This document shows, one piece after another, positions 1-64,000 of a stretch of DNA of 64,000 nucleotides; the stretch's first letter is position 1; every line of letters begins with the position of its first letter. The notes below the pieces were generated by a model. The model was given only the letters and a program-made list of their open reading frames with translations. It was not told the origin of the DNA and did no database searches. A program made the position numbers and the translations under genes. The stretch comes from an uncultured Clostridia bacterium (GTDB taxonomy: Bacteria > Bacillota > Clostridia > Oscillospirales > Acutalibacteraceae), in the NCBI GenBank assembly GCA_947585745.1, contig CANPXF010000001.1, positions 186,001 to 250,000 on the forward strand, read 5' to 3'.

Positions 1-127
1 GTCTGATGTGGATATATAAAAAACGCAGAACTTATCCTCTCTATCCAAAATAAGACATAGGCTCAAACGTCTGGGGGAGATGAATTTCCCGAGAGGGACT
101 GCATATCTGACGAAGAGATAAAAAAAT
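1..127 (-). repeat. Dispersed 78-bp repeat, unit 1 (reverse)
   Basis: One full unit of the dispersed family (core 25-102) in reverse orientation, preceded at 1-20 by the tail of another unit that continues outside the window. The core begins GCAGAAC and ends GGGACTGC. The right-hand tail (CTGACGAAGAGATA and following A-rich bases) runs directly into the -35 box of the rimP promoter. The same tail-to-promoter junction is seen at 7835-7868. Confidence 0.85.
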
Positions 128-129
128 AC

Positions 130-158
130 TTGCAATTTTTGGAAGATAGTGATATAAT
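130..158 (+). promoter_or_regulatory. Sigma-A type promoter of the rimP operon
   Basis: TTGCAA at 130-135, 17-base spacer, TATAAT at 153-158. It sits immediately after repeat unit 1, and the first bases of the -35 element belong to a string shared with the other promoter-proximal repeat copy. The leader holds a short hairpin (GAGCAA at 190-195 with TTGCTC at 201-206). Confidence 0.75.
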
Positions 159-241
159 TTTAGTGTTGAATATTGAAAGTATGAGGAGTGAGCAAACAGC
201 TTGCTCCTTTCTGTTTGACAAATAACACAGGAGGTTATCAT

Positions 242-715
242 ATGTCAAAAAAGGGCAATACTGTAGAAAGAGTATGGGATATTGCCGAACCGATTGCAAA
301 AGAATTAGGGCTTGAGCTTTGGGACGTCCGCTACGTTAAGGAAGGCGCCGACTATTTTCTGAGGATTTTTATTGATAAAGACGGCGGTGTTGACATCAAC
401 GACTGCGAGGCGCTTTCGCGGGCGGTTGACAAACCGCTTGACGACAATGACCCTATTTCAAACCCGTATATTCTTGAGGTGTGTTCTCCGGGGCTTGAAA
501 GACCTCTTGTGAGAGAAGAGCATTTTTTGCGTTTTATAGGCGCGGACATTAAGGTTAAAATGATTCGTCCGATTGAAGGCGTCGGCAAAGAATTTAAGGG
601 AGTTCTTACGGACTACAACTCGGGCGAGGTTACAATAACAGACCACAGCGGAGAAAATCAAATGACAATAAACGTCAAACAAACCGCGTGGATTAAGCTT
701 GATGATTTTGATTAA
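242..715 (+). CDS. rimP: Ribosome maturation factor RimP
   Basis: Assists late 30S subunit maturation. The 157-residue protein has the usual RimP length and two-domain order: an N-terminal alpha/beta domain with the family motif Y-I-L-E-V-C-S-P-G-L-E-R-P-L (about residues 77-90), then a small SH3-like C-terminal barrel. I chose ATG 242 because AGGAGG at 229-234 lies 7 bases upstream; an upstream GTG at 188 would add 18 residues unlike the family and has no ribosome binding site. It is the first gene of the classic rimP-nusA-ylxR-ylxQ-infB-rbfA operon. Confidence 0.95.
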   Translation: MSKKGNTVERVWDIAEPIAKELGLELWDVRYVKEGADYFLRIFIDKDGGVDINDCEALSRAVDKPLDDNDPISNPYILEVCSPGLERPLVREEHFLRFIGADIKVKMIRPIEGVGKEFKGVLTDYNSGEVTITDHSGENQMTINVKQTAWIKLDDFD

Positions 716-751
716 GAAAGAAAATTTACTTAGCATTGTGCAAGGAAAGGA

Positions 752-1846
752 ATGGTCAGAAAAATGAACAACAAGGAATTATTCACAGCGCTCTCCCTGC
801 TTGAAAAGGAAAAGGGCATACCTATGGACTATATGATTGAGCAGATTGAAAGAGCGATTAAGGTTGCGTGCAAGAACTCCTACGGCGGAAACGAAAACGT
901 GGTGTTTAAAATTATTCCCGAGAAAAACACCTTTGACGTAAAGCTCGTTAAAACCGTTGTCGAGGAAGTAGAGGACAAAAACTTTGAAATCTCGCTTGAA
1001 GAAGTGAGAAAAAAGAGGAAGAAAATTGAAATCGGCGACCAGTACGAGGCTCCGCTCGACCCGAAACAGCTCGGTCGTATCGCCGTTCAGACCGCGAGGA
1101 GCGTTATCCGCCAGGGTATCCGCGACGGCGAAAAGGGACAAATGCTACAGGAATTTAAGAGCCGTCTCGGCGAGCTTGTCACGGCTGTTGTAGAGCGCGT
1201 TGACCCCGTAAACGGAATGGCTACCATTCGTATCGGAAAAGCTGTCGCAACTCTGCCGAAAAGCGAGCAGGTCGGCGACCGTGTTCTTAAAGACGGCGAC
1301 AACATTAAGGTTTTGGTTGCCGATATTAAGGACAACGAGCGCGGTCCGAGAGCGATGATAAGCCGTACAAATCCCGAGCTTGTAAAACGTCTTTTCGAGC
1401 AGGAGGTTCCTGAAATTTACGACGGCACGGTCGAGATTAAGGCTATCTCGCGCGAGGCGGGAAGCAGAACAAAAATGGCGGTGCTCTCAAACGACGAAAA
1501 CATCGACGCAATCGGCTCCTGTATTGGAACACGAGGCGACAGAGTTAACGAAATTGTTGCGGAGCTCGGCGGAGAAAAAATCGACATTATCGAGTTCAGC
1601 GACGACCCCGAAAAGTACATCGCCGCCGCGCTTTCCCCCGCGACCGTTTTAAAAGTTGACATCATTGACGAAAGCGCAAAAAGCTGTAAGGTAACCGTTC
1701 CCGACGGACAGCTTTCGCTCGCTATCGGCAACAAGGGACAGAACGCGCGCCTTGCCGCCCGCTTAACAGGCTGGAAAATCGACATTCGCCCCGAGTCGGG
1801 CTTTTACGGCGAGGACGAAGACGAAACAACGGAAACCGAGGAGTAA
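752..1846 (+). CDS. nusA: Transcription termination/antitermination factor NusA
   Basis: Binds RNA polymerase and nascent RNA to modulate pausing, termination and antitermination. Visible order: N-terminal polymerase-binding domain (about 1-125), S1 domain (about 130-200, containing G-M-A-T-I-R-I-G), two KH domains (about 205-350, including G-S-C-I-G-T-R-G-D-R and A-I-G-N-K-G-Q-N-A-R), then a short acidic tail. At 364 residues it is the short Gram-positive form without the proteobacterial C-terminal repeats. ATG 752 fits AAGGA at 742-746; ATG 764 is the start usually seen in homologues and is an equal alternative. It lies 36 bases after rimP. Confidence 0.95.
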   Translation: MVRKMNNKELFTALSLLEKEKGIPMDYMIEQIERAIKVACKNSYGGNENVVFKIIPEKNTFDVKLVKTVVEEVEDKNFEISLEEVRKKRKKIEIGDQYEAPLDPKQLGRIAVQTARSVIRQGIRDGEKGQMLQEFKSRLGELVTAVVERVDPVNGMATIRIGKAVATLPKSEQVGDRVLKDGDNIKVLVADIKDNERGPRAMISRTNPELVKRLFEQEVPEIYDGTVEIKAISREAGSRTKMAVLSNDENIDAIGSCIGTRGDRVNEIVAELGGEKIDIIEFSDDPEKYIAAALSPATVLKVDIIDESAKSCKVTVPDGQLSLAIGNKGQNARLAARLTGWKIDIRPESGFYGEDEDETTETEE

Positions 1847-1852
1847 TTCGTT

Positions 1853-2155
1853 TTGAAGCAGAAAAAAATACCGTTGAGAAAATGCACGGGTTGCGGTGAA
1901 ATGAAGCCGAAACGGGAGCTTGTCAGAGTTGTCAAGGCTCCCGACAAAAAGAGCGAAAACGGCGAAATCACGGCTAAGGGCGAAATAACTCTCGACCTCG
2001 ACGGAAAAAAACCGGGCAGAGGCGCGTACGTATGCCGAAACACGGAGTGCTTTGAAAAAGCGGTCAAGGCAAGACGTTTTGAAAAGGCCTTTAAATCGCA
2101 GATACCCGACGAGGTTTTTGCCGGCATAAAAGAGGAGCTGGAAAAAATTGAATGA
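1853..2155 (+). CDS. ylxR: YlxR family RNA-binding protein (RnpM)
   Basis: Small basic protein of the YlxR/DUF448 family, known in Firmicutes as an RNase P-associated or nucleoid-associated regulator. The 100-residue protein starts with TTG at 1853 and carries the family N-terminus with R-K-C-T-G-C-G-E (residues 8-15) and the later G-R-G-A-Y-V-C element. It has an insertion of about 10 charged residues (K-K-S-E-N-G-E-I-T-A region) between the two conserved halves. It lies 6 bases after nusA and overlaps ylxQ by 8 bases, so it is co-translated within the operon. Confidence 0.9.
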   Translation: MKQKKIPLRKCTGCGEMKPKRELVRVVKAPDKKSENGEITAKGEITLDLDGKKPGRGAYVCRNTECFEKAVKARRFEKAFKSQIPDEVFAGIKEELEKIE

Positions 2156-2471
2156 TAAAATTCTCGGACTTCTCGGCATATGCAGACGCGCGGGCAAGCT
2201 GACAGTCGGAAACGACGCTGTTATCGAAAATGTCCAAAACGGCAAAGCGAGGCTCGTGATTGTAAGCAACGACATATCTTTAAACACGGAAAAAAAGCTT
2301 AAAAACGCGTGCGCTTCGGCGAATACGGAGCTTTTAAAGCTTAACAGAACCCGAGATGAGCTTTCAGACGCGCTTGGAAAATTCTGCGCGGTTGTCGCCG
2401 TGTGCGACGACGGTTTTTCAAAAAAGCTCATATCGCTTATACAAAATGAAACAGGAGGTAAGTGTCTATGA
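2148..2471 (+). CDS. ylxQ: YlxQ, L7Ae-like ribosomal protein
   Basis: L7Ae/L30e-fold RNA-binding protein, a member of the K-turn binding family always found between ylxR and infB. The 107-residue chain opens with the family pattern [13 protein letters not shown] (8-20). It starts at TTG 2148 with AGGAG (2132-2136) a suitable distance upstream, overlapping ylxR by 8 bases, and ends 4 bases inside infB. The specific RNA ligand in this organism cannot be told from sequence. Confidence 0.9.
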
Positions 2472-4834
2472 TAAAATATAAGGTAAAAGAAGTAGCTGAC
2501 GATTTTAACGTAAAAAGCAAAAAGATTACTGAAATCCTTTCTGAAAAATGCGGTGTTAACAAAAAATCAATGACCTCTTTGGACACGGAGGAGCTTAACG
2601 TCATTTTTGACGTTATGACAACGGAAAACGAGGTTAAGGATTTTTCCGAATATTTCGCGGTCCGCGACAAGGCGATCGAGGAATACGAAAAGCAGGTTGC
2701 ACAGGAAAAGAAAGAAGAAAAATCCACCCGCAAGGCTATTCCTGTTGAAAAGCCCGCAAAAAAACAGTCCAAGAATAAAACCGCAAAGGCAAAAGGTCCG
2801 CGTGAAAAGTTTGAAACCGTCGAGGTTGTCAACACAATCGAGGAGGAGCGAAGCGACCACCGCTCCAACAGACGAGTTATCGACACGCGCCAGACTAATG
2901 TTGACGTGGAAAGATATAACCAAAAATACGACGATATGGCGAACGAAAAGCTCAGCCGTAATCAGGATATAAGCAAAAAGGAAAAATTCTCGAACCGCGC
3001 GCGCAAACAGCGCCAAAGACGCGGAGGAAAGCGTGAAACGGAGGCGCAAAGGCTCGCGCGTATTGAAAAACAGCGCAAGGAGCGTTCTATCACAATCACA
3101 GTTCCCGATGAGATTGTGGTTTCGGAGCTTGCCTCACGTCTTAAAGCCACCGTTGCTGAGGTCGTTAAAAAGGCGTTTTTAATGGGCTCGATGATTACGG
3201 CGAACGATACTATCGACTTTGACACAGCCGAGCTTCTCGCTATGGAGTTTAACGCTAAGGTTGAAAGAGAGGTAGTCGTTACAATCGAGGAGCAGATTAT
3301 CGACGACAGCGAGGACGACGACGCTAACCTCGTAACGAGAGCGCCCGTAGTAGTTGTAATGGGACACGTTGACCACGGTAAGACCTCTATCCTCGACGCT
3401 ATCCGCCACGCTAACGTAACAGAGGGCGAAGCGGGCGGTATCACCCAGCATATCGGCGCGTACCGCACAATGGTAAACGACCGTCCGATTACCTTCCTCG
3501 ACACCCCGGGACACGAGGCGTTTACAACGATGCGCGCAAGAGGAGCGCAGGCGACGGATATAGCCATTTTGGTAGTAGCCGCAGACGACGGAATTATGCC
3601 GCAGACAATCGAGGCGATTAACCACGCGAAAGCGGCGGGCGTTACCGTAATTGTCGCAATCAATAAGATAGATAAACCGGGAGCAAATCCCGAACAGGTA
3701 AAACAACAGCTCACGGAATATGAGCTTATCCCTGAGGAATGGGGCGGAGATGTAATATGCGTGCCTGTTTCCGCAAAGACTAAGGAGGGACTTGACGAGC
3801 TTTTGGAGAGCGTTCTGCTTGTCGCGGAAATGAAAGAACTCAAGGCTAACCCCGACAGAGCGGCAAAGGGTATCGTAATTGAGGCGCGCCTTGACAAGGG
3901 CAGAGGTCCTATCGCGACCGTTTTGGTACAAAACGGTACCTTAAACGCGGGCGACACGGTAGTCGCGGGAACCTGCCTGGGCAGAGTACGCGCTATGACG
4001 AACGACAAGGGCGAAACGGTTAAAACCGCCGGTCCGTCTGTTCCCGTTGAGATTATCGGTCTTGACGAGGTTCCCGTGGGCGGAGATGTGTTCAACTCGG
4101 TTACAAACGAACACCTCGCGCGCCAGCTTGTTAACCAGAGAAAGAACGAGCGCAAGGAGGAAATCTTCAACGCTCAGACCAAGGTTACTCTCGACAACCT
4201 GTTCGACCAGATGAAGCAGGGCGAAATGAAAGAGCTTAAAATTATCGTTAAGGCAGACGTTCAGGGCTCGGTTGAGGCTGTCCGCCAAAGTCTTGAAAAG
4301 CTCACAAACGAGGAGGTACGCGTTAACGTAATTCACGGCGCAGTAGGCGCGGTAAACGAAAGCGACGTTATGCTCGCCAACGCCTCAAACGCGATTATCG
4401 TAGGCTTTAATGTCCGCCCCGACGCGAACGCGCAGAGTATCGCGGAGCGCGACGGCGTGGATATGCGTATGTACCGTGTAATTTACGACTGTATCGAGGA
4501 AATTGAATCCGCTATGAAGGGTATGCTCGCTCCCAAAACGAGAGAGGTTGAACTCGGAACAGCGGAAGTCAGAAACGTTATCAAGATTAAGAGCGTCGGT
4601 ACGGTTGCGGGCTCATACGTCAAGAAAGGCAAAATCCGGCGCAACGGTATGGTACGGGTTGTCCGCGACGGCATTATTATTGCGGACGACAATATCGCCT
4701 CACTTCAGAGATTTAAGGATTCCGTCAAGGAGGTAGCCGAGGGCTACGAGTGCGGTATCTGCCTTGAAAAGTTCAGCGACCTCAAGGAGGGCGACATCTT
4801 CGAGGTTTACGCTATAGAGGAATACAGAGATTAA
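2468..4834 (+). CDS. infB: Translation initiation factor IF-2
   Basis: GTPase that places initiator fMet-tRNA on the 30S subunit and promotes subunit joining. The 788-residue protein has an N-terminal IF2N domain (about 1-50), a long basic, low-complexity linker (about 75-190), a second IF2N domain, and the G domain with G1 GHVDHGKT (299-306), G3 DTPGH (345-349) and G4 NKID (399-402), followed by the beta-barrel and C-terminal fMet-tRNA-binding domains. ATG 2468 is chosen because AGGAGG at 2453-2458 is 9 bases upstream; GTG 2462 is too close. It overlaps ylxQ by 4 bases. Confidence 0.97.
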
Positions 4835-4850
4835 CAGGCGTTGGCATAGG

Positions 4851-4879
4851 AAAACCGCTGTTTTGAATCCCGCGGTTTT
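4851..4879 (+). other. Intra-operon hairpin between infB and rbfA
   Basis: AAAACCGC at 4851-4858 pairs with GCGGTTTT at 4872-4879 around a 13-base loop, inside the 78-base gap before rbfA. There is no U-run, so it is more likely an RNA processing or stability element than a terminator. Confidence 0.45.
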
Positions 4880-4912
4880 CGCCGTCAACTGCCTGAAAAC
4901 GGAGTTGTAAAT

Positions 4913-5254
4913 ATGTCAGGACACAAATTAGAAAGAACTACCGAGGATATAAAGCGCGAATTGACCGCGATTTTCCGCGAGCTTAAAGACCCGCGCGTAA
5001 AAGACGCGTTTATCTCGATTATCAGAGTTGACGTTACAAACGACCTCTCCTACTGTACGGTTTACGTCAGCGCAATCGAGGGAATAGAGCGTTGCAAAAA
5101 GGCGTGTAAGGGGCTTGACAGCGCGTCGGGATTTATCCGCCGTGAGCTGGGACAAAGGCTAAGATTAAGGCACGTTCCCGAGCTTATTTTCACGGCGAGC
5201 GACAGCATAGAGTACAGCGCGAATATATCGAGAATTTTAAAGGAATTGGAATAA
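4913..5254 (+). CDS. rbfA: 30S ribosome-binding factor RbfA
   Basis: KH-like cold-shock and 30S maturation factor that acts on the 5' end of 16S rRNA. At 113 residues it is the normal length and has the family pattern E-L-K-D-P-R-V (residues 22-28), followed by L-S-Y-C-T-V-Y-V-S. It starts at ATG 4913 with a modest GGAG site, 78 bases after infB and 9 bases before nrnA, keeping the usual infB-rbfA-nrnA-truB order. Confidence 0.95.
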   Translation: MSGHKLERTTEDIKRELTAIFRELKDPRVKDAFISIIRVDVTNDLSYCTVYVSAIEGIERCKKACKGLDSASGFIRRELGQRLRLRHVPELIFTASDSIEYSANISRILKELE

Positions 5255-5263
5255 GGGAAAATT

Positions 5264-6190
5264 ATGACGTTAAAAGAAGTTGCAAATTTAATCCTACAGC
5301 ACGACAATTTTGAAATTTTAACACATCACTACCCCGACGGCGACTGTATCGGGAGCGGATTTGCGCTCGCGCTCGCGCTCAGGCAAATCGGCAAAAAAGC
5401 GCGCGTAATCACGACCGACCGCTCAAAAAGCTTTGAGTATATTTTCTCAAAGCTTAAAGAGCAGGAGTTTGACACCGAGTTTATCATAGCGACCGACGTG
5501 GCGAACGAAAAACTGCTCGGTGTAAATCAAAAAGCGTACGAGGGTAAAATCGACCTTTGTATCGACCACCACCAAAGCAACTGCGTAAACGCTCCGTTTA
5601 AGTATATTGAAGCGGACTCGGCGGCGGCGGGCGAGATTATTTACGAGCTTATTCCTCTGCTCGGCGCGAAAATGACGCGCGACATAGCCAACTGCATATA
5701 CACCGCGATAAGCACGGATACGGGCTGTTTCCGATACGGAAACACCACCTCGCGGACAATGCGCATCGCCGCCGATTTACTCGATTTCGGTTGCGACAGC
5801 GCGTACATCAACAAAATTATGTTTGAAACAAAGTCTAAGGGCTTAATCAGGCTTGAGCGTGATTTGCTTAAAAATATGATTTTCTGCGCTGATGACAAGT
5901 GCGCGATTATCTACACCACGCTCGAAATGACCAAAGACCTCACAGACGACGAAACCGAGGGAATCGCCTCGATTCCCCGTCAGATTGAGGGCGTGAAAAT
6001 GGGCATTACCGTACGGGAAAAGGCTGATAATTTCAAAATCTCCGTGCGTACAAACGACGGCATCGACGCGTGCGAATTTTGCCGTCAGTTCGGAGGAGGC
6101 GGTCACGTTTCCGCCTCGGGCTGTACCCTCAAAGGAACGCTTGACGAGGTTTTACAAACGCTTAAAGACGCGGCGGAAAAGGTATTATGA
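5264..6190 (+). CDS. nrnA: DHH-family oligoribonuclease / pAp phosphatase NrnA
   Basis: Bifunctional enzyme of the DHH/DHHA1 superfamily that degrades nanoRNAs and 3'-phosphoadenosine 5'-phosphate. Visible metal-binding motifs are H-Y-P-D-G-D-C (residues 22-28) and the D-H-H signature in L-C-I-D-H-H-Q-S-N. The C-terminal DHHA1 domain contains the substrate-binding G-G-G-H motif in F-G-G-G-G-H-V. The 308-residue length fits the family. The stop overlaps the truB start in an ATGA junction, implying translational coupling. Confidence 0.93.
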   Translation: MTLKEVANLILQHDNFEILTHHYPDGDCIGSGFALALALRQIGKKARVITTDRSKSFEYIFSKLKEQEFDTEFIIATDVANEKLLGVNQKAYEGKIDLCIDHHQSNCVNAPFKYIEADSAAAGEIIYELIPLLGAKMTRDIANCIYTAISTDTGCFRYGNTTSRTMRIAADLLDFGCDSAYINKIMFETKSKGLIRLERDLLKNMIFCADDKCAIIYTTLEMTKDLTDDETEGIASIPRQIEGVKMGITVREKADNFKISVRTNDGIDACEFCRQFGGGGHVSASGCTLKGTLDEVLQTLKDAAEKVL

Positions 6191-7071
6191 ACGGCGTTCT
6201 TTTAACAGATAAGCCAAAGGGACTTACCTCGTTTGACGTTGTGGCGCAGGTTCGCCGTTTAACAGGTCAGCGCAAAATCGGTCATACAGGGACTCTCGAC
6301 CCGAACGCGACGGGAGTTCTTCCTCTTTTGCTCGGAAACGCAACAAAGGCGCAGGACATTATCCCGAACCGCGACAAGGAATATATCGCCGATTTTAAAC
6401 TCGGATTGACGAGCGACACGCTCGACATCTGGGGGAATTTAAAAATCGGGCAAAGCGACGTAACAAAAAGCGAAATTGAAAAGGCAATAGAAAATTTCCG
6501 CGGAGAAATAAGCCAAATCCCTCCGATGTTTTCCGCCGTTTCGGTAAACGGACAGAGACTTTACAGCCTCGCCAGGCAGGGAATTGAAATCGAGAGAAAG
6601 AGCCGAAAGGTCACCGTATATGAGCTTACTCTTTTAAGCTTCAGCGAAAAGGAGCAGAGCGGAAGGCTTAAAGTAAAATGCTCCAAGGGTACATATATCC
6701 GTACTTTAATTGACGACATCGGTAAATCGCTCGGCGCGGGAGCGGTTATGAGCGCCCTGGACAGAACCTCGGCGTGCGGATTTTTAAAGGAAAACTGCCT
6801 CAGTCTTGAAGAAATAAAAACGCTTTCACAAAACGGAGAGCTTGAAAACAGGCTTATCAGCACGGAAAGCCTGTTTGAAAATTATAAAATTCTTCACGTC
6901 ACAAACGCTCAGGCAAAACGCTTTTTTAACGGCGGAGCGCTCGACATAGAGCGGACCGAGCTTAAAACGGCAGGCCACTCAAACGGCGAGATTTTCAGAA
7001 TAAAAGGCGAAAGCTTCGTCGGACTGGGAATAGCAGACAATTCCCTCATAAAAATCTACAAACATTTTTAG
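6187..7071 (+). CDS. truB: tRNA pseudouridine-55 synthase TruB
   Basis: Makes pseudouridine 55 in the T-loop of tRNAs. The N-terminal catalytic motif G-H-T-G-T-L-D-P-N-A-T-G (about residues 36-47) contains the essential Asp. K-G-T-Y-I-R-T-L and the C-terminal substrate-binding region are also present; the 294-residue length is typical. It ends the operon. Its TAG stop is also part of a repeated string (TTTTTAGCTTTTC) that recurs between the downstream repeat units, so the repeat array begins exactly at the gene end. Confidence 0.95.
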   Translation: MNGVLLTDKPKGLTSFDVVAQVRRLTGQRKIGHTGTLDPNATGVLPLLLGNATKAQDIIPNRDKEYIADFKLGLTSDTLDIWGNLKIGQSDVTKSEIEKAIENFRGEISQIPPMFSAVSVNGQRLYSLARQGIEIERKSRKVTVYELTLLSFSEKEQSGRLKVKCSKGTYIRTLIDDIGKSLGAGAVMSALDRTSACGFLKENCLSLEEIKTLSQNGELENRLISTESLFENYKILHVTNAQAKRFFNGGALDIERTELKTAGHSNGEIFRIKGESFVGLGIADNSLIKIYKHF

Positions 7072-7400
7072 CTTTTCCGCATCAATCCGTGCAGTCCCTC
7101 TCGGATAATTCATCTCCCCCAAACATTTCTGCCCCTATCTTACTTTGGATATGTAGGAAAAGTTCTGCGGTAGACTTTTTTAGCTTTTCTACATCAATCC
7201 GTGCAGTCCCTCTCGGAAAAGCATATCCACCCTACAATTGTGCCATTATCTTGTTTTGGATATAGAGGACAGGTTCTGCGGTAGACTTTTTAGATTTTCC
7301 ACATCAGTCCGTGCAGTCCCTATCGGACAATTCATATCCCCCAAACCTCTGTGCCTCTGTCTTGTTTTGGATATAGAGGATAGGTTCTGCTATAGACTTT
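7072..7400 (+). repeat. Dispersed repeat array, three forward units
   Basis: Three tandem forward units with cores at 7091-7168, 7203-7279 and 7313-7390, joined by 34-35 base linkers of the type GGTAGACTTTTTTAGC plus CATC(A/C)ATCCGT. All three start GCAGTCCCTCTCGG (the third CTATCGG) and end GTTCTGC. Within each core a CTCT/TATC...GATA hairpin-like element is conserved. No open reading frame is consistent across copies. Confidence 0.88.
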
Positions 7401-7410
7401 TTATAAAATA

Positions 7411-7450
7411 AAACGTGGGATAGAATAAAATTAAATTCTATCTGACGTTT
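7411..7450 (+). terminator. 16-bp hairpin downstream of truB array
   Basis: AAACGTGGGATAGAAT (7411-7426) pairs with ATTCTATCTGACGTTT (7435-7450) with one mismatch and one G-T pair, followed by TTTTCATTTTTC. It is a plausible late terminator of the rimP-truB operon. A comparable AAACGT-containing hairpin follows the repeat array at 55938-55988. Confidence 0.6.
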
Positions 7451-7510
7451 TTCATTTTTCTTTAGATAGTGAAAAATTTTTAGCGAAAAGCTTTATATTT
7501 TATATATTAA

Positions 7511-7550
7511 AAATCTCCTTATCTAACTTTAGATAGGGAGATTTATTTTT
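7511..7550 (+). terminator. Terminator-like hairpin (CTCC..TATCTAA family)
   Basis: AATCTCCTTATCTAA (7512-7526) pairs with TTAGATAGGGAGATT (7529-7543) with one wobble, followed by TATTTTT. The same hairpin sequence occurs at 32238-32269 and 56275-56306, each time next to dispersed repeat units. The interval 7551-7640 holds only the AT-rich module and TTAATTC heptamers. Confidence 0.6.
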
Positions 7551-7629
7551 CTGTTAATATAGACTTTTTTCAACTTTTCTGCTCTATCTTTTTTGAATAG
7601 AAATTAAAAGGTTACCTATAAATCTAATT

Positions 7630-7862
7630 CTTAATTCTTAATTCAAAAAACGCAGAACCTGTCCTCCCTATCCAAAACAAGATAGAGGAAGAAAGGTTTG
7701 GGGGAGATGAATTATCCGAAAGGGACTGCAATGTCTGATGTGGATATATAAAAAACGCAGAACCTGTCCTCTCTATCCAAAACAAGATAGAGGAAGAAAG
7801 GTTTGGGGGAGATGAATTGTCAGATAGGAGCTGAAATTTCTGACGAAGAGATAAAAAAATAC
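7630..7862 (-). repeat. Dispersed repeat array, two reverse units
   Basis: Two reverse units with cores 7652-7729 and 7757-7834. The first is type I (ends GGGACTGC); the second is type II (ends GGAGCTGA). TTAATTC heptamers (7629-7643) precede the first. The tail of the second unit matches the tail next to the rimP promoter and ends at the -35 box of the next promoter. Confidence 0.87.
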
Positions 7863-7945
7863 TTGACAAAGGAAAATAGATGTGTTATAACAATTGTACT
7901 ACTTGTAGCAATACAATTAAGTCTATAATAAAAGTTTAATTAAAC
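7863..7945 (+). promoter_or_regulatory. Promoter and candidate operators of the GntR-ABC operon
   Basis: TTGACA at 7863-7868, a 17-base spacer and TATAAC at 7886-7891. Just downstream are AATTGT (7892-7897) with ACAATT (7913-7918), a CTAC-TT-GTAG dyad (7899-7908) and the perfect palindrome GTTTAATTAAAC (7934-7945). These are candidate binding sites for the GntR-type repressor encoded next; autoregulation is inferred from family behaviour. Confidence 0.65.
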
Positions 7946-7974
7946 TCAAAACTAAAAGGCAAAGGACTGGTAAA

Positions 7975-8343
7975 ATGTTCAGTTTAGATTTATCGTCGCG
8001 GTCCCCGATTTATGAACAGCTTTACAACAACATTATCCGACTGATTTCGGCAGGCGTTTTAAAGCCGGGCGACAAGCTGTTGCCTGTACGCGCGCTCGCT
8101 ATGGAGCTTTCGGTAAACCCGAACACGGTTTCAAAGGCATACAAACTGCTTGAAGCTGACGGATACATCTGTTCCGCTGTCGGCAAGGGCTCTTTCGTAT
8201 CGCCCGATTTAAGCCTTATTGACGCGGAGAAGGAGCTTGCGCTTAAAAAGCTCAACAGCGCCGTTGAGAACGCTTTAAAAATCGGAATAACCCGCGACGA
8301 AATTTTAAGTTGCGTAGACGCGCTTATGGGAGGTAAATTATGA
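7975..8343 (+). CDS. GntR family (YtrA subfamily) transcriptional regulator
   Basis: Short GntR-type repressor of 122 residues: a winged helix-turn-helix (about 10-75, with P-I-Y-E-Q-L near the start and N-P-N-T-V-S-K-A-Y in the recognition helix) followed by only a short helical tail. This is the YtrA subfamily, which typically controls an adjacent ABC exporter. The stop overlaps the ATPase start by 4 bases, so the three genes form one operon. It probably represses its own operon and responds to a cell-envelope stress or antimicrobial; the signal is unknown. Confidence 0.9.
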   Translation: MFSLDLSSRSPIYEQLYNNIIRLISAGVLKPGDKLLPVRALAMELSVNPNTVSKAYKLLEADGYICSAVGKGSFVSPDLSLIDAEKELALKKLNSAVENALKIGITRDEILSCVDALMGGKL

Positions 8344-9236
8344 TTGAAATTAAGAATTTAAGCAAAAGCTTCGGCGACGTCAAGGCGCTTTGCAACCTCA
8401 ACCTTGATGTTGAGGACGGAGCGGTTTTCGGTCTTGTCGGCTCAAACGGCGCGGGAAAAAGCACGCTCCTGCGCGTTATAAACGGCGTGTTTAAGGCTGA
8501 CGGGGGCGAGGCTCTCATCGACGGCGAGAATACGTTTGAAAATCAGAAAATTAAGGATAAGTGCTTTTTTATTCCCGATTATCCCTATTTTTCAAACTCC
8601 TCGACAATCGCAAACACGGCGTTTCTCTACAGAAATGTTTACTCAAGCTGGGACGAGGAATATTTTAATACACTCTGCTCGACGTTTCCCGTAGATAAAA
8701 ACCGTAAAATTATAAATATGTCAAAGGGTATGCAACGCCAGTCCGCGTTGATTTTAGCGCTTTCTACACGCCCTAAATATCTTTTTCTTGATGAAATTTT
8801 TGACGGGCTCGACCCGGTAGTGCGTAAGCTCGTTAAAAAGCTCATCATAACCAACGTGACCGACAACAATATGAGCGTTGTAATCGCCTCCCACAATTTG
8901 AGGGAACTTGAGGACATATGCGATTATATCGGACTTCTGCACAAGGGCGGAATTATTCTCGAAAAAGAGCTTGACGACTTAAAGCTCGGTATTCATAAGG
9001 TTCAGATTGCGTTTAACAGCGAGGTTTCAGATGATGTATTTAATAATTTAGAAATAGTTAACAAAACGAAAAGCGGTAATTTGTACACTCTGACTATAAG
9101 AGGAGAGCAAAAGGATTTTATGGCTGAATTGGAATCTCTTAATCCCGTGCTTTTAGAGGCTTTACCGCTTACACTTGAAGAAGTATTTATCAATGAAATG
9201 GAGGGAGCAGGCTATGACATCAACAACATACTCTAA
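8340..9236 (+). CDS. ABC transporter ATP-binding protein
   Basis: ATPase subunit of an exporter of the YtrB/BcrA type, 298 residues. Walker A is G-S-N-G-A-G-K-S-T (about 38-46), Walker B is Y-L-F-L-D-E followed by the D-loop, and the H-loop is A-S-H. The ABC signature is degenerate (M-S-K-G-M-Q in place of LSGGQ), which is common in this subfamily. The C-terminal extension is the usual regulatory tail of drug/peptide exporters. It overlaps the regulator by 4 bases and the permease by 23. Confidence 0.92.
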   Translation: MIEIKNLSKSFGDVKALCNLNLDVEDGAVFGLVGSNGAGKSTLLRVINGVFKADGGEALIDGENTFENQKIKDKCFFIPDYPYFSNSSTIANTAFLYRNVYSSWDEEYFNTLCSTFPVDKNRKIINMSKGMQRQSALILALSTRPKYLFLDEIFDGLDPVVRKLVKKLIITNVTDNNMSVVIASHNLRELEDICDYIGLLHKGGIILEKELDDLKLGIHKVQIAFNSEVSDDVFNNLEIVNKTKSGNLYTLTIRGEQKDFMAELESLNPVLLEALPLTLEEVFINEMEGAGYDINNIL

Positions 9237-10953
9237 GTCAAAAATTAAACAGGGCGTTTCCGTGTTTTTGTGGACAGTGAAATCAAACATTTCGACGCTG
9301 ATAGTTTATCTTTCAATTTTAGCGTTTTTTACAATTATAAACTGTGTAATCTGCGCAGGCACAAAAACCGCGTTTAATTCCAACGTGATGCTCGCGGAAA
9401 CATTTTTAACCGCTATGGTTATCGGACTGATAGTTTCGATAAAGTCGTTTTCATATCTTCACGACAAGCGCCAGACGGATATGACGGGCGCGCTCCCCGT
9501 TTCGAGGAGAACGCTGTTTTTCTCAAGGCTTATAAGCTCGGCTGTTATTTCGGGCGTTCCTATGCTCATCATTTACCTTGTAATCAATAATTTTTTCCCG
9601 AATAACGAAAGCTCGTTTTTGCCTGATAACAACCTTTTTGTCACTCTGAACGTTATCATTTTTCTTTTTTCAAACATCTCTCTTTTCGGTCTGCTTTCAA
9701 TCTGTTGCGGAAAAACTTCAGATAAAATCGTATCCTTTATCGTATTAAATCTCTTAACTCCGTTCGCCGTTTATTTCCTTACGATTTTACCCGCGTCGCT
9801 CCTTATGGGCTACAGCGTTAATTTAAATCCCGATTTTCTGCTGTTTTTAAGCCCCGCGTTCGCGTTCATGGGAACAACTTCCGTCTACTGGGTGATTTTC
9901 TCCGCCGTGTGTCTTTTGCTTTCGTTTGTTCTGATAAAAAACCGCAGAGCGGAGAGCGCGGACTCAGGCTTTGCGTATAAGCTTCCGCTTATAGCGATAA
10001 AGGTTTTGGCGAGCTTTTCCGTGGGAATTGTGTCGGCGTTTATGTTTATTGTAACAATTGAGAACAATAACGATTACCTCGTTTTTTGGAGCGGAATGAT
10101 AATCGGCTCGCTTATCGCCTACATTATAATTCAGATTATTTTCGCCCACGGCTTTACGGGATTTTTAAAGGGGCTTATCCCCTACGGCGCAATGCTTATA
10201 TGCTTTGCCGTGCTTTTCTCCTCGCTCCATTTCGGCTGGTTCGGTTTTGAAACCTATGTCCCAGATGTAAACGATATAGAAAGCGTCAGCTTTACCGCCT
10301 CCAACCCGATTTATATAAACGGCATGAATATTACGGCGCACGAGGTTTATGACAAAAAGGTCATTGAGGATACCGTAAACGCGCATAAGAAAATTATTTC
10401 AATCGAAAGCTTCAAGGAAAGAAAAATGCTGGAGCGCACGAAGGTTAATTATCTTTATGAAAAAAATAATGAACCGGATATTATGGTATTGGGCGCTGAC
10501 GCTTTAAATTTTAACGTCACCTATACGCTGAAAAACGGAATTAAGGTTCAAAGAAATTACTCGAATTTTACCACATACGGCGACGCCTCGACAAATGTTC
10601 CGTTCTTACAGAGCGAGGAATATACTCTCCACACAAATCCGCTGTTTATCTGCGATGAAAAATATTTTAGCTTTGTTGAGATTGAAAAATCAGAGGACTT
10701 AGATGACGAGGATTTGGCCTCCTACGGAGGAATCCTGCGTGACTCAAAAAAGGCAAAAAAGCTTATAAATACAATTAAAGAGGATTACAAAAAATACGGG
10801 ATTTCCTCATCATCAAGCGGATATTGGCTAACCTTTATGACCTCTAACGGCGAACAAACTAAAGACGAAGAAGTAAGCTTGCACCCGCTTACATATGTAA
10901 ATGTTCCGTCAAACTACAGTAAAACGCTAAAATTAATAAAATCATTACGTTAA
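9214..10953 (+). CDS. ABC transporter permease with large C-terminal domain
   Basis: Membrane subunit partnered with the preceding ATPase. About nine hydrophobic segments cover residues 10-370, followed by a soluble domain of about 200 residues rich in charged and aromatic residues, probably extracytoplasmic. Start ATG 9214 is chosen for GAGGGAGC at 9201-9208; an upstream in-frame ATG at 9175 lies deeper in the ATPase gene without a site. The domain layout resembles YtrC/D-type permeases. Substrate unknown. Confidence 0.82.
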   Translation: MTSTTYSKSKIKQGVSVFLWTVKSNISTLIVYLSILAFFTIINCVICAGTKTAFNSNVMLAETFLTAMVIGLIVSIKSFSYLHDKRQTDMTGALPVSRRTLFFSRLISSAVISGVPMLIIYLVINNFFPNNESSFLPDNNLFVTLNVIIFLFSNISLFGLLSICCGKTSDKIVSFIVLNLLTPFAVYFLTILPASLLMGYSVNLNPDFLLFLSPAFAFMGTTSVYWVIFSAVCLLLSFVLIKNRRAESADSGFAYKLPLIAIKVLASFSVGIVSAFMFIVTIENNNDYLVFWSGMIIGSLIAYIIIQIIFAHGFTGFLKGLIPYGAMLICFAVLFSSLHFGWFGFETYVPDVNDIESVSFTASNPIYINGMNITAHEVYDKKVIEDTVNAHKKIISIESFKERKMLERTKVNYLYEKNNEPDIMVLGADALNFNVTYTLKNGIKVQRNYSNFTTYGDASTNVPFLQSEEYTLHTNPLFICDEKYFSFVEIEKSEDLDDEDLASYGGILRDSKKAKKLINTIKEDYKKYGISSSSSGYWLTFMTSNGEQTKDEEVSLHPLTYVNVPSNYSKTLKLIKSLR

Positions 10954-11050
10954 AGATATTTATAACATTTCAGTTTCGCAATAATGTGATAATCTCCTCT
11001 CTATAATCTTTCTGCTTTACGGTAAGTTTTTGATTAACTTTCCGCAAAGC

Positions 11051-11086
11051 AAAGCGTACGCAAAAAATTTGCGTACGCTTTTTCCT
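11051..11086 (+). terminator. Rho-independent terminator of the ABC operon
   Basis: A perfect 14-bp stem, AAAGCGTACGCAAA (11051-11064) with TTTGCGTACGCTTT (11068-11081), and a 3-base loop, followed by TTCCTGTTTTTTG. The A-rich 5' side could also make it work for leftward transcripts. Confidence 0.85.
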
Positions 11087-11099
11087 GTTTTTTGTATTT

Positions 11100-11496
11100 T
11101 GAAAATTAAAAAATTAAGAATTAAGAGTTAAGAATTAAGAATTAGATTTAAAGGTAAACTCTTAATTCCTATTCAAATTCGATTTAGAGGAAAAGTTTCT
11201 TAAAAGTCTACCGCAGAGCTTTTCCTCCCTATCCAAAACAAGACAGAGGCTCAAACGTCTGGGGGAGATGAATTGTCAGATAGGAGCTGAAATGTCTGAC
11301 GAGGAGATTTAAAAATTAAGAATTAGATTTAAAGGTTAACTTTTATATCCTTTTCAAATTTGATTTAGAGGAAATGTTTGATAGGGATTTTTCGCAGAAC
11401 TTTTCCTCACTATCCAAAACAAGACAGAGGCACAACTGTATGGGGGATATGAATTATCAGATAGGAGCTGAAATGTCTGATGAAGAGATATAAAAA
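11100..11496 (-). repeat. Dispersed repeat array, two reverse units with AT-rich modules
   Basis: Heptamers (TTAAGAA/GAATTAA type, 11107-11145), then an AT-rich module ending in GATTTAGAGGAAAAGTTTCT, then a core at 11213-11290; the pattern repeats with a second core at 11394-11471. Both cores are type II (GGAGCTGA end). The second unit overlaps the 3' end of maf and supplies its last codons and stop. Confidence 0.85.
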
Positions 11497-12035
11497 TAAA
11501 GGCGGTTGCAGGGAAGTCCGACCACGTTGTCAAAATCACCGTCGATTTTTTTCACGAACGCTCCCGCTTTGCCCTGTATGCCGTAGGCTCCCGCCTTGTC
11601 GCTCCACTCCCCCGTCTTGATATATTCGGCGATTTGTTTATCGCTCAAATTATGAAAGGTCACAAGAGTAGTTTCGGAGAAGGAGCGGGATTTTCCGTGC
11701 GAAAACAGGCTCACGCCCGTAATAACCTTGTGCGTTTTTCCGCTTAAAAGCTTCAGCATATTTACCGCATCCGCCTCGTTTTTCGGCTTGCCGAGAATAA
11801 TATCGTTCAAGACCACGGTCGTATCGCTCCCGATAACAAGCGTGTCGGGGTGATTTCTGCCAACGTGTTCCGCTTTCTTTTCGGCTAAATACTGAGCGAC
11901 CTTTTCAGGCGGAATGTTTTTATCAACGCTTTCGTCAATGTCGGCGGGAATTACTTCAAATTTTGGAAAAACTTTTTTTAAAAGCTCCTGCCTCCGCGGT
12001 GACGCGGAGGCAAGAATTACATTATCAATCTTCAT
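11457..12035 (-). CDS. maf: Maf-like nucleoside triphosphate pyrophosphatase
   Basis: House-cleaning pyrophosphatase (Maf/YhdE family) that hydrolyses non-canonical or methylated NTPs. The 192-residue protein opens with the active-site motif A-S-A-S-P-R-R (residues 8-14) and later has G-S-D-T-T-V-V and the K-A-G-A-Y-G-I-Q-G motif. ATG 12035 gives the family start and overlaps gyrA by 11 bases; 32 further upstream codons inside gyrA are not Maf-like. After N-V-V-G-L-P the normal end is replaced: the final residues [10 protein letters not shown] and the TGA stop are encoded by a dispersed repeat unit. The catalytic core is intact, so activity is expected. Confidence 0.9.
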
Positions 12036-14538
12036 TTTCTGAAATTTCCAAAGTTTCGTCTTCGAGCTCGCTGTTATCAACTGGCTTTTCCGTTTCCTCG
12101 TCCTCGTGAGGAAGATGAGCGAACGAAACAACGCGGTTGCCCTCGTTTATTCTCATAAGCGTAACGCCCTTGCTCGGCCGCGCGCAAATGCGGATATCCT
12201 CTGCGTTAATACGGATAACAACGCCCTCTTCGCTGATAAGAATAATATCGTCGTCGGGATTTATTACGCTGATTCCCGCAACCTTTCCGTATTTTGCCGT
12301 GTGGTAGTTTGTAAGTCCCTTACCGCCTCTCGACTGAACACGGTAATTATCGGGATTGCTGAGCCTGCCGTAGCCTGTTTCGGAAACGGTCAGCACGAGC
12401 GCGTTTTCGTCAATAACGCTCATTCCGACGATAATATCTCCCGATTTGAGTTTCATCGCCTTAACTCCGCGCGCCTGGCGTCCCATAGAACGTACGTCGG
12501 TTTCCTTAAATCGGATTGCCATACCCTCGCGCGTAGCGATAATAATTTGATTGTCGCCCTCGGTCATCTTAACGAAAGCAAGCTCATCTCCCTCGTTCAA
12601 ATCGAGAGCGATAAGACCGCCCTTTCTCGCCGTGTTGTAGGCGTTGAGCGAGATTCTCTTGATGATACCGTTTTTCGTCACCATAACGAGATATTTATCC
12701 TCTTCAAATTCCTTGACGGGAATCATCGAGGTGACCTTTTCGTCAGCCGCAATCGGGAGAATATTCGCTATATTCATACCCTTGCTTTGGCGCGTGCCCT
12801 CGGGGATAGTGTAACATTTTATGCGGTAAACTCTGCCCTTATCCGTGAAGAAAAGGATATAATCGTGAGTGTTGCATATAAACATCTCCGTCGCGACGTC
12901 CTCTTCCCTCGTGGACATTCCTTTAACGCCTCTGCCCCCTCTGTGCTGAATTGTGTATTCGTCCTCGGCGATACGCTTAACGTAGCCGAAACGCGTAACC
13001 GTGACAACGCAGTCCTCTTCGGGGATAAGGTCCTCAATATCAACCTCTCCGCTTATGTGGCAGATTTCCGTACGGCGCGGGTCGGCGTATTTATTTCTAA
13101 GCGCGACCGCTTCCTCCTTAACCTTTTCAAGCAGGAGATGACGGCTCTGTAAAAGCTCGGTATACTCTTTGATTTTCTCCTGGAGCGAGGCGATTTCGTC
13201 TTCAATTTTGGAGCGCTCCATATTTGTCAGCTGACCGAGGCGCATCTGAACAATCGCCTGCGCCTGAACGTCGTCAAGTCCGAAACGCTCGATTAATTTG
13301 GCCTTTGCGCCCGCCGTGTCCTTGCTCGCGCGGATAATTTTAATTACCTCGTCAATGTTGTCAATCGCGATTTTCAGTCCCTCTAAGATGTGCCAGCGTT
13401 CCTGTGCCTTTTTAAGGTCGAACTGCGTACGGCGCGTGATAATATCGACCTGGAAGTTTATGTAATGCTCAAGGCACTCTTTAAGCGTTAAAATTTTCGG
13501 CTCGCCGTTTACAATCGCAAGCAAAATAGCGCCAAAGGTTGTTTGGAGCTGAGTGTAGGAGAAAAGCTGATTTAATACAATCTGAGGCGAAGCGTCACGG
13601 CGCACGTCAATTTCAATGTGCATACCGTTTCTGTCGGAGTGGTCCTCGATATTCGTAATTCCCTCAAGCTTTTTGTCCTTAACAAGCTCCGCGATATGCT
13701 CGATAAGACGAGCCTTGTTAACTCCGTACGGAAGCTCGGTTACTATAATTTTAAAGCGGTTGTTCTTTGCCTCGATTATCTCGGTTTTAGCCCTGACAAT
13801 AATTTTTCCGCGTCCCGTTGAATAAGCGGCTCTTATTCCGCTTCGTCCCATTATTATTCCGCCTGTCGGAAAATCGGGACCGGGGATACACTCCATAATC
13901 TCGGAAATTTCCGCCTCGGGATTATCAATAAGCAGTTCAATCGCGTCGATAACCTCGCCCATATTGTGCGGAGGGATATTTGTCGCCATACCAACGGCAA
14001 TACCGCTCGAACCGTTTACTAAAAGATTCGGGAAACGGCTCGGCAGAACGGTCGGTTCTTCAAGCCTGTCGTCATAGTTCGGAACGAAATCAACCGTCTT
14101 TTTCTCAATATCCGTGAGCATTTCCGTTGAGATTTTGCTCATTCTCGCCTCTGTGTATCGGTAAGCGGCAGGCGGGTCGCCGTCTACGGAGCCGAAGTTT
14201 CCGTGGCCGTCAACGAGCATATATCTCATTGAAAAATCCTGCGCAAGACGTACCAAAGCGTCATAAACCGACGCGTCGCCGTGCGGGTGGTACGCTCCCA
14301 AAACCGCTCCGACCGTATCGGCGCATTTATGGTACGGCTTGTTCGGTTCAAGTCCTCTCTCGTACATTGTGTACAGAATACGCCTGTGAACAGGCTTTAA
14401 GCCGTCGCGGACGTCAGGCAGCGCTCGGCTTACAATTACCGACATCGAATAGTCAAGAAAGGACTGTTTCATTTCCTTTTCGACGTCGACGTCAATAATT
14501 TTTCCGCTAATCTCTTTTATCTCATTTTCGTTACTCAA
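12025..14538 (-). CDS. gyrA: DNA gyrase subunit A
   Basis: Breakage-reunion subunit of gyrase. From the chosen start it is 837 residues: winged-helix and tower domains with the catalytic Tyr at about 128 in Y-R-Y-T-E-A-R-M, coiled-coil, then the beta-pinwheel with the GyrA box Q-H-R-G-G-R-G and an acidic tail. TTG at 14538 is preferred because AGGTG (14549-14545) lies 6 bases upstream; a TTG at 14577 directly after the thioesterase stop has no site. The position equivalent to E. coli Ser83 is Ala (H-P-H-G-D-A-S). It overlaps maf and follows a thioesterase gene that separates it from gyrB. Confidence 0.96.
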
Positions 14539-14577
14539 TTTATTCACCTCATCGGTACTTTTTAATTCTTCCTTCAA

Positions 14578-15000
14578 TTATAACGTCGCTTTTATTTTTG
14601 CGTAAAGCTCGGGCATTCTCTTTTTTATATTACAGGGGCGGAAGGTTTTGCTGTCCACAAAGCCGTGTTCGGTTGTTCCGTAGCCGAGCTCCTCCTCCGT
14701 GCCGTCGTCGTTGACCTTCTTGACCGTGTAGGTAAACTGGATATGCGCGGCTCTGAGTTCAATCGCCCACGTTCTCACTAAAATTCTGTCCTCATATAAA
14801 GCGGGGGATTTAAAATGGCAGGTCAAATTCGTAAGGGGCATAAGCACGCCCGCCTTTTCCATTTCGCTGTAGCTTACGCCGAAGCTTTTGATATAATCCG
14901 TTCTTCCCACCTCATACCATACAGGATAATTCGAGTGGTGTGCGATTCCCATTTTGTCGGTTTCGGCGTAGCGAACGTTCAGATATGTTTTTGAATGCAT
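14578..15000 (-). CDS. Acyl-CoA thioesterase, YbgC/FadM hotdog family
   Basis: The 140-residue single hotdog-fold protein has the family active-site segment R-Y-A-E-T-D-K-M-G-I-A-H-H (about 9-21), with Asp as the catalytic residue, then N-Y-P-V-W-Y-E. It probably hydrolyses short or aromatic acyl-CoA thioesters; the substrate is not predictable. It sits between gyrB and gyrA in the same leftward operon, 31 bases after gyrB and 39 bases before the preferred gyrA start, an unusual placement. Confidence 0.88.
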   Translation of the reverse strand: MHSKTYLNVRYAETDKMGIAHHSNYPVWYEVGRTDYIKSFGVSYSEMEKAGVLMPLTNLTCHFKSPALYEDRILVRTWAIELRAAHIQFTYTVKKVNDDGTEEELGYGTTEHGFVDSKTFRPCNIKKRMPELYAKIKATL

Positions 15001-15031
15001 AAAAAATTCCTCTTATATTAAAATTAATCTT

Positions 15032-16975
<1,944 letters not shown>

Positions 16976-16991
16976 TCAATTACCTCCAAAA

Positions 16992-17387
16992 TTATTCCGT
17001 TCTTTTCCTTACGGAACGTTTTTGTTTTCCCGACGGCTCAATGATGATTTTCTCCGACGGGATTTCTTTTATTTCAGAATTTTTTATCTTTTTATATTTA
17101 ATAAAATACGGAGAAAAAAGAGCGAATAATAAAACCGCGGTAAAGCTTACCGCCAAAATCGGAAAGACAGATGAAATTATATCGGCGGTCAGATTTAAAA
17201 TTACCGTATTTACAATCACCGCGGAGAATGTAATTATAAAAGCTAAAATTAAATAGCCCTTTACTCTCGCGTTTTTAAATTTGTTTTCGCAGTGGTAGCA
17301 CTTTATTATTTCTTTTTTCTTGTTTTTTCTTACCTCTTTAATGCCGTAAACCGTATGACAGTAAGGGCAGACGGGAAGCTTAAACAT
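16992..17387 (-). CDS. Small zinc-ribbon membrane protein
   Basis: Unrecognised 131-residue protein. An N-terminal zinc ribbon has Cys pairs at 7/10 and 30/33 separated by a highly basic stretch. Two membrane segments follow at about 44-68 and 73-95, then a basic cytoplasmic tail rich in Lys and Arg. It lies 2 bases after a second zinc-ribbon membrane gene and 16 bases before gyrB, in one leftward transcript, so the pair may act together. Function unknown. Confidence 0.75.
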   Translation of the reverse strand: MFKLPVCPYCHTVYGIKEVRKNKKKEIIKCYHCENKFKNARVKGYLILAFIITFSAVIVNTVILNLTADIISSVFPILAVSFTAVLLFALFSPYFIKYKKIKNSEIKEIPSEKIIIEPSGKQKRSVRKRTE

Positions 17388-17389
17388 AA

Positions 17390-18082
17390 TTACAGCTTCC
17401 TGTTCGCCGTGTATTTTGAGCCGTTCGGTTTTTCAGGCGGTTTTTTCCTGTAATACGGCTTTTTTTCTTCCAAAACGGCATTTTCTTCATAATTTGAGTA
17501 TTCAACGGAATTATTAACCTTTTTAAGCGGAGCGTCGGAGGATGACGCGTGAGATTCCGTTACGTCGCTTATAATCGGAATATATTTTTTATCGGCTATC
17601 TTGGTGTGCTCGATATTGTTTGAGTTTTCCGCGTTTGCCCTAATAATTTTTGAGTTTCTCTTTTCTTTTATTTTATCGAAAATGTCCCTATTAAAAGCAT
17701 ATGAGCTGTCAAATTCAGTTTCTTCTTCGTCGGGCAAAGGCTCGTATTCGTATTCAAATTCTTCTCTCTCATATTCCTGTTCCCTGTACTTTTTAAGTGG
17801 AATATATCTTACAAACACAGGAGTTGAAAAGTAAAAAGCCAACAAAATCAGCGCCGTAATTATAACTCCAGAAAAGCTGTTGTAATTTCCCGAGCCCATC
17901 CAGATTACCATAAACATAAAAACAACTAAAACCACGGCGATAAAAGCGATAATCAAACGAAAATCGGTTTTTATTTTGCTCTCTTTTTTACAGCGGGGGC
18001 AGGTATGTATTCCCCTGTTTTTTTCGTGGAATGTCGTAAAATATGAAATTCTTCTTCCGCAGTACGGACAGTTTTTTCCCAT
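17390..18082 (-). CDS. Zinc-ribbon membrane protein with acidic tail
   Basis: Unrecognised protein of 230 residues. Cys pairs at 5/8 and 28/31 form a zinc ribbon; two membrane segments follow at about 41-62 and 69-90; the remaining 135 residues are soluble, first acidic (repeated E/Y/E patches), later Lys/Asn/Ser-rich and probably disordered. The chosen start puts the first Cys pair at the N-terminus; an upstream ATG at 18118 adds 12 basic residues and has no ribosome binding site. Its architecture mirrors its downstream neighbour, which suggests an old duplication. Confidence 0.72.
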   Translation of the reverse strand: MGKNCPYCGRRISYFTTFHEKNRGIHTCPRCKKESKIKTDFRLIIAFIAVVLVVFMFMVIWMGSGNYNSFSGVIITALILLAFYFSTPVFVRYIPLKKYREQEYEREEFEYEYEPLPDEEETEFDSSYAFNRDIFDKIKEKRNSKIIRANAENSNNIEHTKIADKKYIPIISDVTESHASSSDAPLKKVNNSVEYSNYEENAVLEEKKPYYRKKPPEKPNGSKYTANRKL

Positions 18083-18145
18083 TCTTCTTTTACCTTTCCG
18101 CCCACAAAAAATTTCCATATACTTTTTCTATAAACTAAAATCAAA

Positions 18146-18196
18146 ATTTTCTTTTACCTTATCGTGGGCGGATAAGGTTAAAATGAAAATTTTTCT
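18146..18196 (-). other. Large inverted repeat between remB and the zinc-ribbon genes
   Basis: ACCTTATC (18156-18163) and GATAAGGT (18171-18178) flank a 7-base loop, and the arms extend outward through TTTT/AAAA to AAAATTTTC and GAAAATTTT. On the minus strand it could act as a partial terminator after remB, but there is no clean U-run. The rest of the 166-base gap (18083-18248) is AT-rich without other signals. Confidence 0.5.
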
Positions 18197-18248
18197 TTGA
18201 AACTTTTAAATAAACTCTGTCACAGATAATGTTCAAATTCTTTATATT

Positions 18249-18503
18249 TTATTTATTACTCAAAATTCTTTTATAAAGGGTACCGCAGGAAATTTGGCTT
18301 ATATACACCCTCCTGCCCTCTTTTTCACGGCATAAAATGAAAGACTTCGGCAATTCGTAGCTCACGTTAACAACCTCTTTATTTTTTTCCGCCTGCGTAA
18401 GAAAATTTCTCGTGTGCTTTGATATTGTGCTGTTGTCAAGGTCAAAAATTCCGATTATGCTGTCGGTTTTTATAACCGTTTTTTCACCTAAATGAAGATA
18501 CAT
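18249..18503 (-). CDS. remB: RemB/YaaB extracellular-matrix regulator homologue
   Basis: DUF370 family protein of 84 residues. The N-terminal M-Y-L-H-L-G-E and the central I-I-G-I-F-D-L-D match RemB, which lies next to recF and upstream of gyrB in Bacillus. RemA/RemB paralogues are DNA-binding regulators of matrix and osmoprotection genes in Bacillus; the targets here are unknown. It starts 1 base after the recF stop, so it is co-translated with recF. Confidence 0.9.
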   Translation of the reverse strand: MYLHLGEKTVIKTDSIIGIFDLDNSTISKHTRNFLTQAEKNKEVVNVSYELPKSFILCREKEGRRVYISQISCGTLYKRILSNK

Positions 18504-18504
18504 A

Positions 18505-19602
18505 TCAGCTTATTTTTCCCTCTTTTACAAAAAATTTCTTACCTTCCATTAAAGCCTCGTCTTCTTTAAGTTCGCAGGTCGTAATAAAAACCTGATATTT
18601 TTTAATTTTATTGAGCAGAAAATCCCTGCGCTTTTTATCGAGCTCCGAAAGCACGTCGTCAAGGAGTATAACGGGATTTTCCCCCGTCAGAGAGCTTAAA
18701 ACGTTCGCCTCGGCAAGCTTCAGCGACAAAACCGCGCTCCTCTGCTGACCCTGCGACGCGAAAATTTTGGCTTTTTTTCCGTTTATGATTATATCAAAAT
18801 CATCTCTGTGCGGTCCTACGTTCGTAAAACCGCTGTTTATATCCTCTTTTTTCGAGTATTTTAATCCTCTCAAAAGCTTTTTAAAAATTTCCTCTTCCCC
18901 GTCGCCGAGCTCCGCGCCGCAGTTTGAATTATAAACTATTTCCAGCTTTTCCGTATTATCGGAAATTCCCAAATGATATTTTTCGGCGTCCGACGAAAGC
19001 CTGTTTATATATAAAAGTCTGCGGAATATTATTTCCGCGCCGAGTCTGCATAAGGTATCGTCCCAAATGCCGAGCGTTCTTTTAAGCTCCGGGTGTTTGT
19101 AAATATCCTTTAAAAGCGCGTTTCTCTCGTTTAAGGTCTGATTGTATTTTGAAATAAGAACGGCGTTTTTCAGCTTTTCTCTGCAAATCGCGCTGTCAAT
19201 AAATTTTCTGCGCGCCGACGGGCCTCTTTTAACCAAGGTTAAATCCTCGGGAGAAAACACAACCGCGTTGAATTTTTCAATCAGCGAGGCAGACGATTTC
19301 TTTTTTACGCCGTTTATGACTACTTCCTTTTTTACGCCGTTAAAAATAATCTCCGCGCTTTGCTCTCTCTCCTGCGAAAAAAATTCAGCCTTTATTTTCG
19401 AGAATTTCTCGCCGAATTTTATAAACTCGTTTTCCTTTGAGCCCTTAAAGCTGTGCCCTCCGCAAAAAAGCCAGAGCGCCTCAAGAATATTAGTTTTTCC
19501 CTGCGCGTTATCTCCGTAAATCACGTTAATATTTTCGCAGGGGGTTATTTCTCCGTCAAAGAGGTTGCGGTAATTTTTAAATTGTAGCCGTGTTACATAC
19601 AA
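18505..19602 (-). CDS. recF: DNA replication and repair protein RecF
   Basis: SMC-like ATPase that helps load RecA at gaps. 365 residues with Walker A G-D-N-A-Q-G-K-T-N (about 30-38), a signature-type Q-G-Q-Q-R segment, and Walker B V-I-L-L-D-D-V followed by L-S-E-L-D. The start codon is TTG at 19602, with AGAGG (19615-19611) 8 bases upstream. It follows the S4-domain gene and precedes remB in the standard order. Confidence 0.95.
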   Translation of the reverse strand: MYVTRLQFKNYRNLFDGEITPCENINVIYGDNAQGKTNILEALWLFCGGHSFKGSKENEFIKFGEKFSKIKAEFFSQEREQSAEIIFNGVKKEVVINGVKKKSSASLIEKFNAVVFSPEDLTLVKRGPSARRKFIDSAICREKLKNAVLISKYNQTLNERNALLKDIYKHPELKRTLGIWDDTLCRLGAEIIFRRLLYINRLSSDAEKYHLGISDNTEKLEIVYNSNCGAELGDGEEEIFKKLLRGLKYSKKEDINSGFTNVGPHRDDFDIIINGKKAKIFASQGQQRSAVLSLKLAEANVLSSLTGENPVILLDDVLSELDKKRRDFLLNKIKKYQVFITTCELKEDEALMEGKKFFVKEGKIS

Positions 19603-19622
19603 AACGCATACCTCTTTTAAAA

Positions 19623-19841
19623 TTAAACCAAAATTATTTCTATCTCTCTGCCGTCAAATTCGGCGACGTCGCCTGTTCTCAGCTTTTTTCCGCGCATTGC
19701 GCAGATTTCTCCGTTGACCTTTACCTCACCGTTTTGAACGGCGGTTTTAGCGTGTCCGCCCGTCATACAAAGTCCGCTGTATTTTAAAGCGTCCTGGAGC
19801 TTTATAAATTCTCCCCGAACCTTTATTTTTTCTCTACGCAT
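19623..19841 (-). CDS. yaaA: S4-domain RNA-binding protein YaaA/RlbA
   Basis: The 72-residue S4 domain protein has the family pattern [11 protein letters not shown] (about 13-23) and G-E-V-K-V-N-G-E. The gene is regularly found between dnaN and recF in Firmicutes and is thought to act in 50S assembly or RNA binding. ATG 19841 overlaps the dnaN stop by 8 bases; the in-frame TTG two codons upstream is less likely. Confidence 0.9.
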
Positions 19842-20937
19842 TTGCAAGCCTCATCGGAACAACAAGACTGATAAAATTATCTCCCTTGACAGGAGTAATA
19901 ACCATCGGAGAAAGTCCGTCTTTTAAAGTTATTTTAACCTCGTCAGCGTCAATATTTCTTAAAGCGTCTAAAAGATAACGGTTATTAAAGCCTATTTCAA
20001 CCTCTTCCCCCTCAAACGGAGCGGAAATAACGTCGTTCGCCTTTCCGATTGCCGAGGTACAGGAAAAATGAATTTCTCCGTTTACAAAATTGCATCTTAC
20101 CGGACTTTGAATTTTATCTCCGTTTAAAAGCGACATACGGTCAACCGCGTTTATCAAAAGCCTCGTGTTAACGACAGCCTCCGTTTTCTTCGTTTTCGGG
20201 ATTGTACTGTTGTAATCGAGAAATGTTCCTTCAATAAGCCTTGAAATTACATAGTACCCGCCGATTTTAAACATAATATGTCTTTGACCCGCAATTACAG
20301 ATACCTTTTCATCGTCGTTTGTGATAATTTTTAAAACCTCCTGCTGGGTTTTTCCAGGAACTACAAACTGCGCGTTCTCGTCGCTGTCAATTTGCTCCGT
20401 GCGGATAGCCATTCTGTAGCCGTCGACCGCCACAATTTTAAAGGTTTTATTTTCGATTTCAAAGAGCGAGCCAGTATAAATCGGCTTCGCGTTATTATCA
20501 GAAACGGCGTAGACTGTCTGTCTTATCATCTCTTTTAAAAGATTTCCGTCAATTTCAAATTCCTCGGTCTGTTCAAATTCGGGTAGGTCGGGATATTCTG
20601 CGCTGTTCATTCCGACAATCTGATAATTGGCGTTACCGCTTGTTATATACGTTATCATTCTGTCGTCAGTTTCAATGAAAACAACCTCTTCGGGAAGCTT
20701 TCTGACAATCTCGGAAAAAATCCTGGCGCTTACCACAACTTCCCCCTCGTCGGCGACGGTGGCGTCAATGCTTGTCTTTATTCCTATTTCGAGGTCATAT
20801 CCCGATATTGTCATCTTCGAGCCGTAAACCTTTATTAAAATTCCCTCCAAAGCTGGGATTGAGGCTTTATTTGAAACAGCTCTTGAAACAACCGAAACAG
20901 CGTTAGCCAAATCTGTACGCAAAACGTTTATTTTCAT
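19834..20937 (-). CDS. dnaN: DNA polymerase III beta sliding clamp
   Basis: The 367-residue ring-forming clamp that tethers DNA polymerase III. It has three repeated clamp folds, opens [10 protein letters not shown], and ends with the conserved V-V-P-M-R-L partner-binding groove. AAGGAGG lies just upstream of ATG 20937. It is separated from dnaA by 302 bases that hold the origin unwinding region, as in Bacillus. A strong -10-like TATAAT on the minus strand (21118-21113) may drive it. Confidence 0.97.
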
Positions 20938-21018
20938 TTTTTTCCTCCTTTTATTTTTAACATAATCAAACTAAAACGCGATTAAAAATTATAAAAGATT
21001 TTTTCCGCGGTTTTCGCG

Positions 21019-21083
21019 GATAAATATATAAATATAATTAATATATTTAGTAGTAGTAGTAGAGTATGCGGAAATGTTGAAAG
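21019..21083. promoter_or_regulatory. oriC unwinding element: AT-rich DNA, (TAG)5 DnaA-trio and first DnaA box
   Basis: Reading from the dnaA side: a DnaA-box-like TGTTGAAAG (21075-21083), then five exact TAG repeats (21048-21062, that is 3'-GAT triplets as in the Bacillus DnaA-trio), then 29 bases of A/T only (21019-21047), bounded by a GC-rich dyad CCGCG-gtttt-CGCGG (21005-21019). The order and polarity match the Firmicute basal unwinding system next to dnaN. This makes the window the origin region. Confidence 0.82.
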
Positions 21084-21139
21084 ATTAAGAAAACAGCGTA
21101 TAGAATGGAAAAATTATACTTTAATTTTCAGCGCCTTAA

Positions 21140-21230
21140 TGTTGAATATGTTGAAAAAATCTAATGACTATCTAATCTTTCCTCATAAGGTTAAAAATTG
21201 ATTGTTAAAAGTTGAAAAAATTGTTAAAAA
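21140..21230. promoter_or_regulatory. Cluster of non-canonical DnaA-box-like 9-mers
   Basis: TGTTGAATA (21140-21148) and TGTTGAAAA (21149-21157) are directly abutting, followed by TGTTAAAAG (21203-21211), AGTTGAAAA (21210-21218) and TGTTAAAAA (21222-21230), all in the same orientation. Their complement TTTTCAACA differs from TTATCCACA at two positions. No perfect TTATCCACA occurs in this stretch, so these may be the species-specific boxes; some could be AT-rich chance. Confidence 0.5.
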
Positions 21231-21239
21231 TTATTTTTG

Positions 21240-22547
21240 TTACGAACTGCAGTTTTTAATAATATCTTCAACGATTGAACGCAGATTTGTGTCCTTTTTC
21301 ATTCTTTTCGCGGTTGTGTCAATCGCGTATTTTACGGTTGAGTGGTCGCGTCCGCCGAATTCTTTTCCTATGCTTTCCTGCGTTAATGTGGTGAGCTCGT
21401 TTATAATGTAGATTGCGACCTGACGGGGTCCGCTGACATACGCGCTCCTGCTCTTCGAGTTTTTAAGCTCGTCTGCGGTCACGTTAAAGGTTCTCGCGAC
21501 CTCGTCTGTAATTCTTTCGACAGTAACCTCGGGAGGAGTGTCGTTGTTTAAAATATCGGCGATAATTTTCTGAACCGATTTTACCGACGGCTTTTCCCCG
21601 TCAAGATTATTTTTCGCCTTTATTTTTTTGACAGTTCCCTCCAACTGGCGGATATTGCTTTTTAAGTTGCTGGCGATATATTCGCAGACGTCGTTCGGAA
21701 TCTCTATGTTCATAATTTCTGCCTTGCGTTTTATAATCGCGATTCTCGTTTCGATGTCGGGCGGTTGAATATCGGCGATAAGTCCCATTTCAAACCTTCC
21801 TCTTAAACGGTCGTCTAGGGTTTTTATTTCCTTGGGAGGTCTGTCGGAGGTCAGAATTATCTGTTTTTTAGCGAGATAAAGTGTTTCAAACGTGTGGAAA
21901 AATTCCTCCTGAGTGCTTTCCTTTCCGCCGATAAACTGAACGTCGTCAACCAGAAGAACGTCTGCGTAGCGGTATTTCTGTCTGAATTCGGACATAGTCG
22001 CTCTATGTAGTGATTCTATCAGCTCGTTTGTAAAATCATCGCCCTTTACGTAGCATATTGATTTTGACGTATCGTTTTTCTTAATCTCATTTCCGATAGC
22101 GTAGAGCAAATGGGTTTTTCCGAGTCCCGAGTTTCCGTAAAGGAAAAGAGGATTATATGCCTTTGACGGATTTTGTGCGACCGCGAGGCACGCGGCATGG
22201 GCAAATTTGTTTGAATTTCCCACAATAAAGGTATCAAATGTGTATTCGTAGCCGTTGTCCGTTATTTCGTCGTTTTCCTCCTGTTCGGGTTCTTCGCTCG
22301 GAATGATAAAATTAATATCAATGGGTGTGTCGAAAACGGCGTTGAAAGATTCCTTTAAAAGGATTTTGTAGCAACGCTCCAGCGTCTGCCTGTGAAAATC
22401 GTTAGGTACAAGTAAAGTAGCCTGTCTTTTATCAAAATCCATATTGACAGGCTCAATTTTACTTATCCATGTGTTATAAGCCACATCGGTCATCTGTCTT
22501 CTGCAGTAATCGCAGATAACCGACCACGCTTCATCAAAATGTTCCAT
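21240..22547 (-). CDS. dnaA: Chromosomal replication initiator DnaA
   Basis: AAA+ ATPase that melts oriC. 435 residues: domain I (about 1-75), a short acidic linker, AAA+ core with Walker A G-N-S-G-L-G-K-T-H (about 140-148), Walker B L-L-V-D-D-V-Q-F, and the C-terminal helix-turn-helix with the DnaA signature G-G-R-D-H-S-T-V. It is the first gene of the leftward dnaA-dnaN-yaaA-recF set, with a good promoter upstream. All catalytic motifs are present. Confidence 0.98.
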   Translation of the reverse strand: MEHFDEAWSVICDYCRRQMTDVAYNTWISKIEPVNMDFDKRQATLLVPNDFHRQTLERCYKILLKESFNAVFDTPIDINFIIPSEEPEQEENDEITDNGYEYTFDTFIVGNSNKFAHAACLAVAQNPSKAYNPLFLYGNSGLGKTHLLYAIGNEIKKNDTSKSICYVKGDDFTNELIESLHRATMSEFRQKYRYADVLLVDDVQFIGGKESTQEEFFHTFETLYLAKKQIILTSDRPPKEIKTLDDRLRGRFEMGLIADIQPPDIETRIAIIKRKAEIMNIEIPNDVCEYIASNLKSNIRQLEGTVKKIKAKNNLDGEKPSVKSVQKIIADILNNDTPPEVTVERITDEVARTFNVTADELKNSKSRSAYVSGPRQVAIYIINELTTLTQESIGKEFGGRDHSTVKYAIDTTAKRMKKDTNLRSIVEDIIKNCSS

Positions 22548-22624
22548 AAAATTCCTTTCCTATTTTTAAACAGAATTAAATCCGTCTAAAAACAAATCAA
22601 AACTTCTCCACTATAATCAATTAT

Positions 22625-22653
22625 ATTATACCAAATTTTAATAAAAAAAGCAA
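22625..22653 (-). promoter_or_regulatory. dnaA promoter
   Basis: On the minus strand TTGCTT (22653-22648), 17-base spacer, TATAAT (22630-22625), 78 bases upstream of the dnaA start. Confidence 0.7.
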
Positions 22654-22802
22654 TTAAAATTTTGTAATATATAGTATATATAATACATATAAATATATGC
22701 GCGAAAAGAGTCGAAAAACAAAAGATTAATTGTAGTTGGAAAACAGCATAAATACTATATATGGTATATTTTAAGATAATTTTAAATTATTGAAAAAATA
22801 AG

Positions 22803-22831
22803 TTGACGAAACAGGAAAATTATACTATAAT
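22803..22831 (+). promoter_or_regulatory. rpmH promoter
   Basis: TTGACG (22803-22808), 17-base spacer, TATAAT (22826-22831), about 50 bases ahead of rpmH. Confidence 0.8.
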
Positions 22832-22881
22832 GTTTTGGTGCAAGTATTTTGTTATGCTTTGTCCGAAAGGGGGTAAATAAA

Positions 22882-23016
22882 ATGAAAAGAACATATCAGC
22901 CCAAAAAGCTCCACAGAAAAAAGGAGCACGGATTTATGAAAAGAATGTCAACTCGCAACGGACGAAAGGTATTGGCGAGAAGAAGAGCAAAAGGCAGAAA
23001 AAGGTTGTCATATTAA
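22882..23016 (+). CDS. rpmH: Ribosomal protein bL34
   Basis: The 44-residue, highly basic large-subunit protein begins M-K-R-T-Y-Q-P-K and ends [12 protein letters not shown], the full L34 signature. It is preceded by AAAGGGGG about 8 bases upstream of ATG 22882. It lies divergent from dnaA and ahead of rnpA, the universal rpmH-rnpA arrangement. Confidence 0.97.
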
Positions 23017-23021
23017 GAAAT

Positions 23022-23120
23022 ACTAATCTCTAATTAAAAGGATTTTTAGCTTTTCTGTCCGAACATTTTGAATGTTCGGATAGAAAGCTCGGTGCGTTTG
23101 TCCTTTAATCGGAGGTTAGT
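23022..23120 (+). ncRNA. Candidate structured RNA between rpmH and rnpA
   Basis: An outer long-range stem pairs ACTAA, CTC, ATTAAA and GGA (23022-23042) with TCC, TTTAAT, GAG and TTAGT (23101-23120), 17 pairs in register with small internal loops. It encloses a nearly perfect 19-bp hairpin: 23048-23067 with 23071-23089 and loop TTG. A separate terminator follows. It could be a cis-regulator of rnpA, a processing signal, or a small RNA. No known riboswitch motif was recognised. Confidence 0.6.
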
Positions 23121-23124
23121 ATAG

Positions 23125-23155
23125 GGACCACTTTTTTTGGTGGTCTTTATTTTAC
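23125..23155 (+). terminator. Terminator or attenuator before rnpA
   Basis: GACCAC (23126-23131), a T7 stretch plus G as loop, GTGGTC (23140-23145), then TTTATTTTA. Placed 56 bases before rnpA and directly after the structured element, it could attenuate rpmH read-through into rnpA. Confidence 0.65.
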
Positions 23156-23201
23156 TTTTCGGGGAATTTCCCGAGTAGACTTTATTCGGGCGGTTATTAA
23201 A

Positions 23202-23534
23202 ATGAGTAAGGCTTTAACCTTAAAGGAAAACAGGGATTTTTCACGGCTTTACCGTAAAGGTAAAAACGAGGTTTGTCCCGTGCTTGTTACTTATTTTCAG
23301 AAAAACAGAAAAAATACTATCCGTTACGGAATAACCACCGGCAAAAAAATAGGAAACGCCGTAAGACGCAACCGCGCGAAAAGAATTATACGAGCGGCTT
23401 TCAGAGAGCTTTTACCCGATATAAAAAACGGATATGATTTCGTATTTGTCGCGAGAGTAAAAACTCCGTATGTAAAAAGCTCTGATATAAAAAAAGCAAT
23501 GCTTACGCAGTTTAGGAAAAATAATTTGATATGA
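23202..23534 (+). CDS. rnpA: Ribonuclease P protein component
   Basis: Basic protein cofactor of RNase P for 5' maturation of tRNAs. 110 residues with the RNR signature in [14 protein letters not shown] (about 49-62) and the N-terminal F-S-R-L-Y-R-K-G-K. The start is ATG 23202. The stop overlaps yidD by 4 bases, keeping the rpmH-rnpA-yidD-yidC order. Confidence 0.96.
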
Positions 23535-23770
23535 AAAGAATACTCATCGGCTCTATCAGATTTTATCAGAAAAATATCTCCGCTAAAACCGCTCCGAAAT
23601 GTAAATATTATCCGACGTGTTCAAATTACGCAGTAGAGGCAATAAAAACACACGGCGCGTTTAAAGGATTTTTTCTGTCAATTTGGCGAATTTTAAGATG
23701 TAATCCGTTTTCAAAGGGAGGGTTTGACCCTGTTCCCGAAAAAAGGATTTCAGGAAAAAAAGAGAGGTAA
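23531..23770 (+). CDS. yidD: Membrane protein insertion efficiency factor YidD
   Basis: Small amphipathic membrane-associated protein (79 residues) that aids YidC insertion. It shows the family core [11 protein letters not shown] (about 24-34) and R-C-N-P-F-S-K-G-G. It overlaps rnpA by 4 bases and lies 6 bases before yidC. Confidence 0.95.
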
Positions 23771-23776
23771 CTCTTA

Positions 23777-24772
23777 GTGCAGATTTTCGGTTTTTTCGGA
23801 AGTATCTTAGGATACTTGCTCTGGGGTTTGTTTTATATTTTTCAGAACTTCGGAGTTTCGATTATATTTTTTACGATTATAATTAAGGTTATACTGTTTC
23901 CTTTTTCAATTAAACAGCAGAAAAGTATGGCGAATACCGCCAGACTTCAGAAAAAGCAACAGGAAATAAGAGAAAAATACGCAAATAATAAGCAAAAAGC
24001 AAATGAAGAAATGCAGAAGCTGTATGAAAAAGAGGGCGTAAGCCCCACGGGAGGCTGTCTTACAAGCTTAGTTCCTATGTTTATTATGCTCGGAATTTTC
24101 TACAGCGTTGCTTATCCTCTTACAAATACACTGCATATTGATTCGAGTTTTGTAAACAACGCGATGAGTTTTATCAACAGTATCCCAGGATTTTCTTTCT
24201 CAACCGTTTCTACGGTCGCGGCATATCAGGAAATCTCGCTTGTCCGCGCTTTGGCGGATTCAAAAGAGCTTGTCGCTCAGTTGTTTACCGCGGGAAACGA
24301 CGCCGCGAATATCGAGGCTTTCGTCAACGGATTTAATTTTTCGGGATTTAATCTGCTTGTAACTCCGAGCAGTCAGGGAATTTTCTCTGTTTATATTTTA
24401 GTTCCCGTTTTATGCTTTGTTTCTTCCGTCGCGACCTCGCTTATAACTATGAGAATTAACGGAAACGCGCAGGCTCAACAGGGCTGTATGAAAATTATGT
24501 TTATCGGTCTTCCCCTGTTTTCGGCGTGGATTGCGTTTTCAGTACCCGCGGCAGTTGGTTTTTACTGGATTTGCAACTCGGTATTTTCACTTATACAATC
24601 GCTCGTTATGGGCAGGTTCTACAGCCCCTCGGCTCTCATAGCGAAGGGCGAGGCTCAGCACGTGGCTTTGCTTGAAAAGCAGGAGGCTTTGGTAAAATAC
24701 GAATACGCTCCCGTTTATGCGGGTGAAAATAATACAAGTAATAAAAACAAAAGCAAAAAGAAGAAGAAGTAA
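23777..24772 (+). CDS. yidC: Membrane protein insertase YidC/Oxa1
   Basis: Inserts and folds membrane proteins with or without SecYEG. 331 residues of the short Gram-positive type: an N-terminal membrane segment, a charged cytoplasmic hairpin (about 55-95, Lys/Gln/Glu-rich), then four further membrane segments and a basic Lys-rich C-terminal tail that can bind ribosomes. The start is GTG 23777. No lipobox cysteine is seen at the N-terminus, unlike Bacillus SpoIIIJ. It precedes jag, as in most Firmicutes. Confidence 0.93.
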   Translation: MQIFGFFGSILGYLLWGLFYIFQNFGVSIIFFTIIIKVILFPFSIKQQKSMANTARLQKKQQEIREKYANNKQKANEEMQKLYEKEGVSPTGGCLTSLVPMFIMLGIFYSVAYPLTNTLHIDSSFVNNAMSFINSIPGFSFSTVSTVAAYQEISLVRALADSKELVAQLFTAGNDAANIEAFVNGFNFSGFNLLVTPSSQGIFSVYILVPVLCFVSSVATSLITMRINGNAQAQQGCMKIMFIGLPLFSAWIAFSVPAAVGFYWICNSVFSLIQSLVMGRFYSPSALIAKGEAQHVALLEKQEALVKYEYAPVYAGENNTSNKNKSKKKKK

Positions 24773-24785
24773 TAAGAGGTAAAAA

Positions 24786-25532
24786 ATGATTAAAGAAGTT
24801 ATCGGTATCGGCGAAACAGAGCAGGAGGCTCTGGAGAACGCGAAGGCTCAGCTCAATTTAGACGAGAACGCCGAATTTGATTTTGAGGTTATTCAGAGAG
24901 CCGAAAAGAAGGTTTTGGGACTTTTCGGCGGAAAACAGGCGCAGGTTAAAATTTCCGTAAACGTAAACGAAAACCCCGCGGACGTTGCGGAGGAATTTTT
25001 GAAAAACGTCATTAACGCTATGAAATTAGAAGGAATTTCCGTTGAATCGGAAAAGACGGAAACAGGCGCGACATTTAATATTGAGGGCGATGACGTGGGA
25101 TATGTAATCGGCAGACGAGGAGAAACGCTCGACGCTTTGCAGTACCTCACGAGCTTAGTCGCAAATCACGTTGACAACAGCTATTTCAAAATTACAGTTA
25201 ATACGGGAAATTACAGGGAGAAAAGAGAGAAAACTCTTGAAATTCTCGGAAGAAAGCTTGCGTTTAAGGCGGTAAAGACAGGTAAAAAGACATCTCTCGA
25301 GCCGATGAATCCGTATGAAAGACGCATTATTCACACCTCTGTTCAGAAGGTGAGAGGAGCGACCTCCTGGAGCGAGGGTGAAAACGCGGGACGTCACGTT
25401 GTTATCGGTCCCGACCCGAAGGAGAGAAATTACCGCAGAAATTCAAGAAATAAACCCAGACCGTCAGCAGATCCCGAGCGCAAACCGCTCGACGAGAGCA
25501 ACGGCGCGGGCCTCTATGGAAGAATAGACTAA
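24786..25532 (+). CDS. jag: Jag/KhpB RNA-binding protein
   Basis: RNA-binding regulator with Jag-N (about 1-55), KH (about 85-160, G-Y-V-I-G-R-R-G-E-T-L) and R3H (about 165-215, P-M-N-P-Y-E-R-R-I-I-H) domains. KhpB/EloR links RNA binding to cell elongation in Gram-positives. 248 residues, 13 bases after yidC. The C-terminal 30 residues are Arg/Pro-rich and look disordered. A strong terminator follows, ending the rnpA-jag transcript. Confidence 0.95.
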   Translation: MIKEVIGIGETEQEALENAKAQLNLDENAEFDFEVIQRAEKKVLGLFGGKQAQVKISVNVNENPADVAEEFLKNVINAMKLEGISVESEKTETGATFNIEGDDVGYVIGRRGETLDALQYLTSLVANHVDNSYFKITVNTGNYREKREKTLEILGRKLAFKAVKTGKKTSLEPMNPYERRIIHTSVQKVRGATSWSEGENAGRHVVIGPDPKERNYRRNSRNKPRPSADPERKPLDESNGAGLYGRID

Positions 25533-25540
25533 ATAAGCTT

Positions 25541-25575
25541 AGGGGCTGTATCATTTTTGGTACAGCCTCTTTTTG
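25541..25575 (+). terminator. Rho-independent terminator after jag
   Basis: AGGGGCTGTA (25541-25550) pairs with TACAGCCTCT (25561-25570), followed by TTTTT. It ends 16 bases before mnmE. Confidence 0.8.
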
Positions 25576-25591
25576 ATAAAGAGTGAGTTAT

Positions 25592-26959
25592 ATGAAAAAC
25601 AGCGCAATTACTGCAATCTCGACCGCGCAGGGCGAGGGCGGAATAGGAGTTATAAGAATAAGCGGAGATGACGCTATCAACATAGCGGACAAGGTTTTTA
25701 AATCCGTTTCGGGGAAAAAGCTTTCTGAAATGAAGGGCTACACCGCCTGTTTTGGAGAGGTTTTAAAAGACGGAGAGAAAATCGACGAAGCGGTTGCGAC
25801 GGTATTCAGAGAGCCTTTAAGCTATACGGGGGAGAACGTTGTCGAATTGTCGTGCCACGGCGGAATTTTTATAACGAGAGAGGTTTTAAGAGCCGTAATT
25901 GAATCGGGCGCCCGCCCCGCCGAGGCAGGAGAATTTACAAAGAGAGCGTTTTTAAACGGAAAGCTTGATTTAACAGAGGCGGAAGCGGTTATGGATTTAA
26001 TCGGCGCAAAGAGCAAAACCGCCGCGAGAACCGCTGTTTTGGCTAAAGACGGAGCTTTGTGGAGAAGAATTGAAAAGATAAAAAACGCCCTAATTACTGC
26101 TGACGCCCATTTAAGCGCTTGGGCGGATTATCCCGAGGAGGATATTGAGCAGGTGACGGAGGAAGGGCTTAAAAAGACAATTTTAGAAATTATGTTCGAT
26201 TTGGATAAGCTTATTTCAACCTATGACGCGGGACAAACGATAAAAGAGGGAATAGATACGGTCATAGCAGGAAAACCAAATACAGGCAAAAGCACGCTTA
26301 TGAACCTTTTATCGGGACGAAACCGAAGCATAGTGACCGATATTCCCGGAACGACAAGAGATATTATTGAAGATACGGTTACGGTCGGCGGTGTAATCCT
26401 CCGATTGAGCGATACCGCGGGAATGAGAGAAACCGACGACGCGGTGGAAAAAATCGGCGTTGACATAGCGAAAAACCGCATAAAAAACTGCGGTCTTGCG
26501 CTTTGTGTTTTCGACGCGGGCAGAGAGCTTGACGACGACGACAAAAAGCTTATTGAAGAAGTAAAGGACGCGCAGGCAATCGCGGTTATAAACAAAATTG
26601 ATTTAAAATCAAAGCTTGACGAGAAATATATTAAAGAAAATATAAAAAACACGGTTAAAATCTCCGCAAAAAGCGGAGAGGGCTTTGACGAGCTTTGCGC
26701 TATGATTGAAAAAATCGCGGGAACGGAAGGCTTTAATCCGAGCGAGGGTATTCTCGCGAACGAACGGCAGAGAAACGCCGTTGTAAACGCGCGAAATTCA
26801 CTGAGCGAGGCGCTTGACGCGCTGAATTTGGGAATGACCTTTGACGCCGTCTCCGTAACCTTGGAGGAGGCGGTTAAAAATATCCTTGAGCTTACGGGCG
26901 AGAGGGTGAGCGACGTTGTTGTGGATAGTGTATTTCACAATTTCTGCGTGGGGAAATAA
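25592..26959 (+). CDS. mnmE: tRNA modification GTPase MnmE
   Basis: With MnmG, installs the carboxymethylaminomethyl group on wobble U34. The 455-residue protein has the N-terminal formyl-THF-binding domain (T-A-Q-G-E-G-G-I-G-V), a helical domain, an inserted G domain with G-K-P-N-T-G-K-S-T and D-T-A-G-M-R-E-T, and the C-terminal C-V-G-K motif with the reactive Cys. I chose ATG 25592 over GTG 25583 because M-K-N-S-A-I-T-A-I matches the family N-terminus. Confidence 0.96.
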   Translation: MKNSAITAISTAQGEGGIGVIRISGDDAINIADKVFKSVSGKKLSEMKGYTACFGEVLKDGEKIDEAVATVFREPLSYTGENVVELSCHGGIFITREVLRAVIESGARPAEAGEFTKRAFLNGKLDLTEAEAVMDLIGAKSKTAARTAVLAKDGALWRRIEKIKNALITADAHLSAWADYPEEDIEQVTEEGLKKTILEIMFDLDKLISTYDAGQTIKEGIDTVIAGKPNTGKSTLMNLLSGRNRSIVTDIPGTTRDIIEDTVTVGGVILRLSDTAGMRETDDAVEKIGVDIAKNRIKNCGLALCVFDAGRELDDDDKKLIEEVKDAQAIAVINKIDLKSKLDEKYIKENIKNTVKISAKSGEGFDELCAMIEKIAGTEGFNPSEGILANERQRNAVVNARNSLSEALDALNLGMTFDAVSVTLEEAVKNILELTGERVSDVVVDSVFHNFCVGK

Positions 26960-26968
26960 GGAGATTTT

Positions 26969-28834
26969 ATGAATTACAAGGCGGGAAATTTTGATATAGC
27001 CGTAATCGGCGCGGGCCACGCGGGAATTGAGGCGGGGCTGGCGGCGGCTCGGCTCGGCTTAAAAACCGTTATATTTACGATTAATATGGATGCTGTCGGA
27101 AACTGTCCGTGCAACCCCTCAATCGGCGGAACGGCAAAGGGACATTTGGTGCGTGAGATTGACGCGCTCGGCGGAGAGATGGGAAGAACTGCCGACGAAT
27201 GTTTTTTGCAGAGCAGAATGTTAAACAGAGGAAAAGGGCCGGCGGTTCATTCTCTGCGCGCGCAGATTGACCGCAGAAAATATTCCGATGTTATGAAGCA
27301 CAAGCTTGAACTCCAGGAAAACCTCGAATTACATCAGGCGGAGGTTACAAAGCTTGAAAAAATTAAAGACGGATACATTGTCACTACGCGAATGCTCGCC
27401 CAATATGAGGCGAAGGCGGTAATTATAGCGACGGGAACATATCTCGGAGGCAGAATTTTTATCGGTGAAGTGAGTTATGAAAGCGGGCCCGACGGGATTT
27501 TTCCCGCAAGTTTTTTAGGTCAGAGCCTTAAAGCTTTGGGAATTAAGCTGAGAAGATTTAAAACGGGAACGCCTGCGCGCGTGCTAAAGAGCAGTATAGA
27601 TTTTTCAGAGCTTGAAGAACAGCTCGGCGACGAACCGCCGATACCGTTTTCCTATGATACAAAGTCATTGGGAGAAAACAAGGTGAAGTGTCACATAAGC
27701 TGGACAAACGAAAAAACAAAGCAAATAATTCTCGAAAACATACACCGCTCCCCGCTCTACGGCGGAAAAATCGAGGGAATAGGCCCGAGATACTGCCCGA
27801 GCTTAGAGGATAAAATCGTGCGTTTCAGCGAAAAAGAAAGACATCAGCTTTTTATTGAGCCTTGCGGACTTGACACGGAGGAGATGTATCTTCAGGGAAT
27901 GAGCTCCTCGCTCCCCGAGGAGGTACAATTGAAGTTTTACCACACGATAAAGGGGCTTGAAAACGCGGTAATTATGCGTCCCGCTTACGCGATAGAGTAC
28001 GACTGTATCGACCCGACCGAGATGAACGCGACCTTAGAGTTCAAAAATTTTGAGGGACTTTACGGCGCGGGTCAATTTAACGGAAGCTCGGGCTACGAGG
28101 AGGCGGCGGCGCAGGGGCTTGTCGCGGGAATTAACGCGGCTTTAAAAATTCTTAAAAAAGAGCCGTTGATACTCGACCGTTCCAACTCATATATAGGAAC
28201 GCTCATAGACGACCTTGTAACAAAGGGGGCGAACGAGCCGTACAGAATGATGACCTCGCGCAGCGAATACCGCCTGATTTTAAGGCAGGACAACGCCGAC
28301 GTGAGATTAACCCCCATAGGGAGAGAAATAGGGCTTATAAGCGACGACCGCTGGGAGAGGTTTAATAAAAAACAGGAGCTTAAAGCGCGGGAATTAAAGC
28401 GTATTGAAAAAGAAGTTATCGCTCCGAGCGAAACGATAAACGAAATACTTGTTTCACGTGGAACATCTCCGCTAAAAACGGGGGCAAAGCTTATTGACCT
28501 TTTGCGCCGACCGCAGATAAGCTACAGCGATTTAACACCGATAGATAAATCCCGCCCCGAGATCGACAGCAATATATTCGAGCAGGTTGAAATTGAAGTA
28601 AAATATGCGGGATATATCGAAAAACAGCGCAAGCAGGTTGAGCAAATGCAGAGGCTTGAAAGGAAAAAACTGCCCGAAAATTTCGATTATAACGAAATAA
28701 AAGGTCTGCGCCTCGAAGCGAGGGAAAAGCTCAATAAAATAAAACCGCTTAATATCGGACAGGCGTCAAGAATTTCAGGAGTTTCTCCAGCCGACATCAG
28801 CGTGCTCTTAATCTGGCTTTCGCAGAAAAGATGA
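26969..28834 (+). CDS. mnmG: tRNA uridine 5-carboxymethylaminomethyl modification enzyme MnmG
   Basis: FAD-dependent partner of MnmE, 621 residues. The dinucleotide fold G-A-G-H-A-G-I-E-A lies at about 11-19, then [11 protein letters not shown] and the second conserved region G-T-Y-L-G-G. It starts 9 bases after mnmE. A parS-like 16-mer lies inside the coding region at 28450-28465. Confidence 0.97.
28450..28465. promoter_or_regulatory. parS-like site inside mnmG
   Basis: TGTTTCACGTGGAACA matches the bacterial parS consensus TGTTTCACGTGAAACA at 15 of 16 positions. It lies 5 kb from parB on the same side of the origin. ParB sites embedded in origin-proximal genes are known in Firmicutes. Confidence 0.8.
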
Positions 28835-28838
28835 TTGT

Positions 28839-29543
28839 ATGAAAAATTTAGTTAAAAAAGCTTGCGAAAAAATTGAAATCAGCCTGAACGACGAACAGGC
28901 TCAAAAATTTGAAAATTATTATAATCTCCTTATAGAGTGGAACGAAAAATTTAACCTCACGCGTATCGTTGAACCGCAGGAAGTGGCTCTTAAACATTTT
29001 GCCGACAGCTTAACGGTTTTAAAATACTGCGATATTCCCAAAAGCGCGTCTGTTATCGACGTCGGCACGGGCGCGGGGTTCCCGGGGATTCCGCTTAAAA
29101 TCTACCGCCCCGATATAAAACTAACGCTTTTGGACAGTCTTAACAAGAGGGTAATTTTTCTAAATGAGGTTGCGAAGAAAAATAATCTTGAAATAAAAAC
29201 TCTCCACAGCCGCGCGGAAGACGCAGGCAGAAAAAAAGACGAACGCTCAAAATATGATACAGCGCTTTCAAGAGCGGTCGCGAGGCTCAACGTTCTTTGC
29301 GAATACTGTATTCCCTTTTTAAAAATCGGCGGAAATTTTATAGCGATGAAAGGGCCTGACCTGTCAGAGGAAGTAGACGAGGCAAAATCCGCGATAAAGC
29401 TACTGGGGGGAGAAATAATCTCCGTTAACGAGTTCAACCTCGACGGCGCGGGAAAAAGGACAATTGTTGTTATAAAAAAAATAAAGCCCACGCCAAACGC
29501 ATACCCCCGAATTTCGGGAAAGATAAAAAGCAAACCGCTTTAA
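28839..29543 (+). CDS. rsmG: 16S rRNA (guanine-527-N7)-methyltransferase RsmG
   Basis: Methylates G527 in 16S rRNA. 234 residues; the S-adenosylmethionine motif V-I-D-V-G-T-G-A-G-F-P-G-I-P (about 68-81) and L-T-L-L-D-S are present. It starts 4 bases after mnmG and ends at a strong terminator; noc follows. Confidence 0.95.
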   Translation: MKNLVKKACEKIEISLNDEQAQKFENYYNLLIEWNEKFNLTRIVEPQEVALKHFADSLTVLKYCDIPKSASVIDVGTGAGFPGIPLKIYRPDIKLTLLDSLNKRVIFLNEVAKKNNLEIKTLHSRAEDAGRKKDERSKYDTALSRAVARLNVLCEYCIPFLKIGGNFIAMKGPDLSEEVDEAKSAIKLLGGEIISVNEFNLDGAGKRTIVVIKKIKPTPNAYPRISGKIKSKPL

Positions 29544-29557
29544 TTATAAAAATTTTT

Positions 29558-29588
29558 AAAAGAAAGGCTTTTGCCTTTCTTTTTTTGC
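29558..29588 (+). terminator. Terminator after rsmG
   Basis: AGAAAGGC (29561-29568), TTTT loop, GCCTTTCT (29573-29580) and a U-run of more than six. A second hairpin GCCCTTT/AAAGGGC (29587-29609) overlaps its end. Confidence 0.85.
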
Positions 29589-29791
29589 CCTTTAGTGTGT
29601 GAAAAGGGCTTAAAAAATCTGAACAAAATTTTAAAAACATTAAAAATAACAGCTTCTATCCCTAAAAAAGCTAAAAAAACGCAAAACATTCTAAAAAAAT
29701 CGCTCAAACTTCGACACACTCCGCGCCGTCAAGGTGATATTATATAGTCACAGGGCAAGACAAGCCCACTTCCTCAAAGCGAGGTGAGGTA

Positions 29792-30613
29792 TTGAATTAC
29801 CTTAGCAAATCCGAAAACAAGATAACCGAAATCCCCACTATCAAAATTCGTCCGAACAAAACCCAGCCCCGCAAAATTTTCGACGAGGACAAGCTCAGAG
29901 ATTTGGCGAAGTCGATTGAGGAAAACGGAATTTTACAACCGCTGACCGTTCGCAGGGTGAGCCAGTCGGAGTACGAAATTATAGCGGGGGAACGGCGTCT
30001 GCGCGCCTCCGTGCTTGCAGGGTATTCAAAGGTTCCGTGCATCGTTATCAAATGCAACGACCGCGAGTCAGCAATGCTCGCTTTGCTTGAAAATCTCCAG
30101 CGGTGCGACCTCGGAATATTTGAGGAGGCAAGAGGAATTTCAAGACTTATAAGACGTTACGGAATAACTCAGGAGCAGGCCGCTAAAAAACTCGGCAAAA
30201 GCCAAAGCACAATCGCAAACAAGCTCCGTCTTTTGAATTTGAGTTACGATGAACAGGACTGGATAGTGCAGGCGGGACTTTCCGAACGCCACGCGAGAGC
30301 GCTCCTCAGAATTTATGACCAGGAGCTACGAAAAGAGGCTCTCTCAAAAATAATAGCGGAAAATCTCAACGTCGCACAAAGCGAGGAGCTTATCGAAAAC
30401 CTCCTGTATAATTCAATGTTGCCCGAACAAAGCAAAAAGGGCACGAGGAAAATTGTCATTAAAGATGTAAGAATTTTTATTAATACGATAAATAAGGCTG
30501 TCAGCACAATGCAGCAGGCGGGCATAGACGCGGTCTGCAAGCATAAGGACAGCGGGGATTACATAGAATACACGGTAAAAATCCCAAAACAACAGACCGA
30601 AAGGTCAGCATAA
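29792..30613 (+). CDS. noc: Nucleoid occlusion protein Noc (ParB family)
   Basis: ParB-like CTP-dependent DNA clamp; in Bacillus, Noc blocks division over the nucleoid. 273 residues: ParB N-terminal CTPase domain with A-G-E-R-R-L-R-A (about 66-73) and E-N-L-Q-R, the helix-turn-helix (K-S-Q-S-T-I-A-N-K), and a C-terminal dimerisation domain resembling Noc more than ParB. TTG 29792 follows GAGGTGAGG; no alternative start exists upstream before an in-frame stop at 29735. The N-terminus therefore lacks the amphipathic membrane-binding helix of Bacillus Noc. Confidence 0.87.
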   Translation: MNYLSKSENKITEIPTIKIRPNKTQPRKIFDEDKLRDLAKSIEENGILQPLTVRRVSQSEYEIIAGERRLRASVLAGYSKVPCIVIKCNDRESAMLALLENLQRCDLGIFEEARGISRLIRRYGITQEQAAKKLGKSQSTIANKLRLLNLSYDEQDWIVQAGLSERHARALLRIYDQELRKEALSKIIAENLNVAQSEELIENLLYNSMLPEQSKKGTRKIVIKDVRIFINTINKAVSTMQQAGIDAVCKHKDSGDYIEYTVKIPKQQTERSA

Positions 30614-30681
30614 ACAAGCTTTCCAGATGGACGCTTAGCGTCCAATCCACTCATACCCATTTCCTTATCTAACCCCTTGCC

Positions 30682-30716
30682 AAGACCGCACATTTTACTG
30701 TGCGGTCTTCGGCATT
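30682..30716 (+). terminator. Terminator after noc
   Basis: A perfect 11-bp stem, AAGACCGCACA (30682-30692) with TGTGCGGTCTT (30699-30709) and loop TTTTAC, followed by CGGCATTTTTA, which merges into the first repeat unit. Confidence 0.85.
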
Positions 30717-31145
30717 TTTATATCTCCACGTCAGACATTGCAGTCCCTCTCGGACAATTCATTTCCCCCAAACGGTTCTTCCTCTATCTCACTTTGGATA
30801 GAGAGGACAGGTTCTGCGGTTTTTATATCTCTACGTCAGACATTGCAGTCCCTCTCGGAAAAGAATATCCCCCAAACCTCTGTGCCTCTGTCTTGTTTTG
30901 GATATAAAAGATAAGTTCTGCGAAAATTCCTATCAAACCTTTCCTCTAAATCCTTCTTGAAAAGGAATTAAAAAGTTACCGATAATTTAATTCTTAATTC
31001 TTAATTCTTAATTCAAACAACCTCCTGATAATTTGTTTCACGTGAAACTTTTATATCTCCACGTCAGACATTGCAGTCCCTCTCGAACAATTCATTTCCC
31101 CAGACGTTACTTCCTCTATCTCCCTTTGGATAGTAAGGATAATTG
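30713..31145 (+). repeat. Dispersed repeat array with parS, three forward units
   Basis: Cores at 30740-30817, 30845-30921 and 31073-31143; the last is truncated and lacks its GTTCTGC end. An AT-rich module (30930-30985) and TTAATTC heptamers (30990-31014) separate units two and three, followed by CAACCTCCTGATAATT and a parS site directly joined to unit three. Confidence 0.85.
31034..31049. promoter_or_regulatory. parS site 1 in the noc-parA interval
   Basis: TGTTTCACGTGAAACT, 15 of 16 matches to parS, with the perfect GTTTCACGTGAAAC palindrome core. The flanking 30 bases on both sides recur around parS site 2. Confidence 0.9.
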
Positions 31146-31367
31146 ACTATGAATAAGCTATGGTCAGTGCTGAACAAACACTGCAAACGCAAATTAAAAA
31201 TACAAAAATTGCGTTGAATATTTTACAATACTATGTTACACTTATATTACCACACAAAAACTCATTAACAAAAGCGATTACAAGGTTAATGATGTTTCTT
31301 GGCGAAGCGGGGTTACGAACCTTATAGAGGTTATAATTAATTTAACAAATTGAAACGATAGGAGAAA
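31146..31367. other. AT-rich gap upstream of the LRR lipoprotein
   Basis: No gene is seen in this 222-base stretch. A possible promoter is TTGCGT (31210-31215), 17-base spacer, TATGTT (31233-31238). The sequence has lower G+C than its neighbours, like the gene that follows. Confidence 0.4.
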
Positions 31368-31372
31368 ATGTG

Positions 31373-32113
31373 ATGCAAACTAAGAAAGCGTTAATTGGAT
31401 TTGTAGTTATTTTAACTATATTAATATTTTCATCTTGTACAAACGATAAAGCGAATTCAGATAACAATTTACCCGTATCTAATAAATCAAAAGTATCAAA
31501 TGTCGCCGATGAGAACAAAGAAATGGGTGCTTCAGAGTTTACGTTTTATCCAAGTTCTGATGGAAAAACTTGTTCAATAATGAGAGGCGACGATCAACCA
31601 AAACATGAAATTATGAAGATTCCTGAAAAAAACAAGGGTCGCACAGTTGTTGAGATTGAAAGCGAAGGGTTTAAGTTGGTCGAAGTATTTAACACGTTGA
31701 TTATTCCCGATACTGTAAAAAAAATAGGTGCAACCGCATTTATTTTTTGTCCTGATTTGAAAACACTTGAAATGGGAAACGGTGTTGAAGAGCTTGGTCA
31801 GGACGTGTTTTTAGGCTGTAAAAATCTTAAAACTATTACGTTGTCGAATAAACTTACCGAGATTCCTATGGGAGCTTTTCAAAATTGCGCAATAGAAACG
31901 GTTAATATTCCGTCAAGCGTTCAAAGCATTAAAGAAAATGCTTTTGCAATGTGTGAAAGCTTAAAGGAAGTACATATTCCTGGTTCAGTTAAAAAAATAG
32001 CGGATACTAACGGTCCTTTTGAGGACAGCCCCAATGTTACTATTTACGCTCCAAGCGGTTCATACGCTGAAAAATATGCTAAAAGTAAAAACATACCGTT
32101 TGTAGCAGAATAA
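31373..32113 (+). CDS. Secreted lipoprotein with leucine-rich (BspA/LRR_5) repeats
   Basis: 246 residues with a hydrophobic signal and a lipobox-like F-S-S-C around residues 20-23, a short linker, then about four LRR_5 repeats of the BspA type (pattern I-P-x-x-V-x-x-I-x-x-x-A-F) from about 85 to the end, finishing with Y-A-P-S-G-S-Y-A-E-K-Y-A. It is probably anchored on the outer membrane leaflet with a protein-binding surface. ATG 31373 is 7 bases after AGGAGA. It is clearly more AT-rich than its neighbours, sits between repeat arrays with duplicate parS flanks, and interrupts the usual noc-parA adjacency, so recent insertion is likely. Confidence 0.82.
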   Translation: MQTKKALIGFVVILTILIFSSCTNDKANSDNNLPVSNKSKVSNVADENKEMGASEFTFYPSSDGKTCSIMRGDDQPKHEIMKIPEKNKGRTVVEIESEGFKLVEVFNTLIIPDTVKKIGATAFIFCPDLKTLEMGNGVEELGQDVFLGCKNLKTITLSNKLTEIPMGAFQNCAIETVNIPSSVQSIKENAFAMCESLKEVHIPGSVKKIADTNGPFEDSPNVTIYAPSGSYAEKYAKSKNIPFVAE

Positions 32114-32237
32114 TTTTATATCTCTACGTCAGATATTGCAGTCCCTCTCGGAAAAGAATATCCCCCAAACCTCTGTGCCTCTGTCTTATTTTGGATAGGG
32201 AGGACAGGTTCTGCGAAAATCTTTATATATAAGTTAT

Positions 32238-32269
32238 CTCCCTACCTAAAGTTAGATAGGGAGTTTTTT
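32238..32269 (+). terminator. Terminator after the LRR lipoprotein
   Basis: CTCCCTACCTAA (32238-32249) pairs with TTAGATAGGGAG (32252-32263) with limited mismatch, followed by TTTTTT. Same hairpin family as 7511 and 56275. Confidence 0.65.
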
Positions 32270-32486
32270 ATATCTCCACGTTAGACATTGCAGTCCCTCT
32301 CGAAAAAGAATATCTCCCAAACCTCTGTGCCTCTGTCTTGTTTTGGATAGGGAGGATAGGTTCTGCTGTAGACTTTTTAAAAACTTTTCTTTTCTATCTG
32401 TTTTGAATCGAAAATAAAAGGTTACCTACAATTTAATTCTTAATTCTTAACTCTTAATTCTTAATTCAAACAACCTCCTGATAATT

Positions 32487-32502
32487 TGTTTCACGTGAAA
32501 CT
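32487..32502. promoter_or_regulatory. parS site 2 in the noc-parA interval
   Basis: TGTTTCACGTGAAACT, identical to parS site 1 and embedded in the same repeat context 1,453 bases away. Confidence 0.9.
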
Positions 32503-32713
32503 TTTATATCTCCACGTTAGACATTGCAGTCCCTCTCGGAAAAGAATATCCCCCAAACCTCTGTGCCTCTGTCTTGTTTTGGATACGGAGGATAGGTTCT
32601 GCGGTAGACTTTTTAAAAACTTTTCCGTTCTATCTGTTTTGAATCGAAAATAAAAGGTTACCCGCAAATCAAATTATTAATTCTTAATTCTTAATTTTTA
32701 ATTAAAAAACCCC

Positions 32714-32742
32714 TTTTATTATTTATTAATTTATGGTAAAAT
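32714..32742 (+). promoter_or_regulatory. Possible parA promoter
   Basis: A weak TTTTAT (32714-32719), 17-base spacer, extended -10 TGG-TAAAAT (TAAAAT 32737-32742), 35 bases before the parA start. Confidence 0.4.
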
Positions 32743-32776
32743 CATTTTAGATAATTTTTCTAAGGGATTTGATATT

Positions 32777-33550
32777 TTGGCAAAGGTAATTGCGGTTGCA
32801 AACCAAAAGGGCGGAGTAGGAAAGACAACAACCTCCGTTAACCTTTCGGCTTGCCTGGGAGCAATGGGAAAGCGCACGCTCCTCGTTGACGTTGACCCGC
32901 AGGGAAACGCGACGAGCGGGGTGGCGGTTGATAAAAGACAGCTCAAAAAGTCAACCTACAACATTCTCGTTGACGGAATAAAGGCGGAGGAATGCCTGTT
33001 TTCAACTCAATACAAAAATCTGCACATTCTTCCAAGCTCGCTCGATTTAGCCGCGGCGGAGCTTGAAATTGTAGAAAAACCTCACCGCGAGGCGCTTTTG
33101 AAAAACGCTGTTCTTCCGATAAAATACAACTACGACTATATAATAATCGACTGTCCGCCCTCGCTCGGACTTATTACGGCGAACGCGATGACACTTGCGG
33201 ACACGATTTTAGTCCCGATACAGTGCGAATACTACGCGCTTGAAGGACTTTCACAGCTTATGAGTACGGTAAGGCGGGTGAAACGCCAGTATAATTCAAG
33301 CTTGGAGCTCGAGGGCGTACTGCTGACGATGTATGACGGAAGGCTTAATCTCACTCAACAGGTTGTCGAGGAGGTTAAAAAATTCTTTCCGCGCAAGGTT
33401 TTTAAAACGGTTATCCCACGAGGAGTAAGGCTTTCAGAGGCGCCCTCATTCGGAATGCCCGTAATTTACTACGACAAATCCTGCAAGGGAAGCCTGGCGT
33501 ATATGGAGCTTGCGAAGGAAATAGTTGAAAAAACAGCTTATAACTATTAA
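32777..33550 (+). CDS. parA: Chromosome partitioning ATPase ParA/Soj
   Basis: Walker-type ATPase that binds DNA and works with ParB-parS to segregate origins and regulate DnaA. 257 residues with the deviant Walker A K-G-G-V-G-K-T-T-T (about 10-18), V-D-V-D-P-Q-G-N, and I-I-I-D-C-P-P-S. The start is TTG 32777, with AAGGGA about 10 bases upstream. It is followed by parB after 120 bases. Confidence 0.95.
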   Translation: MAKVIAVANQKGGVGKTTTSVNLSACLGAMGKRTLLVDVDPQGNATSGVAVDKRQLKKSTYNILVDGIKAEECLFSTQYKNLHILPSSLDLAAAELEIVEKPHREALLKNAVLPIKYNYDYIIIDCPPSLGLITANAMTLADTILVPIQCEYYALEGLSQLMSTVRRVKRQYNSSLELEGVLLTMYDGRLNLTQQVVEEVKKFFPRKVFKTVIPRGVRLSEAPSFGMPVIYYDKSCKGSLAYMELAKEIVEKTAYNY

Positions 33551-33578
33551 TTTTTTATCTTAAAATTAATGAATTTTA

Positions 33579-33606
33579 TTTACGCTTTACCCATTCTGGA
33601 TAAAAT
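33579..33606 (+). promoter_or_regulatory. Possible parB promoter
   Basis: TTTACG (33579-33584), 16-base spacer, TAAAAT (33601-33606) in the 120-base parA-parB gap. Confidence 0.45.
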
Positions 33607-33670
33607 TTAAGGATTTTAGAATTTTTTAAAATCATAAATTTACAGCGTTAAATGTAAAGAAAGGTTAAAA

Positions 33671-34525
33671 ATGGCAAAAAAAAGAGGAGGACTCGGACGA
33701 GGTCTGGACGCGATTTTTATTCAGAACGAAACCGAGGACGGAGGAAGTACAGTAACTTTAAAAATTTCGGAAATAGAGCCTAATCATAATCAGCCGAGGC
33801 GTGATTTTGACGAAGAATCGCTCTCACAGCTTGCGGAAAGCATAAAGGCGCACGGGCTTATTCAGCCGATTGTTGTAAGACCTCTGCTCGGAGGGGGTTA
33901 TCAGATTGTAGCGGGAGAGCGCCGTTACCGCGCGTGCAGAATTGCCGAGTTAACGGAGGTCCCCGTAATTATAAGGGAATTAACCGAAAAGGAAACAATG
34001 GAAATCGCGCTTATAGAAAATCTCCAGCGCGAGGACTTGAACCCCATAGAGGAGGCGCTCGGCTATAAATCTCTTATGGACGAGCACGGATTAAGCCAGG
34101 AGGAGGTATCGAGCGCGGTCGGGAAATCCCGCCCCGCGGTCGCGAACACGCTCAGGCTCTTAAAACTGCCCGAAAAATTGAGCGCTTTGGTGCGTGACGG
34201 AAAGCTGAGCGCCGGACACGCGCGCGCGTTGCTCTCAATTGAAAACGAGAAGGAAATGGAAAAGCTTGCAGACGAGGTCATAAATTCTGACCTCTCTGTC
34301 CGTCAGATTGAAAGAATAGCAAAACAGCGGATTAAAAAGCCTGCTGTCAAAAAATCCGAAAGAAAACCGTCGTATTACAGTATGGTTGAACAGACGCTTT
34401 CCGAATACCTCGGAAAAAAGGTGAAGGTTGCTCCGCTCTCAAACAAAAAGGGAGGAACACTTTCAATAGAATTTTACAGCGACGACGAGTTAAAAGAGCT
34501 TGCGGGCAAGTTAGAGGACAAATAA
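33671..34525 (+). CDS. parB: Chromosome partitioning protein ParB/Spo0J
   Basis: CTP-dependent clamp that loads at parS and recruits SMC. 284 residues: N-terminal R-G-G-L-G-R-G-L-D-A-I-F that stimulates ParA, CTPase motif A-G-E-R-R-Y-R-A, E-N-L-Q-R-E-D-L-N-P-I-E-E-A, the helix-turn-helix K-S-R-P-A-V-A-N-T-L-R-L-L, and a C-terminal dimerisation domain. It is the canonical ParB beside the Noc paralogue 4 kb upstream, with two parS sites 1.1-2.7 kb away. Confidence 0.96.
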   Translation: MAKKRGGLGRGLDAIFIQNETEDGGSTVTLKISEIEPNHNQPRRDFDEESLSQLAESIKAHGLIQPIVVRPLLGGGYQIVAGERRYRACRIAELTEVPVIIRELTEKETMEIALIENLQREDLNPIEEALGYKSLMDEHGLSQEEVSSAVGKSRPAVANTLRLLKLPEKLSALVRDGKLSAGHARALLSIENEKEMEKLADEVINSDLSVRQIERIAKQRIKKPAVKKSERKPSYYSMVEQTLSEYLGKKVKVAPLSNKKGGTLSIEFYSDDELKELAGKLEDK

Positions 34526-34557
34526 AAAGTTTTAGAAATCAGAAAGGCAAAGAACAA

Positions 34558-35835
34558 ATGATTGATATTAAATTTTTAAGAGAAAATCCCGACGCGGTTA
34601 AGGAAAATATAAGAAAAAAATTTCAAGACGACAAGCTTCCGCTGGTAGACGAGGTTATCGAGCTTGACAAAAAAAGCAGAGAGGCTAAGGGAAAAGCGGA
34701 TACGCTGAGAGCCAACCGAAACAAGCTTTCAAAACAGATAGGCGCCCTTTACGGACAGGGAAAGAAGGATGAGGCGGAACAGCTGAAAGCGCAGGTTCAG
34801 GCGCAGGGCGAGGAGCTTGAAAGCCTTGAGGCGCAGGAGGCGGAGCTTTCCGAAAAGGTCACAAAAATTATGATGGTTATACCGAACATAATTGATTCGC
34901 AGGTGCCTATCGGTAAAGACGACAGCCAAAACGTCGAGGTCGAGAGATTCGGCGAGCCGATTGTTCCCGATTATGAAATTCCGTATCACACGGAGATTAT
35001 GGAAAAATTTGACGGCATAGACCTCGACTCCGCGCGCAAGGTTGCGGGAAACGGATTTTACTATCTTATGGGGGATATTGCGCGTTTGCACAGCGCTGTG
35101 ATTTCGTACGCGAGAGATTTTATGATTAACCGCGGATTTACCTATTGCGTACCGCCGTTTATGATACGCTCAAATGTCGTTACGGGCGTTATGAGCTTTG
35201 CGGAAATGGACGCGATGATGTATAAAATCGAGGGAGAGGACCTTTATCTTATCGGCACCTCCGAGCACAGTATGATTGGAAAATTTATTGACACGATGAT
35301 AAAAGAGGAGGAGTTACCGAAAACTCTCACGAGTTATTCGCCCTGTTTCAGAAAAGAAAAAGGAGCGCACGGAATAGAGGAGCGCGGAGTTTACAGAATA
35401 CATCAGTTTGAAAAGCAGGAAATGATTGTCGTTTGTAAACCCGAAGAAAGCAAAATGTGGTTTGATAAGCTTTGGCAGAACACGGTTGATTTGTTCCGCT
35501 CGCTTGATATTCCCGTGAGAACGCTTGAATGTTGTTCAGGCGATTTGGCGGATTTGAAGGTGCGTTCAATTGACGTTGAGGCCTGGTCGCCGAGACAGAA
35601 GAAATATTTTGAAGTCGGCTCCTGTTCTAATTTGGGCGACGCGCAGGCGCGCCGTTTGAAAATCCGCGTAAAATCTAAAGACGGAAAATATTTTGCGCAT
35701 ACGCTTAACAATACGGTTGTCGCTCCGCCGAGAATGTTAATCGCATTTTTGGAGAATAACCTGAATGCTGACGGTACGGTAAATATACCCGAAGCATTAA
35801 GACCTTATATGGGAGGACAGGAAATTATTAAATAA
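34558..35835 (+). CDS. serS: Seryl-tRNA synthetase
   Basis: Class II synthetase of 425 residues with the N-terminal coiled-coil tRNA-binding arm (about 25-105) and class II motif 2 in F-R-K-E-K-G-A-H-G-I-E-E-R-G-V-Y-R. Motif 3 reads L-N-N-T-V-V-A-P-P-R-M-L-I instead of the common N-G-S-G-L-A-V-G-R, so this is a divergent SerRS lineage; the motif 3 Arg is kept. Its stop lies directly at the TTAAGAAT tract of a repeat unit. Confidence 0.93.
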   Translation: MIDIKFLRENPDAVKENIRKKFQDDKLPLVDEVIELDKKSREAKGKADTLRANRNKLSKQIGALYGQGKKDEAEQLKAQVQAQGEELESLEAQEAELSEKVTKIMMVIPNIIDSQVPIGKDDSQNVEVERFGEPIVPDYEIPYHTEIMEKFDGIDLDSARKVAGNGFYYLMGDIARLHSAVISYARDFMINRGFTYCVPPFMIRSNVVTGVMSFAEMDAMMYKIEGEDLYLIGTSEHSMIGKFIDTMIKEEELPKTLTSYSPCFRKEKGAHGIEERGVYRIHQFEKQEMIVVCKPEESKMWFDKLWQNTVDLFRSLDIPVRTLECCSGDLADLKVRSIDVEAWSPRQKKYFEVGSCSNLGDAQARRLKIRVKSKDGKYFAHTLNNTVVAPPRMLIAFLENNLNADGTVNIPEALRPYMGGQEIIK

Positions 35836-36058
35836 GAATTAAAAATTAAGAATTAAGAATTAGATTTATAGGTAACCTTTTTATTCCTTAAAAAAATTGA
35901 ATTTAGAGGAAAAGTTTCTAAAAAGTCTACAGCAGAACCTGTCCTCCCTATCCAAAACAAGGCAGAGGCACGAAGTTTTGGGGGAGATGAATTGTCCGAG
36001 AGGGACTGCACGGACTGACGTGGAAAAGCTAAAATGTCTGACGTGGAAATATAAAAAA
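35836..36058 (-). repeat. Dispersed repeat, one reverse unit between serS and aqpZ
   Basis: Heptamer tract immediately after the serS stop (35837-35867), AT-rich module, core 35932-36009, and a doubled tail (CTGACGTGGAAA at 36015 and 36039). The tail ends against the aqpZ ribosome binding site, so the repeat makes up nearly the whole aqpZ leader. An upstream in-frame ORF through it is spurious. Confidence 0.87.
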
Positions 36059-36070
36059 GGAGGAATATTA

Positions 36071-36769
36071 ATGGAAAGATTTAAAAAGTACATTGCCGAA
36101 TTTATCGGCACGGCTATGTTGGTAGTCGGCGGTTGCGGAACAGCTGTGGGAATTAACACAGTGTCCGCGTCTCAAGGCTCGTTGCTCCCGACAAGCGGAA
36201 CGGTTTTAGTGATTGCGCTCGCGTTCGGACTTTCGATTGTCGCTATGGCGTACTCAATCGGCAACATTTCAGGCTGTCACATCAACCCTGCGGTTTCGCT
36301 CGGTGTGTTGATTAACGGCGGTATGGATGTTAAGGATTTCATCGGTTATGTCATAGCCCAATTGCTCGGAGCGACAGCAGGCGCAGGCGGTTTGTGGCTT
36401 GTTTTCGGAAGCAACGAAAGCCTCGGCGCAAACAGCTATGGCGAGTTAAACAGCGCTCTCGGAGTAGGCGCTGTCGGAGCGGGAATTGTCGAGGTTGTAC
36501 TGACGTTCATTTTCGTATTGGCTGTACTCGGAGTTACATCCAAGGCGGAAAACTCGGCGGTTGCAGGCGTAGTAATTGCGTTGACTCTCGTTTTGGTTCA
36601 CCTTATCGGCATACCGTTTACGGGAACTTCGGTTAACCCGGCGAGAAGCTTCGGCCCCGCGATTTTACAGGGCGGTCTTGCAATACGTCAGCTTTATGTA
36701 TTTATACTTGCTCCGCTTGTAGGTGCGACCGTTGCGGGACTTGTGCATAAATTCTTAAACAAGAAGTAA
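36071..36769 (+). CDS. aqpZ: Aquaporin (AqpZ-type MIP channel)
   Basis: The 232-residue membrane channel has six membrane segments and two half-helices with N-P-A motifs: H-I-N-P-A-V-S-L-G (about residue 75) and S-V-N-P-A-R-S-F-G (about 190). Ser after the second N-P-A-R, instead of the Asp of glycerol facilitators, points to a water-selective pore. ATG 36071 has AAGGAGG at 36057-36063. It probably has its own transcript ended by the terminator at 36800. Confidence 0.9.
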   Translation: MERFKKYIAEFIGTAMLVVGGCGTAVGINTVSASQGSLLPTSGTVLVIALAFGLSIVAMAYSIGNISGCHINPAVSLGVLINGGMDVKDFIGYVIAQLLGATAGAGGLWLVFGSNESLGANSYGELNSALGVGAVGAGIVEVVLTFIFVLAVLGVTSKAENSAVAGVVIALTLVLVHLIGIPFTGTSVNPARSFGPAILQGGLAIRQLYVFILAPLVGATVAGLVHKFLNKK

Positions 36770-36799
36770 GCTGAAGGTAAGCTGAAAAGCAAAATTTTC

Positions 36800-36833
36800 G
36801 GGAGGACAGAGCAACCTGTCCTCCCGTTTTTTT
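36800..36833 (+). terminator. Terminator after aqpZ
   Basis: A perfect 10-bp stem, GGGAGGACAG (36800-36809) with CTGTCCTCCC (36816-36825), then G and seven T. The stem sequence equals part of the dispersed repeat core (GGGAGGACAGGTTCTGC). Confidence 0.9.
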
Positions 36834-36835
36834 CC

Positions 36836-36984
36836 ATTTTAATTCCCACTCAAAAAAGATAGAACGGAAAAGTTCTTAAAAAGTCTACAGCAGAACCTGT
36901 CCTCCCTATCCAAAGTGAGATAGAGGAAGAAACGTCTGGGGGATATGCTTTCCCAAGAAGGAATGCAATGTCTGACGTAGATAT

Positions 36985-36985
<1 letters not shown>
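36836..36985 (-). repeat. Dispersed repeat, one reverse unit
   Basis: AT-rich module (36840-36885), core 36890-36966 (variant end GAATGC in place of GGACTGC) and the CTGACGTAGATAT tail that touches the stop codon of the leftward lipoprotein gene. Confidence 0.85.
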
Positions 36986-39336
<2,351 letters not shown>

Positions 39337-39362
39337 TTTACCGCGTCGTACGGTTTATAATG

Positions 39363-39398
39363 AAATGACTGAGCTTTTTAAAAGCTCAGTCATTTTTT
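39363..39398 (+). terminator. Terminator after guaB
   Basis: AATGACTGAGCTTTT (39364-39378) pairs with AAAAGCTCAGTCATT (39380-39394), followed by a U-run. Confidence 0.9.
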
Positions 39399-39438
39399 TC
39401 GGCAACGGAGAGTTTTATAAAATTAAATTAAAAAAGTG

Positions 39439-39491
39439 TTGACAAATGAGTTAGTCTATGCTAACATAGTTGAGGTTAGTTTTATCTAACC
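39439..39491 (+). promoter_or_regulatory. feoA promoter with two metal-regulator operator dyads
   Basis: TTGACA (39439-39444), 17-base spacer, TAACAT (39462-39467) with extended TGC. A dyad GTTAG-N6-CTAAC (39450-39465) overlaps spacer and -10, and a second GGTTAG-N6-CTAACC (39474-39491) lies just downstream, 25 bases centre to centre. The dyads resemble DtxR/IdeR-type operators; iron repression is inferred. Confidence 0.75.
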
Positions 39492-39520
39492 CTAATATTT
39501 ACAGAAAAGGACAGGGAGAA

Positions 39521-39733
39521 ATGATGCCTTTGATTTTTGCGAATAAAGGGGAAGAAAACATTATTAAAAAAATCGGCGGAAACAGCGAAACAAAACGGCA
39601 CCTTGAAAGCCTCGGTTTTGTTACGGGGAGCGTCGTGAGCGTTGTTTCCGAAATAGGAGGAAATCTGATTGTGCGGATAAAGGAGTCAAAAGTAGCCGTC
39701 GGCCGTGAAACGGCAAAAAAAATAATGATATGA
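39521..39733 (+). CDS. feoA: FeoA-domain protein 1
   Basis: A 70-residue SH3-like FeoA domain protein with the pattern K-R-H-L-E-S-L-G-F-V-T-G and a C-terminal V-G-R-E-T-A-K-K-I. ATG 39521 is placed after GGGAG; longer in-frame readings enter the operator region. It is the first gene of the iron(II) uptake locus, 15 bases ahead of a second FeoA. Confidence 0.88.
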   Translation: MMPLIFANKGEENIIKKIGGNSETKRHLESLGFVTGSVVSVVSEIGGNLIVRIKESKVAVGRETAKKIMI

Positions 39734-39748
39734 TTAGGGGGATTATAG

Positions 39749-39970
39749 ATGAAAACATTAAAAGACGCTAAAATCGGCGAAAATCTCAGGGTAACTAAAA
39801 TCCACGGCGAGGGCGCGGTAAAGCGCAGAATTATGGATATGGGTATCACGAGGGGAACTGACGTGTATGTCCGCAAGGTCGCTCCATTGGGCGACCCTGT
39901 TGAGCTGACCGTGAGGGGCTTTGAGCTTTCGCTTAGAAAGGCTGACGCGCAGATAATCGAGGTTGAATAA
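39749..39970 (+). CDS. feoA: FeoA-domain protein 2
   Basis: 73 residues, closer to classical FeoA: M-K-T-L-K-D-A-K-I-G-E opening, R-R-I-M-D-M-G-I-T-R-G-T, and P-V-E-L-T-V-R-G-F-E-L-S-L-R. It is thought to assist FeoB at the cytoplasmic face. Two FeoA genes ahead of feoB is a common clostridial layout. A hairpin and terminator separate it from feoB. Confidence 0.93.
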   Translation: MKTLKDAKIGENLRVTKIHGEGAVKRRIMDMGITRGTDVYVRKVAPLGDPVELTVRGFELSLRKADAQIIEVE

Positions 39971-40049
39971 AACCCCGTTTTATCTGACAAGCATACCGTC
40001 AGAATAGTTATTCTTTGCGCCGTTTACAGGCGGACACGCAGAGATAACC

Positions 40050-40077
40050 GAAAAAGGCGCTCGACGCGCGCTTTTTA
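40050..40077 (+). terminator. Terminator between feoA2 and feoB
   Basis: AAAAAGGCGC and GCGCGCTTTTT form a stem with a small bulge and loop TCGAC, followed by ATTG. Its T-run runs into the feoB promoter. A CTGAC/GTCAG hairpin lies at about 39984-40002. Confidence 0.65.
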
Positions 40078-40106
40078 TTGCAAATTAAGTTAGTCACAAC
40101 TAATCG
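40078..40106 (+). promoter_or_regulatory. feoB promoter with operator dyad
   Basis: TTGCAA (40078-40083), 17-base spacer, TAATCG (40101-40106), overlapped by GTTAG-N6-CTAAT (40089-40104). The dyad starts exactly 5 bases after the -35 box, the same geometry as at feoA. Confidence 0.65.
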
Positions 40107-40124
40107 TTTAGAAAGGAAATATTT

Positions 40125-42533
40125 ATGGAGATTAAAATCGCCCTCGCGGGCAATCCGAACAGCGGTAAAACCACGCTGTTTAACGCGCTTACGGGTTCAA
40201 ATCAGTTTGTAGGCAACTGGCCCGGTGTTACTGTAGAGAAAAAGGAGGGAAAGCTCAAAAAGCATAAGAACGTTACAATTACCGACCTGCCCGGCATATA
40301 TTCTTTATCCCCTTATACGCTTGAGGAGGTCGTAGCGCGCAACTATCTTGTTGACGAGCGCCCCGACGCGATTCTTAATATTATAGACGGTACCAACTTA
40401 GAGCGCAATCTGTATCTTACAACACAGCTTACGGAGCTTGGTATTCCCGTTGTGGTCGCAATAAATATGATGGACATAGTGAGGAGAAACGGGGATAAAA
40501 TTAATATCGAGGAGCTTTCGCGCGCTGTCGGATGCAAGGTAGTGGAAATTTCGGCGCTGAAGGGTACGGGTATCACTCAGGCGGCTGAAGAAACCGTCAA
40601 GGCGGCGAAAGGGACAAGGACCGTTCCGCAACACACATTCAGCGGTACGGTTGAACACGCTTTGGCGCATATAGAGGAGGTTACGGTACATAATCTTCCC
40701 GAAGAACAACAGCGCTGGTACGCGGTAAAGCTGTTTGAGCGCGACAGCAAGGTTCTCGAAAAAATGGAGTTGGATAATAAAACGCTCGAGCATATTGAAA
40801 ATGACATAAAAACGGTTGAAAAAGAAATTGACGACGACGCGGAAAGTATCATAACAAATGAAAGATATATTTACATAGCGTCAATTATCAAGGGGTGTTA
40901 CAGGAAGAAAAACGCGGGAAAGCTTACAGTTTCCGACAAAATTGATAAGGTCGTCACCAACCGCTTCGCGGCTCTGCCTATTTTTGCGGTAATAATGTTT
41001 ATTGTTTATTATATTTCCGTTACAACCGTCGGTACAATCGCTACCGACTGGGCAAACGACGGCTTGTTCGGCGACAGCGGATGGCATTTGTTCGGTATCG
41101 GCTCGTCGGCATATGACGACGCGATGACAGATTACGCATCGAAAAATATCTGGACAAAGGATTTTGTAAAGACAGTTACAAAAGCCGAGAATGCAGACGT
41201 TATCGGCGCAGAGGATATTTTAAGCGCCATAAAGGATAAGGATTTCGGCGGATTTGACGAGGCTTTCGGCTCCTACGCTGACTCACTCGAAAAAGAGGGA
41301 TATATTGTTTCAAATTTTTACAATGAAGAAATAATGGAAAATTCTCCCGACCCCGCGGACTACGGCGTTTGGGTGCCGAGCATACCCGTGATTATTGAAG
41401 ACGGTCTGAACGCGGTAAATTGCGTTGATTGGCTTGAGAGCCTTATCTTAGACGGTATTGTCGCGGGCGTCGGTGCGGTTTTGGGATTCGTTCCGCAAAT
41501 GTTAGTTTTGTTTATTCTCCTCGCGATACTTGAGTCCTGCGGTTATATGGCGAGAATCGCGTTTATAATGGACAGAATTTTCAGAAAATTCGGACTTTCG
41601 GGAAAATCGTTTATTCCTATGCTAATCGGTACGGGTTGCGGTGTTCCGGGGATTATGGCGTCGCGTACAATTGAGAACGAAAGGGACCGCCGTATGACAA
41701 TTATGACGACAACCTTTATCCCCTGCGGAGCAAAGCTTCCCATAATAGCTCTCATTGCGGGAGCTTTATTCCATAACGCGTGGTGGGTTGCTCCGAGCGC
41801 TTACTTTATCGGGGTTGCCGCGATAGTTGTTTCGGGAATTATGCTCAAGAAAACCAGGATGTTTTCGGGCGACCCCGCGCCCTTTGTAATGGAGCTTCCG
41901 TCTTACCATCTGCCCACCGCGGGAAACGTGCTCAGAAGTATGTGGGAGCGCGCGTGGTCCTTTATCAAAAAGGCGGGAACGATTATTCTTTTATCATCAA
42001 TCGTAATCTGGGCAGGCTCGGCGTTCGGCGTAGTTGACGGCTCGTTTGTCTTTGACCCCGAAATGGATATTGAAAACAGTGTTCTCGGTATGATAGGCAA
42101 CGCAATATGCCTAATATTTGCGCCTTTAGGTTTTGGCAATATCAAGGCGGCAATCGCTACAATTATGGGACTTGTAGCTAAGGAAGAGGTTGTCGGCGTG
42201 TTCGGAGTGCTTGACTTTGAGGGAATGACACAGCTTGCGGCGTACGCCTTTCTTATCTTTAACCTGCTTTGCGCTCCCTGCTTTGCCGCAATCGGAGCTA
42301 TCAGGAGAGAAATGAACAGCGTAAAATGGACATTCTTCGCAATAGGCTACCAGTGCGTATTTGCTTACGCGGCGGCGCTTATTGTGTACCAGCTCGGCTG
42401 TCTGTTTACGGGTACGGGAAACATAATCGGCTCAATTTCAGCGTTTGCGGTACTTGCGTTAATCATATATATGCTTGTAAAACCGTACAAGGCTCCCAAA
42501 ACATTAAAATCATTTGCTAAACAGAACGCATAG
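40125..42533 (+). CDS. feoB: Ferrous iron transport protein B
   Basis: GTP-dependent iron(II) transporter of 802 residues. N-terminal G domain: G-N-P-N-S-G-K-T-T (about 8-16), D-L-P-G-I-Y-S-L (G3), N-M-M-D (G4), followed by the helical spacer, then the membrane part with about ten segments and the two Gate/core motifs, including G-T-G-C-G-V-P-G and T-F-I-P-C-G-A-K. An extra 100-residue soluble, acidic insertion sits after the first membrane segment (about 305-430). The last gene of the unit is a small Cys protein 10 bases downstream. Confidence 0.96.
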   Translation: MEIKIALAGNPNSGKTTLFNALTGSNQFVGNWPGVTVEKKEGKLKKHKNVTITDLPGIYSLSPYTLEEVVARNYLVDERPDAILNIIDGTNLERNLYLTTQLTELGIPVVVAINMMDIVRRNGDKINIEELSRAVGCKVVEISALKGTGITQAAEETVKAAKGTRTVPQHTFSGTVEHALAHIEEVTVHNLPEEQQRWYAVKLFERDSKVLEKMELDNKTLEHIENDIKTVEKEIDDDAESIITNERYIYIASIIKGCYRKKNAGKLTVSDKIDKVVTNRFAALPIFAVIMFIVYYISVTTVGTIATDWANDGLFGDSGWHLFGIGSSAYDDAMTDYASKNIWTKDFVKTVTKAENADVIGAEDILSAIKDKDFGGFDEAFGSYADSLEKEGYIVSNFYNEEIMENSPDPADYGVWVPSIPVIIEDGLNAVNCVDWLESLILDGIVAGVGAVLGFVPQMLVLFILLAILESCGYMARIAFIMDRIFRKFGLSGKSFIPMLIGTGCGVPGIMASRTIENERDRRMTIMTTTFIPCGAKLPIIALIAGALFHNAWWVAPSAYFIGVAAIVVSGIMLKKTRMFSGDPAPFVMELPSYHLPTAGNVLRSMWERAWSFIKKAGTIILLSSIVIWAGSAFGVVDGSFVFDPEMDIENSVLGMIGNAICLIFAPLGFGNIKAAIATIMGLVAKEEVVGVFGVLDFEGMTQLAAYAFLIFNLLCAPCFAAIGAIRREMNSVKWTFFAIGYQCVFAYAAALIVYQLGCLFTGTGNIIGSISAFAVLALIIYMLVKPYKAPKTLKSFAKQNA

Positions 42534-42543
42534 GGGGATTTCT

Positions 42544-42714
42544 ATGCTTGACTTTCTGATGAAAAATTTAGGCACGATTATAGTTTTGATTGTTCTTATC
42601 GCGGTAGTGTTATTAATTATTTTTAGAATGTATAAAAATCACAAAAAAGGGAAAACCGCCTGCGGGTGCGGATGTGACAACTGCCCGTCGGCAAAAATAT
42701 GCCATAAAAAATAA
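42544..42714 (+). CDS. FeoB-associated Cys-rich membrane protein
   Basis: A 56-residue protein with one membrane segment (about 8-28), basic linker, and C-terminal cluster C-G-C-G-C-D-N-C-P-S-A-K-I-C-H. It matches the FeoB-associated Cys-rich family that regularly follows feoB in Firmicutes. It may handle iron at the FeoB exit; the role is unproven. ATG 42544 is preceded by TAGGGGG. Confidence 0.9.
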   Translation: MLDFLMKNLGTIIVLIVLIAVVLLIIFRMYKNHKKGKTACGCGCDNCPSAKICHKK

Positions 42715-42716
42715 AA

Positions 42717-42752
42717 TTAAAAAAGGAGCGCGTTTTTGCGTTCCTTTTTTTC
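42717..42752 (+). terminator. Terminator of the feo locus
   Basis: AAAAGGAGCGC pairs with GCGTTCCTTTT around a GTTTTT loop, followed by more T. A second long hairpin, AAAATCCGCCCGAA (42767-42780) with TTCGGGCGGATTT (42798-42810), follows. Confidence 0.85.
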
Positions 42753-42878
42753 TGCCGATTTTCCGTAAAATCCGCCCGAATATGATAAATTTGTGTTTTC
42801 GGGCGGATTTCAGAGTTACAAACTCGTTTTATAAATTACAATATTAATACTTATCTTTTTTCTCGGTCGGTTTTATAC

Positions 42879-42884
42879 TATAAT
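42879..42884 (+). promoter_or_regulatory. -10 box upstream of zapA
   Basis: TATAAT at 42879-42884, 44 bases before the start; no clear -35 at the right distance (T-rich 42856-42861). Confidence 0.45.
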
Positions 42885-42927
42885 CAAAGTGGTGAAAAAT
42901 ATATTTATACAGAAACAGGGGGTTTTT

Positions 42928-43425
42928 ATGAACAGACATACTGTTTTCGTAGCGGGAAAGAGATTTGTTCTTTTAAGCGACGATAGTGAGGAATATGTAA
43001 AAAAGCTTGCTGGCGGTGTCAGCGAAGCGATAAATAAAATCAGCGAGGAAAATCCGACACTCGACCGCCGTGCAAGCGCGTTGTTGTGCGCTCTTAATTA
43101 CGCCGATGACAGGGAAAAGGAAAAGCTCAGAAACAAAAGCCTTTCGGACAAGGCGAAGCCCCTTATTGTGCAGGCGGACAAGCAGTCAAGGCAAATCCGC
43201 GAGCTTAAGGAACAGCTCGCAAAAAAAGACGGGGAGATAAAAAGGCTTAACGAGATAAACGAAAAGCTGAAAAGCGACCTTAAAAACAAAAATAATTTGA
43301 ATCCGCCGAAGAGCGATGCGCCTGTAGAAAAAAAGCAGTCGTTTTCCGACAACGGACAAGGCGGTAATAAAAACCAAAAGGGCTATCAGCCGAAAAGACA
43401 ATTTTCGCTTTTTGAAAATGAGTAA
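42928..43425 (+). CDS. zapA: Cell division protein ZapA-like
   Basis: FtsZ-associated bundling protein. 165 residues: N-terminal ZapA domain (about 1-70: T-V-F-V-A-G-K-R-F), long coiled coil (about 65-120), then an Asn/Lys/Gln-rich tail longer than typical ZapA. ATG 42928 follows AGGGGGT; an upstream in-frame start at 42889 is less likely. It overlaps the U32 peptidase gene by 8 bases, suggesting coupling. Confidence 0.88.
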   Translation: MNRHTVFVAGKRFVLLSDDSEEYVKKLAGGVSEAINKISEENPTLDRRASALLCALNYADDREKEKLRNKSLSDKAKPLIVQADKQSRQIRELKEQLAKKDGEIKRLNEINEKLKSDLKNKNNLNPPKSDAPVEKKQSFSDNGQGGNKNQKGYQPKRQFSLFENE

Positions 43426-45475
43426 AATTGAAATTCTCTCGCCCTGCAAAAATTTTGAAACCGTAGTTTCCGCCGTGCACAGCGGAGCGGACGCGGTTTA
43501 TCTGGGCGCAAAGGAATTTTCCGCGCGTGCGGGCGCGGATAATTTTGACAATGACGAGCTTTCTGAGGCGGTGAAATACTGCCATATACGGGGCGTTTCG
43601 GTTTATCTTACAGTCAATACGATAGTTTTCGACAGCGAGCTTGAGGAGGTAAAGGAGTTAATTTTATCCTCGGCTAAAGCGGGAGTGGACGCGCTGATTG
43701 TTCAGAGTATGGGCGTCGCTATGCTCGCGAAAAAGCTTGTGCCAAAGCTTCCTCTGCACGCGTCAACTCAAATGAGCGTTCATTCGCCGAGCGGGGCGAA
43801 GCTTTTATGGGAGCAAGGTTTTAAGAGAGTTGTTTTGGCGCGCGAGCTAAGCCGTGAGGAAATCAGGGAAATCGCCGAAAGCTGTCCCATAGAGCTTGAG
43901 GTATTTGTTCACGGGGCGCTTTGTATGAGCGTTTCGGGGCAGTGCTATTTCAGCGCCGTGTTAGGCTCGCGCAGCGGAAATCGGGGACGATGCGCCCAAA
44001 CGTGCAGACTTCCGTTTACCGCGGGAAAAAGTGAATACGCTTTAAGTCTAAAGGATAACAGCATAATTGATTATATCCGCGATTTGCAGAGCATAGGGGT
44101 TGCGTCCGCGAAAATCGAGGGAAGATTAAAACGTTCCGAATATGTGTCGGCGGCGACAAAAGCCTGCGTTCAGGCGCGCGACGAGGGATTTATAAACGGA
44201 AAAACCCGCGAACAGCTCGAAAAGGTTTTTTCAAGAACAGGCTTTACGGACGGTTATTACACGTCAAAACGCGGATATGAGATGTTCGGTACGCGCCGAA
44301 AGGACGACGTTGTATCGGCGACCTCAAAATTGTTAAGCGAAATAAGAAACGGCTACAAGAACGAGCAGAAAAGAGTAAATATTACAGCGGAATTTTACGC
44401 CGAGGTTAATGAAAAGGCGCGCCTTATTCTCTCTGACGGAAAGCGCGAGGCGGTTTGTTACAGCGAAAAGCTGTGTGAAACGGCAAAAAACAAACCGCTC
44501 GACGAGGAAAAATGCGCAAGACAGCTGTTAAAAACAGGCGCGACGCCCTATAATATAACTGAGCTGAAAGTTACGCTCGACAAAAAAGCGGTAATTTCCG
44601 CGTCAGAGCTGAACAAGCTGAGGCGAAACGGACTTGAAATACTGAGCAAAAAGAGAGCGAACGACAAAATATACGAAATTAACGAGGTAAAATCAGATAA
44701 AATAATTCCACATATAGCGAAAGAAAAGCGGAGATACGCGCGTTTTGTTTCAACAAAAATCGGAGCGGGCTTTAAAGATTTCGATTTGTGCTTTATTCCG
44801 CTTGACAGCGAAATTTCCGAGGCAGAAAAGCTTGTCGAAAAGGGCTTTAATATAGCGTTGGAAATTCCGCGCGCGATGTTTTCAAGAGAGAAGATAATTC
44901 AAAAAAGGCTCGAAGAATTTAAAAAAATCGGAGTTAAAGACGCGCTGTGCAACAATCTTTCCGCCGTTTATATCGCAAAAAACGCGGGGATGAAAATTCA
45001 CGGCAGTTTCGGGCTGAATTTTACCAACACGCTTGATTTAAAGTGGGCGCAGGAGTATGGCTTTGAGGACGCGGAGTTAAGCTTTGAGTTAAAAACAAAT
45101 CAAATCGAAAAACTCGGCGGAGAGCTTCCGCGCGGAATAATCAGCTTTGGTTTTCTTCCCGTTATGCTGACGAGAAACTGCCCGAAAAAAAGCGGTAGGG
45201 AAAGATGCCGTGACTGCAAGGGAAAAGGTAAAATGCAGGATAGAATTGGTAAAAAATTCATTTTTTATTGTGACAAATACGCTGTGGAAGTCCTCAACAG
45301 CCTGCCCGTCGAGGAGATAAAATACGCCGAAGGCTCAAAAAGTCTCGACTTTGAAACTTTCCGTTTTTCTGTGGAAAACTATGTGGAAAACGTGGAAAAC
45401 ATTCCCGATTTTATCAGTCGTTGCCTTAATTCTGCCGAAAAAACCCACGGCTTGTATAAGAGGGGAGTATTTTAG
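43418..45475 (+). CDS. U32 family peptidase / RlhA-like protein
   Basis: 685 residues. The N-terminal TIM-barrel-like U32 domain carries the signature E-V-F-V-H-G-A-L-C-M-S-V-S-G-Q-C (about 164-179) and later C-A-Q-T-C-R; the C-terminal part holds DUF3656 and a Cys cluster (C-x8-C-x2-C) near residue 595-605. Proteins of this family include collagenase-like peptidases and RlhA, the 23S rRNA C2501 hydroxylase; the Cys set could bind a metal or FeS cluster. Which activity applies here is open. Confidence 0.88.
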   Translation: MSKIEILSPCKNFETVVSAVHSGADAVYLGAKEFSARAGADNFDNDELSEAVKYCHIRGVSVYLTVNTIVFDSELEEVKELILSSAKAGVDALIVQSMGVAMLAKKLVPKLPLHASTQMSVHSPSGAKLLWEQGFKRVVLARELSREEIREIAESCPIELEVFVHGALCMSVSGQCYFSAVLGSRSGNRGRCAQTCRLPFTAGKSEYALSLKDNSIIDYIRDLQSIGVASAKIEGRLKRSEYVSAATKACVQARDEGFINGKTREQLEKVFSRTGFTDGYYTSKRGYEMFGTRRKDDVVSATSKLLSEIRNGYKNEQKRVNITAEFYAEVNEKARLILSDGKREAVCYSEKLCETAKNKPLDEEKCARQLLKTGATPYNITELKVTLDKKAVISASELNKLRRNGLEILSKKRANDKIYEINEVKSDKIIPHIAKEKRRYARFVSTKIGAGFKDFDLCFIPLDSEISEAEKLVEKGFNIALEIPRAMFSREKIIQKRLEEFKKIGVKDALCNNLSAVYIAKNAGMKIHGSFGLNFTNTLDLKWAQEYGFEDAELSFELKTNQIEKLGGELPRGIISFGFLPVMLTRNCPKKSGRERCRDCKGKGKMQDRIGKKFIFYCDKYAVEVLNSLPVEEIKYAEGSKSLDFETFRFSVENYVENVENIPDFISRCLNSAEKTHGLYKRGVF

Positions 45476-45479
45476 GCTA

Positions 45480-45530
45480 TTTTTCCGAGAGGGAAAATTT
45501 AAAAATTCTCTGTCGGAAAATTATATTTTC
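45480..45530 (+). terminator. Terminator-like hairpin after the U32 gene
   Basis: TTTTCCGAGAGGGAAAATTT pairs imperfectly with AAATTCTCTGTCGGAAAA, followed by TTATATTTT. Two direct GCAGGATTTT copies (45581, 45599) lie just before dut. Confidence 0.65.
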
Positions 45531-45629
45531 AGTTATAAGAAACATAAAAAATGTATAAATATCAGTTTTATGTATTTTTGCAGGATTTTTTGAATTTTGC
45601 AGGATTTTGAAAAACGGAAAGGGAAAAAA

Positions 45630-46067
45630 GTGGAGCTAAAAATAAAAAAAGTGCAAAACGGCGCAATTCTCCCGACAAGAGCGACCGAGGGGAGCGCGGG
45701 AGCCGATTTATACGCCTGTATAAAAAACGAGGTTACAATTAATCCGGGGGATTTAAAAATTATTCCCACGGGTATCGCAATCGAGATGGACAAGGGCTTT
45801 GTCGCCTATCTTTTTGCCCGTTCGGGGCTCGGTGTTAAGCACGGCATTTGTCTTTCAAACGGCGTGGGAGTAATCGACTCGGACTACCGCGGAGAAATCT
45901 GCGTCGGGCTTTGCAACGTAAGCGGTACGCCCTATACTGTTGAACCTAATGAGAGAATCGCGCAAATGGTCATCTCGCCCGTCGTTGTTCCCGAGGTAAA
46001 AATCGTCGGCGAATTACAAAAAACCGACCGCGGAGAGGGCGGATTCGGCTCAACGGGCAAAAAATGA
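45630..46067 (+). CDS. dut: Deoxyuridine 5'-triphosphate nucleotidohydrolase
   Basis: Trimeric dUTPase of 145 residues that removes dUTP and supplies dUMP. All five motifs are visible: A-G-A-D-L-Y-A, A-R-S-G-L-G-V, G-V-I-D-S-D-Y-R-G-E-I, R-I-A-Q-M-V-I and G-E-G-G-F-G-S-T-G. The start is GTG 45630 with AAAGGG 7 bases upstream; an ORF extension to 45597 lacks a site. Confidence 0.95.
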   Translation: MELKIKKVQNGAILPTRATEGSAGADLYACIKNEVTINPGDLKIIPTGIAIEMDKGFVAYLFARSGLGVKHGICLSNGVGVIDSDYRGEICVGLCNVSGTPYTVEPNERIAQMVISPVVVPEVKIVGELQKTDRGEGGFGSTGKK

Positions 46068-46077
46068 CAAATTTATG

Positions 46078-46106
46078 TTGATTTAAAGGGGACAATGGGC
46101 TATAAT
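46078..46106 (+). promoter_or_regulatory. mreB promoter
   Basis: TTGATT (46078-46083), 17-base spacer, TATAAT (46101-46106). Confidence 0.75.
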
Positions 46107-46148
46107 ATATAAGATATAGACTGATAAAATCCGAAAGGAGTATCGAAT

Positions 46149-47159
46149 ATGTTTTCGTTTTCAAAGGATATAGGAATTGATTTAGGTACGGCGAATACCT
46201 TAGTATGTATGAAAGGCAAGGGTATCGTAATGCGCGAGCCGTCAGTTGTAGCGGTTGACATCCGCAACGACACGGTCCTCGCCGTAGGACAGCAGGCGCG
46301 CGATATGATAGGCAGAACGCCCGGCTCTATCGTTGCCGTTCGCCCGCTGAAAGACGGCGTAATCGCCGACTTTGACATTACCGCTACTATGCTTAAGCAT
46401 TTTATAAGAAAGGCGGCAAAGCCCGCGCTTTTCAGCAAGCCCAGAATTGTTATCTGTATGCCGACGGGAGTTACCGAGGTCGAAAGACGCGCGGTTGAAA
46501 ACGCGGCGGTTCAGGCGAGCGGAAGTAAGAATATTATGCTGATTGAGGAGCCTATGGCGGCGGCTATCGGAGCAGGACTTCCAGTTGACGAGCCGACAGG
46601 CTCAATGGTAGTAGACATCGGCGGAGGAACCTCGGAGGTTGCCGTTATTTCGCTCGGAGATATTGTTACAGCCTGTTCTGTGAGGGTTGCGGGCGATAAA
46701 TTTGACGAGGCAATCGTAACCTATATCAAAAAGACCTACAATCTTCTTATCGGCGACCGCACGGCGGAGGAAATTAAAATTGCTATCGGCTCCGCGTATC
46801 CGTATTCCGACGAAAAGGATATGCTTATAAAGGGAAGAAGTCTTGAAACGGGACTTCCCAAGGATATAACAATCACGGCGGAGGAAATCCGCGACGCTTT
46901 GGCGGACCCGCTGATGATAATTGTTGACGCCGTTAAAACCACCTTGGAGAAAACTCCGCCCGAGCTTTCCGCGGATATTATCGACCACGGCATTATGCTG
47001 ACGGGAGGAGGAGCCTTGCTCAGAGGTTTGGACAGGCTTGTTATGCAGGAAACGGGAATGCCCGTACACGTTGCGGAGCGTCCTCTCGACTGCGTTGTCG
47101 AGGGAACGGGAAAACGTCTCGGCTCGGCAAGAGCGGAATACAAGCATAACAGAGAGTAA
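46149..47159 (+). CDS. mreB: Rod shape-determining protein MreB
   Basis: Bacterial actin that guides lateral wall synthesis. 336 residues with the ATP-binding D-L-G-T-A-N-T (phosphate 1), D-I-G-G-G-T-S-E-V (phosphate 2) and the adenosine motif T-G-G-G-A-L-L. AAGGAG lies about 9 bases before ATG. It is separated from mreC by a terminator-like element at 47248. Confidence 0.97.
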
Positions 47160-47247
47160 GCAAAGCAGGGGTATGAGCGCTTTCGGTTTAGTATTTTCGG
47201 GCTTTATATTAACCGTGTAAAGCGCTTAAAGCCGTCTGTTTAGAAAA

Positions 47248-47284
47248 GGGGTTGTCAAATTTCGGGACAGCCCTGTTCGTTTCT
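47248..47284 (+). terminator. Terminator-like hairpin between mreB and mreC
   Basis: GGGGTTGTC (47248-47256) pairs with GACAGCCCT (47266-47274), followed by GTTCGTTTCTTT. A second dyad CGTTGCGCC/GGGGCAACG lies at 47299-47320. The 232-base gap has no other gene. Confidence 0.6.
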
Positions 47285-47391
47285 TTAGGTAAGGGGCGTT
47301 GCGCCGAATGGGGCAACGTAAATCAGGTTATGCAAACGACCGTTTTTGGGGGATTTTCAGAGGTAATATTCCCGTAAATGGAGATAAAATT

Positions 47392-48237
47392 ATGAGAGAA
47401 TTTTTTTCAGAAAAAAAAGCGAAAATTATTTCCGTGACAGTCGTAGTGTTTATTGTTTTAGCGGTTTTGGGCGCGTCGGGCTATCCCGTTGTATCATCGG
47501 GGGTGAACTTTCTTACCAAGGGACTTTCGCAGGTAAGCGCCGCCGCGGCAAGCGGTGATGAGAAAACCTACGACGAGCTTTTAGAGGAAAACAAAAAGCT
47601 GAATAAAGAGGCGGCGGATTTACGCGCAAGGCTCGTTGACTACTACGATATTAAAGAGGAAAACGCGCGTCTTTGGAAATACTACAAGATAAAAAAGTCA
47701 AATCCCGACTATGAAATTATGCCCGCGTCTGTTATAAGGCGGGACAGCAGTCAGGATTTCTATTCATTTACCGTTGATATGGGAACCTCAAACGGCGTTG
47801 AAGTTCAGGACCCCGTTATTACGGAAAACGGGCTTATCGGCTTTGTAAGCTCCGCAAGCGCCGTGAGCAGTAAGGTGACTACGATTTTATCCCCCGATTT
47901 GCAGGCGGGGGCTGTGGACAAGCTCACCAAGGACAGCGGAGTAATTGCGGGCAACGCGCTGTATACCGATGAAAATAAAACAACGCTGACAAAAATCGAC
48001 GCCAACGCCAAGATAAAAAACGGCGACATTATAACAACCTCGGGTATCGGCGGAATTTATCCCGCTAACCTGATTGTGGGAAAGGTTACGGGAATTAAGT
48101 ATAATAAATACGACGCTACAAGGTATGCGGTTGTTGAGCCGTTTGAAAAAGTCAAAAGCATTACGGACGTCGTAATTCTGACAGATTTTAAAAACAAGGG
48201 TGAAATTAAGCGCATCTCCGGTAAGGAGGATAATTAA
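47392..48237 (+). CDS. mreC: Rod shape-determining protein MreC
   Basis: Bitopic elongasome scaffold. 281 residues: short cytoplasmic N-terminus, one membrane segment (about 13-35), coiled coil (about 55-90), then the extracellular beta-barrel MreC domain. ATG 47392 with GGAG 8 bases upstream is preferred over an upstream ATG at 47299. The stop TAA shares one base with mreD's ATG. Confidence 0.95.
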   Translation: MREFFSEKKAKIISVTVVVFIVLAVLGASGYPVVSSGVNFLTKGLSQVSAAAASGDEKTYDELLEENKKLNKEAADLRARLVDYYDIKEENARLWKYYKIKKSNPDYEIMPASVIRRDSSQDFYSFTVDMGTSNGVEVQDPVITENGLIGFVSSASAVSSKVTTILSPDLQAGAVDKLTKDSGVIAGNALYTDENKTTLTKIDANAKIKNGDIITTSGIGGIYPANLIVGKVTGIKYNKYDATRYAVVEPFEKVKSITDVVILTDFKNKGEIKRISGKEDN

Positions 48238-48746
48238 TGGACAGGAAATTTACCGCCGCGCGGTATTTCGCTTACGGTCTGGAGATTTTACTGCTTTTTA
48301 TACTTCAGTCAACTCCGAATCTTTTGCCCGAGCTTTTCGGCGGAAAACCGCTTTTACTGCTCCCCGCGGCAATTACAATCGCGCTGTTTGAACCCGAAAT
48401 CCCCGCGATGTTTTTCGGGCTTGCGAGCGGAGTTCTGCTCGATTTAGGCTACGGCGACAACATCGGATTTTATACCGTAACGCTTGCTTTGGTCTGCTTT
48501 TTGCTCGGCTGGATTTTCAGAGATTATATGGTGGTCAACTTTTTAAACGCGACTGCCTTTACGGCTGTTATTACCGCAGGTCTTATCTGCCTTTATTTTC
48601 TTTTGTTTTACATTTTTTCGGGGAAAAGCGGAGCGGGGTATTATTTTATAAACCATTACGTTTCAAAAATCGTCTATACATTTTTGTGCGGAATAATTCT
48701 CTATTTTCTTAACAAGGGACTTTTCCGCAGTCTGCTTGACTATTAA
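48237..48746 (+). CDS. mreD: Rod shape-determining protein MreD
   Basis: 169 residues, polytopic membrane protein with five predicted segments, fitting the MreD family; sequence conservation is low so the call rests largely on position between mreC and PBP2. Overlaps mreC by one base. Confidence 0.9.
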   Translation: MDRKFTAARYFAYGLEILLLFILQSTPNLLPELFGGKPLLLLPAAITIALFEPEIPAMFFGLASGVLLDLGYGDNIGFYTVTLALVCFLLGWIFRDYMVVNFLNATAFTAVITAGLICLYFLLFYIFSGKSGAGYYFINHYVSKIVYTFLCGIILYFLNKGLFRSLLDY

Positions 48747-48782
48747 AACAGAACATAGAATAAACTATCAGGGGGTGATTTT

Positions 48783-50858
48783 ATGCGTGTGAACGACGAT
48801 AAGGAAAAGCAAGCCGTTGAAAAGCGGTTTCTGAAAAAGCGCGTTGTTATCTGCATAATCATAACCCTTGTTATTTTTTCGGGCTTTGTTTGCAAGCTTT
48901 TTGTTTGGCAGATTGTCGAGGGCAGGGAATATGCCAAGCTCGCCGACACCTCAACCGCCTACACGGTAACGACCGACGCGACGCGCGGAGAAATTCTCGA
49001 CTGCAACGGAGTAGGTTTAGCCGTTAACCGAACGGGGTATCAGATTGTTTTGGATAAGCTTTATATAGACCCCGAAAAGCTCGACCAAACTATACTCTCG
49101 CTCATCAGTCTTATGGAAAAGCGCGATGAAAAATGGATAGATAATCTCCCGATAAAAATTAACTCAAACGGAGAATTTAAGTTTAAAAAGAATATGCGAA
49201 GCGAAATCAAGACGCTTAAATCCAAGGATTATCTCGACTTAAAAGCGTCTGACAACGCTAAAACCTGTATTAAACTGCTCATAGAGCGTTACGATATTGA
49301 TACTAAAAAAATTAAAAACAAAGAGGATTTGAGAAATCTGCTTTCCGTTCGTTACAATATGCAACGTATGTGGTACTCTAACACAAACCCCTATATCTTT
49401 GCTAAAGGTATAAGTCCCGATATGCTCGCTATTGTCAGCGAAAATATGCAGAGCGTAAGCGGCGTCGAGATTCAGACCTACCTCACGCGCTATAATCCCG
49501 ACGGAAAAATCGCGCCCCATATTTTAGGCGCGCTCGGAAGCATCACGCAGGAGGAATACGAGAAAAAGACCAAGCAGGGAAAGGATTACGGTTTTAACGA
49601 CAGTATCGGAAAATTCGGGCTGGAGCTTGCCTATGAGGACGAGCTTAAAGGCGTAGGCGGAGAGAGGATTGTTCAGAAAAATTCCGACGGTAAGGTGACG
49701 AAGGTTGTCGAGTCCGTAAACGCAAAGCCCGGAAACACCCTCTATCTCACGATTGACAGTAGGCTCCAGAAAGTAGCTAACGAGGCGCTTGAAACGCAGG
49801 TTAAGGCGGCGAGAGCGTTCGGAAAAGGCGAGGCATATTATAAGGGAAAAGGCCAGGGCGAGGACTGCGAAACAGGCGCCGTGGTTATGCTTGATGTGAG
49901 AGATTTTTCCGTGCTTGCCGCGTCAAGCTACCCGACCTATAATATAAATAAATACTCAAAATACGGAGACTACTATGTAAATCTTGCCGAAGACGAAAAC
50001 GCTCCTATGTATAACCGCGCGTTTGTCGGCTCATTCGCTCCGGGCTCGGTATTTAAGCCCTGCGTTGCGGCGGCGGCGCTTCAGGAAAATATAATAGACG
50101 AGGGAACATTCATAACCTGCACGAAAAATTACGACTACTATCCCACGAACCCCGTAGCCTGTATGGGTACTCACGGCTCAATCGGGCTCAGAACGGCGAT
50201 TACAAAAAGCTGTAACTACTTTTTTGCTGAAACGGGACGCAGGCTCGGAATTGACACGATGTATCTCTATGCGGAGAAATTCGGGCTCGGCGAAAAAACG
50301 GGACTTGAAATCGAGGAGAGCAACGGAACATTGGCAGGGCGCGACAGTAAAATCTGGCAGGACGGTAACACCGTTCAGGCGGCAATAGGTCAGTCCGACA
50401 ACACCTTCACGCCCGTTCAGCTTGCGACCTATACCGCGACAATCGCCAACAACGGCACCCGTCTGCGCACCCATATTGTTAAAGAAATTAAGGACTATAA
50501 AAAGACGAAAACGGTCTACAAATACGATACAAAAAATCCCGAGGCGGTGGATACATCGGGCGTTTCAAAATATAATCTCGCCGTTGTTCAAAGCTGTATG
50601 AGAAATGTTGCCGCCTCTCCCGAGGGAACGGCTTATTCCGTATTCGGAAATTACGCGACGTCCGTGGCGGCAAAAACAGGTACAGCCGAAAACGCAGGCT
50701 CCGACCATACCGTTTTTATCTGTTACGCCCCATTTGACAAACCCGAGGTAGCCGTAGCCGTGGTTTTGGAACACGGCGCTCACGGAAAATACAGTATGAA
50801 TGTCGCAAAATCGCTTTTGGACGAGTATTTTAAGAAAGACAAAAAGAAGAGCGATTGA
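48783..50858 (+). CDS. mrdA: Penicillin-binding protein 2 (elongation transpeptidase)
   Basis: Class B PBP of 691 residues: N-terminal membrane anchor (about 22-42), dimerisation/pedestal region, then the transpeptidase domain with S-V-F-K (about 424-427, active-site Ser), S-C-N, and K-T-G-T (about 636-639). Together with mreBCD it forms the lateral wall synthesis machine. Partner glycosyltransferase RodA is not in the window. Confidence 0.95.
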   Translation: MRVNDDKEKQAVEKRFLKKRVVICIIITLVIFSGFVCKLFVWQIVEGREYAKLADTSTAYTVTTDATRGEILDCNGVGLAVNRTGYQIVLDKLYIDPEKLDQTILSLISLMEKRDEKWIDNLPIKINSNGEFKFKKNMRSEIKTLKSKDYLDLKASDNAKTCIKLLIERYDIDTKKIKNKEDLRNLLSVRYNMQRMWYSNTNPYIFAKGISPDMLAIVSENMQSVSGVEIQTYLTRYNPDGKIAPHILGALGSITQEEYEKKTKQGKDYGFNDSIGKFGLELAYEDELKGVGGERIVQKNSDGKVTKVVESVNAKPGNTLYLTIDSRLQKVANEALETQVKAARAFGKGEAYYKGKGQGEDCETGAVVMLDVRDFSVLAASSYPTYNINKYSKYGDYYVNLAEDENAPMYNRAFVGSFAPGSVFKPCVAAAALQENIIDEGTFITCTKNYDYYPTNPVACMGTHGSIGLRTAITKSCNYFFAETGRRLGIDTMYLYAEKFGLGEKTGLEIEESNGTLAGRDSKIWQDGNTVQAAIGQSDNTFTPVQLATYTATIANNGTRLRTHIVKEIKDYKKTKTVYKYDTKNPEAVDTSGVSKYNLAVVQSCMRNVAASPEGTAYSVFGNYATSVAAKTGTAENAGSDHTVFICYAPFDKPEVAVAVVLEHGAHGKYSMNVAKSLLDEYFKKDKKKSD

Positions 50859-51140
50859 AATTAATTATTTAAGTTTAAAGAGTTTAAAGAAAAGCCCTCT
50901 CTGTATCAGATTAAACTGCCCAAAATTATACGGACAGCGAAAAATTACCGAGGGTTTAAGGATCATATTGATGAACGTTCTATTGACAAACTATGTGAAT
51001 ACCTGAATTGCCAACCTGCGGACATAATGGAATATGTGGAAGATTGAGCCACTGAATGAAATAGTTATTAAGGATAAAAATTCGAGCATAGAATATACTG
51101 AATATAAAATATCAAACAATATAAATTGGAGGTTTAAGTT
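50859..51140. other. Gap with degraded sequence before the toxin-antitoxin pair
   Basis: 282 bases without an intact gene. It holds the HTH remnant described separately and an AT-rich upstream region of the antitoxin gene with GGAGG at 51128-51132. No clear terminator for mrdA was found. Confidence 0.6.
50961..51047 (+). pseudogene. Remnant of an Xre/HTH_26-type regulator
   Basis: The frame from 50961 reads S-I-D-K-L-C-E-Y-L-N-C-Q-P-A-D-I-M-E-Y-V in its C-terminal half, the typical end of small Xre/Cro (HTH_26) regulators, and ends at TGA 51045-51047. The expected N-terminal helix-turn-helix is missing or frameshifted (a fragment is readable in another frame at 50920-50960), so it is a relic next to toxin-antitoxin genes. 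Confidence 0.6.
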
Positions 51141-51368
51141 ATGAGCAATAAAGAATTAGCAATTCAACTGATAAATCAAATACCCGAACACAAAATAGGA
51201 TATGCCGTTGCTTATCTGCAAGGGTTGTATGCTGATGAAACAGCAGATGATGAATTTTGCGCAAAACTTCTTGAAGATTATCAAAACAGCACAGACAAGG
51301 GAGAATTTGTAAGCTTTGAGGAAGCTGTAAAAATGTGCGGGGTAGATATAGATGAAGTACAGAATTGA
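51141..51368 (+). CDS. Antitoxin, RelB-like
   Basis: A 75-residue acidic protein with the N-terminal I-N-Q-I-P-E-H-K-I-G-Y-A-V-A-Y-L-Q-G motif shared by small RelE-partner antitoxins and an acidic C-terminus that would wrap the toxin. It has GGAGGT upstream and overlaps the toxin gene by 17 bases. The DNA-binding element is presumed to be the N-terminal part. Confidence 0.82.
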   Translation: MSNKELAIQLINQIPEHKIGYAVAYLQGLYADETADDEFCAKLLEDYQNSTDKGEFVSFEEAVKMCGVDIDEVQN

Positions 51369-51600
51369 GATTGATAAAAGGGCAATTAAATTTATATCTA
51401 AACAGCCAAAGCCACAGAGAGAGCGTATATTAAAAGCAATATATCAATTACCTGATGCAGGCGATATAAAAGCTATGAGGGGTAACGAGGGCTATTTTAG
51501 ACTTCGTGTTGGCGATTACAGGATAATTTATACAGTTAATGATAATGTTTTAATTGTCCGTGTAATTGAAGTCGGCAATCGTGGCGATATTTACAAATAG
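51352..51600 (+). CDS. RelE/ParE-family toxin
   Basis: An 82-residue basic protein with the RelE fold pattern: M-K-Y-R-I-E-I-D at the start, R-G-N-E-G-Y-F-R-L-R-V-G-D-Y-R-I-I-Y in the middle and R-G-D-I-Y-K at the end. Probably an mRNA interferase or gyrase poison of the RelE/ParE superfamily, neutralised by the upstream antitoxin. The R-x-R-x-G-D-Y-R motif favours RelE-type. Confidence 0.9.
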   Translation: MKYRIEIDKRAIKFISKQPKPQRERILKAIYQLPDAGDIKAMRGNEGYFRLRVGDYRIIYTVNDNVLIVRVIEVGNRGDIYK

Positions 51601-51695
51601 GGTGATTGGCATATAATATTCTCTTATATTGACAAAGATATTATTTTAATTGAAAAAATCGCGCCTCGTGGCGAAGTTTATAAGGGGGTTTAATT

Positions 51696-51893
51696 ATGTC
51701 ACCTATAAAAAAACAACTTTTTGATATGATTGATTGTCTGCCTGAACAGGAACAGACTTTACTTTTTGAAATTGCTAAAAGATTTGTAACTGATGATGTC
51801 GCAACGAAAGATGATATTTTAGCAATACAAACAGCACGCGAAGAATATACAAACGGTGAAACAGTTAGCCACAACGCAATTGATTGGGATTAA
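51696..51893 (+). CDS. Orphan antitoxin-like small protein
   Basis: 65 residues: N-terminal helix (M-I-D-C-L-P-E-Q-E-Q-T-L-L-F-E-I-A-K) and the tail E-E-Y-T-N-G-E-T-V-S-H-N-A-I-D-W-D, resembling small antitoxins of the RelB/Phd-like type. A GGGGG site precedes ATG. No toxin gene follows; a terminator does. It may be a solitary antitoxin or a remnant of a second module. Confidence 0.65.
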   Translation: MSPIKKQLFDMIDCLPEQEQTLLFEIAKRFVTDDVATKDDILAIQTAREEYTNGETVSHNAIDWD

Positions 51894-51916
51894 CTTACTA
51901 CCAAAATATGCACAAC

Positions 51917-51949
51917 AAGGCAAACTCTGAATATGGGTTTGCCTTTTTC
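51917..51949 (+). terminator. Terminator after the orphan antitoxin
   Basis: AAGGCAAAC (51917-51925) pairs with GTTTGCCTT (51937-51945) and continues into TTTCC. Confidence 0.85.
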
Positions 51950-52053
51950 CTTTCTTTATTGAAGCGACAAGAATTATAAATATCGCTACACATAACCGAA
52001 TAAAAAAACACCCCATACTTGCCTAAATCGCCTTATTATTTTATAGAAACAGA

Positions 52054-52100
52054 AAAACCGCCTTGTAAAATGCCTGCAAACGGCTTTACAATGCGGTTTT
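52054..52100 (-). terminator. Terminator of tRNA-Thr (likely bidirectional)
   Basis: AAAACCGCCTTGTAAA (52054-52069) with TTTACAATGCGGTTTT (52085-52100); on the minus strand it is followed by TTCTGTTTC. It lies 6 bases from the tRNA 3' end. The 51950-52053 stretch has no gene. Confidence 0.75.
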
Positions 52101-52105
52101 CTTTT

Positions 52106-52181
<76 letters not shown>

Positions 52182-52184
52182 GTT

Positions 52185-52239
52185 TATGCGGATTTCAAAA
52201 TCCGCATATTATAATAACATATTTGAATTTTAATTTCAA
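52185..52239 (-). promoter_or_regulatory. tRNA-Thr promoter and leader hairpin
   Basis: TTGAAA (52239-52234), 17-base spacer, TATTAT (52216-52211), followed by a perfect 5' leader hairpin TATGCGGATTT/AAATCCGCATA (52185-52208), 4 bases before the tRNA. Confidence 0.65.
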
Positions 52240-52285
52240 TAGTTTTTTAAATTAGTTTTCAGACAGCTTTCCTTAAGAATTTCTT

Positions 52286-52975
52286 TTAATGCTTGTATTT
52301 GTAAGTCCAGCCCGTAACTATGTTGTCCTCGTAGTTAAATTCTAACGTCTTTGCTCCCGAGCCGTAAATATACGCTGTTTTTGTTACTTTTTTTGCGTCG
52401 CCGTAAACTCGTTTAAGACGGGAGGCGAACATTCCGATTTTCGCGCCCTTGGCGGTTGCGACGTTTTTGCCCGTTACGGTTATAGATTCGACTCTTTCTA
52501 CATCATTTTTTATGTAGGTTACAATTGTAAAATCCTCGTATTCGTACTCCTGTCTGTTATTTGAAAGCGTGCTTGCAGAGTTGTCCTCTCCGATTGATTC
52601 AAAGACGTCGTCAATTTTTTCGTTAAGCTTTATAGTTTCTCCGTCATATACAAAGGTTAAATCCTCCGATGAAAAACTGCCCTTGACGGTTGTTACGACA
52701 ACTCGTGTGTTCGGCTTTGTTTTGCCCTGCGTCGGGGGCATAGTTGTGGGTTTTGTTTTCTTTTTCTTTTCCTTTTTTTCAGTTGGTTTGGTTTTTTTGG
52801 GAGGTGCTATCGTTTGTGACGCGATTACCTTAACGTCGCTTGTGGTTTCGGTAGACGCCTTCTTGGTTTCGGTTTTGGGTTTATATTCAGTTACGGTGGT
52901 TTCAGTTGCGGGACGCGCGCAGGAGGTCAGAAACACCGCCAATACTATAAGAAAAAATACCGCTGTTTTTTTCAT
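52286..52975 (-). CDS. Lipoprotein of unknown function
   Basis: 229 residues: signal and lipobox L-T-S-C (Cys at about 19), a long Thr/Lys/Pro-rich, low-complexity linker (about 22-100), then a C-terminal domain of about 130 residues with two similar halves around Y-E-Y-E-D and T-A-Y-I-Y-G, like SmpA/OmlA or BLIP-type beta repeats. Probably a surface-exposed binding protein; no function is recognised. It has its own promoter. Confidence 0.78.
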   Translation of the reverse strand: MKKTAVFFLIVLAVFLTSCARPATETTVTEYKPKTETKKASTETTSDVKVIASQTIAPPKKTKPTEKKEKKKKTKPTTMPPTQGKTKPNTRVVVTTVKGSFSSEDLTFVYDGETIKLNEKIDDVFESIGEDNSASTLSNNRQEYEYEDFTIVTYIKNDVERVESITVTGKNVATAKGAKIGMFASRLKRVYGDAKKVTKTAYIYGSGAKTLEFNYEDNIVTGWTYKYKH

Positions 52976-53013
52976 AATTTTTCTCCTAAAGGTTTTATAT
53001 TTATCTGAAAATT

Positions 53014-53042
53014 ATTATACCACATACTTCCGTTTTTAACAA
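53014..53042 (-). promoter_or_regulatory. Promoter of the lipoprotein gene
   Basis: On the minus strand TTGTTA (53042-53037), 17-base spacer, TATAAT (53019-53014), about 38 bases upstream of the start at 52975. Confidence 0.75.
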
Positions 53043-53084
53043 TATTTTTATATTTCGCAATCACGGACTATTTTATCCAAAATC

Positions 53085-53113
53085 TTGAAAACGAAAGATT
53101 AAAATAGTATAAT
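53085..53113 (+). promoter_or_regulatory. Promoter of the HAD phosphatase operon
   Basis: TTGAAA (53085-53090), 17-base spacer, TATAAT (53108-53113), 18 bases before ATG 53132. Confidence 0.75.
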
Positions 53114-53131
53114 TAATTTGAAGGTGGTATT

Positions 53132-53863
53132 ATGATTAGGAACATATTTTTTGACCTTGATGGAACTATGCTCCCGATGAATCAGGAACAATTTGTAAAG
53201 GTATATTTTACAGAGCTTGCCAAGCGCTTCTGCCCCAAGCTTAAAACAGAAAGCGAAAAGCTTATTAAGGCGGTTTGGAAGTCGACCGAGGCTATGGTAA
53301 AAAACGACGGAAAAGAGCCTAACGTCAACGCGTTTTGGAAAACCTTTTCTAAATTACTCGGAAAAGAAGTTTTAAAATACACAAAGGATTTTGACGATTT
53401 TTATAACCGAGAGTTTTCAGAATGCAAGTCCGTTTGCAAATATAATCCCAACGTTCCCGAAATTATGAGGGTTCTCAAAAACAAGGGGTACAGACTTATC
53501 GCGGCGACTAATCCGCTTTTTCCCGCGGTTGCCATAAACAACCGCATCAAATGGGCGGGACTTGACCCAAAAGCTTTTGATTTGATTACTACATATGAAA
53601 ATTTTACTACCTGCAAGCCTAATCCGAGATATTTTACGGAAATTATGGAAAAAATAAACGCAAAGCCCGATGAATGTCTTATGGTCGGCAACGATGTTGA
53701 CGAGGATATTCTCGCGAGCGAAAAGGCGGGAATTAAGAGCTATCTTATAACGGACTGCCTAATTAACCGCGGTGAGGCTGATATTTCAGGGTTTGAAAAC
53801 GGAGGTATGCGCGACTTCTTAATCTACGCGCGTATGCTTCCCGATGTAAAACAGGAGTTATAA
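53132..53863 (+). CDS. HAD-superfamily hydrolase
   Basis: 243 residues with motif I F-F-D-L-D-G-T-M (residues 6-13, catalytic Asp pair), cap domain (about 20-100), motif II A-A-T-N-P, and the motif III/IV G-N-D-V-D-E-D. Likely a small-molecule phosphatase (HAD subfamily I); the substrate is unknown. It stops directly at the next start (TAA-ATG) so the two are co-translated. Confidence 0.9.
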   Translation: MIRNIFFDLDGTMLPMNQEQFVKVYFTELAKRFCPKLKTESEKLIKAVWKSTEAMVKNDGKEPNVNAFWKTFSKLLGKEVLKYTKDFDDFYNREFSECKSVCKYNPNVPEIMRVLKNKGYRLIAATNPLFPAVAINNRIKWAGLDPKAFDLITTYENFTTCKPNPRYFTEIMEKINAKPDECLMVGNDVDEDILASEKAGIKSYLITDCLINRGEADISGFENGGMRDFLIYARMLPDVKQEL

Positions 53864-54301
53864 ATGTGGAATTTAATTAAGAGATACCTCGGCTTCGGCA
53901 TAGTTATCGCGTTCATTTATCTTGTTATGCCGATTTTCTTTCAGGGAGAAAATTATCGGTACGACGCTATCGAGTATCAATTCGTTTTCCCCGCGACGGC
54001 ATTGCTTTCGGGGCTTGCGTTTTCGTGGAAAAGGGGAGTTGACTTTACCTTTCCGCTTATCGCGCCGATAATTTATATAGCGAGCGTGCTGATTTACAGC
54101 CATTACTACCACTGGGCGATTTATGTTTTTATTTATTTAATTGTCGGAATGCTCGGCTGTTTTATCGGCGATATGGTCTATAAAAACAACCTCGAAGAAA
54201 AAGAACGTAAACAGCGGGAGAAAAAGCTTGAAAACGACAGCTATGAAATAAAAATCAGCAACATAACAGTAGAAAAAAAGGGCGAAAATCCCGAAAAATA
54301 A
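53864..54301 (+). CDS. Small membrane protein
   Basis: 145 residues with four hydrophobic segments (about 9-27, 41-57, 65-82, 85-103) and a charged, coiled C-terminal tail rich in Lys and Glu. No family recognised. It follows the HAD gene without a gap and precedes the beta-helix gene by 18 bases, likely in one operon. Confidence 0.75.
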   Translation: MWNLIKRYLGFGIVIAFIYLVMPIFFQGENYRYDAIEYQFVFPATALLSGLAFSWKRGVDFTFPLIAPIIYIASVLIYSHYYHWAIYVFIYLIVGMLGCFIGDMVYKNNLEEKERKQREKKLENDSYEIKISNITVEKKGENPEK

Positions 54302-54319
54302 ATAGAAAGGGAGATTTTT

Positions 54320-55522
54320 ATGAAGGCTAAAAGGATTACCGCGATTGCAATTTCGGCGCTTATGTTTATCTCCGCCGTGTCAATCGACGCGATTGCAAAG
54401 GAAAGCAAGGATGTTTTAAACGAGTACGGAAACCGAGTTTGCGGTACGCTTCAAAAAGACGGAAGTATTCTTTTTAAACCCACTCCCGGCGACGCTAAAG
54501 CGACGGGAAACGACCTTTACTATCTTTTGAGCGGAGATAAGAAAAAGACAATTGTCCTCCCCAAGAAAAAGATAAAAATTGAACGCGTGCTTTATCCCGG
54601 AAACAACACCACCTTAATCGCGACGGGCGCGACGATTATTCAGACTCAAAAGGATAAAACCCTCATAATTAACGACTGCGATAAAACTGACTACAAATCG
54701 CTCCAAAATGTCACAATCAAAGGCGGTAAATGGCATATTAACGGAAACAAAACCAATAAACGCCCGACCTCGACCTTCCGCTTTGCTCACGCGAAAAACA
54801 TCAAGCTTCAAAAATGCACGATTGACACCAACTACATAAGCCACGCCGTGGAGCTTATCGCCTGCAAAAACGTGACGATAGACGGCTGTAAAATTTTAGC
54901 GTCGGGAAAAACCAAATCGACCTCGCTCGAGGAGGCGGTTCAGATTGATATTGCAAGCAAGGCGACCGCTCCGTCCTGCGCGAAATTCGGTAAAAAATAC
55001 GTTAAAGGGCAGACCTGCAAAAATATCACGATAAAAAACAGCACAATCAGAGGAAGCAGGGGCGTCTGCGCGAACAGAACCGATACCGAAGGCGGAAAAT
55101 GGCTTAAAAAGCACCATTCCGACATCACCCTCACGGGAAACACCATTACGGGTATGACCTCGGAAGCGGTTGCGCTCCATAATACCGCGGGTATTTCCGT
55201 AAAAAATAACAAAATCACATCTAAAGGCAAGCGCACAAGCACGGTTTACACAATCGGTCTTAATATCGCAAGCTTTGGAAGCACAAAAGCAATCGCCAAG
55301 AAAAAGATAACGGTCAGCAACAACACCATTAAGGGCGGTCGTCAGGCGGTTCATATTGTTACCTACAGAAACACCGCTTCGGGCGCGTACGGAAGCCACA
55401 AATTCGGTACGGTTACAATAAAAAACAACAAGCTTTACGCAAAAAAGGGTAAAGGCAACTGCATTTTAACAAAACAATGCAAAAAAGTCATAAAAAGCAA
55501 AAACAAGCTCCACAAATGGTAA
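54320..55522 (+). CDS. Secreted right-handed beta-helix protein
   Basis: 400 residues with a classical signal peptide (cleavage near A-I-A-K, about 22-26) and, from about 95 on, successive coils of the N-x-T-I-x-G/N-V-T-I pattern, typical of pectate-lyase-like right-handed beta helices (for example N-V-T-I-D-G-C-K-I, N-I-T-I-K-N-S-T-I). No catalytic site was recognised. It may be a polysaccharide-active or surface adhesin. Strongly Lys-rich and repetitive. The 55523+ repeats begin 3-20 bases after the stop. Confidence 0.85.
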   Translation: MKAKRITAIAISALMFISAVSIDAIAKESKDVLNEYGNRVCGTLQKDGSILFKPTPGDAKATGNDLYYLLSGDKKKTIVLPKKKIKIERVLYPGNNTTLIATGATIIQTQKDKTLIINDCDKTDYKSLQNVTIKGGKWHINGNKTNKRPTSTFRFAHAKNIKLQKCTIDTNYISHAVELIACKNVTIDGCKILASGKTKSTSLEEAVQIDIASKATAPSCAKFGKKYVKGQTCKNITIKNSTIRGSRGVCANRTDTEGGKWLKKHHSDITLTGNTITGMTSEAVALHNTAGISVKNNKITSKGKRTSTVYTIGLNIASFGSTKAIAKKKITVSNNTIKGGRQAVHIVTYRNTASGAYGSHKFGTVTIKNNKLYAKKGKGNCILTKQCKKVIKSKNKLHKW

Positions 55523-55930
55523 TTTTATATCTCCACGTCAGACATTGCAGTCCCTCTCGGATAATTCATATCCCCCATACAGTTGTGCCTCTGTCTTGTT
55601 TTGGATATTGAGGACAGGTTCTGCTGTAGACTTTTTAGCTTTTCCTCGTCAGATATTGCAGTCCCTCTCGGACAACTCATCTCCCCCAAACCGTTCTTCC
55701 TCTATTTTGATTTGGATAGGGAGGACAGGTTCTGCTGTAGACTTTTTAGAAACTTTTCCGTTCTATCTTTTTTGAATAGGAATTTAAAGTTTACCCATAA
55801 ATCTAATTCTTAATTCTTAATTTTTAATTCTTAATTCTTCACCCGTGCAGTCCCTCTCGAACAATTCATCTCCCCCATACAGTTGTGCCGCTGTCTTGTT
55901 TTGGATAGGGAGGATAGGTTCTGCTATAGA
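55523..55930 (+). repeat. Dispersed repeat array, three forward units
   Basis: Cores at 55547-55624, 55658-55735 and 55847-55924; an AT-rich module and TTAATTC tract occupy 55740-55845. A hairpin, AAAGGAAACGTATGATA with its partner near TATCAAACGTTTCCTTT (55938-55988), follows the third unit and may act as a terminator. Confidence 0.87.
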
Positions 55931-55937
55931 CTAATGA

Positions 55938-55988
55938 AAAAGGAAACGTATGATAAGAAATTATTAATCCTATCAAACGTTTCCTTTA
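55938..55988 (+). terminator. Hairpin after the first repeat array
   Basis: A stem of about 17 bp with an 11-base loop and few mismatches, followed by ATATTTAAG. Likely terminator for the beta-helix operon, similar in position to 7411-7450. Confidence 0.55.
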
Positions 55989-56035
55989 TATTTAAGTTAA
56001 AAACATAGCAAAAGTTTTTTACATCCCAATTCTTA

Positions 56036-56510
56036 ATTTTTATATCTCCACGTCAGACATTTCAGCTTCTATCTGACATTTCATATCCCCCATACAATTG
56101 TGCCTCTATCTCACTTTGGATAGGGAGGACAGGTTCTGCTATAGACTTTTTAGCTTTTCCACGTCAGACATTGCAGTCCCTATCGGACAATTCATATCCC
56201 CTATACGTTTCTGCCTCTGTCTTGTTTTGGATAGTAAGGACAGGTTCTGCGAAAAATCCTTATATATAAGTTTTCTCCCTATCTAACTTTAGATAGGGAG
56301 ATTTTTATATATCTTCGTCATAGATGCAGTCCCTCTCTGAAGAACATATCCCCCATACAATTGTGCCTCTATCTCACTTTGGATAGGGAGGACAGGTTCT
56401 GCTATAGACTTTTTACTTTTAGAAAACCTTTCCTCTAAATCCGATTTGAAAAGGAAATAAAAGCTTATCTTTAAATCCAATTCTTAATTTTTAATTTTTA
56501 ATTCATAATT
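56036..56510 (+). repeat. Dispersed repeat array, three forward units
   Basis: Cores at 56062-56139 (type II, TCAGCTTC start), 56173-56250 and 56326-56402; a CTCC..GGAG hairpin (56275-56306) lies between units two and three; an AT-rich module and TTAATT tract fill 56410-56510. Confidence 0.87.
56275..56306 (+). terminator. Terminator-like hairpin within the array
   Basis: CTCCCTATCTAA (56275-56286) pairs with TTAGATAGGGAG (56289-56300), followed by ATTTTTATAT. Confidence 0.55.
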
Positions 56511-56582
56511 CAACCCCCATACGTTTGCCTCTTTATCCCAAGTGAGATAGAGGAAGAAACGTATGGGGGAAATGAATTTTAA
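56511..56582. repeat. Head-to-head half units forming a large dyad
   Basis: CCCCCATACGTTT (56514-56526) and AAACGTATGGGGG (56557-56569) are perfect 13-base arms; inside, CCTCTTTATC and GATAGAGG form a second stem. The left half is a forward half-unit and the right half a reverse half-unit of the dispersed family, fused in the middle. It lies just past the 3' end of the Yip1-like gene and could end its leftward transcript. Confidence 0.8.
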
Positions 56583-56590
56583 ATATGTAA

Positions 56591-57493
56591 TTATCCTATA
56601 GTGTCAATCAGCGAGTAAGCAACTCTTGAGAATAAAATCGGAGAAATAACAATCATTGCCGCAACAGCCGCCGCAACGGTCACGCAAATTAACATCAAGA
56701 AGAACGACCAAAGCGGTTTCTTTCCGCCCAATACCCTGCTTACTCCCGCAAAGATAAGCATAACTACCGCATATTGTCCGAGAGAAAATACAGTATTGAT
56801 AATTGATGTGAGCGCTCCGCCCGTAACTATATTAAACACGAGGAACATCATAATTGGGAGCTGTGACGAGGTTACAAGATTGGCGCTTGAGAGAAAATGT
56901 CCGTCGCCGTTGTGGAATTTTATAAACGCCCTGACGCCGATAATCATTGCGAACATCAAAGCCGTTTCTACAGCTAATTTTATAAAGAATATTTCACCCG
57001 AGCCGAAGCTTGTTGTATCGGTAAATATTTTTCCGATTTGGTTTGTAACTTTTCCTTGTGAATTAAATGAAACCGTCGCGCTGATTGCGCTTAAAAGCAC
57101 ATACGCGGGAAGAAGAATACCCCACACAGGGAGCTTTTCCTCATATTGAGAGGCAACAGCGTCAACAACGTTTTTCGAGAAAAAGTTTCTTATAATTTTC
57201 CATATCTGTCCTGCCGTCAGCGCGAATTTTGACGGCTGAGCCTGCGTATCTGTATTCTGCGCGGGACTTTTTTGCTCGTTTTGCCCGTTATCAGATTTTT
57301 CGCCGTCTGTTTTTATTTCGGCGGTTGTGTTTTCTGTAGCAACATTTTCGGGCTTTTGTTCGGAAGAAACACTTTGCTCCGAATTGTTGTTTACGGGATT
57401 TTCCTCATTAACAGGAGGTTTTTCCACGACCGGATTTGTGTTTTCCGTTTCCTGCTGATTAATCTTGGGTATTTTATTTTCTGAGTTTTCCAT
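56591..57493 (-). CDS. Yip1-like integral membrane protein
   Basis: 300 residues: a disordered Asn/Gln/Pro/Glu-rich N-terminal third (about 1-95), then about six membrane segments (105-300) resembling Yip1/YIPF family proteins. Function unknown. ATG 57493 follows GGGAGGT; the upstream ATG 57499 is too close to it. It ends next to the large inverted repeat dyad. Confidence 0.72.
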   Translation of the reverse strand: MENSENKIPKINQQETENTNPVVEKPPVNEENPVNNNSEQSVSSEQKPENVATENTTAEIKTDGEKSDNGQNEQKSPAQNTDTQAQPSKFALTAGQIWKIIRNFFSKNVVDAVASQYEEKLPVWGILLPAYVLLSAISATVSFNSQGKVTNQIGKIFTDTTSFGSGEIFFIKLAVETALMFAMIIGVRAFIKFHNGDGHFLSSANLVTSSQLPIMMFLVFNIVTGGALTSIINTVFSLGQYAVVMLIFAGVSRVLGGKKPLWSFFLMLICVTVAAAVAAMIVISPILFSRVAYSLIDTIG

Positions 57494-57603
57494 ATACATA
57501 CCTCCCAATCTAAAGATATTCTAACATTATAAAAAAATATTACAATATAATTCGCCGTATTTTCAGAAGATTTTCAAAAAACCGTCACCAAAGCGCTCAA
57601 AGC

Positions 57604-58200
57604 TTAATAACCTCTGATGAGAGAGATAACCTTTCCGAGAAGAATAACGTCGTCAACGATAATCGGTTCAAAATCATCGTTTTCGGGCTGAAGGCGGAAG
57701 TGTCCGTCTTCTTTGTAAAAGCGTTTAACCGTTGCGCTGTCGTCAACAAGCGCGACGACAATTTCGCCGTTTTCGGCAACGGGGGTTCGGCTTACAATAA
57801 GAATATCGTCGGGCAAAATTCCCGCGTTAATCATACTTTCTCCCTGAACTTTAAGGGCGAAAAGCTTTTTTCCTCTGCTTAATTTGCGGTCAACCGTAAC
57901 ATAACCCTCAATATCCTCAATCGCAACGATAGGGTTACCCGCCGCGACATTTCCGAGAATGGGAACACTTTTTGCCGTAGTTTCCCCGACAATGCGGATA
58001 CAGCGGTTAAGTCCCGCGTCGCGTTCGATTAAACCGTGCTCCTCTAACGCTTTTAAATAAAGATGCGCCGTTGAGGTCGATTTAAGCCCCACATTCTTGC
58101 ATATTTCGCGAACAGAAGGAACTCTGCTTTGCTCGGAACACTCGACTAAATAATCGTAAACAGCCTGTTGTTTTTTTGTGATAGGTTTCAAATTATTCAT
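57604..58200 (-). CDS. lexA: SOS-response repressor LexA
   Basis: 198 residues: N-terminal winged helix-turn-helix (about 10-65), cleavage site A-A-G-N-P (Ala-Gly at about 86-87), S24 peptidase fold with catalytic Ser in G-E-S-M-I and Lys in S-A-T-V-K-R. It is autoregulated if the upstream palindrome is the operator. The neighbours do not include other SOS genes. Confidence 0.96.
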   Translation of the reverse strand: MNNLKPITKKQQAVYDYLVECSEQSRVPSVREICKNVGLKSTSTAHLYLKALEEHGLIERDAGLNRCIRIVGETTAKSVPILGNVAAGNPIVAIEDIEGYVTVDRKLSRGKKLFALKVQGESMINAGILPDDILIVSRTPVAENGEIVVALVDDSATVKRFYKEDGHFRLQPENDDFEPIIVDDVILLGKVISLIRGY

Positions 58201-58211
58201 ACGGATAGCCT

Positions 58212-58270
58212 CCCGTTTATATATGTAAATATCATATCATAAACGGGGGCGGATGTCAAACATTTGTTTA
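58212..58270 (-). promoter_or_regulatory. lexA promoter with two dyads
   Basis: TTGACA (58259-58254), 17-base spacer, TATGAT (58236-58231). CAAACATTTGTTTA (58257-58270) overlaps the -35 and resembles the Gram-positive SOS box (GAAC-N4-GTTC type). A second dyad, CCCGTTTAT (58212-58220) with ATAAACGGG (58239-58247), brackets the -10. Confidence 0.6.
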
Positions 58271-58383
58271 AATAAAATTCAATATAAACAAAAAACATTT
58301 TATGTACTTAAAAACGGGGAATTTTCAGCTTAATTTCAAGCTGATTTCACATAGTTATCAAAATTGAGTGTTTTAATAAAACC

Positions 58384-58522
58384 GTGCTCAAGGGCAGAAC
58401 CGCAACTGCCGAGCACAATGTTCTACCCTCCTATTGTAAGTCGACTCAGAGATTTACAATTTTGTACCCCCTCATTTTCTTTTGAACAGAGAACGCCGAA
58501 CTCTTAGGAGCTCGGCGTTTTC
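58384..58522 (+). ncRNA. Candidate small structured RNA between lexA and fprA
   Basis: Three successive plus-strand stems: GTGCTC/GGCAG with CTGCC/GAGCAC (58384-58416, 11 bp), ATTGTAA with TTACAAT (58433-58460), and the terminator AACGCCGA/TCGGCGTT (58492-58519) ending in TTTTC. A clean terminator without an upstream coding gene argues for a transcript. A weak promoter could start near 58350 (-35/-10 uncertain). It does not match SRP, 6S, RNase P or T-box features that I know. Confidence 0.5.
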
Positions 58523-58558
58523 GTGTGTGTATTTATATTCTGAATAGTCTGAAAGAAA

Positions 58559-58600
58559 AACAGTCGGAAAACATAAAGTGTTCCCGACTGTAATTTTTTA
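58559..58600 (-). terminator. Terminator of fprA (probably bidirectional)
   Basis: ACAGTCGG (58560-58567) with CCGACTGT (58584-58591) and an inner AACA/TGTT stem; T-runs follow on both strands. Confidence 0.8.
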
Positions 58601-58605
58601 AAGAT

Positions 58606-59760
58606 TTACTTTACAAACTCATCTGCCAAAGCGTCGAGAGCCTTTTCGCTGTCGGCGTTTAAAGCGGATTTTATCGTAACGGTTGTATTTGCAAAGGTAA
58701 GGTTTTTTGAGCCGTCAAACATTTCCTTCATCTTCTTAGCCGCGACAGGCGCCCAGGTTCCGTTTTCAACGAAGCCTATAAGCTTGTTCTGATAACCTCT
58801 TTCTGTAAGCTTCTTTATAAAGGTGTGCATAAACGGGAAAATATCCATATTGTAGGTTGTTGTCGCGAGAATAATTTTTCCGTAACGAAAGGCGTCCTCG
58901 ACACATTCCGCCATATCCTCTCTCGCGAGGTCGTTAACAGCAACCTTGGGACAGCCCTTATCTCTGAGCTTTTGCGCCAAAAGCTCAACCGCCTTCTTGG
59001 TGTTTCCGTAAACGGAGGTGTAGGCGATAGTAACGCCCTCGCTCTCAACTCCGTATGACGACCAGGTGTTGTAAAGGTCGAGGTAATAGCTTAAATTTTC
59101 GCTTAAAATCGGGCCGTGCAGAGGACAGATAATTTTTATATCAAGGGCTGACGCTTTTTTAAGAACGTTCTGAACCTGCATACCGTATTTGCCGACAATG
59201 CCGAAATAATAACGTCTTGCCTCGCACGCCCAGTCCTCGTCAACGTCAAGCGCGCCGAATTTTCCGAACGCGTCAGCCGAGAAAAGAACCTTGTCGCATT
59301 CATCATAACTCATTAAAACCTCTGGCCAATGCACCATAGGCGCGCCGATAAAGCTTAAAGTATGAGCGCCGAGAGGAAGCTTGTCGCCCTCCTTGACAAC
59401 GAGCTTGCGCTCGCTGTAGTCCTTATTATAAAACTGCGAAAGCATAACGAACGCCTTTTCGGAAGAAACCATAACGGCGTTTTCGTATTTATCCATAAAT
59501 TTTACAATATTCGCGCTGTGGTCGGGCTCCATATGATGAACTATAAGATAGTCGGGAGCTTTATCTCCCAAAGTCTTTTCGATATTTGAAATCCATTCAT
59601 CGCCGAAATTCGCGTCAACGGAATCCGTAACGGCAATTTTATCGTCAATAATGACATAAGAATTATACGCCATACCGTTCGGGATTATATATTCGCCCTC
59701 AAAAAGGTCAAGCTCGCGGTCGTTCACTCCGACATATTTAATGTCCTTGGTAATATCCAT
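58606..59760 (-). CDS. fprA: Flavodiiron protein (oxygen/NO reductase)
   Basis: 384 residues: beta-lactamase-like diiron domain with H-M-E-P-D-H (about residues 79-84) and later H-W-P-E and C-P-L-H-G ligands, then a flavodoxin domain (about 240-384, T-S-V-Y-G-N-T-K). It reduces O2 (and possibly NO) to water in anaerobes. ATG 59760 follows GGAGG; the ORF extends 12 codons upstream without a site. It is divergent to rnf with its own promoter. Confidence 0.95.
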   Translation of the reverse strand: MDITKDIKYVGVNDRELDLFEGEYIIPNGMAYNSYVIIDDKIAVTDSVDANFGDEWISNIEKTLGDKAPDYLIVHHMEPDHSANIVKFMDKYENAVMVSSEKAFVMLSQFYNKDYSERKLVVKEGDKLPLGAHTLSFIGAPMVHWPEVLMSYDECDKVLFSADAFGKFGALDVDEDWACEARRYYFGIVGKYGMQVQNVLKKASALDIKIICPLHGPILSENLSYYLDLYNTWSSYGVESEGVTIAYTSVYGNTKKAVELLAQKLRDKGCPKVAVNDLAREDMAECVEDAFRYGKIILATTTYNMDIFPFMHTFIKKLTERGYQNKLIGFVENGTWAPVAAKKMKEMFDGSKNLTFANTTVTIKSALNADSEKALDALADEFVK

Positions 59761-59786
59761 TGTTATTCCTCCTTCAGTTATCCGAT

Positions 59787-59815
59787 ATTGTACCACAAAT
59801 TTGCGTATTAGACAA
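59787..59815 (-). promoter_or_regulatory. fprA promoter
   Basis: TTGTCT (59815-59810), 17-base spacer, extended -10 TGG-TACAAT (TACAAT 59792-59787), 27 bases before the start. Confidence 0.7.
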
Positions 59816-59928
59816 GGGTTTAAAACAGCCTAAGAAAGAAAATACGTAAATATTTTTCCTTAAAAAACGGTTAATATTTAAAATTTTAATGACGTCAAAA
59901 CTGATTTTGGAGGTGATTTATTTTTTTA

Positions 59929-60015
59929 ATGTCAGATGTCGGTGTATTTTCGGTAATTTTGAAAAATCAGGCGAATTATGTCAATAGAATTAAAAATTTT
60001 TTGTTTTTTTTCTAA
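59929..60015 (+). CDS. Possible small peptide upstream of rnfC
   Basis: A 28-residue frame starting ATG 59929 with a perfect GGAGGTGA (59909-59916), but 12 bases of A/T-rich spacing (too long for normal initiation). It ends in a run of Phe and precedes the rnfC promoter. Could be a leader peptide or a chance ORF. The interval 59816-60045 is otherwise AT-rich without gene. Confidence 0.25.
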   Translation: MSDVGVFSVILKNQANYVNRIKNFLFFF

Positions 60016-60045
60016 AATTTGTTAAATTTTTAACGTGAAAATACA

Positions 60046-60074
60046 TTGGCTAAAAAGCATATTTATAGTATAAT
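60046..60074 (+). promoter_or_regulatory. rnf operon promoter
   Basis: TTGGCT (60046-60051), 17-base spacer, TATAAT (60069-60074), 36 bases before ATG 60110. Confidence 0.75.
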
Positions 60075-60109
60075 GAATATGTATGCGAAAAAGGATTAGG
60101 GGGTTAATT

Positions 60110-61432
60110 ATGAGACTACACGGCGCAAAGGTGCCTCATAAGAAAAACACCGCCGAGAGTAAGCCTGTAAAAATTCCCGTTTCAAAAACGGTAGTCATTC
60201 CGATGTCGATGCACATAGGAAAGCAGGCAAGGGTAACGGTAAAAAAGGGCGACAATGTAAAGGTCGGTACTCTTTTAGGCGAACAGGACGGTTTTATTTC
60301 GGCGCCTGTTCATTCAAGCGTATCGGGAACGGTTGCCAAAATCGACGAGATAACAATGTCGTCGGGGATGAAGGTTCCCGCCGTTGTAATCGAAACCGAC
60401 GGATTACAGCAAAAGGACGACGCGGTTAAACCGCCCGAGGTAAAGGATTTTGACAGTTTTATAAACGCCGTTAAAAACAGCGGAATTGTCGGCTTGGGCG
60501 GAGCGGGCTTTCCTACATTTGTAAAGCTGAACGTAAAAGAGCTTGAGAAGATTGACGCGGTAATTATAAACGGCGCGGAATGCGAGCCGTATATAACGTC
60601 CGATACCCGTACAATGCTCGACAAAACCGACTACATATTTAAAGCCATAGACGCGGTTAAAAAATATATGGGCGTAAAGCGTTTTATTATCGGGGTGGAA
60701 AATAATAAACCGCAATGCGTTAAAAAGCTTTCGGAGTATTCCAAAGACGACAGCCTTGTAGAGGTGCGCCCGCTCCCCGCGGTTTATCCGCAGGGCGGTG
60801 AAAAGGTTCTCGTCTACAACACTATGAAAAGAATTATCCCGAAAGGCGGTCTGCCTCTCGACGTCGGAGTAATCGTAATCAACGTAACGACGCTCGCGTT
60901 TATAGGGGAGTACCTTGAAACGGGAATGCCGTTGGTTGAAAAGTGCGTTACGGTTGACGGCTCGGCGGTAAAGGAGCCGAAAAACGTAATCGCTCCGATA
61001 GGAACCCCTATAAGCGACCTGCTCGAAAGCGCGGGCGGACTTAAAAGCGAGCCATATAAAATTATATACGGCGGGCCGATGATGGGTATTTCGGTGCCGT
61101 CGGGAGAGGCTCCCGTGCTTAAAATGACTAACGCGGTTATCGCTATGGATAAGAAAGAGGCGGTTCCGCCTAAGACGACAGCCTGCATAAATTGCGGAAA
61201 ATGCCTTAATCACTGTCCGTTTAAGCTCGACCCGAGAGCAATCGCGAGGGCTTATAAGACAGGCTCGGGAGAGGATTTGGAGAAATTGTGCGTTGATTTG
61301 TGTATGGAGTGCGGTTGCTGTTCGTATGTATGCCCCGCAAAACGTCCGCTTGTTCAGACAAACAAGCTCGCAAAGTCAATGCTTCGCAATTATATAAACA
61401 AGAAAAAAGCGGAGGAGGAAGAAAATGAATAA
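60110..61432 (+). CDS. rnfC: Rnf complex subunit RnfC
   Basis: Membrane-associated iron-sulfur and NADH-binding subunit of the ferredoxin:NAD+ oxidoreductase that pumps Na+ or H+. 440 residues: N-terminal barrel-sandwich domain, Rossmann-type NADH/FMN region (G-L-G-G-A-G-F-P-T, about 128-136), SLBB, and two [4Fe-4S] motifs C-I-N-C-G-K-C-L-N-H-C-P and C-M-E-C-G-C-C-S-Y-V-C-P. ATG 60110 follows TAGGGGG; a GTG or ATG at 60083 is upstream without a good site. Confidence 0.96.
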   Translation: MRLHGAKVPHKKNTAESKPVKIPVSKTVVIPMSMHIGKQARVTVKKGDNVKVGTLLGEQDGFISAPVHSSVSGTVAKIDEITMSSGMKVPAVVIETDGLQQKDDAVKPPEVKDFDSFINAVKNSGIVGLGGAGFPTFVKLNVKELEKIDAVIINGAECEPYITSDTRTMLDKTDYIFKAIDAVKKYMGVKRFIIGVENNKPQCVKKLSEYSKDDSLVEVRPLPAVYPQGGEKVLVYNTMKRIIPKGGLPLDVGVIVINVTTLAFIGEYLETGMPLVEKCVTVDGSAVKEPKNVIAPIGTPISDLLESAGGLKSEPYKIIYGGPMMGISVPSGEAPVLKMTNAVIAMDKKEAVPPKTTACINCGKCLNHCPFKLDPRAIARAYKTGSGEDLEKLCVDLCMECGCCSYVCPAKRPLVQTNKLAKSMLRNYINKKKAEEEENE

Positions 61433-62345
61433 GTTAATCTCCTCGGTTTCACCCCATATAAACAGTAACAGCACAACTCAGAAAATTATGCTTGACGTTG
61501 TAATCGCTCTTATACCCGCCGCAATCGCCTCGGTTATAATTTTCGGAGCGCGCAGTCTTTTGGTTATCGGCGTGTGCGTTGCTGTGTGTATTTTGTCGGA
61601 ATGGGGTTTTGAAAAAATCTGTAAAAAGGAAAACACAATTTCCGATTTGTCGGCGGTTGTAACAGGTATGCTTTTAGCGTTCAACCTGCCCGTTTCGATT
61701 CCGCTCTGGCAGGCGGCGTTCGGCTCAATCGTTGCGATTGTCGTTGTAAAACAGCTTTTCGGCGGTATCGGACAGAATTTCGCGAACCCCGCAATCACAG
61801 CCAGAATTATTATGATGACGGCGTTTTCGGGTACGATGACAAGCTGGGTTTTCCCCGACGCGTCGTCAAGCGCGACTCCGCTTGCGCTTATCTCAAAAGG
61901 GCAGATAAGCGGACTTCCGTCCTATCTTAATATGTTTTTAGGCTATCACGGCGGTTGCCTCGGCGAAACCTGCACTCTCGCGCTTTTGCTCGGCGGGGCG
62001 TACCTCCTCGTAAAGAGAGTTATCAGCTGGCACACCCCGACGGCGTTTATCGCGACGGTTGTGATTATGTCGTTTATCTGCGGAAAAGACCCGCTGTACC
62101 AGTTTATGTCGGGCGGTCTTGTAATCGGAGCGTTCTTTATGGCGACCGACTATTCCTCATCGCCCGCGACAAAATGGGGCAAAATCATATTCGGTATCGG
62201 ATGCGGACTTATTACCGTGCTGATACGTTTTTGGGGTAATTTCCCCGAGGGCGTGAGCTTTTCTATTCTTCTTATGAATATTCTCACCCCGTATATTGAA
62301 AAGATGACGCGCGCAAAGCCTCTTACGGGAGGTGGTAAGGTATGA
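61425..62345 (+). CDS. rnfD: Rnf complex subunit RnfD
   Basis: Membrane subunit of 306 residues with about nine membrane segments, carrying a covalent FMN attached to Thr in S-S-A-T-P-L (about 146-151). It overlaps rnfC by 8 bases and rnfG by 4. Part of the ion-translocating core. Confidence 0.95.
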   Translation: MNKLISSVSPHINSNSTTQKIMLDVVIALIPAAIASVIIFGARSLLVIGVCVAVCILSEWGFEKICKKENTISDLSAVVTGMLLAFNLPVSIPLWQAAFGSIVAIVVVKQLFGGIGQNFANPAITARIIMMTAFSGTMTSWVFPDASSSATPLALISKGQISGLPSYLNMFLGYHGGCLGETCTLALLLGGAYLLVKRVISWHTPTAFIATVVIMSFICGKDPLYQFMSGGLVIGAFFMATDYSSSPATKWGKIIFGIGCGLITVLIRFWGNFPEGVSFSILLMNILTPYIEKMTRAKPLTGGGKV

Positions 62346-62866
62346 AGAACGAAATTATAAAGCCGATTGCGGTTCTCGTTTGTATATGCCTTGTAGTAAC
62401 CGCGCTTTTGGCGTACATAAACCTTGTTACGGCGCCCGTTATAAAGGCGTCTGAGGAGGAGGCGGCGGCTCAGGCGAGAGCCGAGGTTTTGAGCGAAGCC
62501 GACAGCTTTAAGCCGATTAAGATTAAAAATCCCCCCGAATGTGTAACCGAGGTATATAAGGCGGAAAACGGTTCGGGCTATGTATTTATGCTGAAAGTAA
62601 AGGGATACGGCGGAGATATGAAGCTTATATGCGGTATTAAATCCGACGGAACGATTGAACAGAGCAAAACGCTTTCCCATTCCGAAACAAGCGGGCTCGG
62701 CTCAAAAACCGCCGAGGAACCCTACAGGAGCAAGTATTCGGGAAAAAGCGAGAAAACTTTTACGGAGGTTGACGCTGTTTCGGGCGCGACTATCTCCTCA
62801 AACGCGTATCAGAAGGCGATTGCAGACGCTTTCAAGGCGTTTGATATGGTAAAGGAGGCGCGGTGA
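62342..62866 (+). CDS. rnfG: Rnf complex subunit RnfG
   Basis: 174 residues: N-terminal membrane anchor (about 9-30) and an extracytoplasmic FMN-binding domain with the flavinylation motif S-G-A-T-I-S-S-N (Thr about 143). Overlaps rnfD by 4 bases (ATGA). TGA stop overlaps the rnfE start. Confidence 0.95.
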   Translation: MKNEIIKPIAVLVCICLVVTALLAYINLVTAPVIKASEEEAAAQARAEVLSEADSFKPIKIKNPPECVTEVYKAENGSGYVFMLKVKGYGGDMKLICGIKSDGTIEQSKTLSHSETSGLGSKTAEEPYRSKYSGKSEKTFTEVDAVSGATISSNAYQKAIADAFKAFDMVKEAR

Positions 62867-63543
62867 TGACAAAGTTGCAGAATTTTACAAAGGGAATTAT
62901 TAAAGAAAATCCCGTGCTTGTGCTGGTTTTGGGAACCTGTCCGACGCTCGCTACCTCGACAAACGTAATGAGCGCGCTCGGTATGGGCGCCGCTACGACC
63001 ATAGTTCTTCTCTGCTCAAACGTCGTAATTTCAGCACTTAGAAAAACTATCCCCGACAAGGTGAGAATACCCTGCTTTATCGTTTTAATCGCGGGATTTG
63101 TAACTATGGTTCAAATGCTCGTCAAGGCGTTTTCTCCCGCTTTGGACGAGGCGCTCGGAATTTATCTTCCGCTGATTGTCGTAAACTGCATTATTCTCGG
63201 ACGCGCGGAGATGTTCGCGCAGAAAAACAGTATTGTCGACTCGGCAATTGACGGTCTGGGAATGGGCGCGGGCTTTACGCTCACCTTGGTTATGATGGGT
63301 ACTATAAGGGAGGTTTTCGGAAACGGAACGTGGCTCGGTTTTCCTATTCCCGTGCTTTCCGATAACAATATTTCAATTCTGACTATGGCTCCGGGCGGAT
63401 TTTTCGTGTTCGGACTGTTAATCGCCGTTGTCAATAAATTCTCTCAAAATAAACCAAAGAAAAGGGAATTTGGCTGTGAGGGCTGTCCCTCGGCTGATAT
63501 TTGCCACGGCAAAAACTGCGGGGAGGTAGAGGCTGATGACTAA
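62866..63543 (+). CDS. rnfE: Rnf complex subunit RnfE with Cys-rich tail
   Basis: 225 residues, six membrane segments, with the family G-T-C-P-T-L-A and G-L-G-M-G-A-G-F-T motifs. ATG 62866 is preferred over GTG 62863 because AGGAGG (62853-62858) lies 7 bases upstream. Unusually the C-terminus ends in F-G-C-E-G-C-P-S-A-D-I-C-H-G-K-N-C, a cluster almost identical in pattern to the FeoB-associated protein of this window. Confidence 0.93.
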   Translation: MTKLQNFTKGIIKENPVLVLVLGTCPTLATSTNVMSALGMGAATTIVLLCSNVVISALRKTIPDKVRIPCFIVLIAGFVTMVQMLVKAFSPALDEALGIYLPLIVVNCIILGRAEMFAQKNSIVDSAIDGLGMGAGFTLTLVMMGTIREVFGNGTWLGFPIPVLSDNNISILTMAPGGFFVFGLLIAVVNKFSQNKPKKREFGCEGCPSADICHGKNCGEVEADD

Positions 63544-64000
63544 ACTTATTATTATCCTCCTGTCCGCGGTATTCATAAATAACTACATTCTTTCGAGATT
63601 TTTGGGAATTTGTCCGTTCTTAGGCGTGTCGAAAAAGCTCGATTCCGCAACGGGAATGAGCCTTGCGGTAATTTTCGTTATGCTTATCGCAACCGCCGTG
63701 ACGTGGCCGATTCAGATGTTTCTGTTAAACCCGAACGGGCTCGGATATTTGCAGACGATTATATTTATTCTCGTAATCGCGGCGCTCGTCCAGCTTGTTG
63801 AAATAGTTTTAAAAAGATATATCCCCGCTCTGCACAAGTCGCTCGGCGTTTATCTTCCGCTTATTACGACCAACTGCGCTATTCTGGGCGTTACAATTCT
63901 GAATATCGACGAGGGCTACACCTTTGTTGAGGCTATGGTCAACTCGCTCGGAAGCGGTCTCGGTTTTATGCTCGCTATGATTATGTTCTCGGGAGTGAGG
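63536..64000 (+). CDS. rnfA: Rnf complex subunit RnfA (partial)
   Basis: Begins at ATG 63536 overlapping rnfE by 8 bases; 155 residues lie in the window and the frame continues past its end. The N-terminus has I-N-N-Y-I-L-S-R-F-L-G-I-C-P-F-L and later L-P-L-I-T-T-N-C-A-I-L-G with the two Cys that bracket the membrane FeS site of RnfA. The stop and the following rnfB are not in the window. Confidence 0.95.
   Translation, partial: MTKLIIILLSAVFINNYILSRFLGICPFLGVSKKLDSATGMSLAVIFVMLIATAVTWPIQMFLLNPNGLGYLQTIIFILVIAALVQLVEIVLKRYIPALHKSLGVYLPLITTNCAILGVTILNIDEGYTFVEAMVNSLGSGLGFMLAMIMFSGVR

Follow-up and report, generated by a model that had tools for sequence, protein, structure and literature searches.

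A probably mobile, MIRU-like non-coding repeat of about 104 nt at gene borders in a gut bacterium related to Ruminococcus and its relatives

In the current analysis we have followed up a family of dispersed repeats in a window of 64,000 nucleotides, the whole stretch of DNA analysed, from a gut bacterium related to Ruminococcus. The units are probably a MIRU-like non-autonomous mobile repeat, non-coding, about 104 nt long and shuffled by gene conversion. Among the three identities proposed in the first-pass annotation, a non-autonomous mobile element agrees best with the results. Genes referred to here are mechanically called ORFs, and the genomes compared are draft assemblies.

All the 22 units listed earlier are present where they had been placed (Table 1), and nhmmer gives 23 matches in the window, the additional one being a partial inverted unit (56528-56579). 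A 25-nt unit pattern has 19 exact matches in the window and none in 100 shuffles. The core is nearly constant in length as described, with seven cores of 77 bp and 14 of 78 bp among the 21 full units, but it falls short of the whole unit. A tail of about 22-26 nt past the 'GCAG' end of the core also belongs to the unit, so the full conserved unit, comprised of core and tail, measures about 104 nt (about 101-105). The conserved tail (TGACGWGGAGATATAAAA) is read on the strand opposite to the one first called plus, and this opposite strand is the informative one; the strand given in Table 1 is the one along which the tail runs as TGACG-GGAG-TATAAAA. Of the 12 best dispersed pairs, 11 lose their similarity directly past the A-run that closes the tail. 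The motif GCAG-NN-CCTATC occurs at both core ends in the host genome, and one of its copies is degenerate in the other carriers. The unit ends are weakly inverted relative to each other, short motifs within the unit are strongly conserved and T-runs adjoin many units. The units lie between genes with two exceptions, in which a unit end takes in a stop codon, that of truB (7069-7071) or that of ORF 36985-37701. Modules accompanying the units include further AT-rich heptamer modules (7562-7665, 32372-32475, 32608-32711 and 56415-56518) and further inverted-repeat modules (7500-7555 and 32223-32278).

Table 1. Repeat units and examples of associated modules in the window
Feature	Position	Strand	Remark
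Unit, core 25-102 with tail	25..124	+	
Unit, core 7091-7168	7069..7168	-	truB TAG stop (7069-7071) within tail end
Unit, core 7203-7279, tandem	7181..7279	-	
Unit, core 7313-7390, tandem	7291..7390	-	
Unit, core 7652-7729	7652..7751	+	
Unit, type II core 7757-7834	7757..7856	+	
Unit, type II core 11213-11290	11213..11312	+	
Unit, core 11394-11471	11394..11493	+	
Unit, core 30740-30817	30718..30817	-	Tail adjoins inverted repeat and T-run after parB-type gene
Unit, core 30845-30921, direct tandem	30823..30921	-	
Truncated unit, core 31073-31143	31051..31143	-	
Unit, core 32138-32214	32116..32214	-	Tail abuts TAA stop of LRR gene (32111-32113)
Unit, core 32290-32366	32268..32366	-	
Unit, core 32526-32602	32504..32602	-	Adjoins parS-like site
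Unit, core 35932-36009	35932..36031	+	Between serS and MIP-family gene
Unit, core 36890-36966	36890..36988	+	Tail provides TAA stop of ORF 36985-37701 (-)
Unit, core 55547-55624	55525..55624	-	Tail abuts TAA stop (55520-55522)
Unit, core 55658-55735, 111-bp tandem	55636..55735	-	
Unit core without standard tail	55847..55924	-	Abuts heptamers
Unit, type II core 56062-56139	56040..56139	-	
Unit, core 56173-56250	56151..56250	-	
Unit, core 56326-56402	56304..56402	-	
Partial unit joined to inverted half	56528..56579	+	Absent from first-pass list
AT-rich module, TTAATTC heptamers at end (example)	55741..55844	.	
Associated module with internal inverted repeat (example)	56260..56315	.	

A search of the whole genome with the unit pattern gives 125 places (66 forward and 59 reverse) and none for a reversed-pattern control, and the family is therefore not confined to the window. 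It has been identified in 8 of the 60 genomes of the genus that were searched, the host included, and belongs to a clade of mostly Ruminococcus-labelled bacteria. A total of 71 stretches with the family occur in eight named assemblies, three of which are apparently the same as G074, G018 and G051. A gathering-threshold Rfam scan of the window gives one tRNA and no family matching the units. Carriage by phages or plasmids has been rejected, as one unit pattern has no exact match in viral contigs and one unit used as blastn query has none in phage and plasmid collections. Gene order is rearranged relative to contig C13 of genome G016.

Comparison of gene junctions indicates that the units are inserted sequences, because relatives lack them at the same junctions, some of which have very short spacers. 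Among chosen genomes (26 for murG, 25 for tpiA and 25 for rbfA) a unit stands directly upstream of murG in two, of tpiA in three and of rbfA in four, two of the rbfA units being partial, and in all the nine cases the tail edge is 3-6 nt from the ATG. Spacers of 30 bp or less are found in 12 of the 24 unit-free genomes at murG, 8 of 21 at rbfA and 0 of 22 at tpiA, where they range over 54-271 bp. Downstream of serS, at the junction with the MIP-family gene, G015, G007, G005 and G018 have about 34-65 bp between aligned blocks and no unit. Orthologous sites free of the element have been found in this manner at all four loci, and the number of units differs at shared sites. The search for target-site duplications met T- or A-runs at both unit ends and gave no clean duplication that could be paired with an empty site.

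One end of the unit, the A/T-rich tail, often abuts a gene border; for the opposite end this was seen in none of 197 cases (stop codons were counted at -5 to 6 and ATG at 0 to 6 from the unit end). In the other carriers most of these borders are start codons of co-directional genes: an ATG lies within 6 nt of the tail in 30 of 59 units, as against 0 of 44 at the non-tail end, and 55 gene-facing tails face a start versus three a stop. The tail there tends to bring a Shine-Dalgarno sequence, GGAG being present in 20 of the 32 start-adjacent tails versus 3 of the 64 remaining ones (12 duplicate units dropped before the tails were counted). The same genes, which we take to be murG, ftsW, rbfA, tpiA, galE and others, are preceded by co-directional units in several of these species. 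Most such borders in the host genome and its sister species are stop codons of convergent genes, some of them inside the tail itself. A stop codon is found at 19 of 82 host tails and 16 of 85 sister tails (35 of 167 together), and at none of the non-tail ends (0 of 81 and 0 of 72, together 0 of 153); an ATG adjoins none of the 82 host tails. Gene-facing tails face a convergent stop rather than a start in the ratio of 61 to 19 in the host, 56 to 22 in the sister and 7 to 2 in HAN026, and tails away from any border number 63 of 82 and 69 of 85 in the host and the sister respectively. As GGAG also occurs in 103 of the 224 tails of these three genomes not directed at either a start or a unit, it is part of their subfamily regardless of the border.

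The interiors of the units have diverged in a manner different from their surroundings, which align at about 87-98% between the sister species. Orthologous cores are as different as random ones (median 0.78 for 21 aligned pairs and 0.785 for random pairs) despite a flank past the tail that is 94-99% identical in 9 of the 21 pairs; the unit at 11394..11493, for instance, has a core 78% and a flank 98% identical to the sister. For 75 host units the best match in the orthologous sister array is 0.823, the value also obtained with equal-sized random draws, and four of the 75 match at 0.92 or above. The r2 between columns is 0.158 at 0-7 bp, 0.034 at 8-15 bp and at most 0.010 beyond, linkage inside the units being lost within about 16 bp. 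Mutual information between columns appeared to mirror species differences. These interiors look fully reshuffled since the split from the sister species.

Very fast mutation, instead of exchange between copies, could also make interiors differ, and we regard this as unlikely. It would agree with the full saturation of the variable columns, with a transversion-rich spectrum (295 transitions to 358 transversions in and around units, 3032 to 1546 in the first 2 kb of HSPs) and with the fact that no shared conversion tracts have been demonstrated. The variation is however concentrated in a few shared alternatives (25 biallelic columns among 225 cores), the conserved motifs are spared, and similar copies (0.91-0.93; the best pair, at 0.96, lies inside a larger duplication) are found at different sites. 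In those nine pairs the flank past the tail, being nearly identical, is also not accelerated. A bolder proposal, which we consider decidedly improbable, is that the units are stationary docking sites of the chromosome, with interiors swapped by a dedicated recombination fast enough to erase ancestry between sister species; their outer end would be specialised as a portable ribosome-binding site or stop signal, and the units would form a self-shuffling, genome-wide set of gene-border cassettes able to retune their neighbours.

The constancy of length had earlier been read as the mark of a folded unit under selection, and this reading finds no support. RNAalifold predicts no pairs on 75 units in the sense of the first-pass annotation and none on 99 units in the opposite sense; both alignments are subsets, the latter cut from 129 distinct references with host and sister units thinned and some poor ones (L142:6389, L040) omitted. 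For the helices P1 and P2, the 3' hairpin and two alternative helices, 28 to 281 of 500 shuffles attain the observed value whichever measure is taken. A conserved fold, or compensatory changes beyond chance, is therefore rejected in both senses. Linear motifs kept at fixed distances, together with exchange between copies, account better for a length that stays constant while the sequence varies. These results make it quite doubtful that the units are structured cis-acting RNAs (leaders, riboregulators or processing hairpins) with a fold under selection that regulate the neighbouring gene, in spite of the strong conservation of the short motifs and of the co-directional units of other carriers, which end in the gene's Shine-Dalgarno sequence and recur before the same genes across species. 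The element is absent before these genes in other species. Folded singly, 12 units average a z of about -0.8, two of them lying near -3, and pairing in the named helices is more frequent than in slid versions, an excess expected because the structure was taken from the consensus. Terminator-like or 3'-end elements that spread by insulating convergent genes would fit the convergent stops faced in the host, the sister and HAN026 and the T-runs beside many units, but the units of other carriers face starts between co-directional genes, where termination would harm, and a conserved hairpin is lacking; this explanation is very unlikely. Chromosome-organising sites near the replication origin are hardly credible. 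At least 65 of the 125 places are on contig C1, which makes up 13.9% of the genome and carries dnaA, dnaN, gyrAB and par genes, and six 20-kb stretches of C2, C3, C5, C6 and C7 have no units; clustering on this one contig is the extent of the positive evidence for a nucleoid-organising element. Against it, the units listed for the related carrier G074 are spread over 22 contigs, and the greater frequency of gaps above 150 bp on C1 was seen in stretches mostly picked for having units. A foreign origin of the unit-free contigs has been rejected, C2 seeming native because a 3-kb piece of it matches genus relatives at about 69-74%.

The mobile repeat that we favour is dispersed, intergenic and non-coding, and no transposase has been recognised alongside, in agreement with the initial description of a family with no transposase or shared ORF. 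When the 717 ORFs near units were clustered, no transposase was recognised on visual inspection of the 25 largest clusters, and inspection of 22 of the 127 unpaired half units for an autonomous partner gave nothing recognisable. The Y1 transposase (PF01797) has no match in the host genome, and this has led us to reject a REP/RAYT origin. Partial copies starting at the tail are frequent among the matches listed for other genomes, which recalls 5' truncation, and copies without the tail half likewise occur. Retrotransposition has been set aside on account of the latter copies and of the reverse transcriptase, whose distribution does not follow that of the repeat (present in 3 of 8 carriers versus 3 of 9 non-carriers).

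Mycobacterial interspersed repetitive units (MIRUs) are of similar unit length and are placed in intercistronic position. REP/REPIN elements are, like the present units, scattered between genes as tandem or inverted pairs, but they use RAYT transposases, and neither a Y1 transposase in the host nor a conserved palindrome in the units has been found. RUP is tied to an insertion sequence, whereas no partner IS was found here. The likeness to MIRUs is one of description: units of other carriers are located at start codons and are co-directional with the gene, which is not seen in the host genome. In descriptions of MIRUs an internal ORF is coupled to the gene that follows, unlike the present units, where such an ORF is seen in 6 of 31 start-adjacent cases with 3.1 expected; the tail that brings a Shine-Dalgarno sequence and the use of the same end at stop codons in other species also set the present units apart. 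MIRUs are said to be mobile short repeats whose insertion at a start codon hardly affects the gene (PMC12548453). RUP, of 107 bp with 108 copies in S. pneumoniae, ERIC/IRU, Correia and similar MITEs are, in excerpts of PMC2229807, like the present units in being non-coding, intergenic, about 100 nt long, present in about a hundred copies and free of an own transposase. The same excerpts describe several such MITEs as end-to-end stem loops, whereas the present units have weakly inverted ends and no conserved fold. The TTAATTC heptamers are comparable to the TAACTGA direct repeats of Beggiatoaceae and cyanobacteria, described in part of PMC4679880 as intergenic and often near start codons; the latter are heptamers alone in that part, whereas here the heptamers accompany a separate 104-nt unit.

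An enzyme acting in trans would move the units, and their insertion beside gene borders may be tolerated because the tail would restore the translation signal. Ectopic gene conversion among the many copies would then shuffle the interiors, and the same process may keep length and motifs constant. In this family the survival of a bacterial repeat at the borders of genes is legible from sequence, the same end being a Shine-Dalgarno sequence in some species and lying at stop codons in others. It also provides a natural setting in which short-tract exchange among scattered copies can be measured, with a sister pair in which the surroundings still align and linkage equilibrium prevails inside the repeats. 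Should gene conversion be responsible, strain sequences would allow both its rate and the length of its tracts to be measured.

The repeat unit described here is longer than the core recognised in the first-pass annotation. All 22 units listed there have been confirmed, and the constant core length of 77-78 nt is borne out (77 nt in 7 and 78 nt in 14 of the 21 full units). Alignment of the units has revealed, on the opposite strand, a conserved tail past this core, with which the true unit measures about 101-105 nt. Read in the sense opposite to that of the annotation, the unit has the order GCAGAAC-CTATCC-TATCCAAAA-...-GGGGGATAT-...-GATAGG-...-TGACGWGGAGATATAAAA. The tail end is sharp: of the 12 best pairs formed by dispersed copies of the genome, 11 lose their likeness just past the final A-run. 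In the twelfth and most similar pair (0.96, contigs C15 and C8) the likeness runs on into the flank, this pair being part of a larger duplication. At the non-tail end the copies run into the next unit or into one of a few modules, namely a GTAGACTTTTT stretch, an AT-rich module terminating in TTAATTC heptamers and a module with an inverted repeat. By eye, the heptamer arrays are mostly on the same strand as the adjoining unit. Related genomes have different heptamer-like runs directly past stop codons, for example GGAATTC in G005 and AATTGAA in G008.

Features associated with the repeat units in the window
Feature	Position	Remark
TTAATTC heptamer array	7600-7650	
TTAATTC heptamer array	11120-11145	
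TTAATTC heptamer array	30987-31013	
TTAATTC heptamer array	55805-55840	
parS-like site (GTTTCACGTGAAAC)	31035-31048	inside duplicated repeat DNA
parS-like site (GTTTCACGTGAAAC)	32488-32501	inside duplicated repeat DNA
ORF	36985-37701	stop codon inside unit end
Half unit fused to its own inverted copy	56528-56579	hairpin-like, ~56 nt

A 25-nt pattern representing the conserved unit end has 19 matches in the window and none in 100 shuffles. A slightly looser pattern, with up to two mismatches, occurs at 125 places in the genome (66 forward, 59 reverse), as against none for the reversed pattern. The genome-wide search suggested in the first-pass annotation thus places the family beyond the window, and so does the search of related genomes, in which a sequence-only model built on 75 units matched 8 of the 60 genomes of the genus, the present one counted. 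As strict filters were applied and no more than 64 candidates per genome were scored, the counts per genome are lower bounds and weak carriers were possibly overlooked. An exact-pattern scan of a collection of species genomes gave 71 stretches in 8 assemblies, titled Ruminococcus, Clostridia, Clostridiales or just bacterium, three of which (G074, G018 and G051) are also in the genus set.

Within the genome, the units are strongly clustered on contig C1, which carries dnaA, dnaN, gyrA, gyrB and par genes; it makes up 13.9% of the genome and holds at least 65 of the 125 places (65 among the 100 listed). Among the 100 listed places one each is on contigs C3 and C4, and none on the apparent deserts C2, C5, C6 and C7. 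Six 20-kb stretches of C2, C3, C5, C6 and C7 gave no nhmmer matches, and one 3-kb piece of C2 matches relatives in the genus. The two parS-like sites lie between a ParB-type gene and parA, on either side of an LRR (BspA-type) gene; the stretches examined from G005 and G018 have one such site and no space for the LRR gene.

Comparison of orthologous gene junctions identifies the units as insertions. The junctions upstream of genes that we take to be murG, tpiA and rbfA were compared in 26, 25 and 25 chosen genomes respectively, including all 8 carriers; these names and that of ftsW, like all others not taken from Pfam, rest on recognition of the sequence. A unit is found upstream of murG in G074 and G051, of tpiA in G005, G074 and G007, and of rbfA in G051, G074, G048 (partial) and G007 (partial), and in all nine the tail edge is 3-6 nt from the ATG. 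The empty orthologous sites that the first-pass annotation recommended looking for are present in relatives at these junctions and downstream of serS. Among unit-free junctions the spacer is no longer than 30 bp in 12 of 24 genomes for murG and in 8 of 21 for rbfA, the remaining ones being longer, up to 325 bp; at tpiA all 22 measure 54-271 bp. The unit-free ftsW-murG spacer is 9 bp in G008, G016 and G069 and 22 bp in the present genome. Downstream of serS, the present genome has about 218 bp, including a unit, between aligned blocks that are about 34-65 bp apart in four relatives; G008 has other DNA there. Units likewise lie upstream of murG, rbfA and further genes in the carriers RUG13837 and RUG14250, and descent may therefore account for some of the shared insertions. 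Upstream of murG, tpiA or rbfA, G015 and G048 (stretches L177, L178, L199 and L230) carry a repeated element of another kind, which has a CTTTCCCC..GGGGGAAAGC inverted repeat close to its end.

The two ends of the unit differ in their relation to gene borders. The carriers other than the present genome, its sister species (Lapin-014 bin38) and HAN026, hereafter the other carriers, are RUG14250, RUG13837, RUG522, G074, G018, G051, G005, G007, G015 and G048. Among 96 of their units, counted after dropping 12 duplicates and accepting an ATG if it starts an ORF of 60 codons or more, 31 have an ATG at one of four adjacent positions directly past the tail, and 9 elsewhere up to 75 nt. Border polarity was recounted by a second script with a different gene rule. 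An ATG lies 0-6 nt past the tail in 30/59 cases and past the other end in 0/44 in these other carriers (Fisher p ~1e-9). A stop codon lies at -5 to +6 of the tail in 19/82 against 0/81 at the other end in the present genome (p ~1e-6), and in 16/85 against 0/72 in the sister (p ~3e-5). Stops 7-75 nt from the non-tail end number 15/44 in the other carriers, 2/81 in the present genome and 3/72 in the sister. Gene-facing tails mostly meet the stop of a convergent gene, and less often a start, in the present genome (61 vs 19), the sister (56 vs 22) and HAN026 (7 vs 2), and mostly the start of a co-directional gene in the other carriers (55 vs 3). In six cases in the present genome, including truB, the stop codon is inside the unit end.

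In the other carriers the tail is tuned as a Shine-Dalgarno sequence next to starts, GGAG being present in 20 of 32 start-adjacent units and 3 of 64 elsewhere (p 1e-9). This applies to the other carriers only, since in the present genome, sister and HAN026 GGAG occurs whatever the context (103/224 tails facing neither start nor unit, 10/38 tandem tails and 1/2 tails at a start). In stretches L137 and L022 a unit directly precedes a putative tRNA gene, recognised by its sequence and apparently the same one in both assemblies. In several other carriers (stretches L126, L128, L144, L145, L022, L045 and L061) the unit is separated from a stop codon by repeats of a further family (such as CGATTCCGCCTTT ... 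AACGGCGGG).

Inside the units orthology is lost. The genome and its sister are 86.5-97.6% identical in alignments over 2 kb, units counted in, and unit numbers are mostly unequal across the 14 alignment gaps listed. For 21 units within one alignment the median core identity is 0.78, as against 0.785 for random pairs between the two genomes. In 9 of these pairs the 150 nt past the tail are 94-99% identical, yet the cores are 0.72-0.85; in the remaining 12 this flank is 0.58-0.90, often owing to another unit there. As arrays can shift, each of 75 units was also matched against every unit of the orthologous array. The best match (0.823) equals that of equal-sized random draws, the orthologous array beats the random mean for 42 of the 75 (p 0.36), and four match it at 0.92 or more. 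Misassembly of the draft genomes could also produce differing interiors, but it seems unlikely, as the identical stretches common to units are short only. Over 225 cores and 25 biallelic columns linkage decays with distance (r2 0.158 at 0-7 bp, no more than 0.010 past 16 bp), and 88-100% of column pairs show all four combinations of alleles.

The folded unit under selection proposed in the first-pass annotation is not supported. RNAalifold predicted no pairs in 75 units in the annotated sense or in 99 units in the opposite one. For each of three candidate structures, with helices taken from individual folds and a scan of all column pairs, the observed value on every one of five measures was attained in at least 28, and at most 281, of 500 shuffles. 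These structures pair 80% of cells, against at most 53% for slid versions, which one would expect when structures are derived from a consensus. Twelve units folded singly gave a mean z of -0.8, two being near -3. What is conserved is a set of linear motifs at fixed spacing and not a fold.

A literature search over titles and abstract openings, covering few subscription papers, gave no description of this family. RUP, ERIC and Correia are among the elements covered in PMC2229807, and TAACTGA heptamers are among the subjects of PMC4679880. The main text of a review of prokaryotic MITEs (PMC10969869) has no 'start codon', 'ribosom', 'Shine', 'intercistronic', 'Clostrid' or 'MIRU'. Among described elements the mycobacterial MIRU comes nearest; it is reported to move and to insert at start codons (PMC12548453). 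The coupling of an ORF to the gene that has been described for MIRUs is not seen here, such an ORF being present in 6 of 31 start-adjacent units (3.1 expected).

No Y1 transposase was found in the genome, inspection by eye of the 25 largest ORF clusters from the vicinity of units showed no recognisable transposase, and the presence of reverse transcriptase does not correlate with the family. Viral contigs gave no matches to one unit pattern, and collections of phages and plasmids no blastn matches to one unit. The movement of the units may depend on an enzyme acting in trans, and ectopic gene conversion between copies would shuffle their interiors. In tight operons, an insert would plausibly survive between stop and start only if it brought its own ribosome-binding site.
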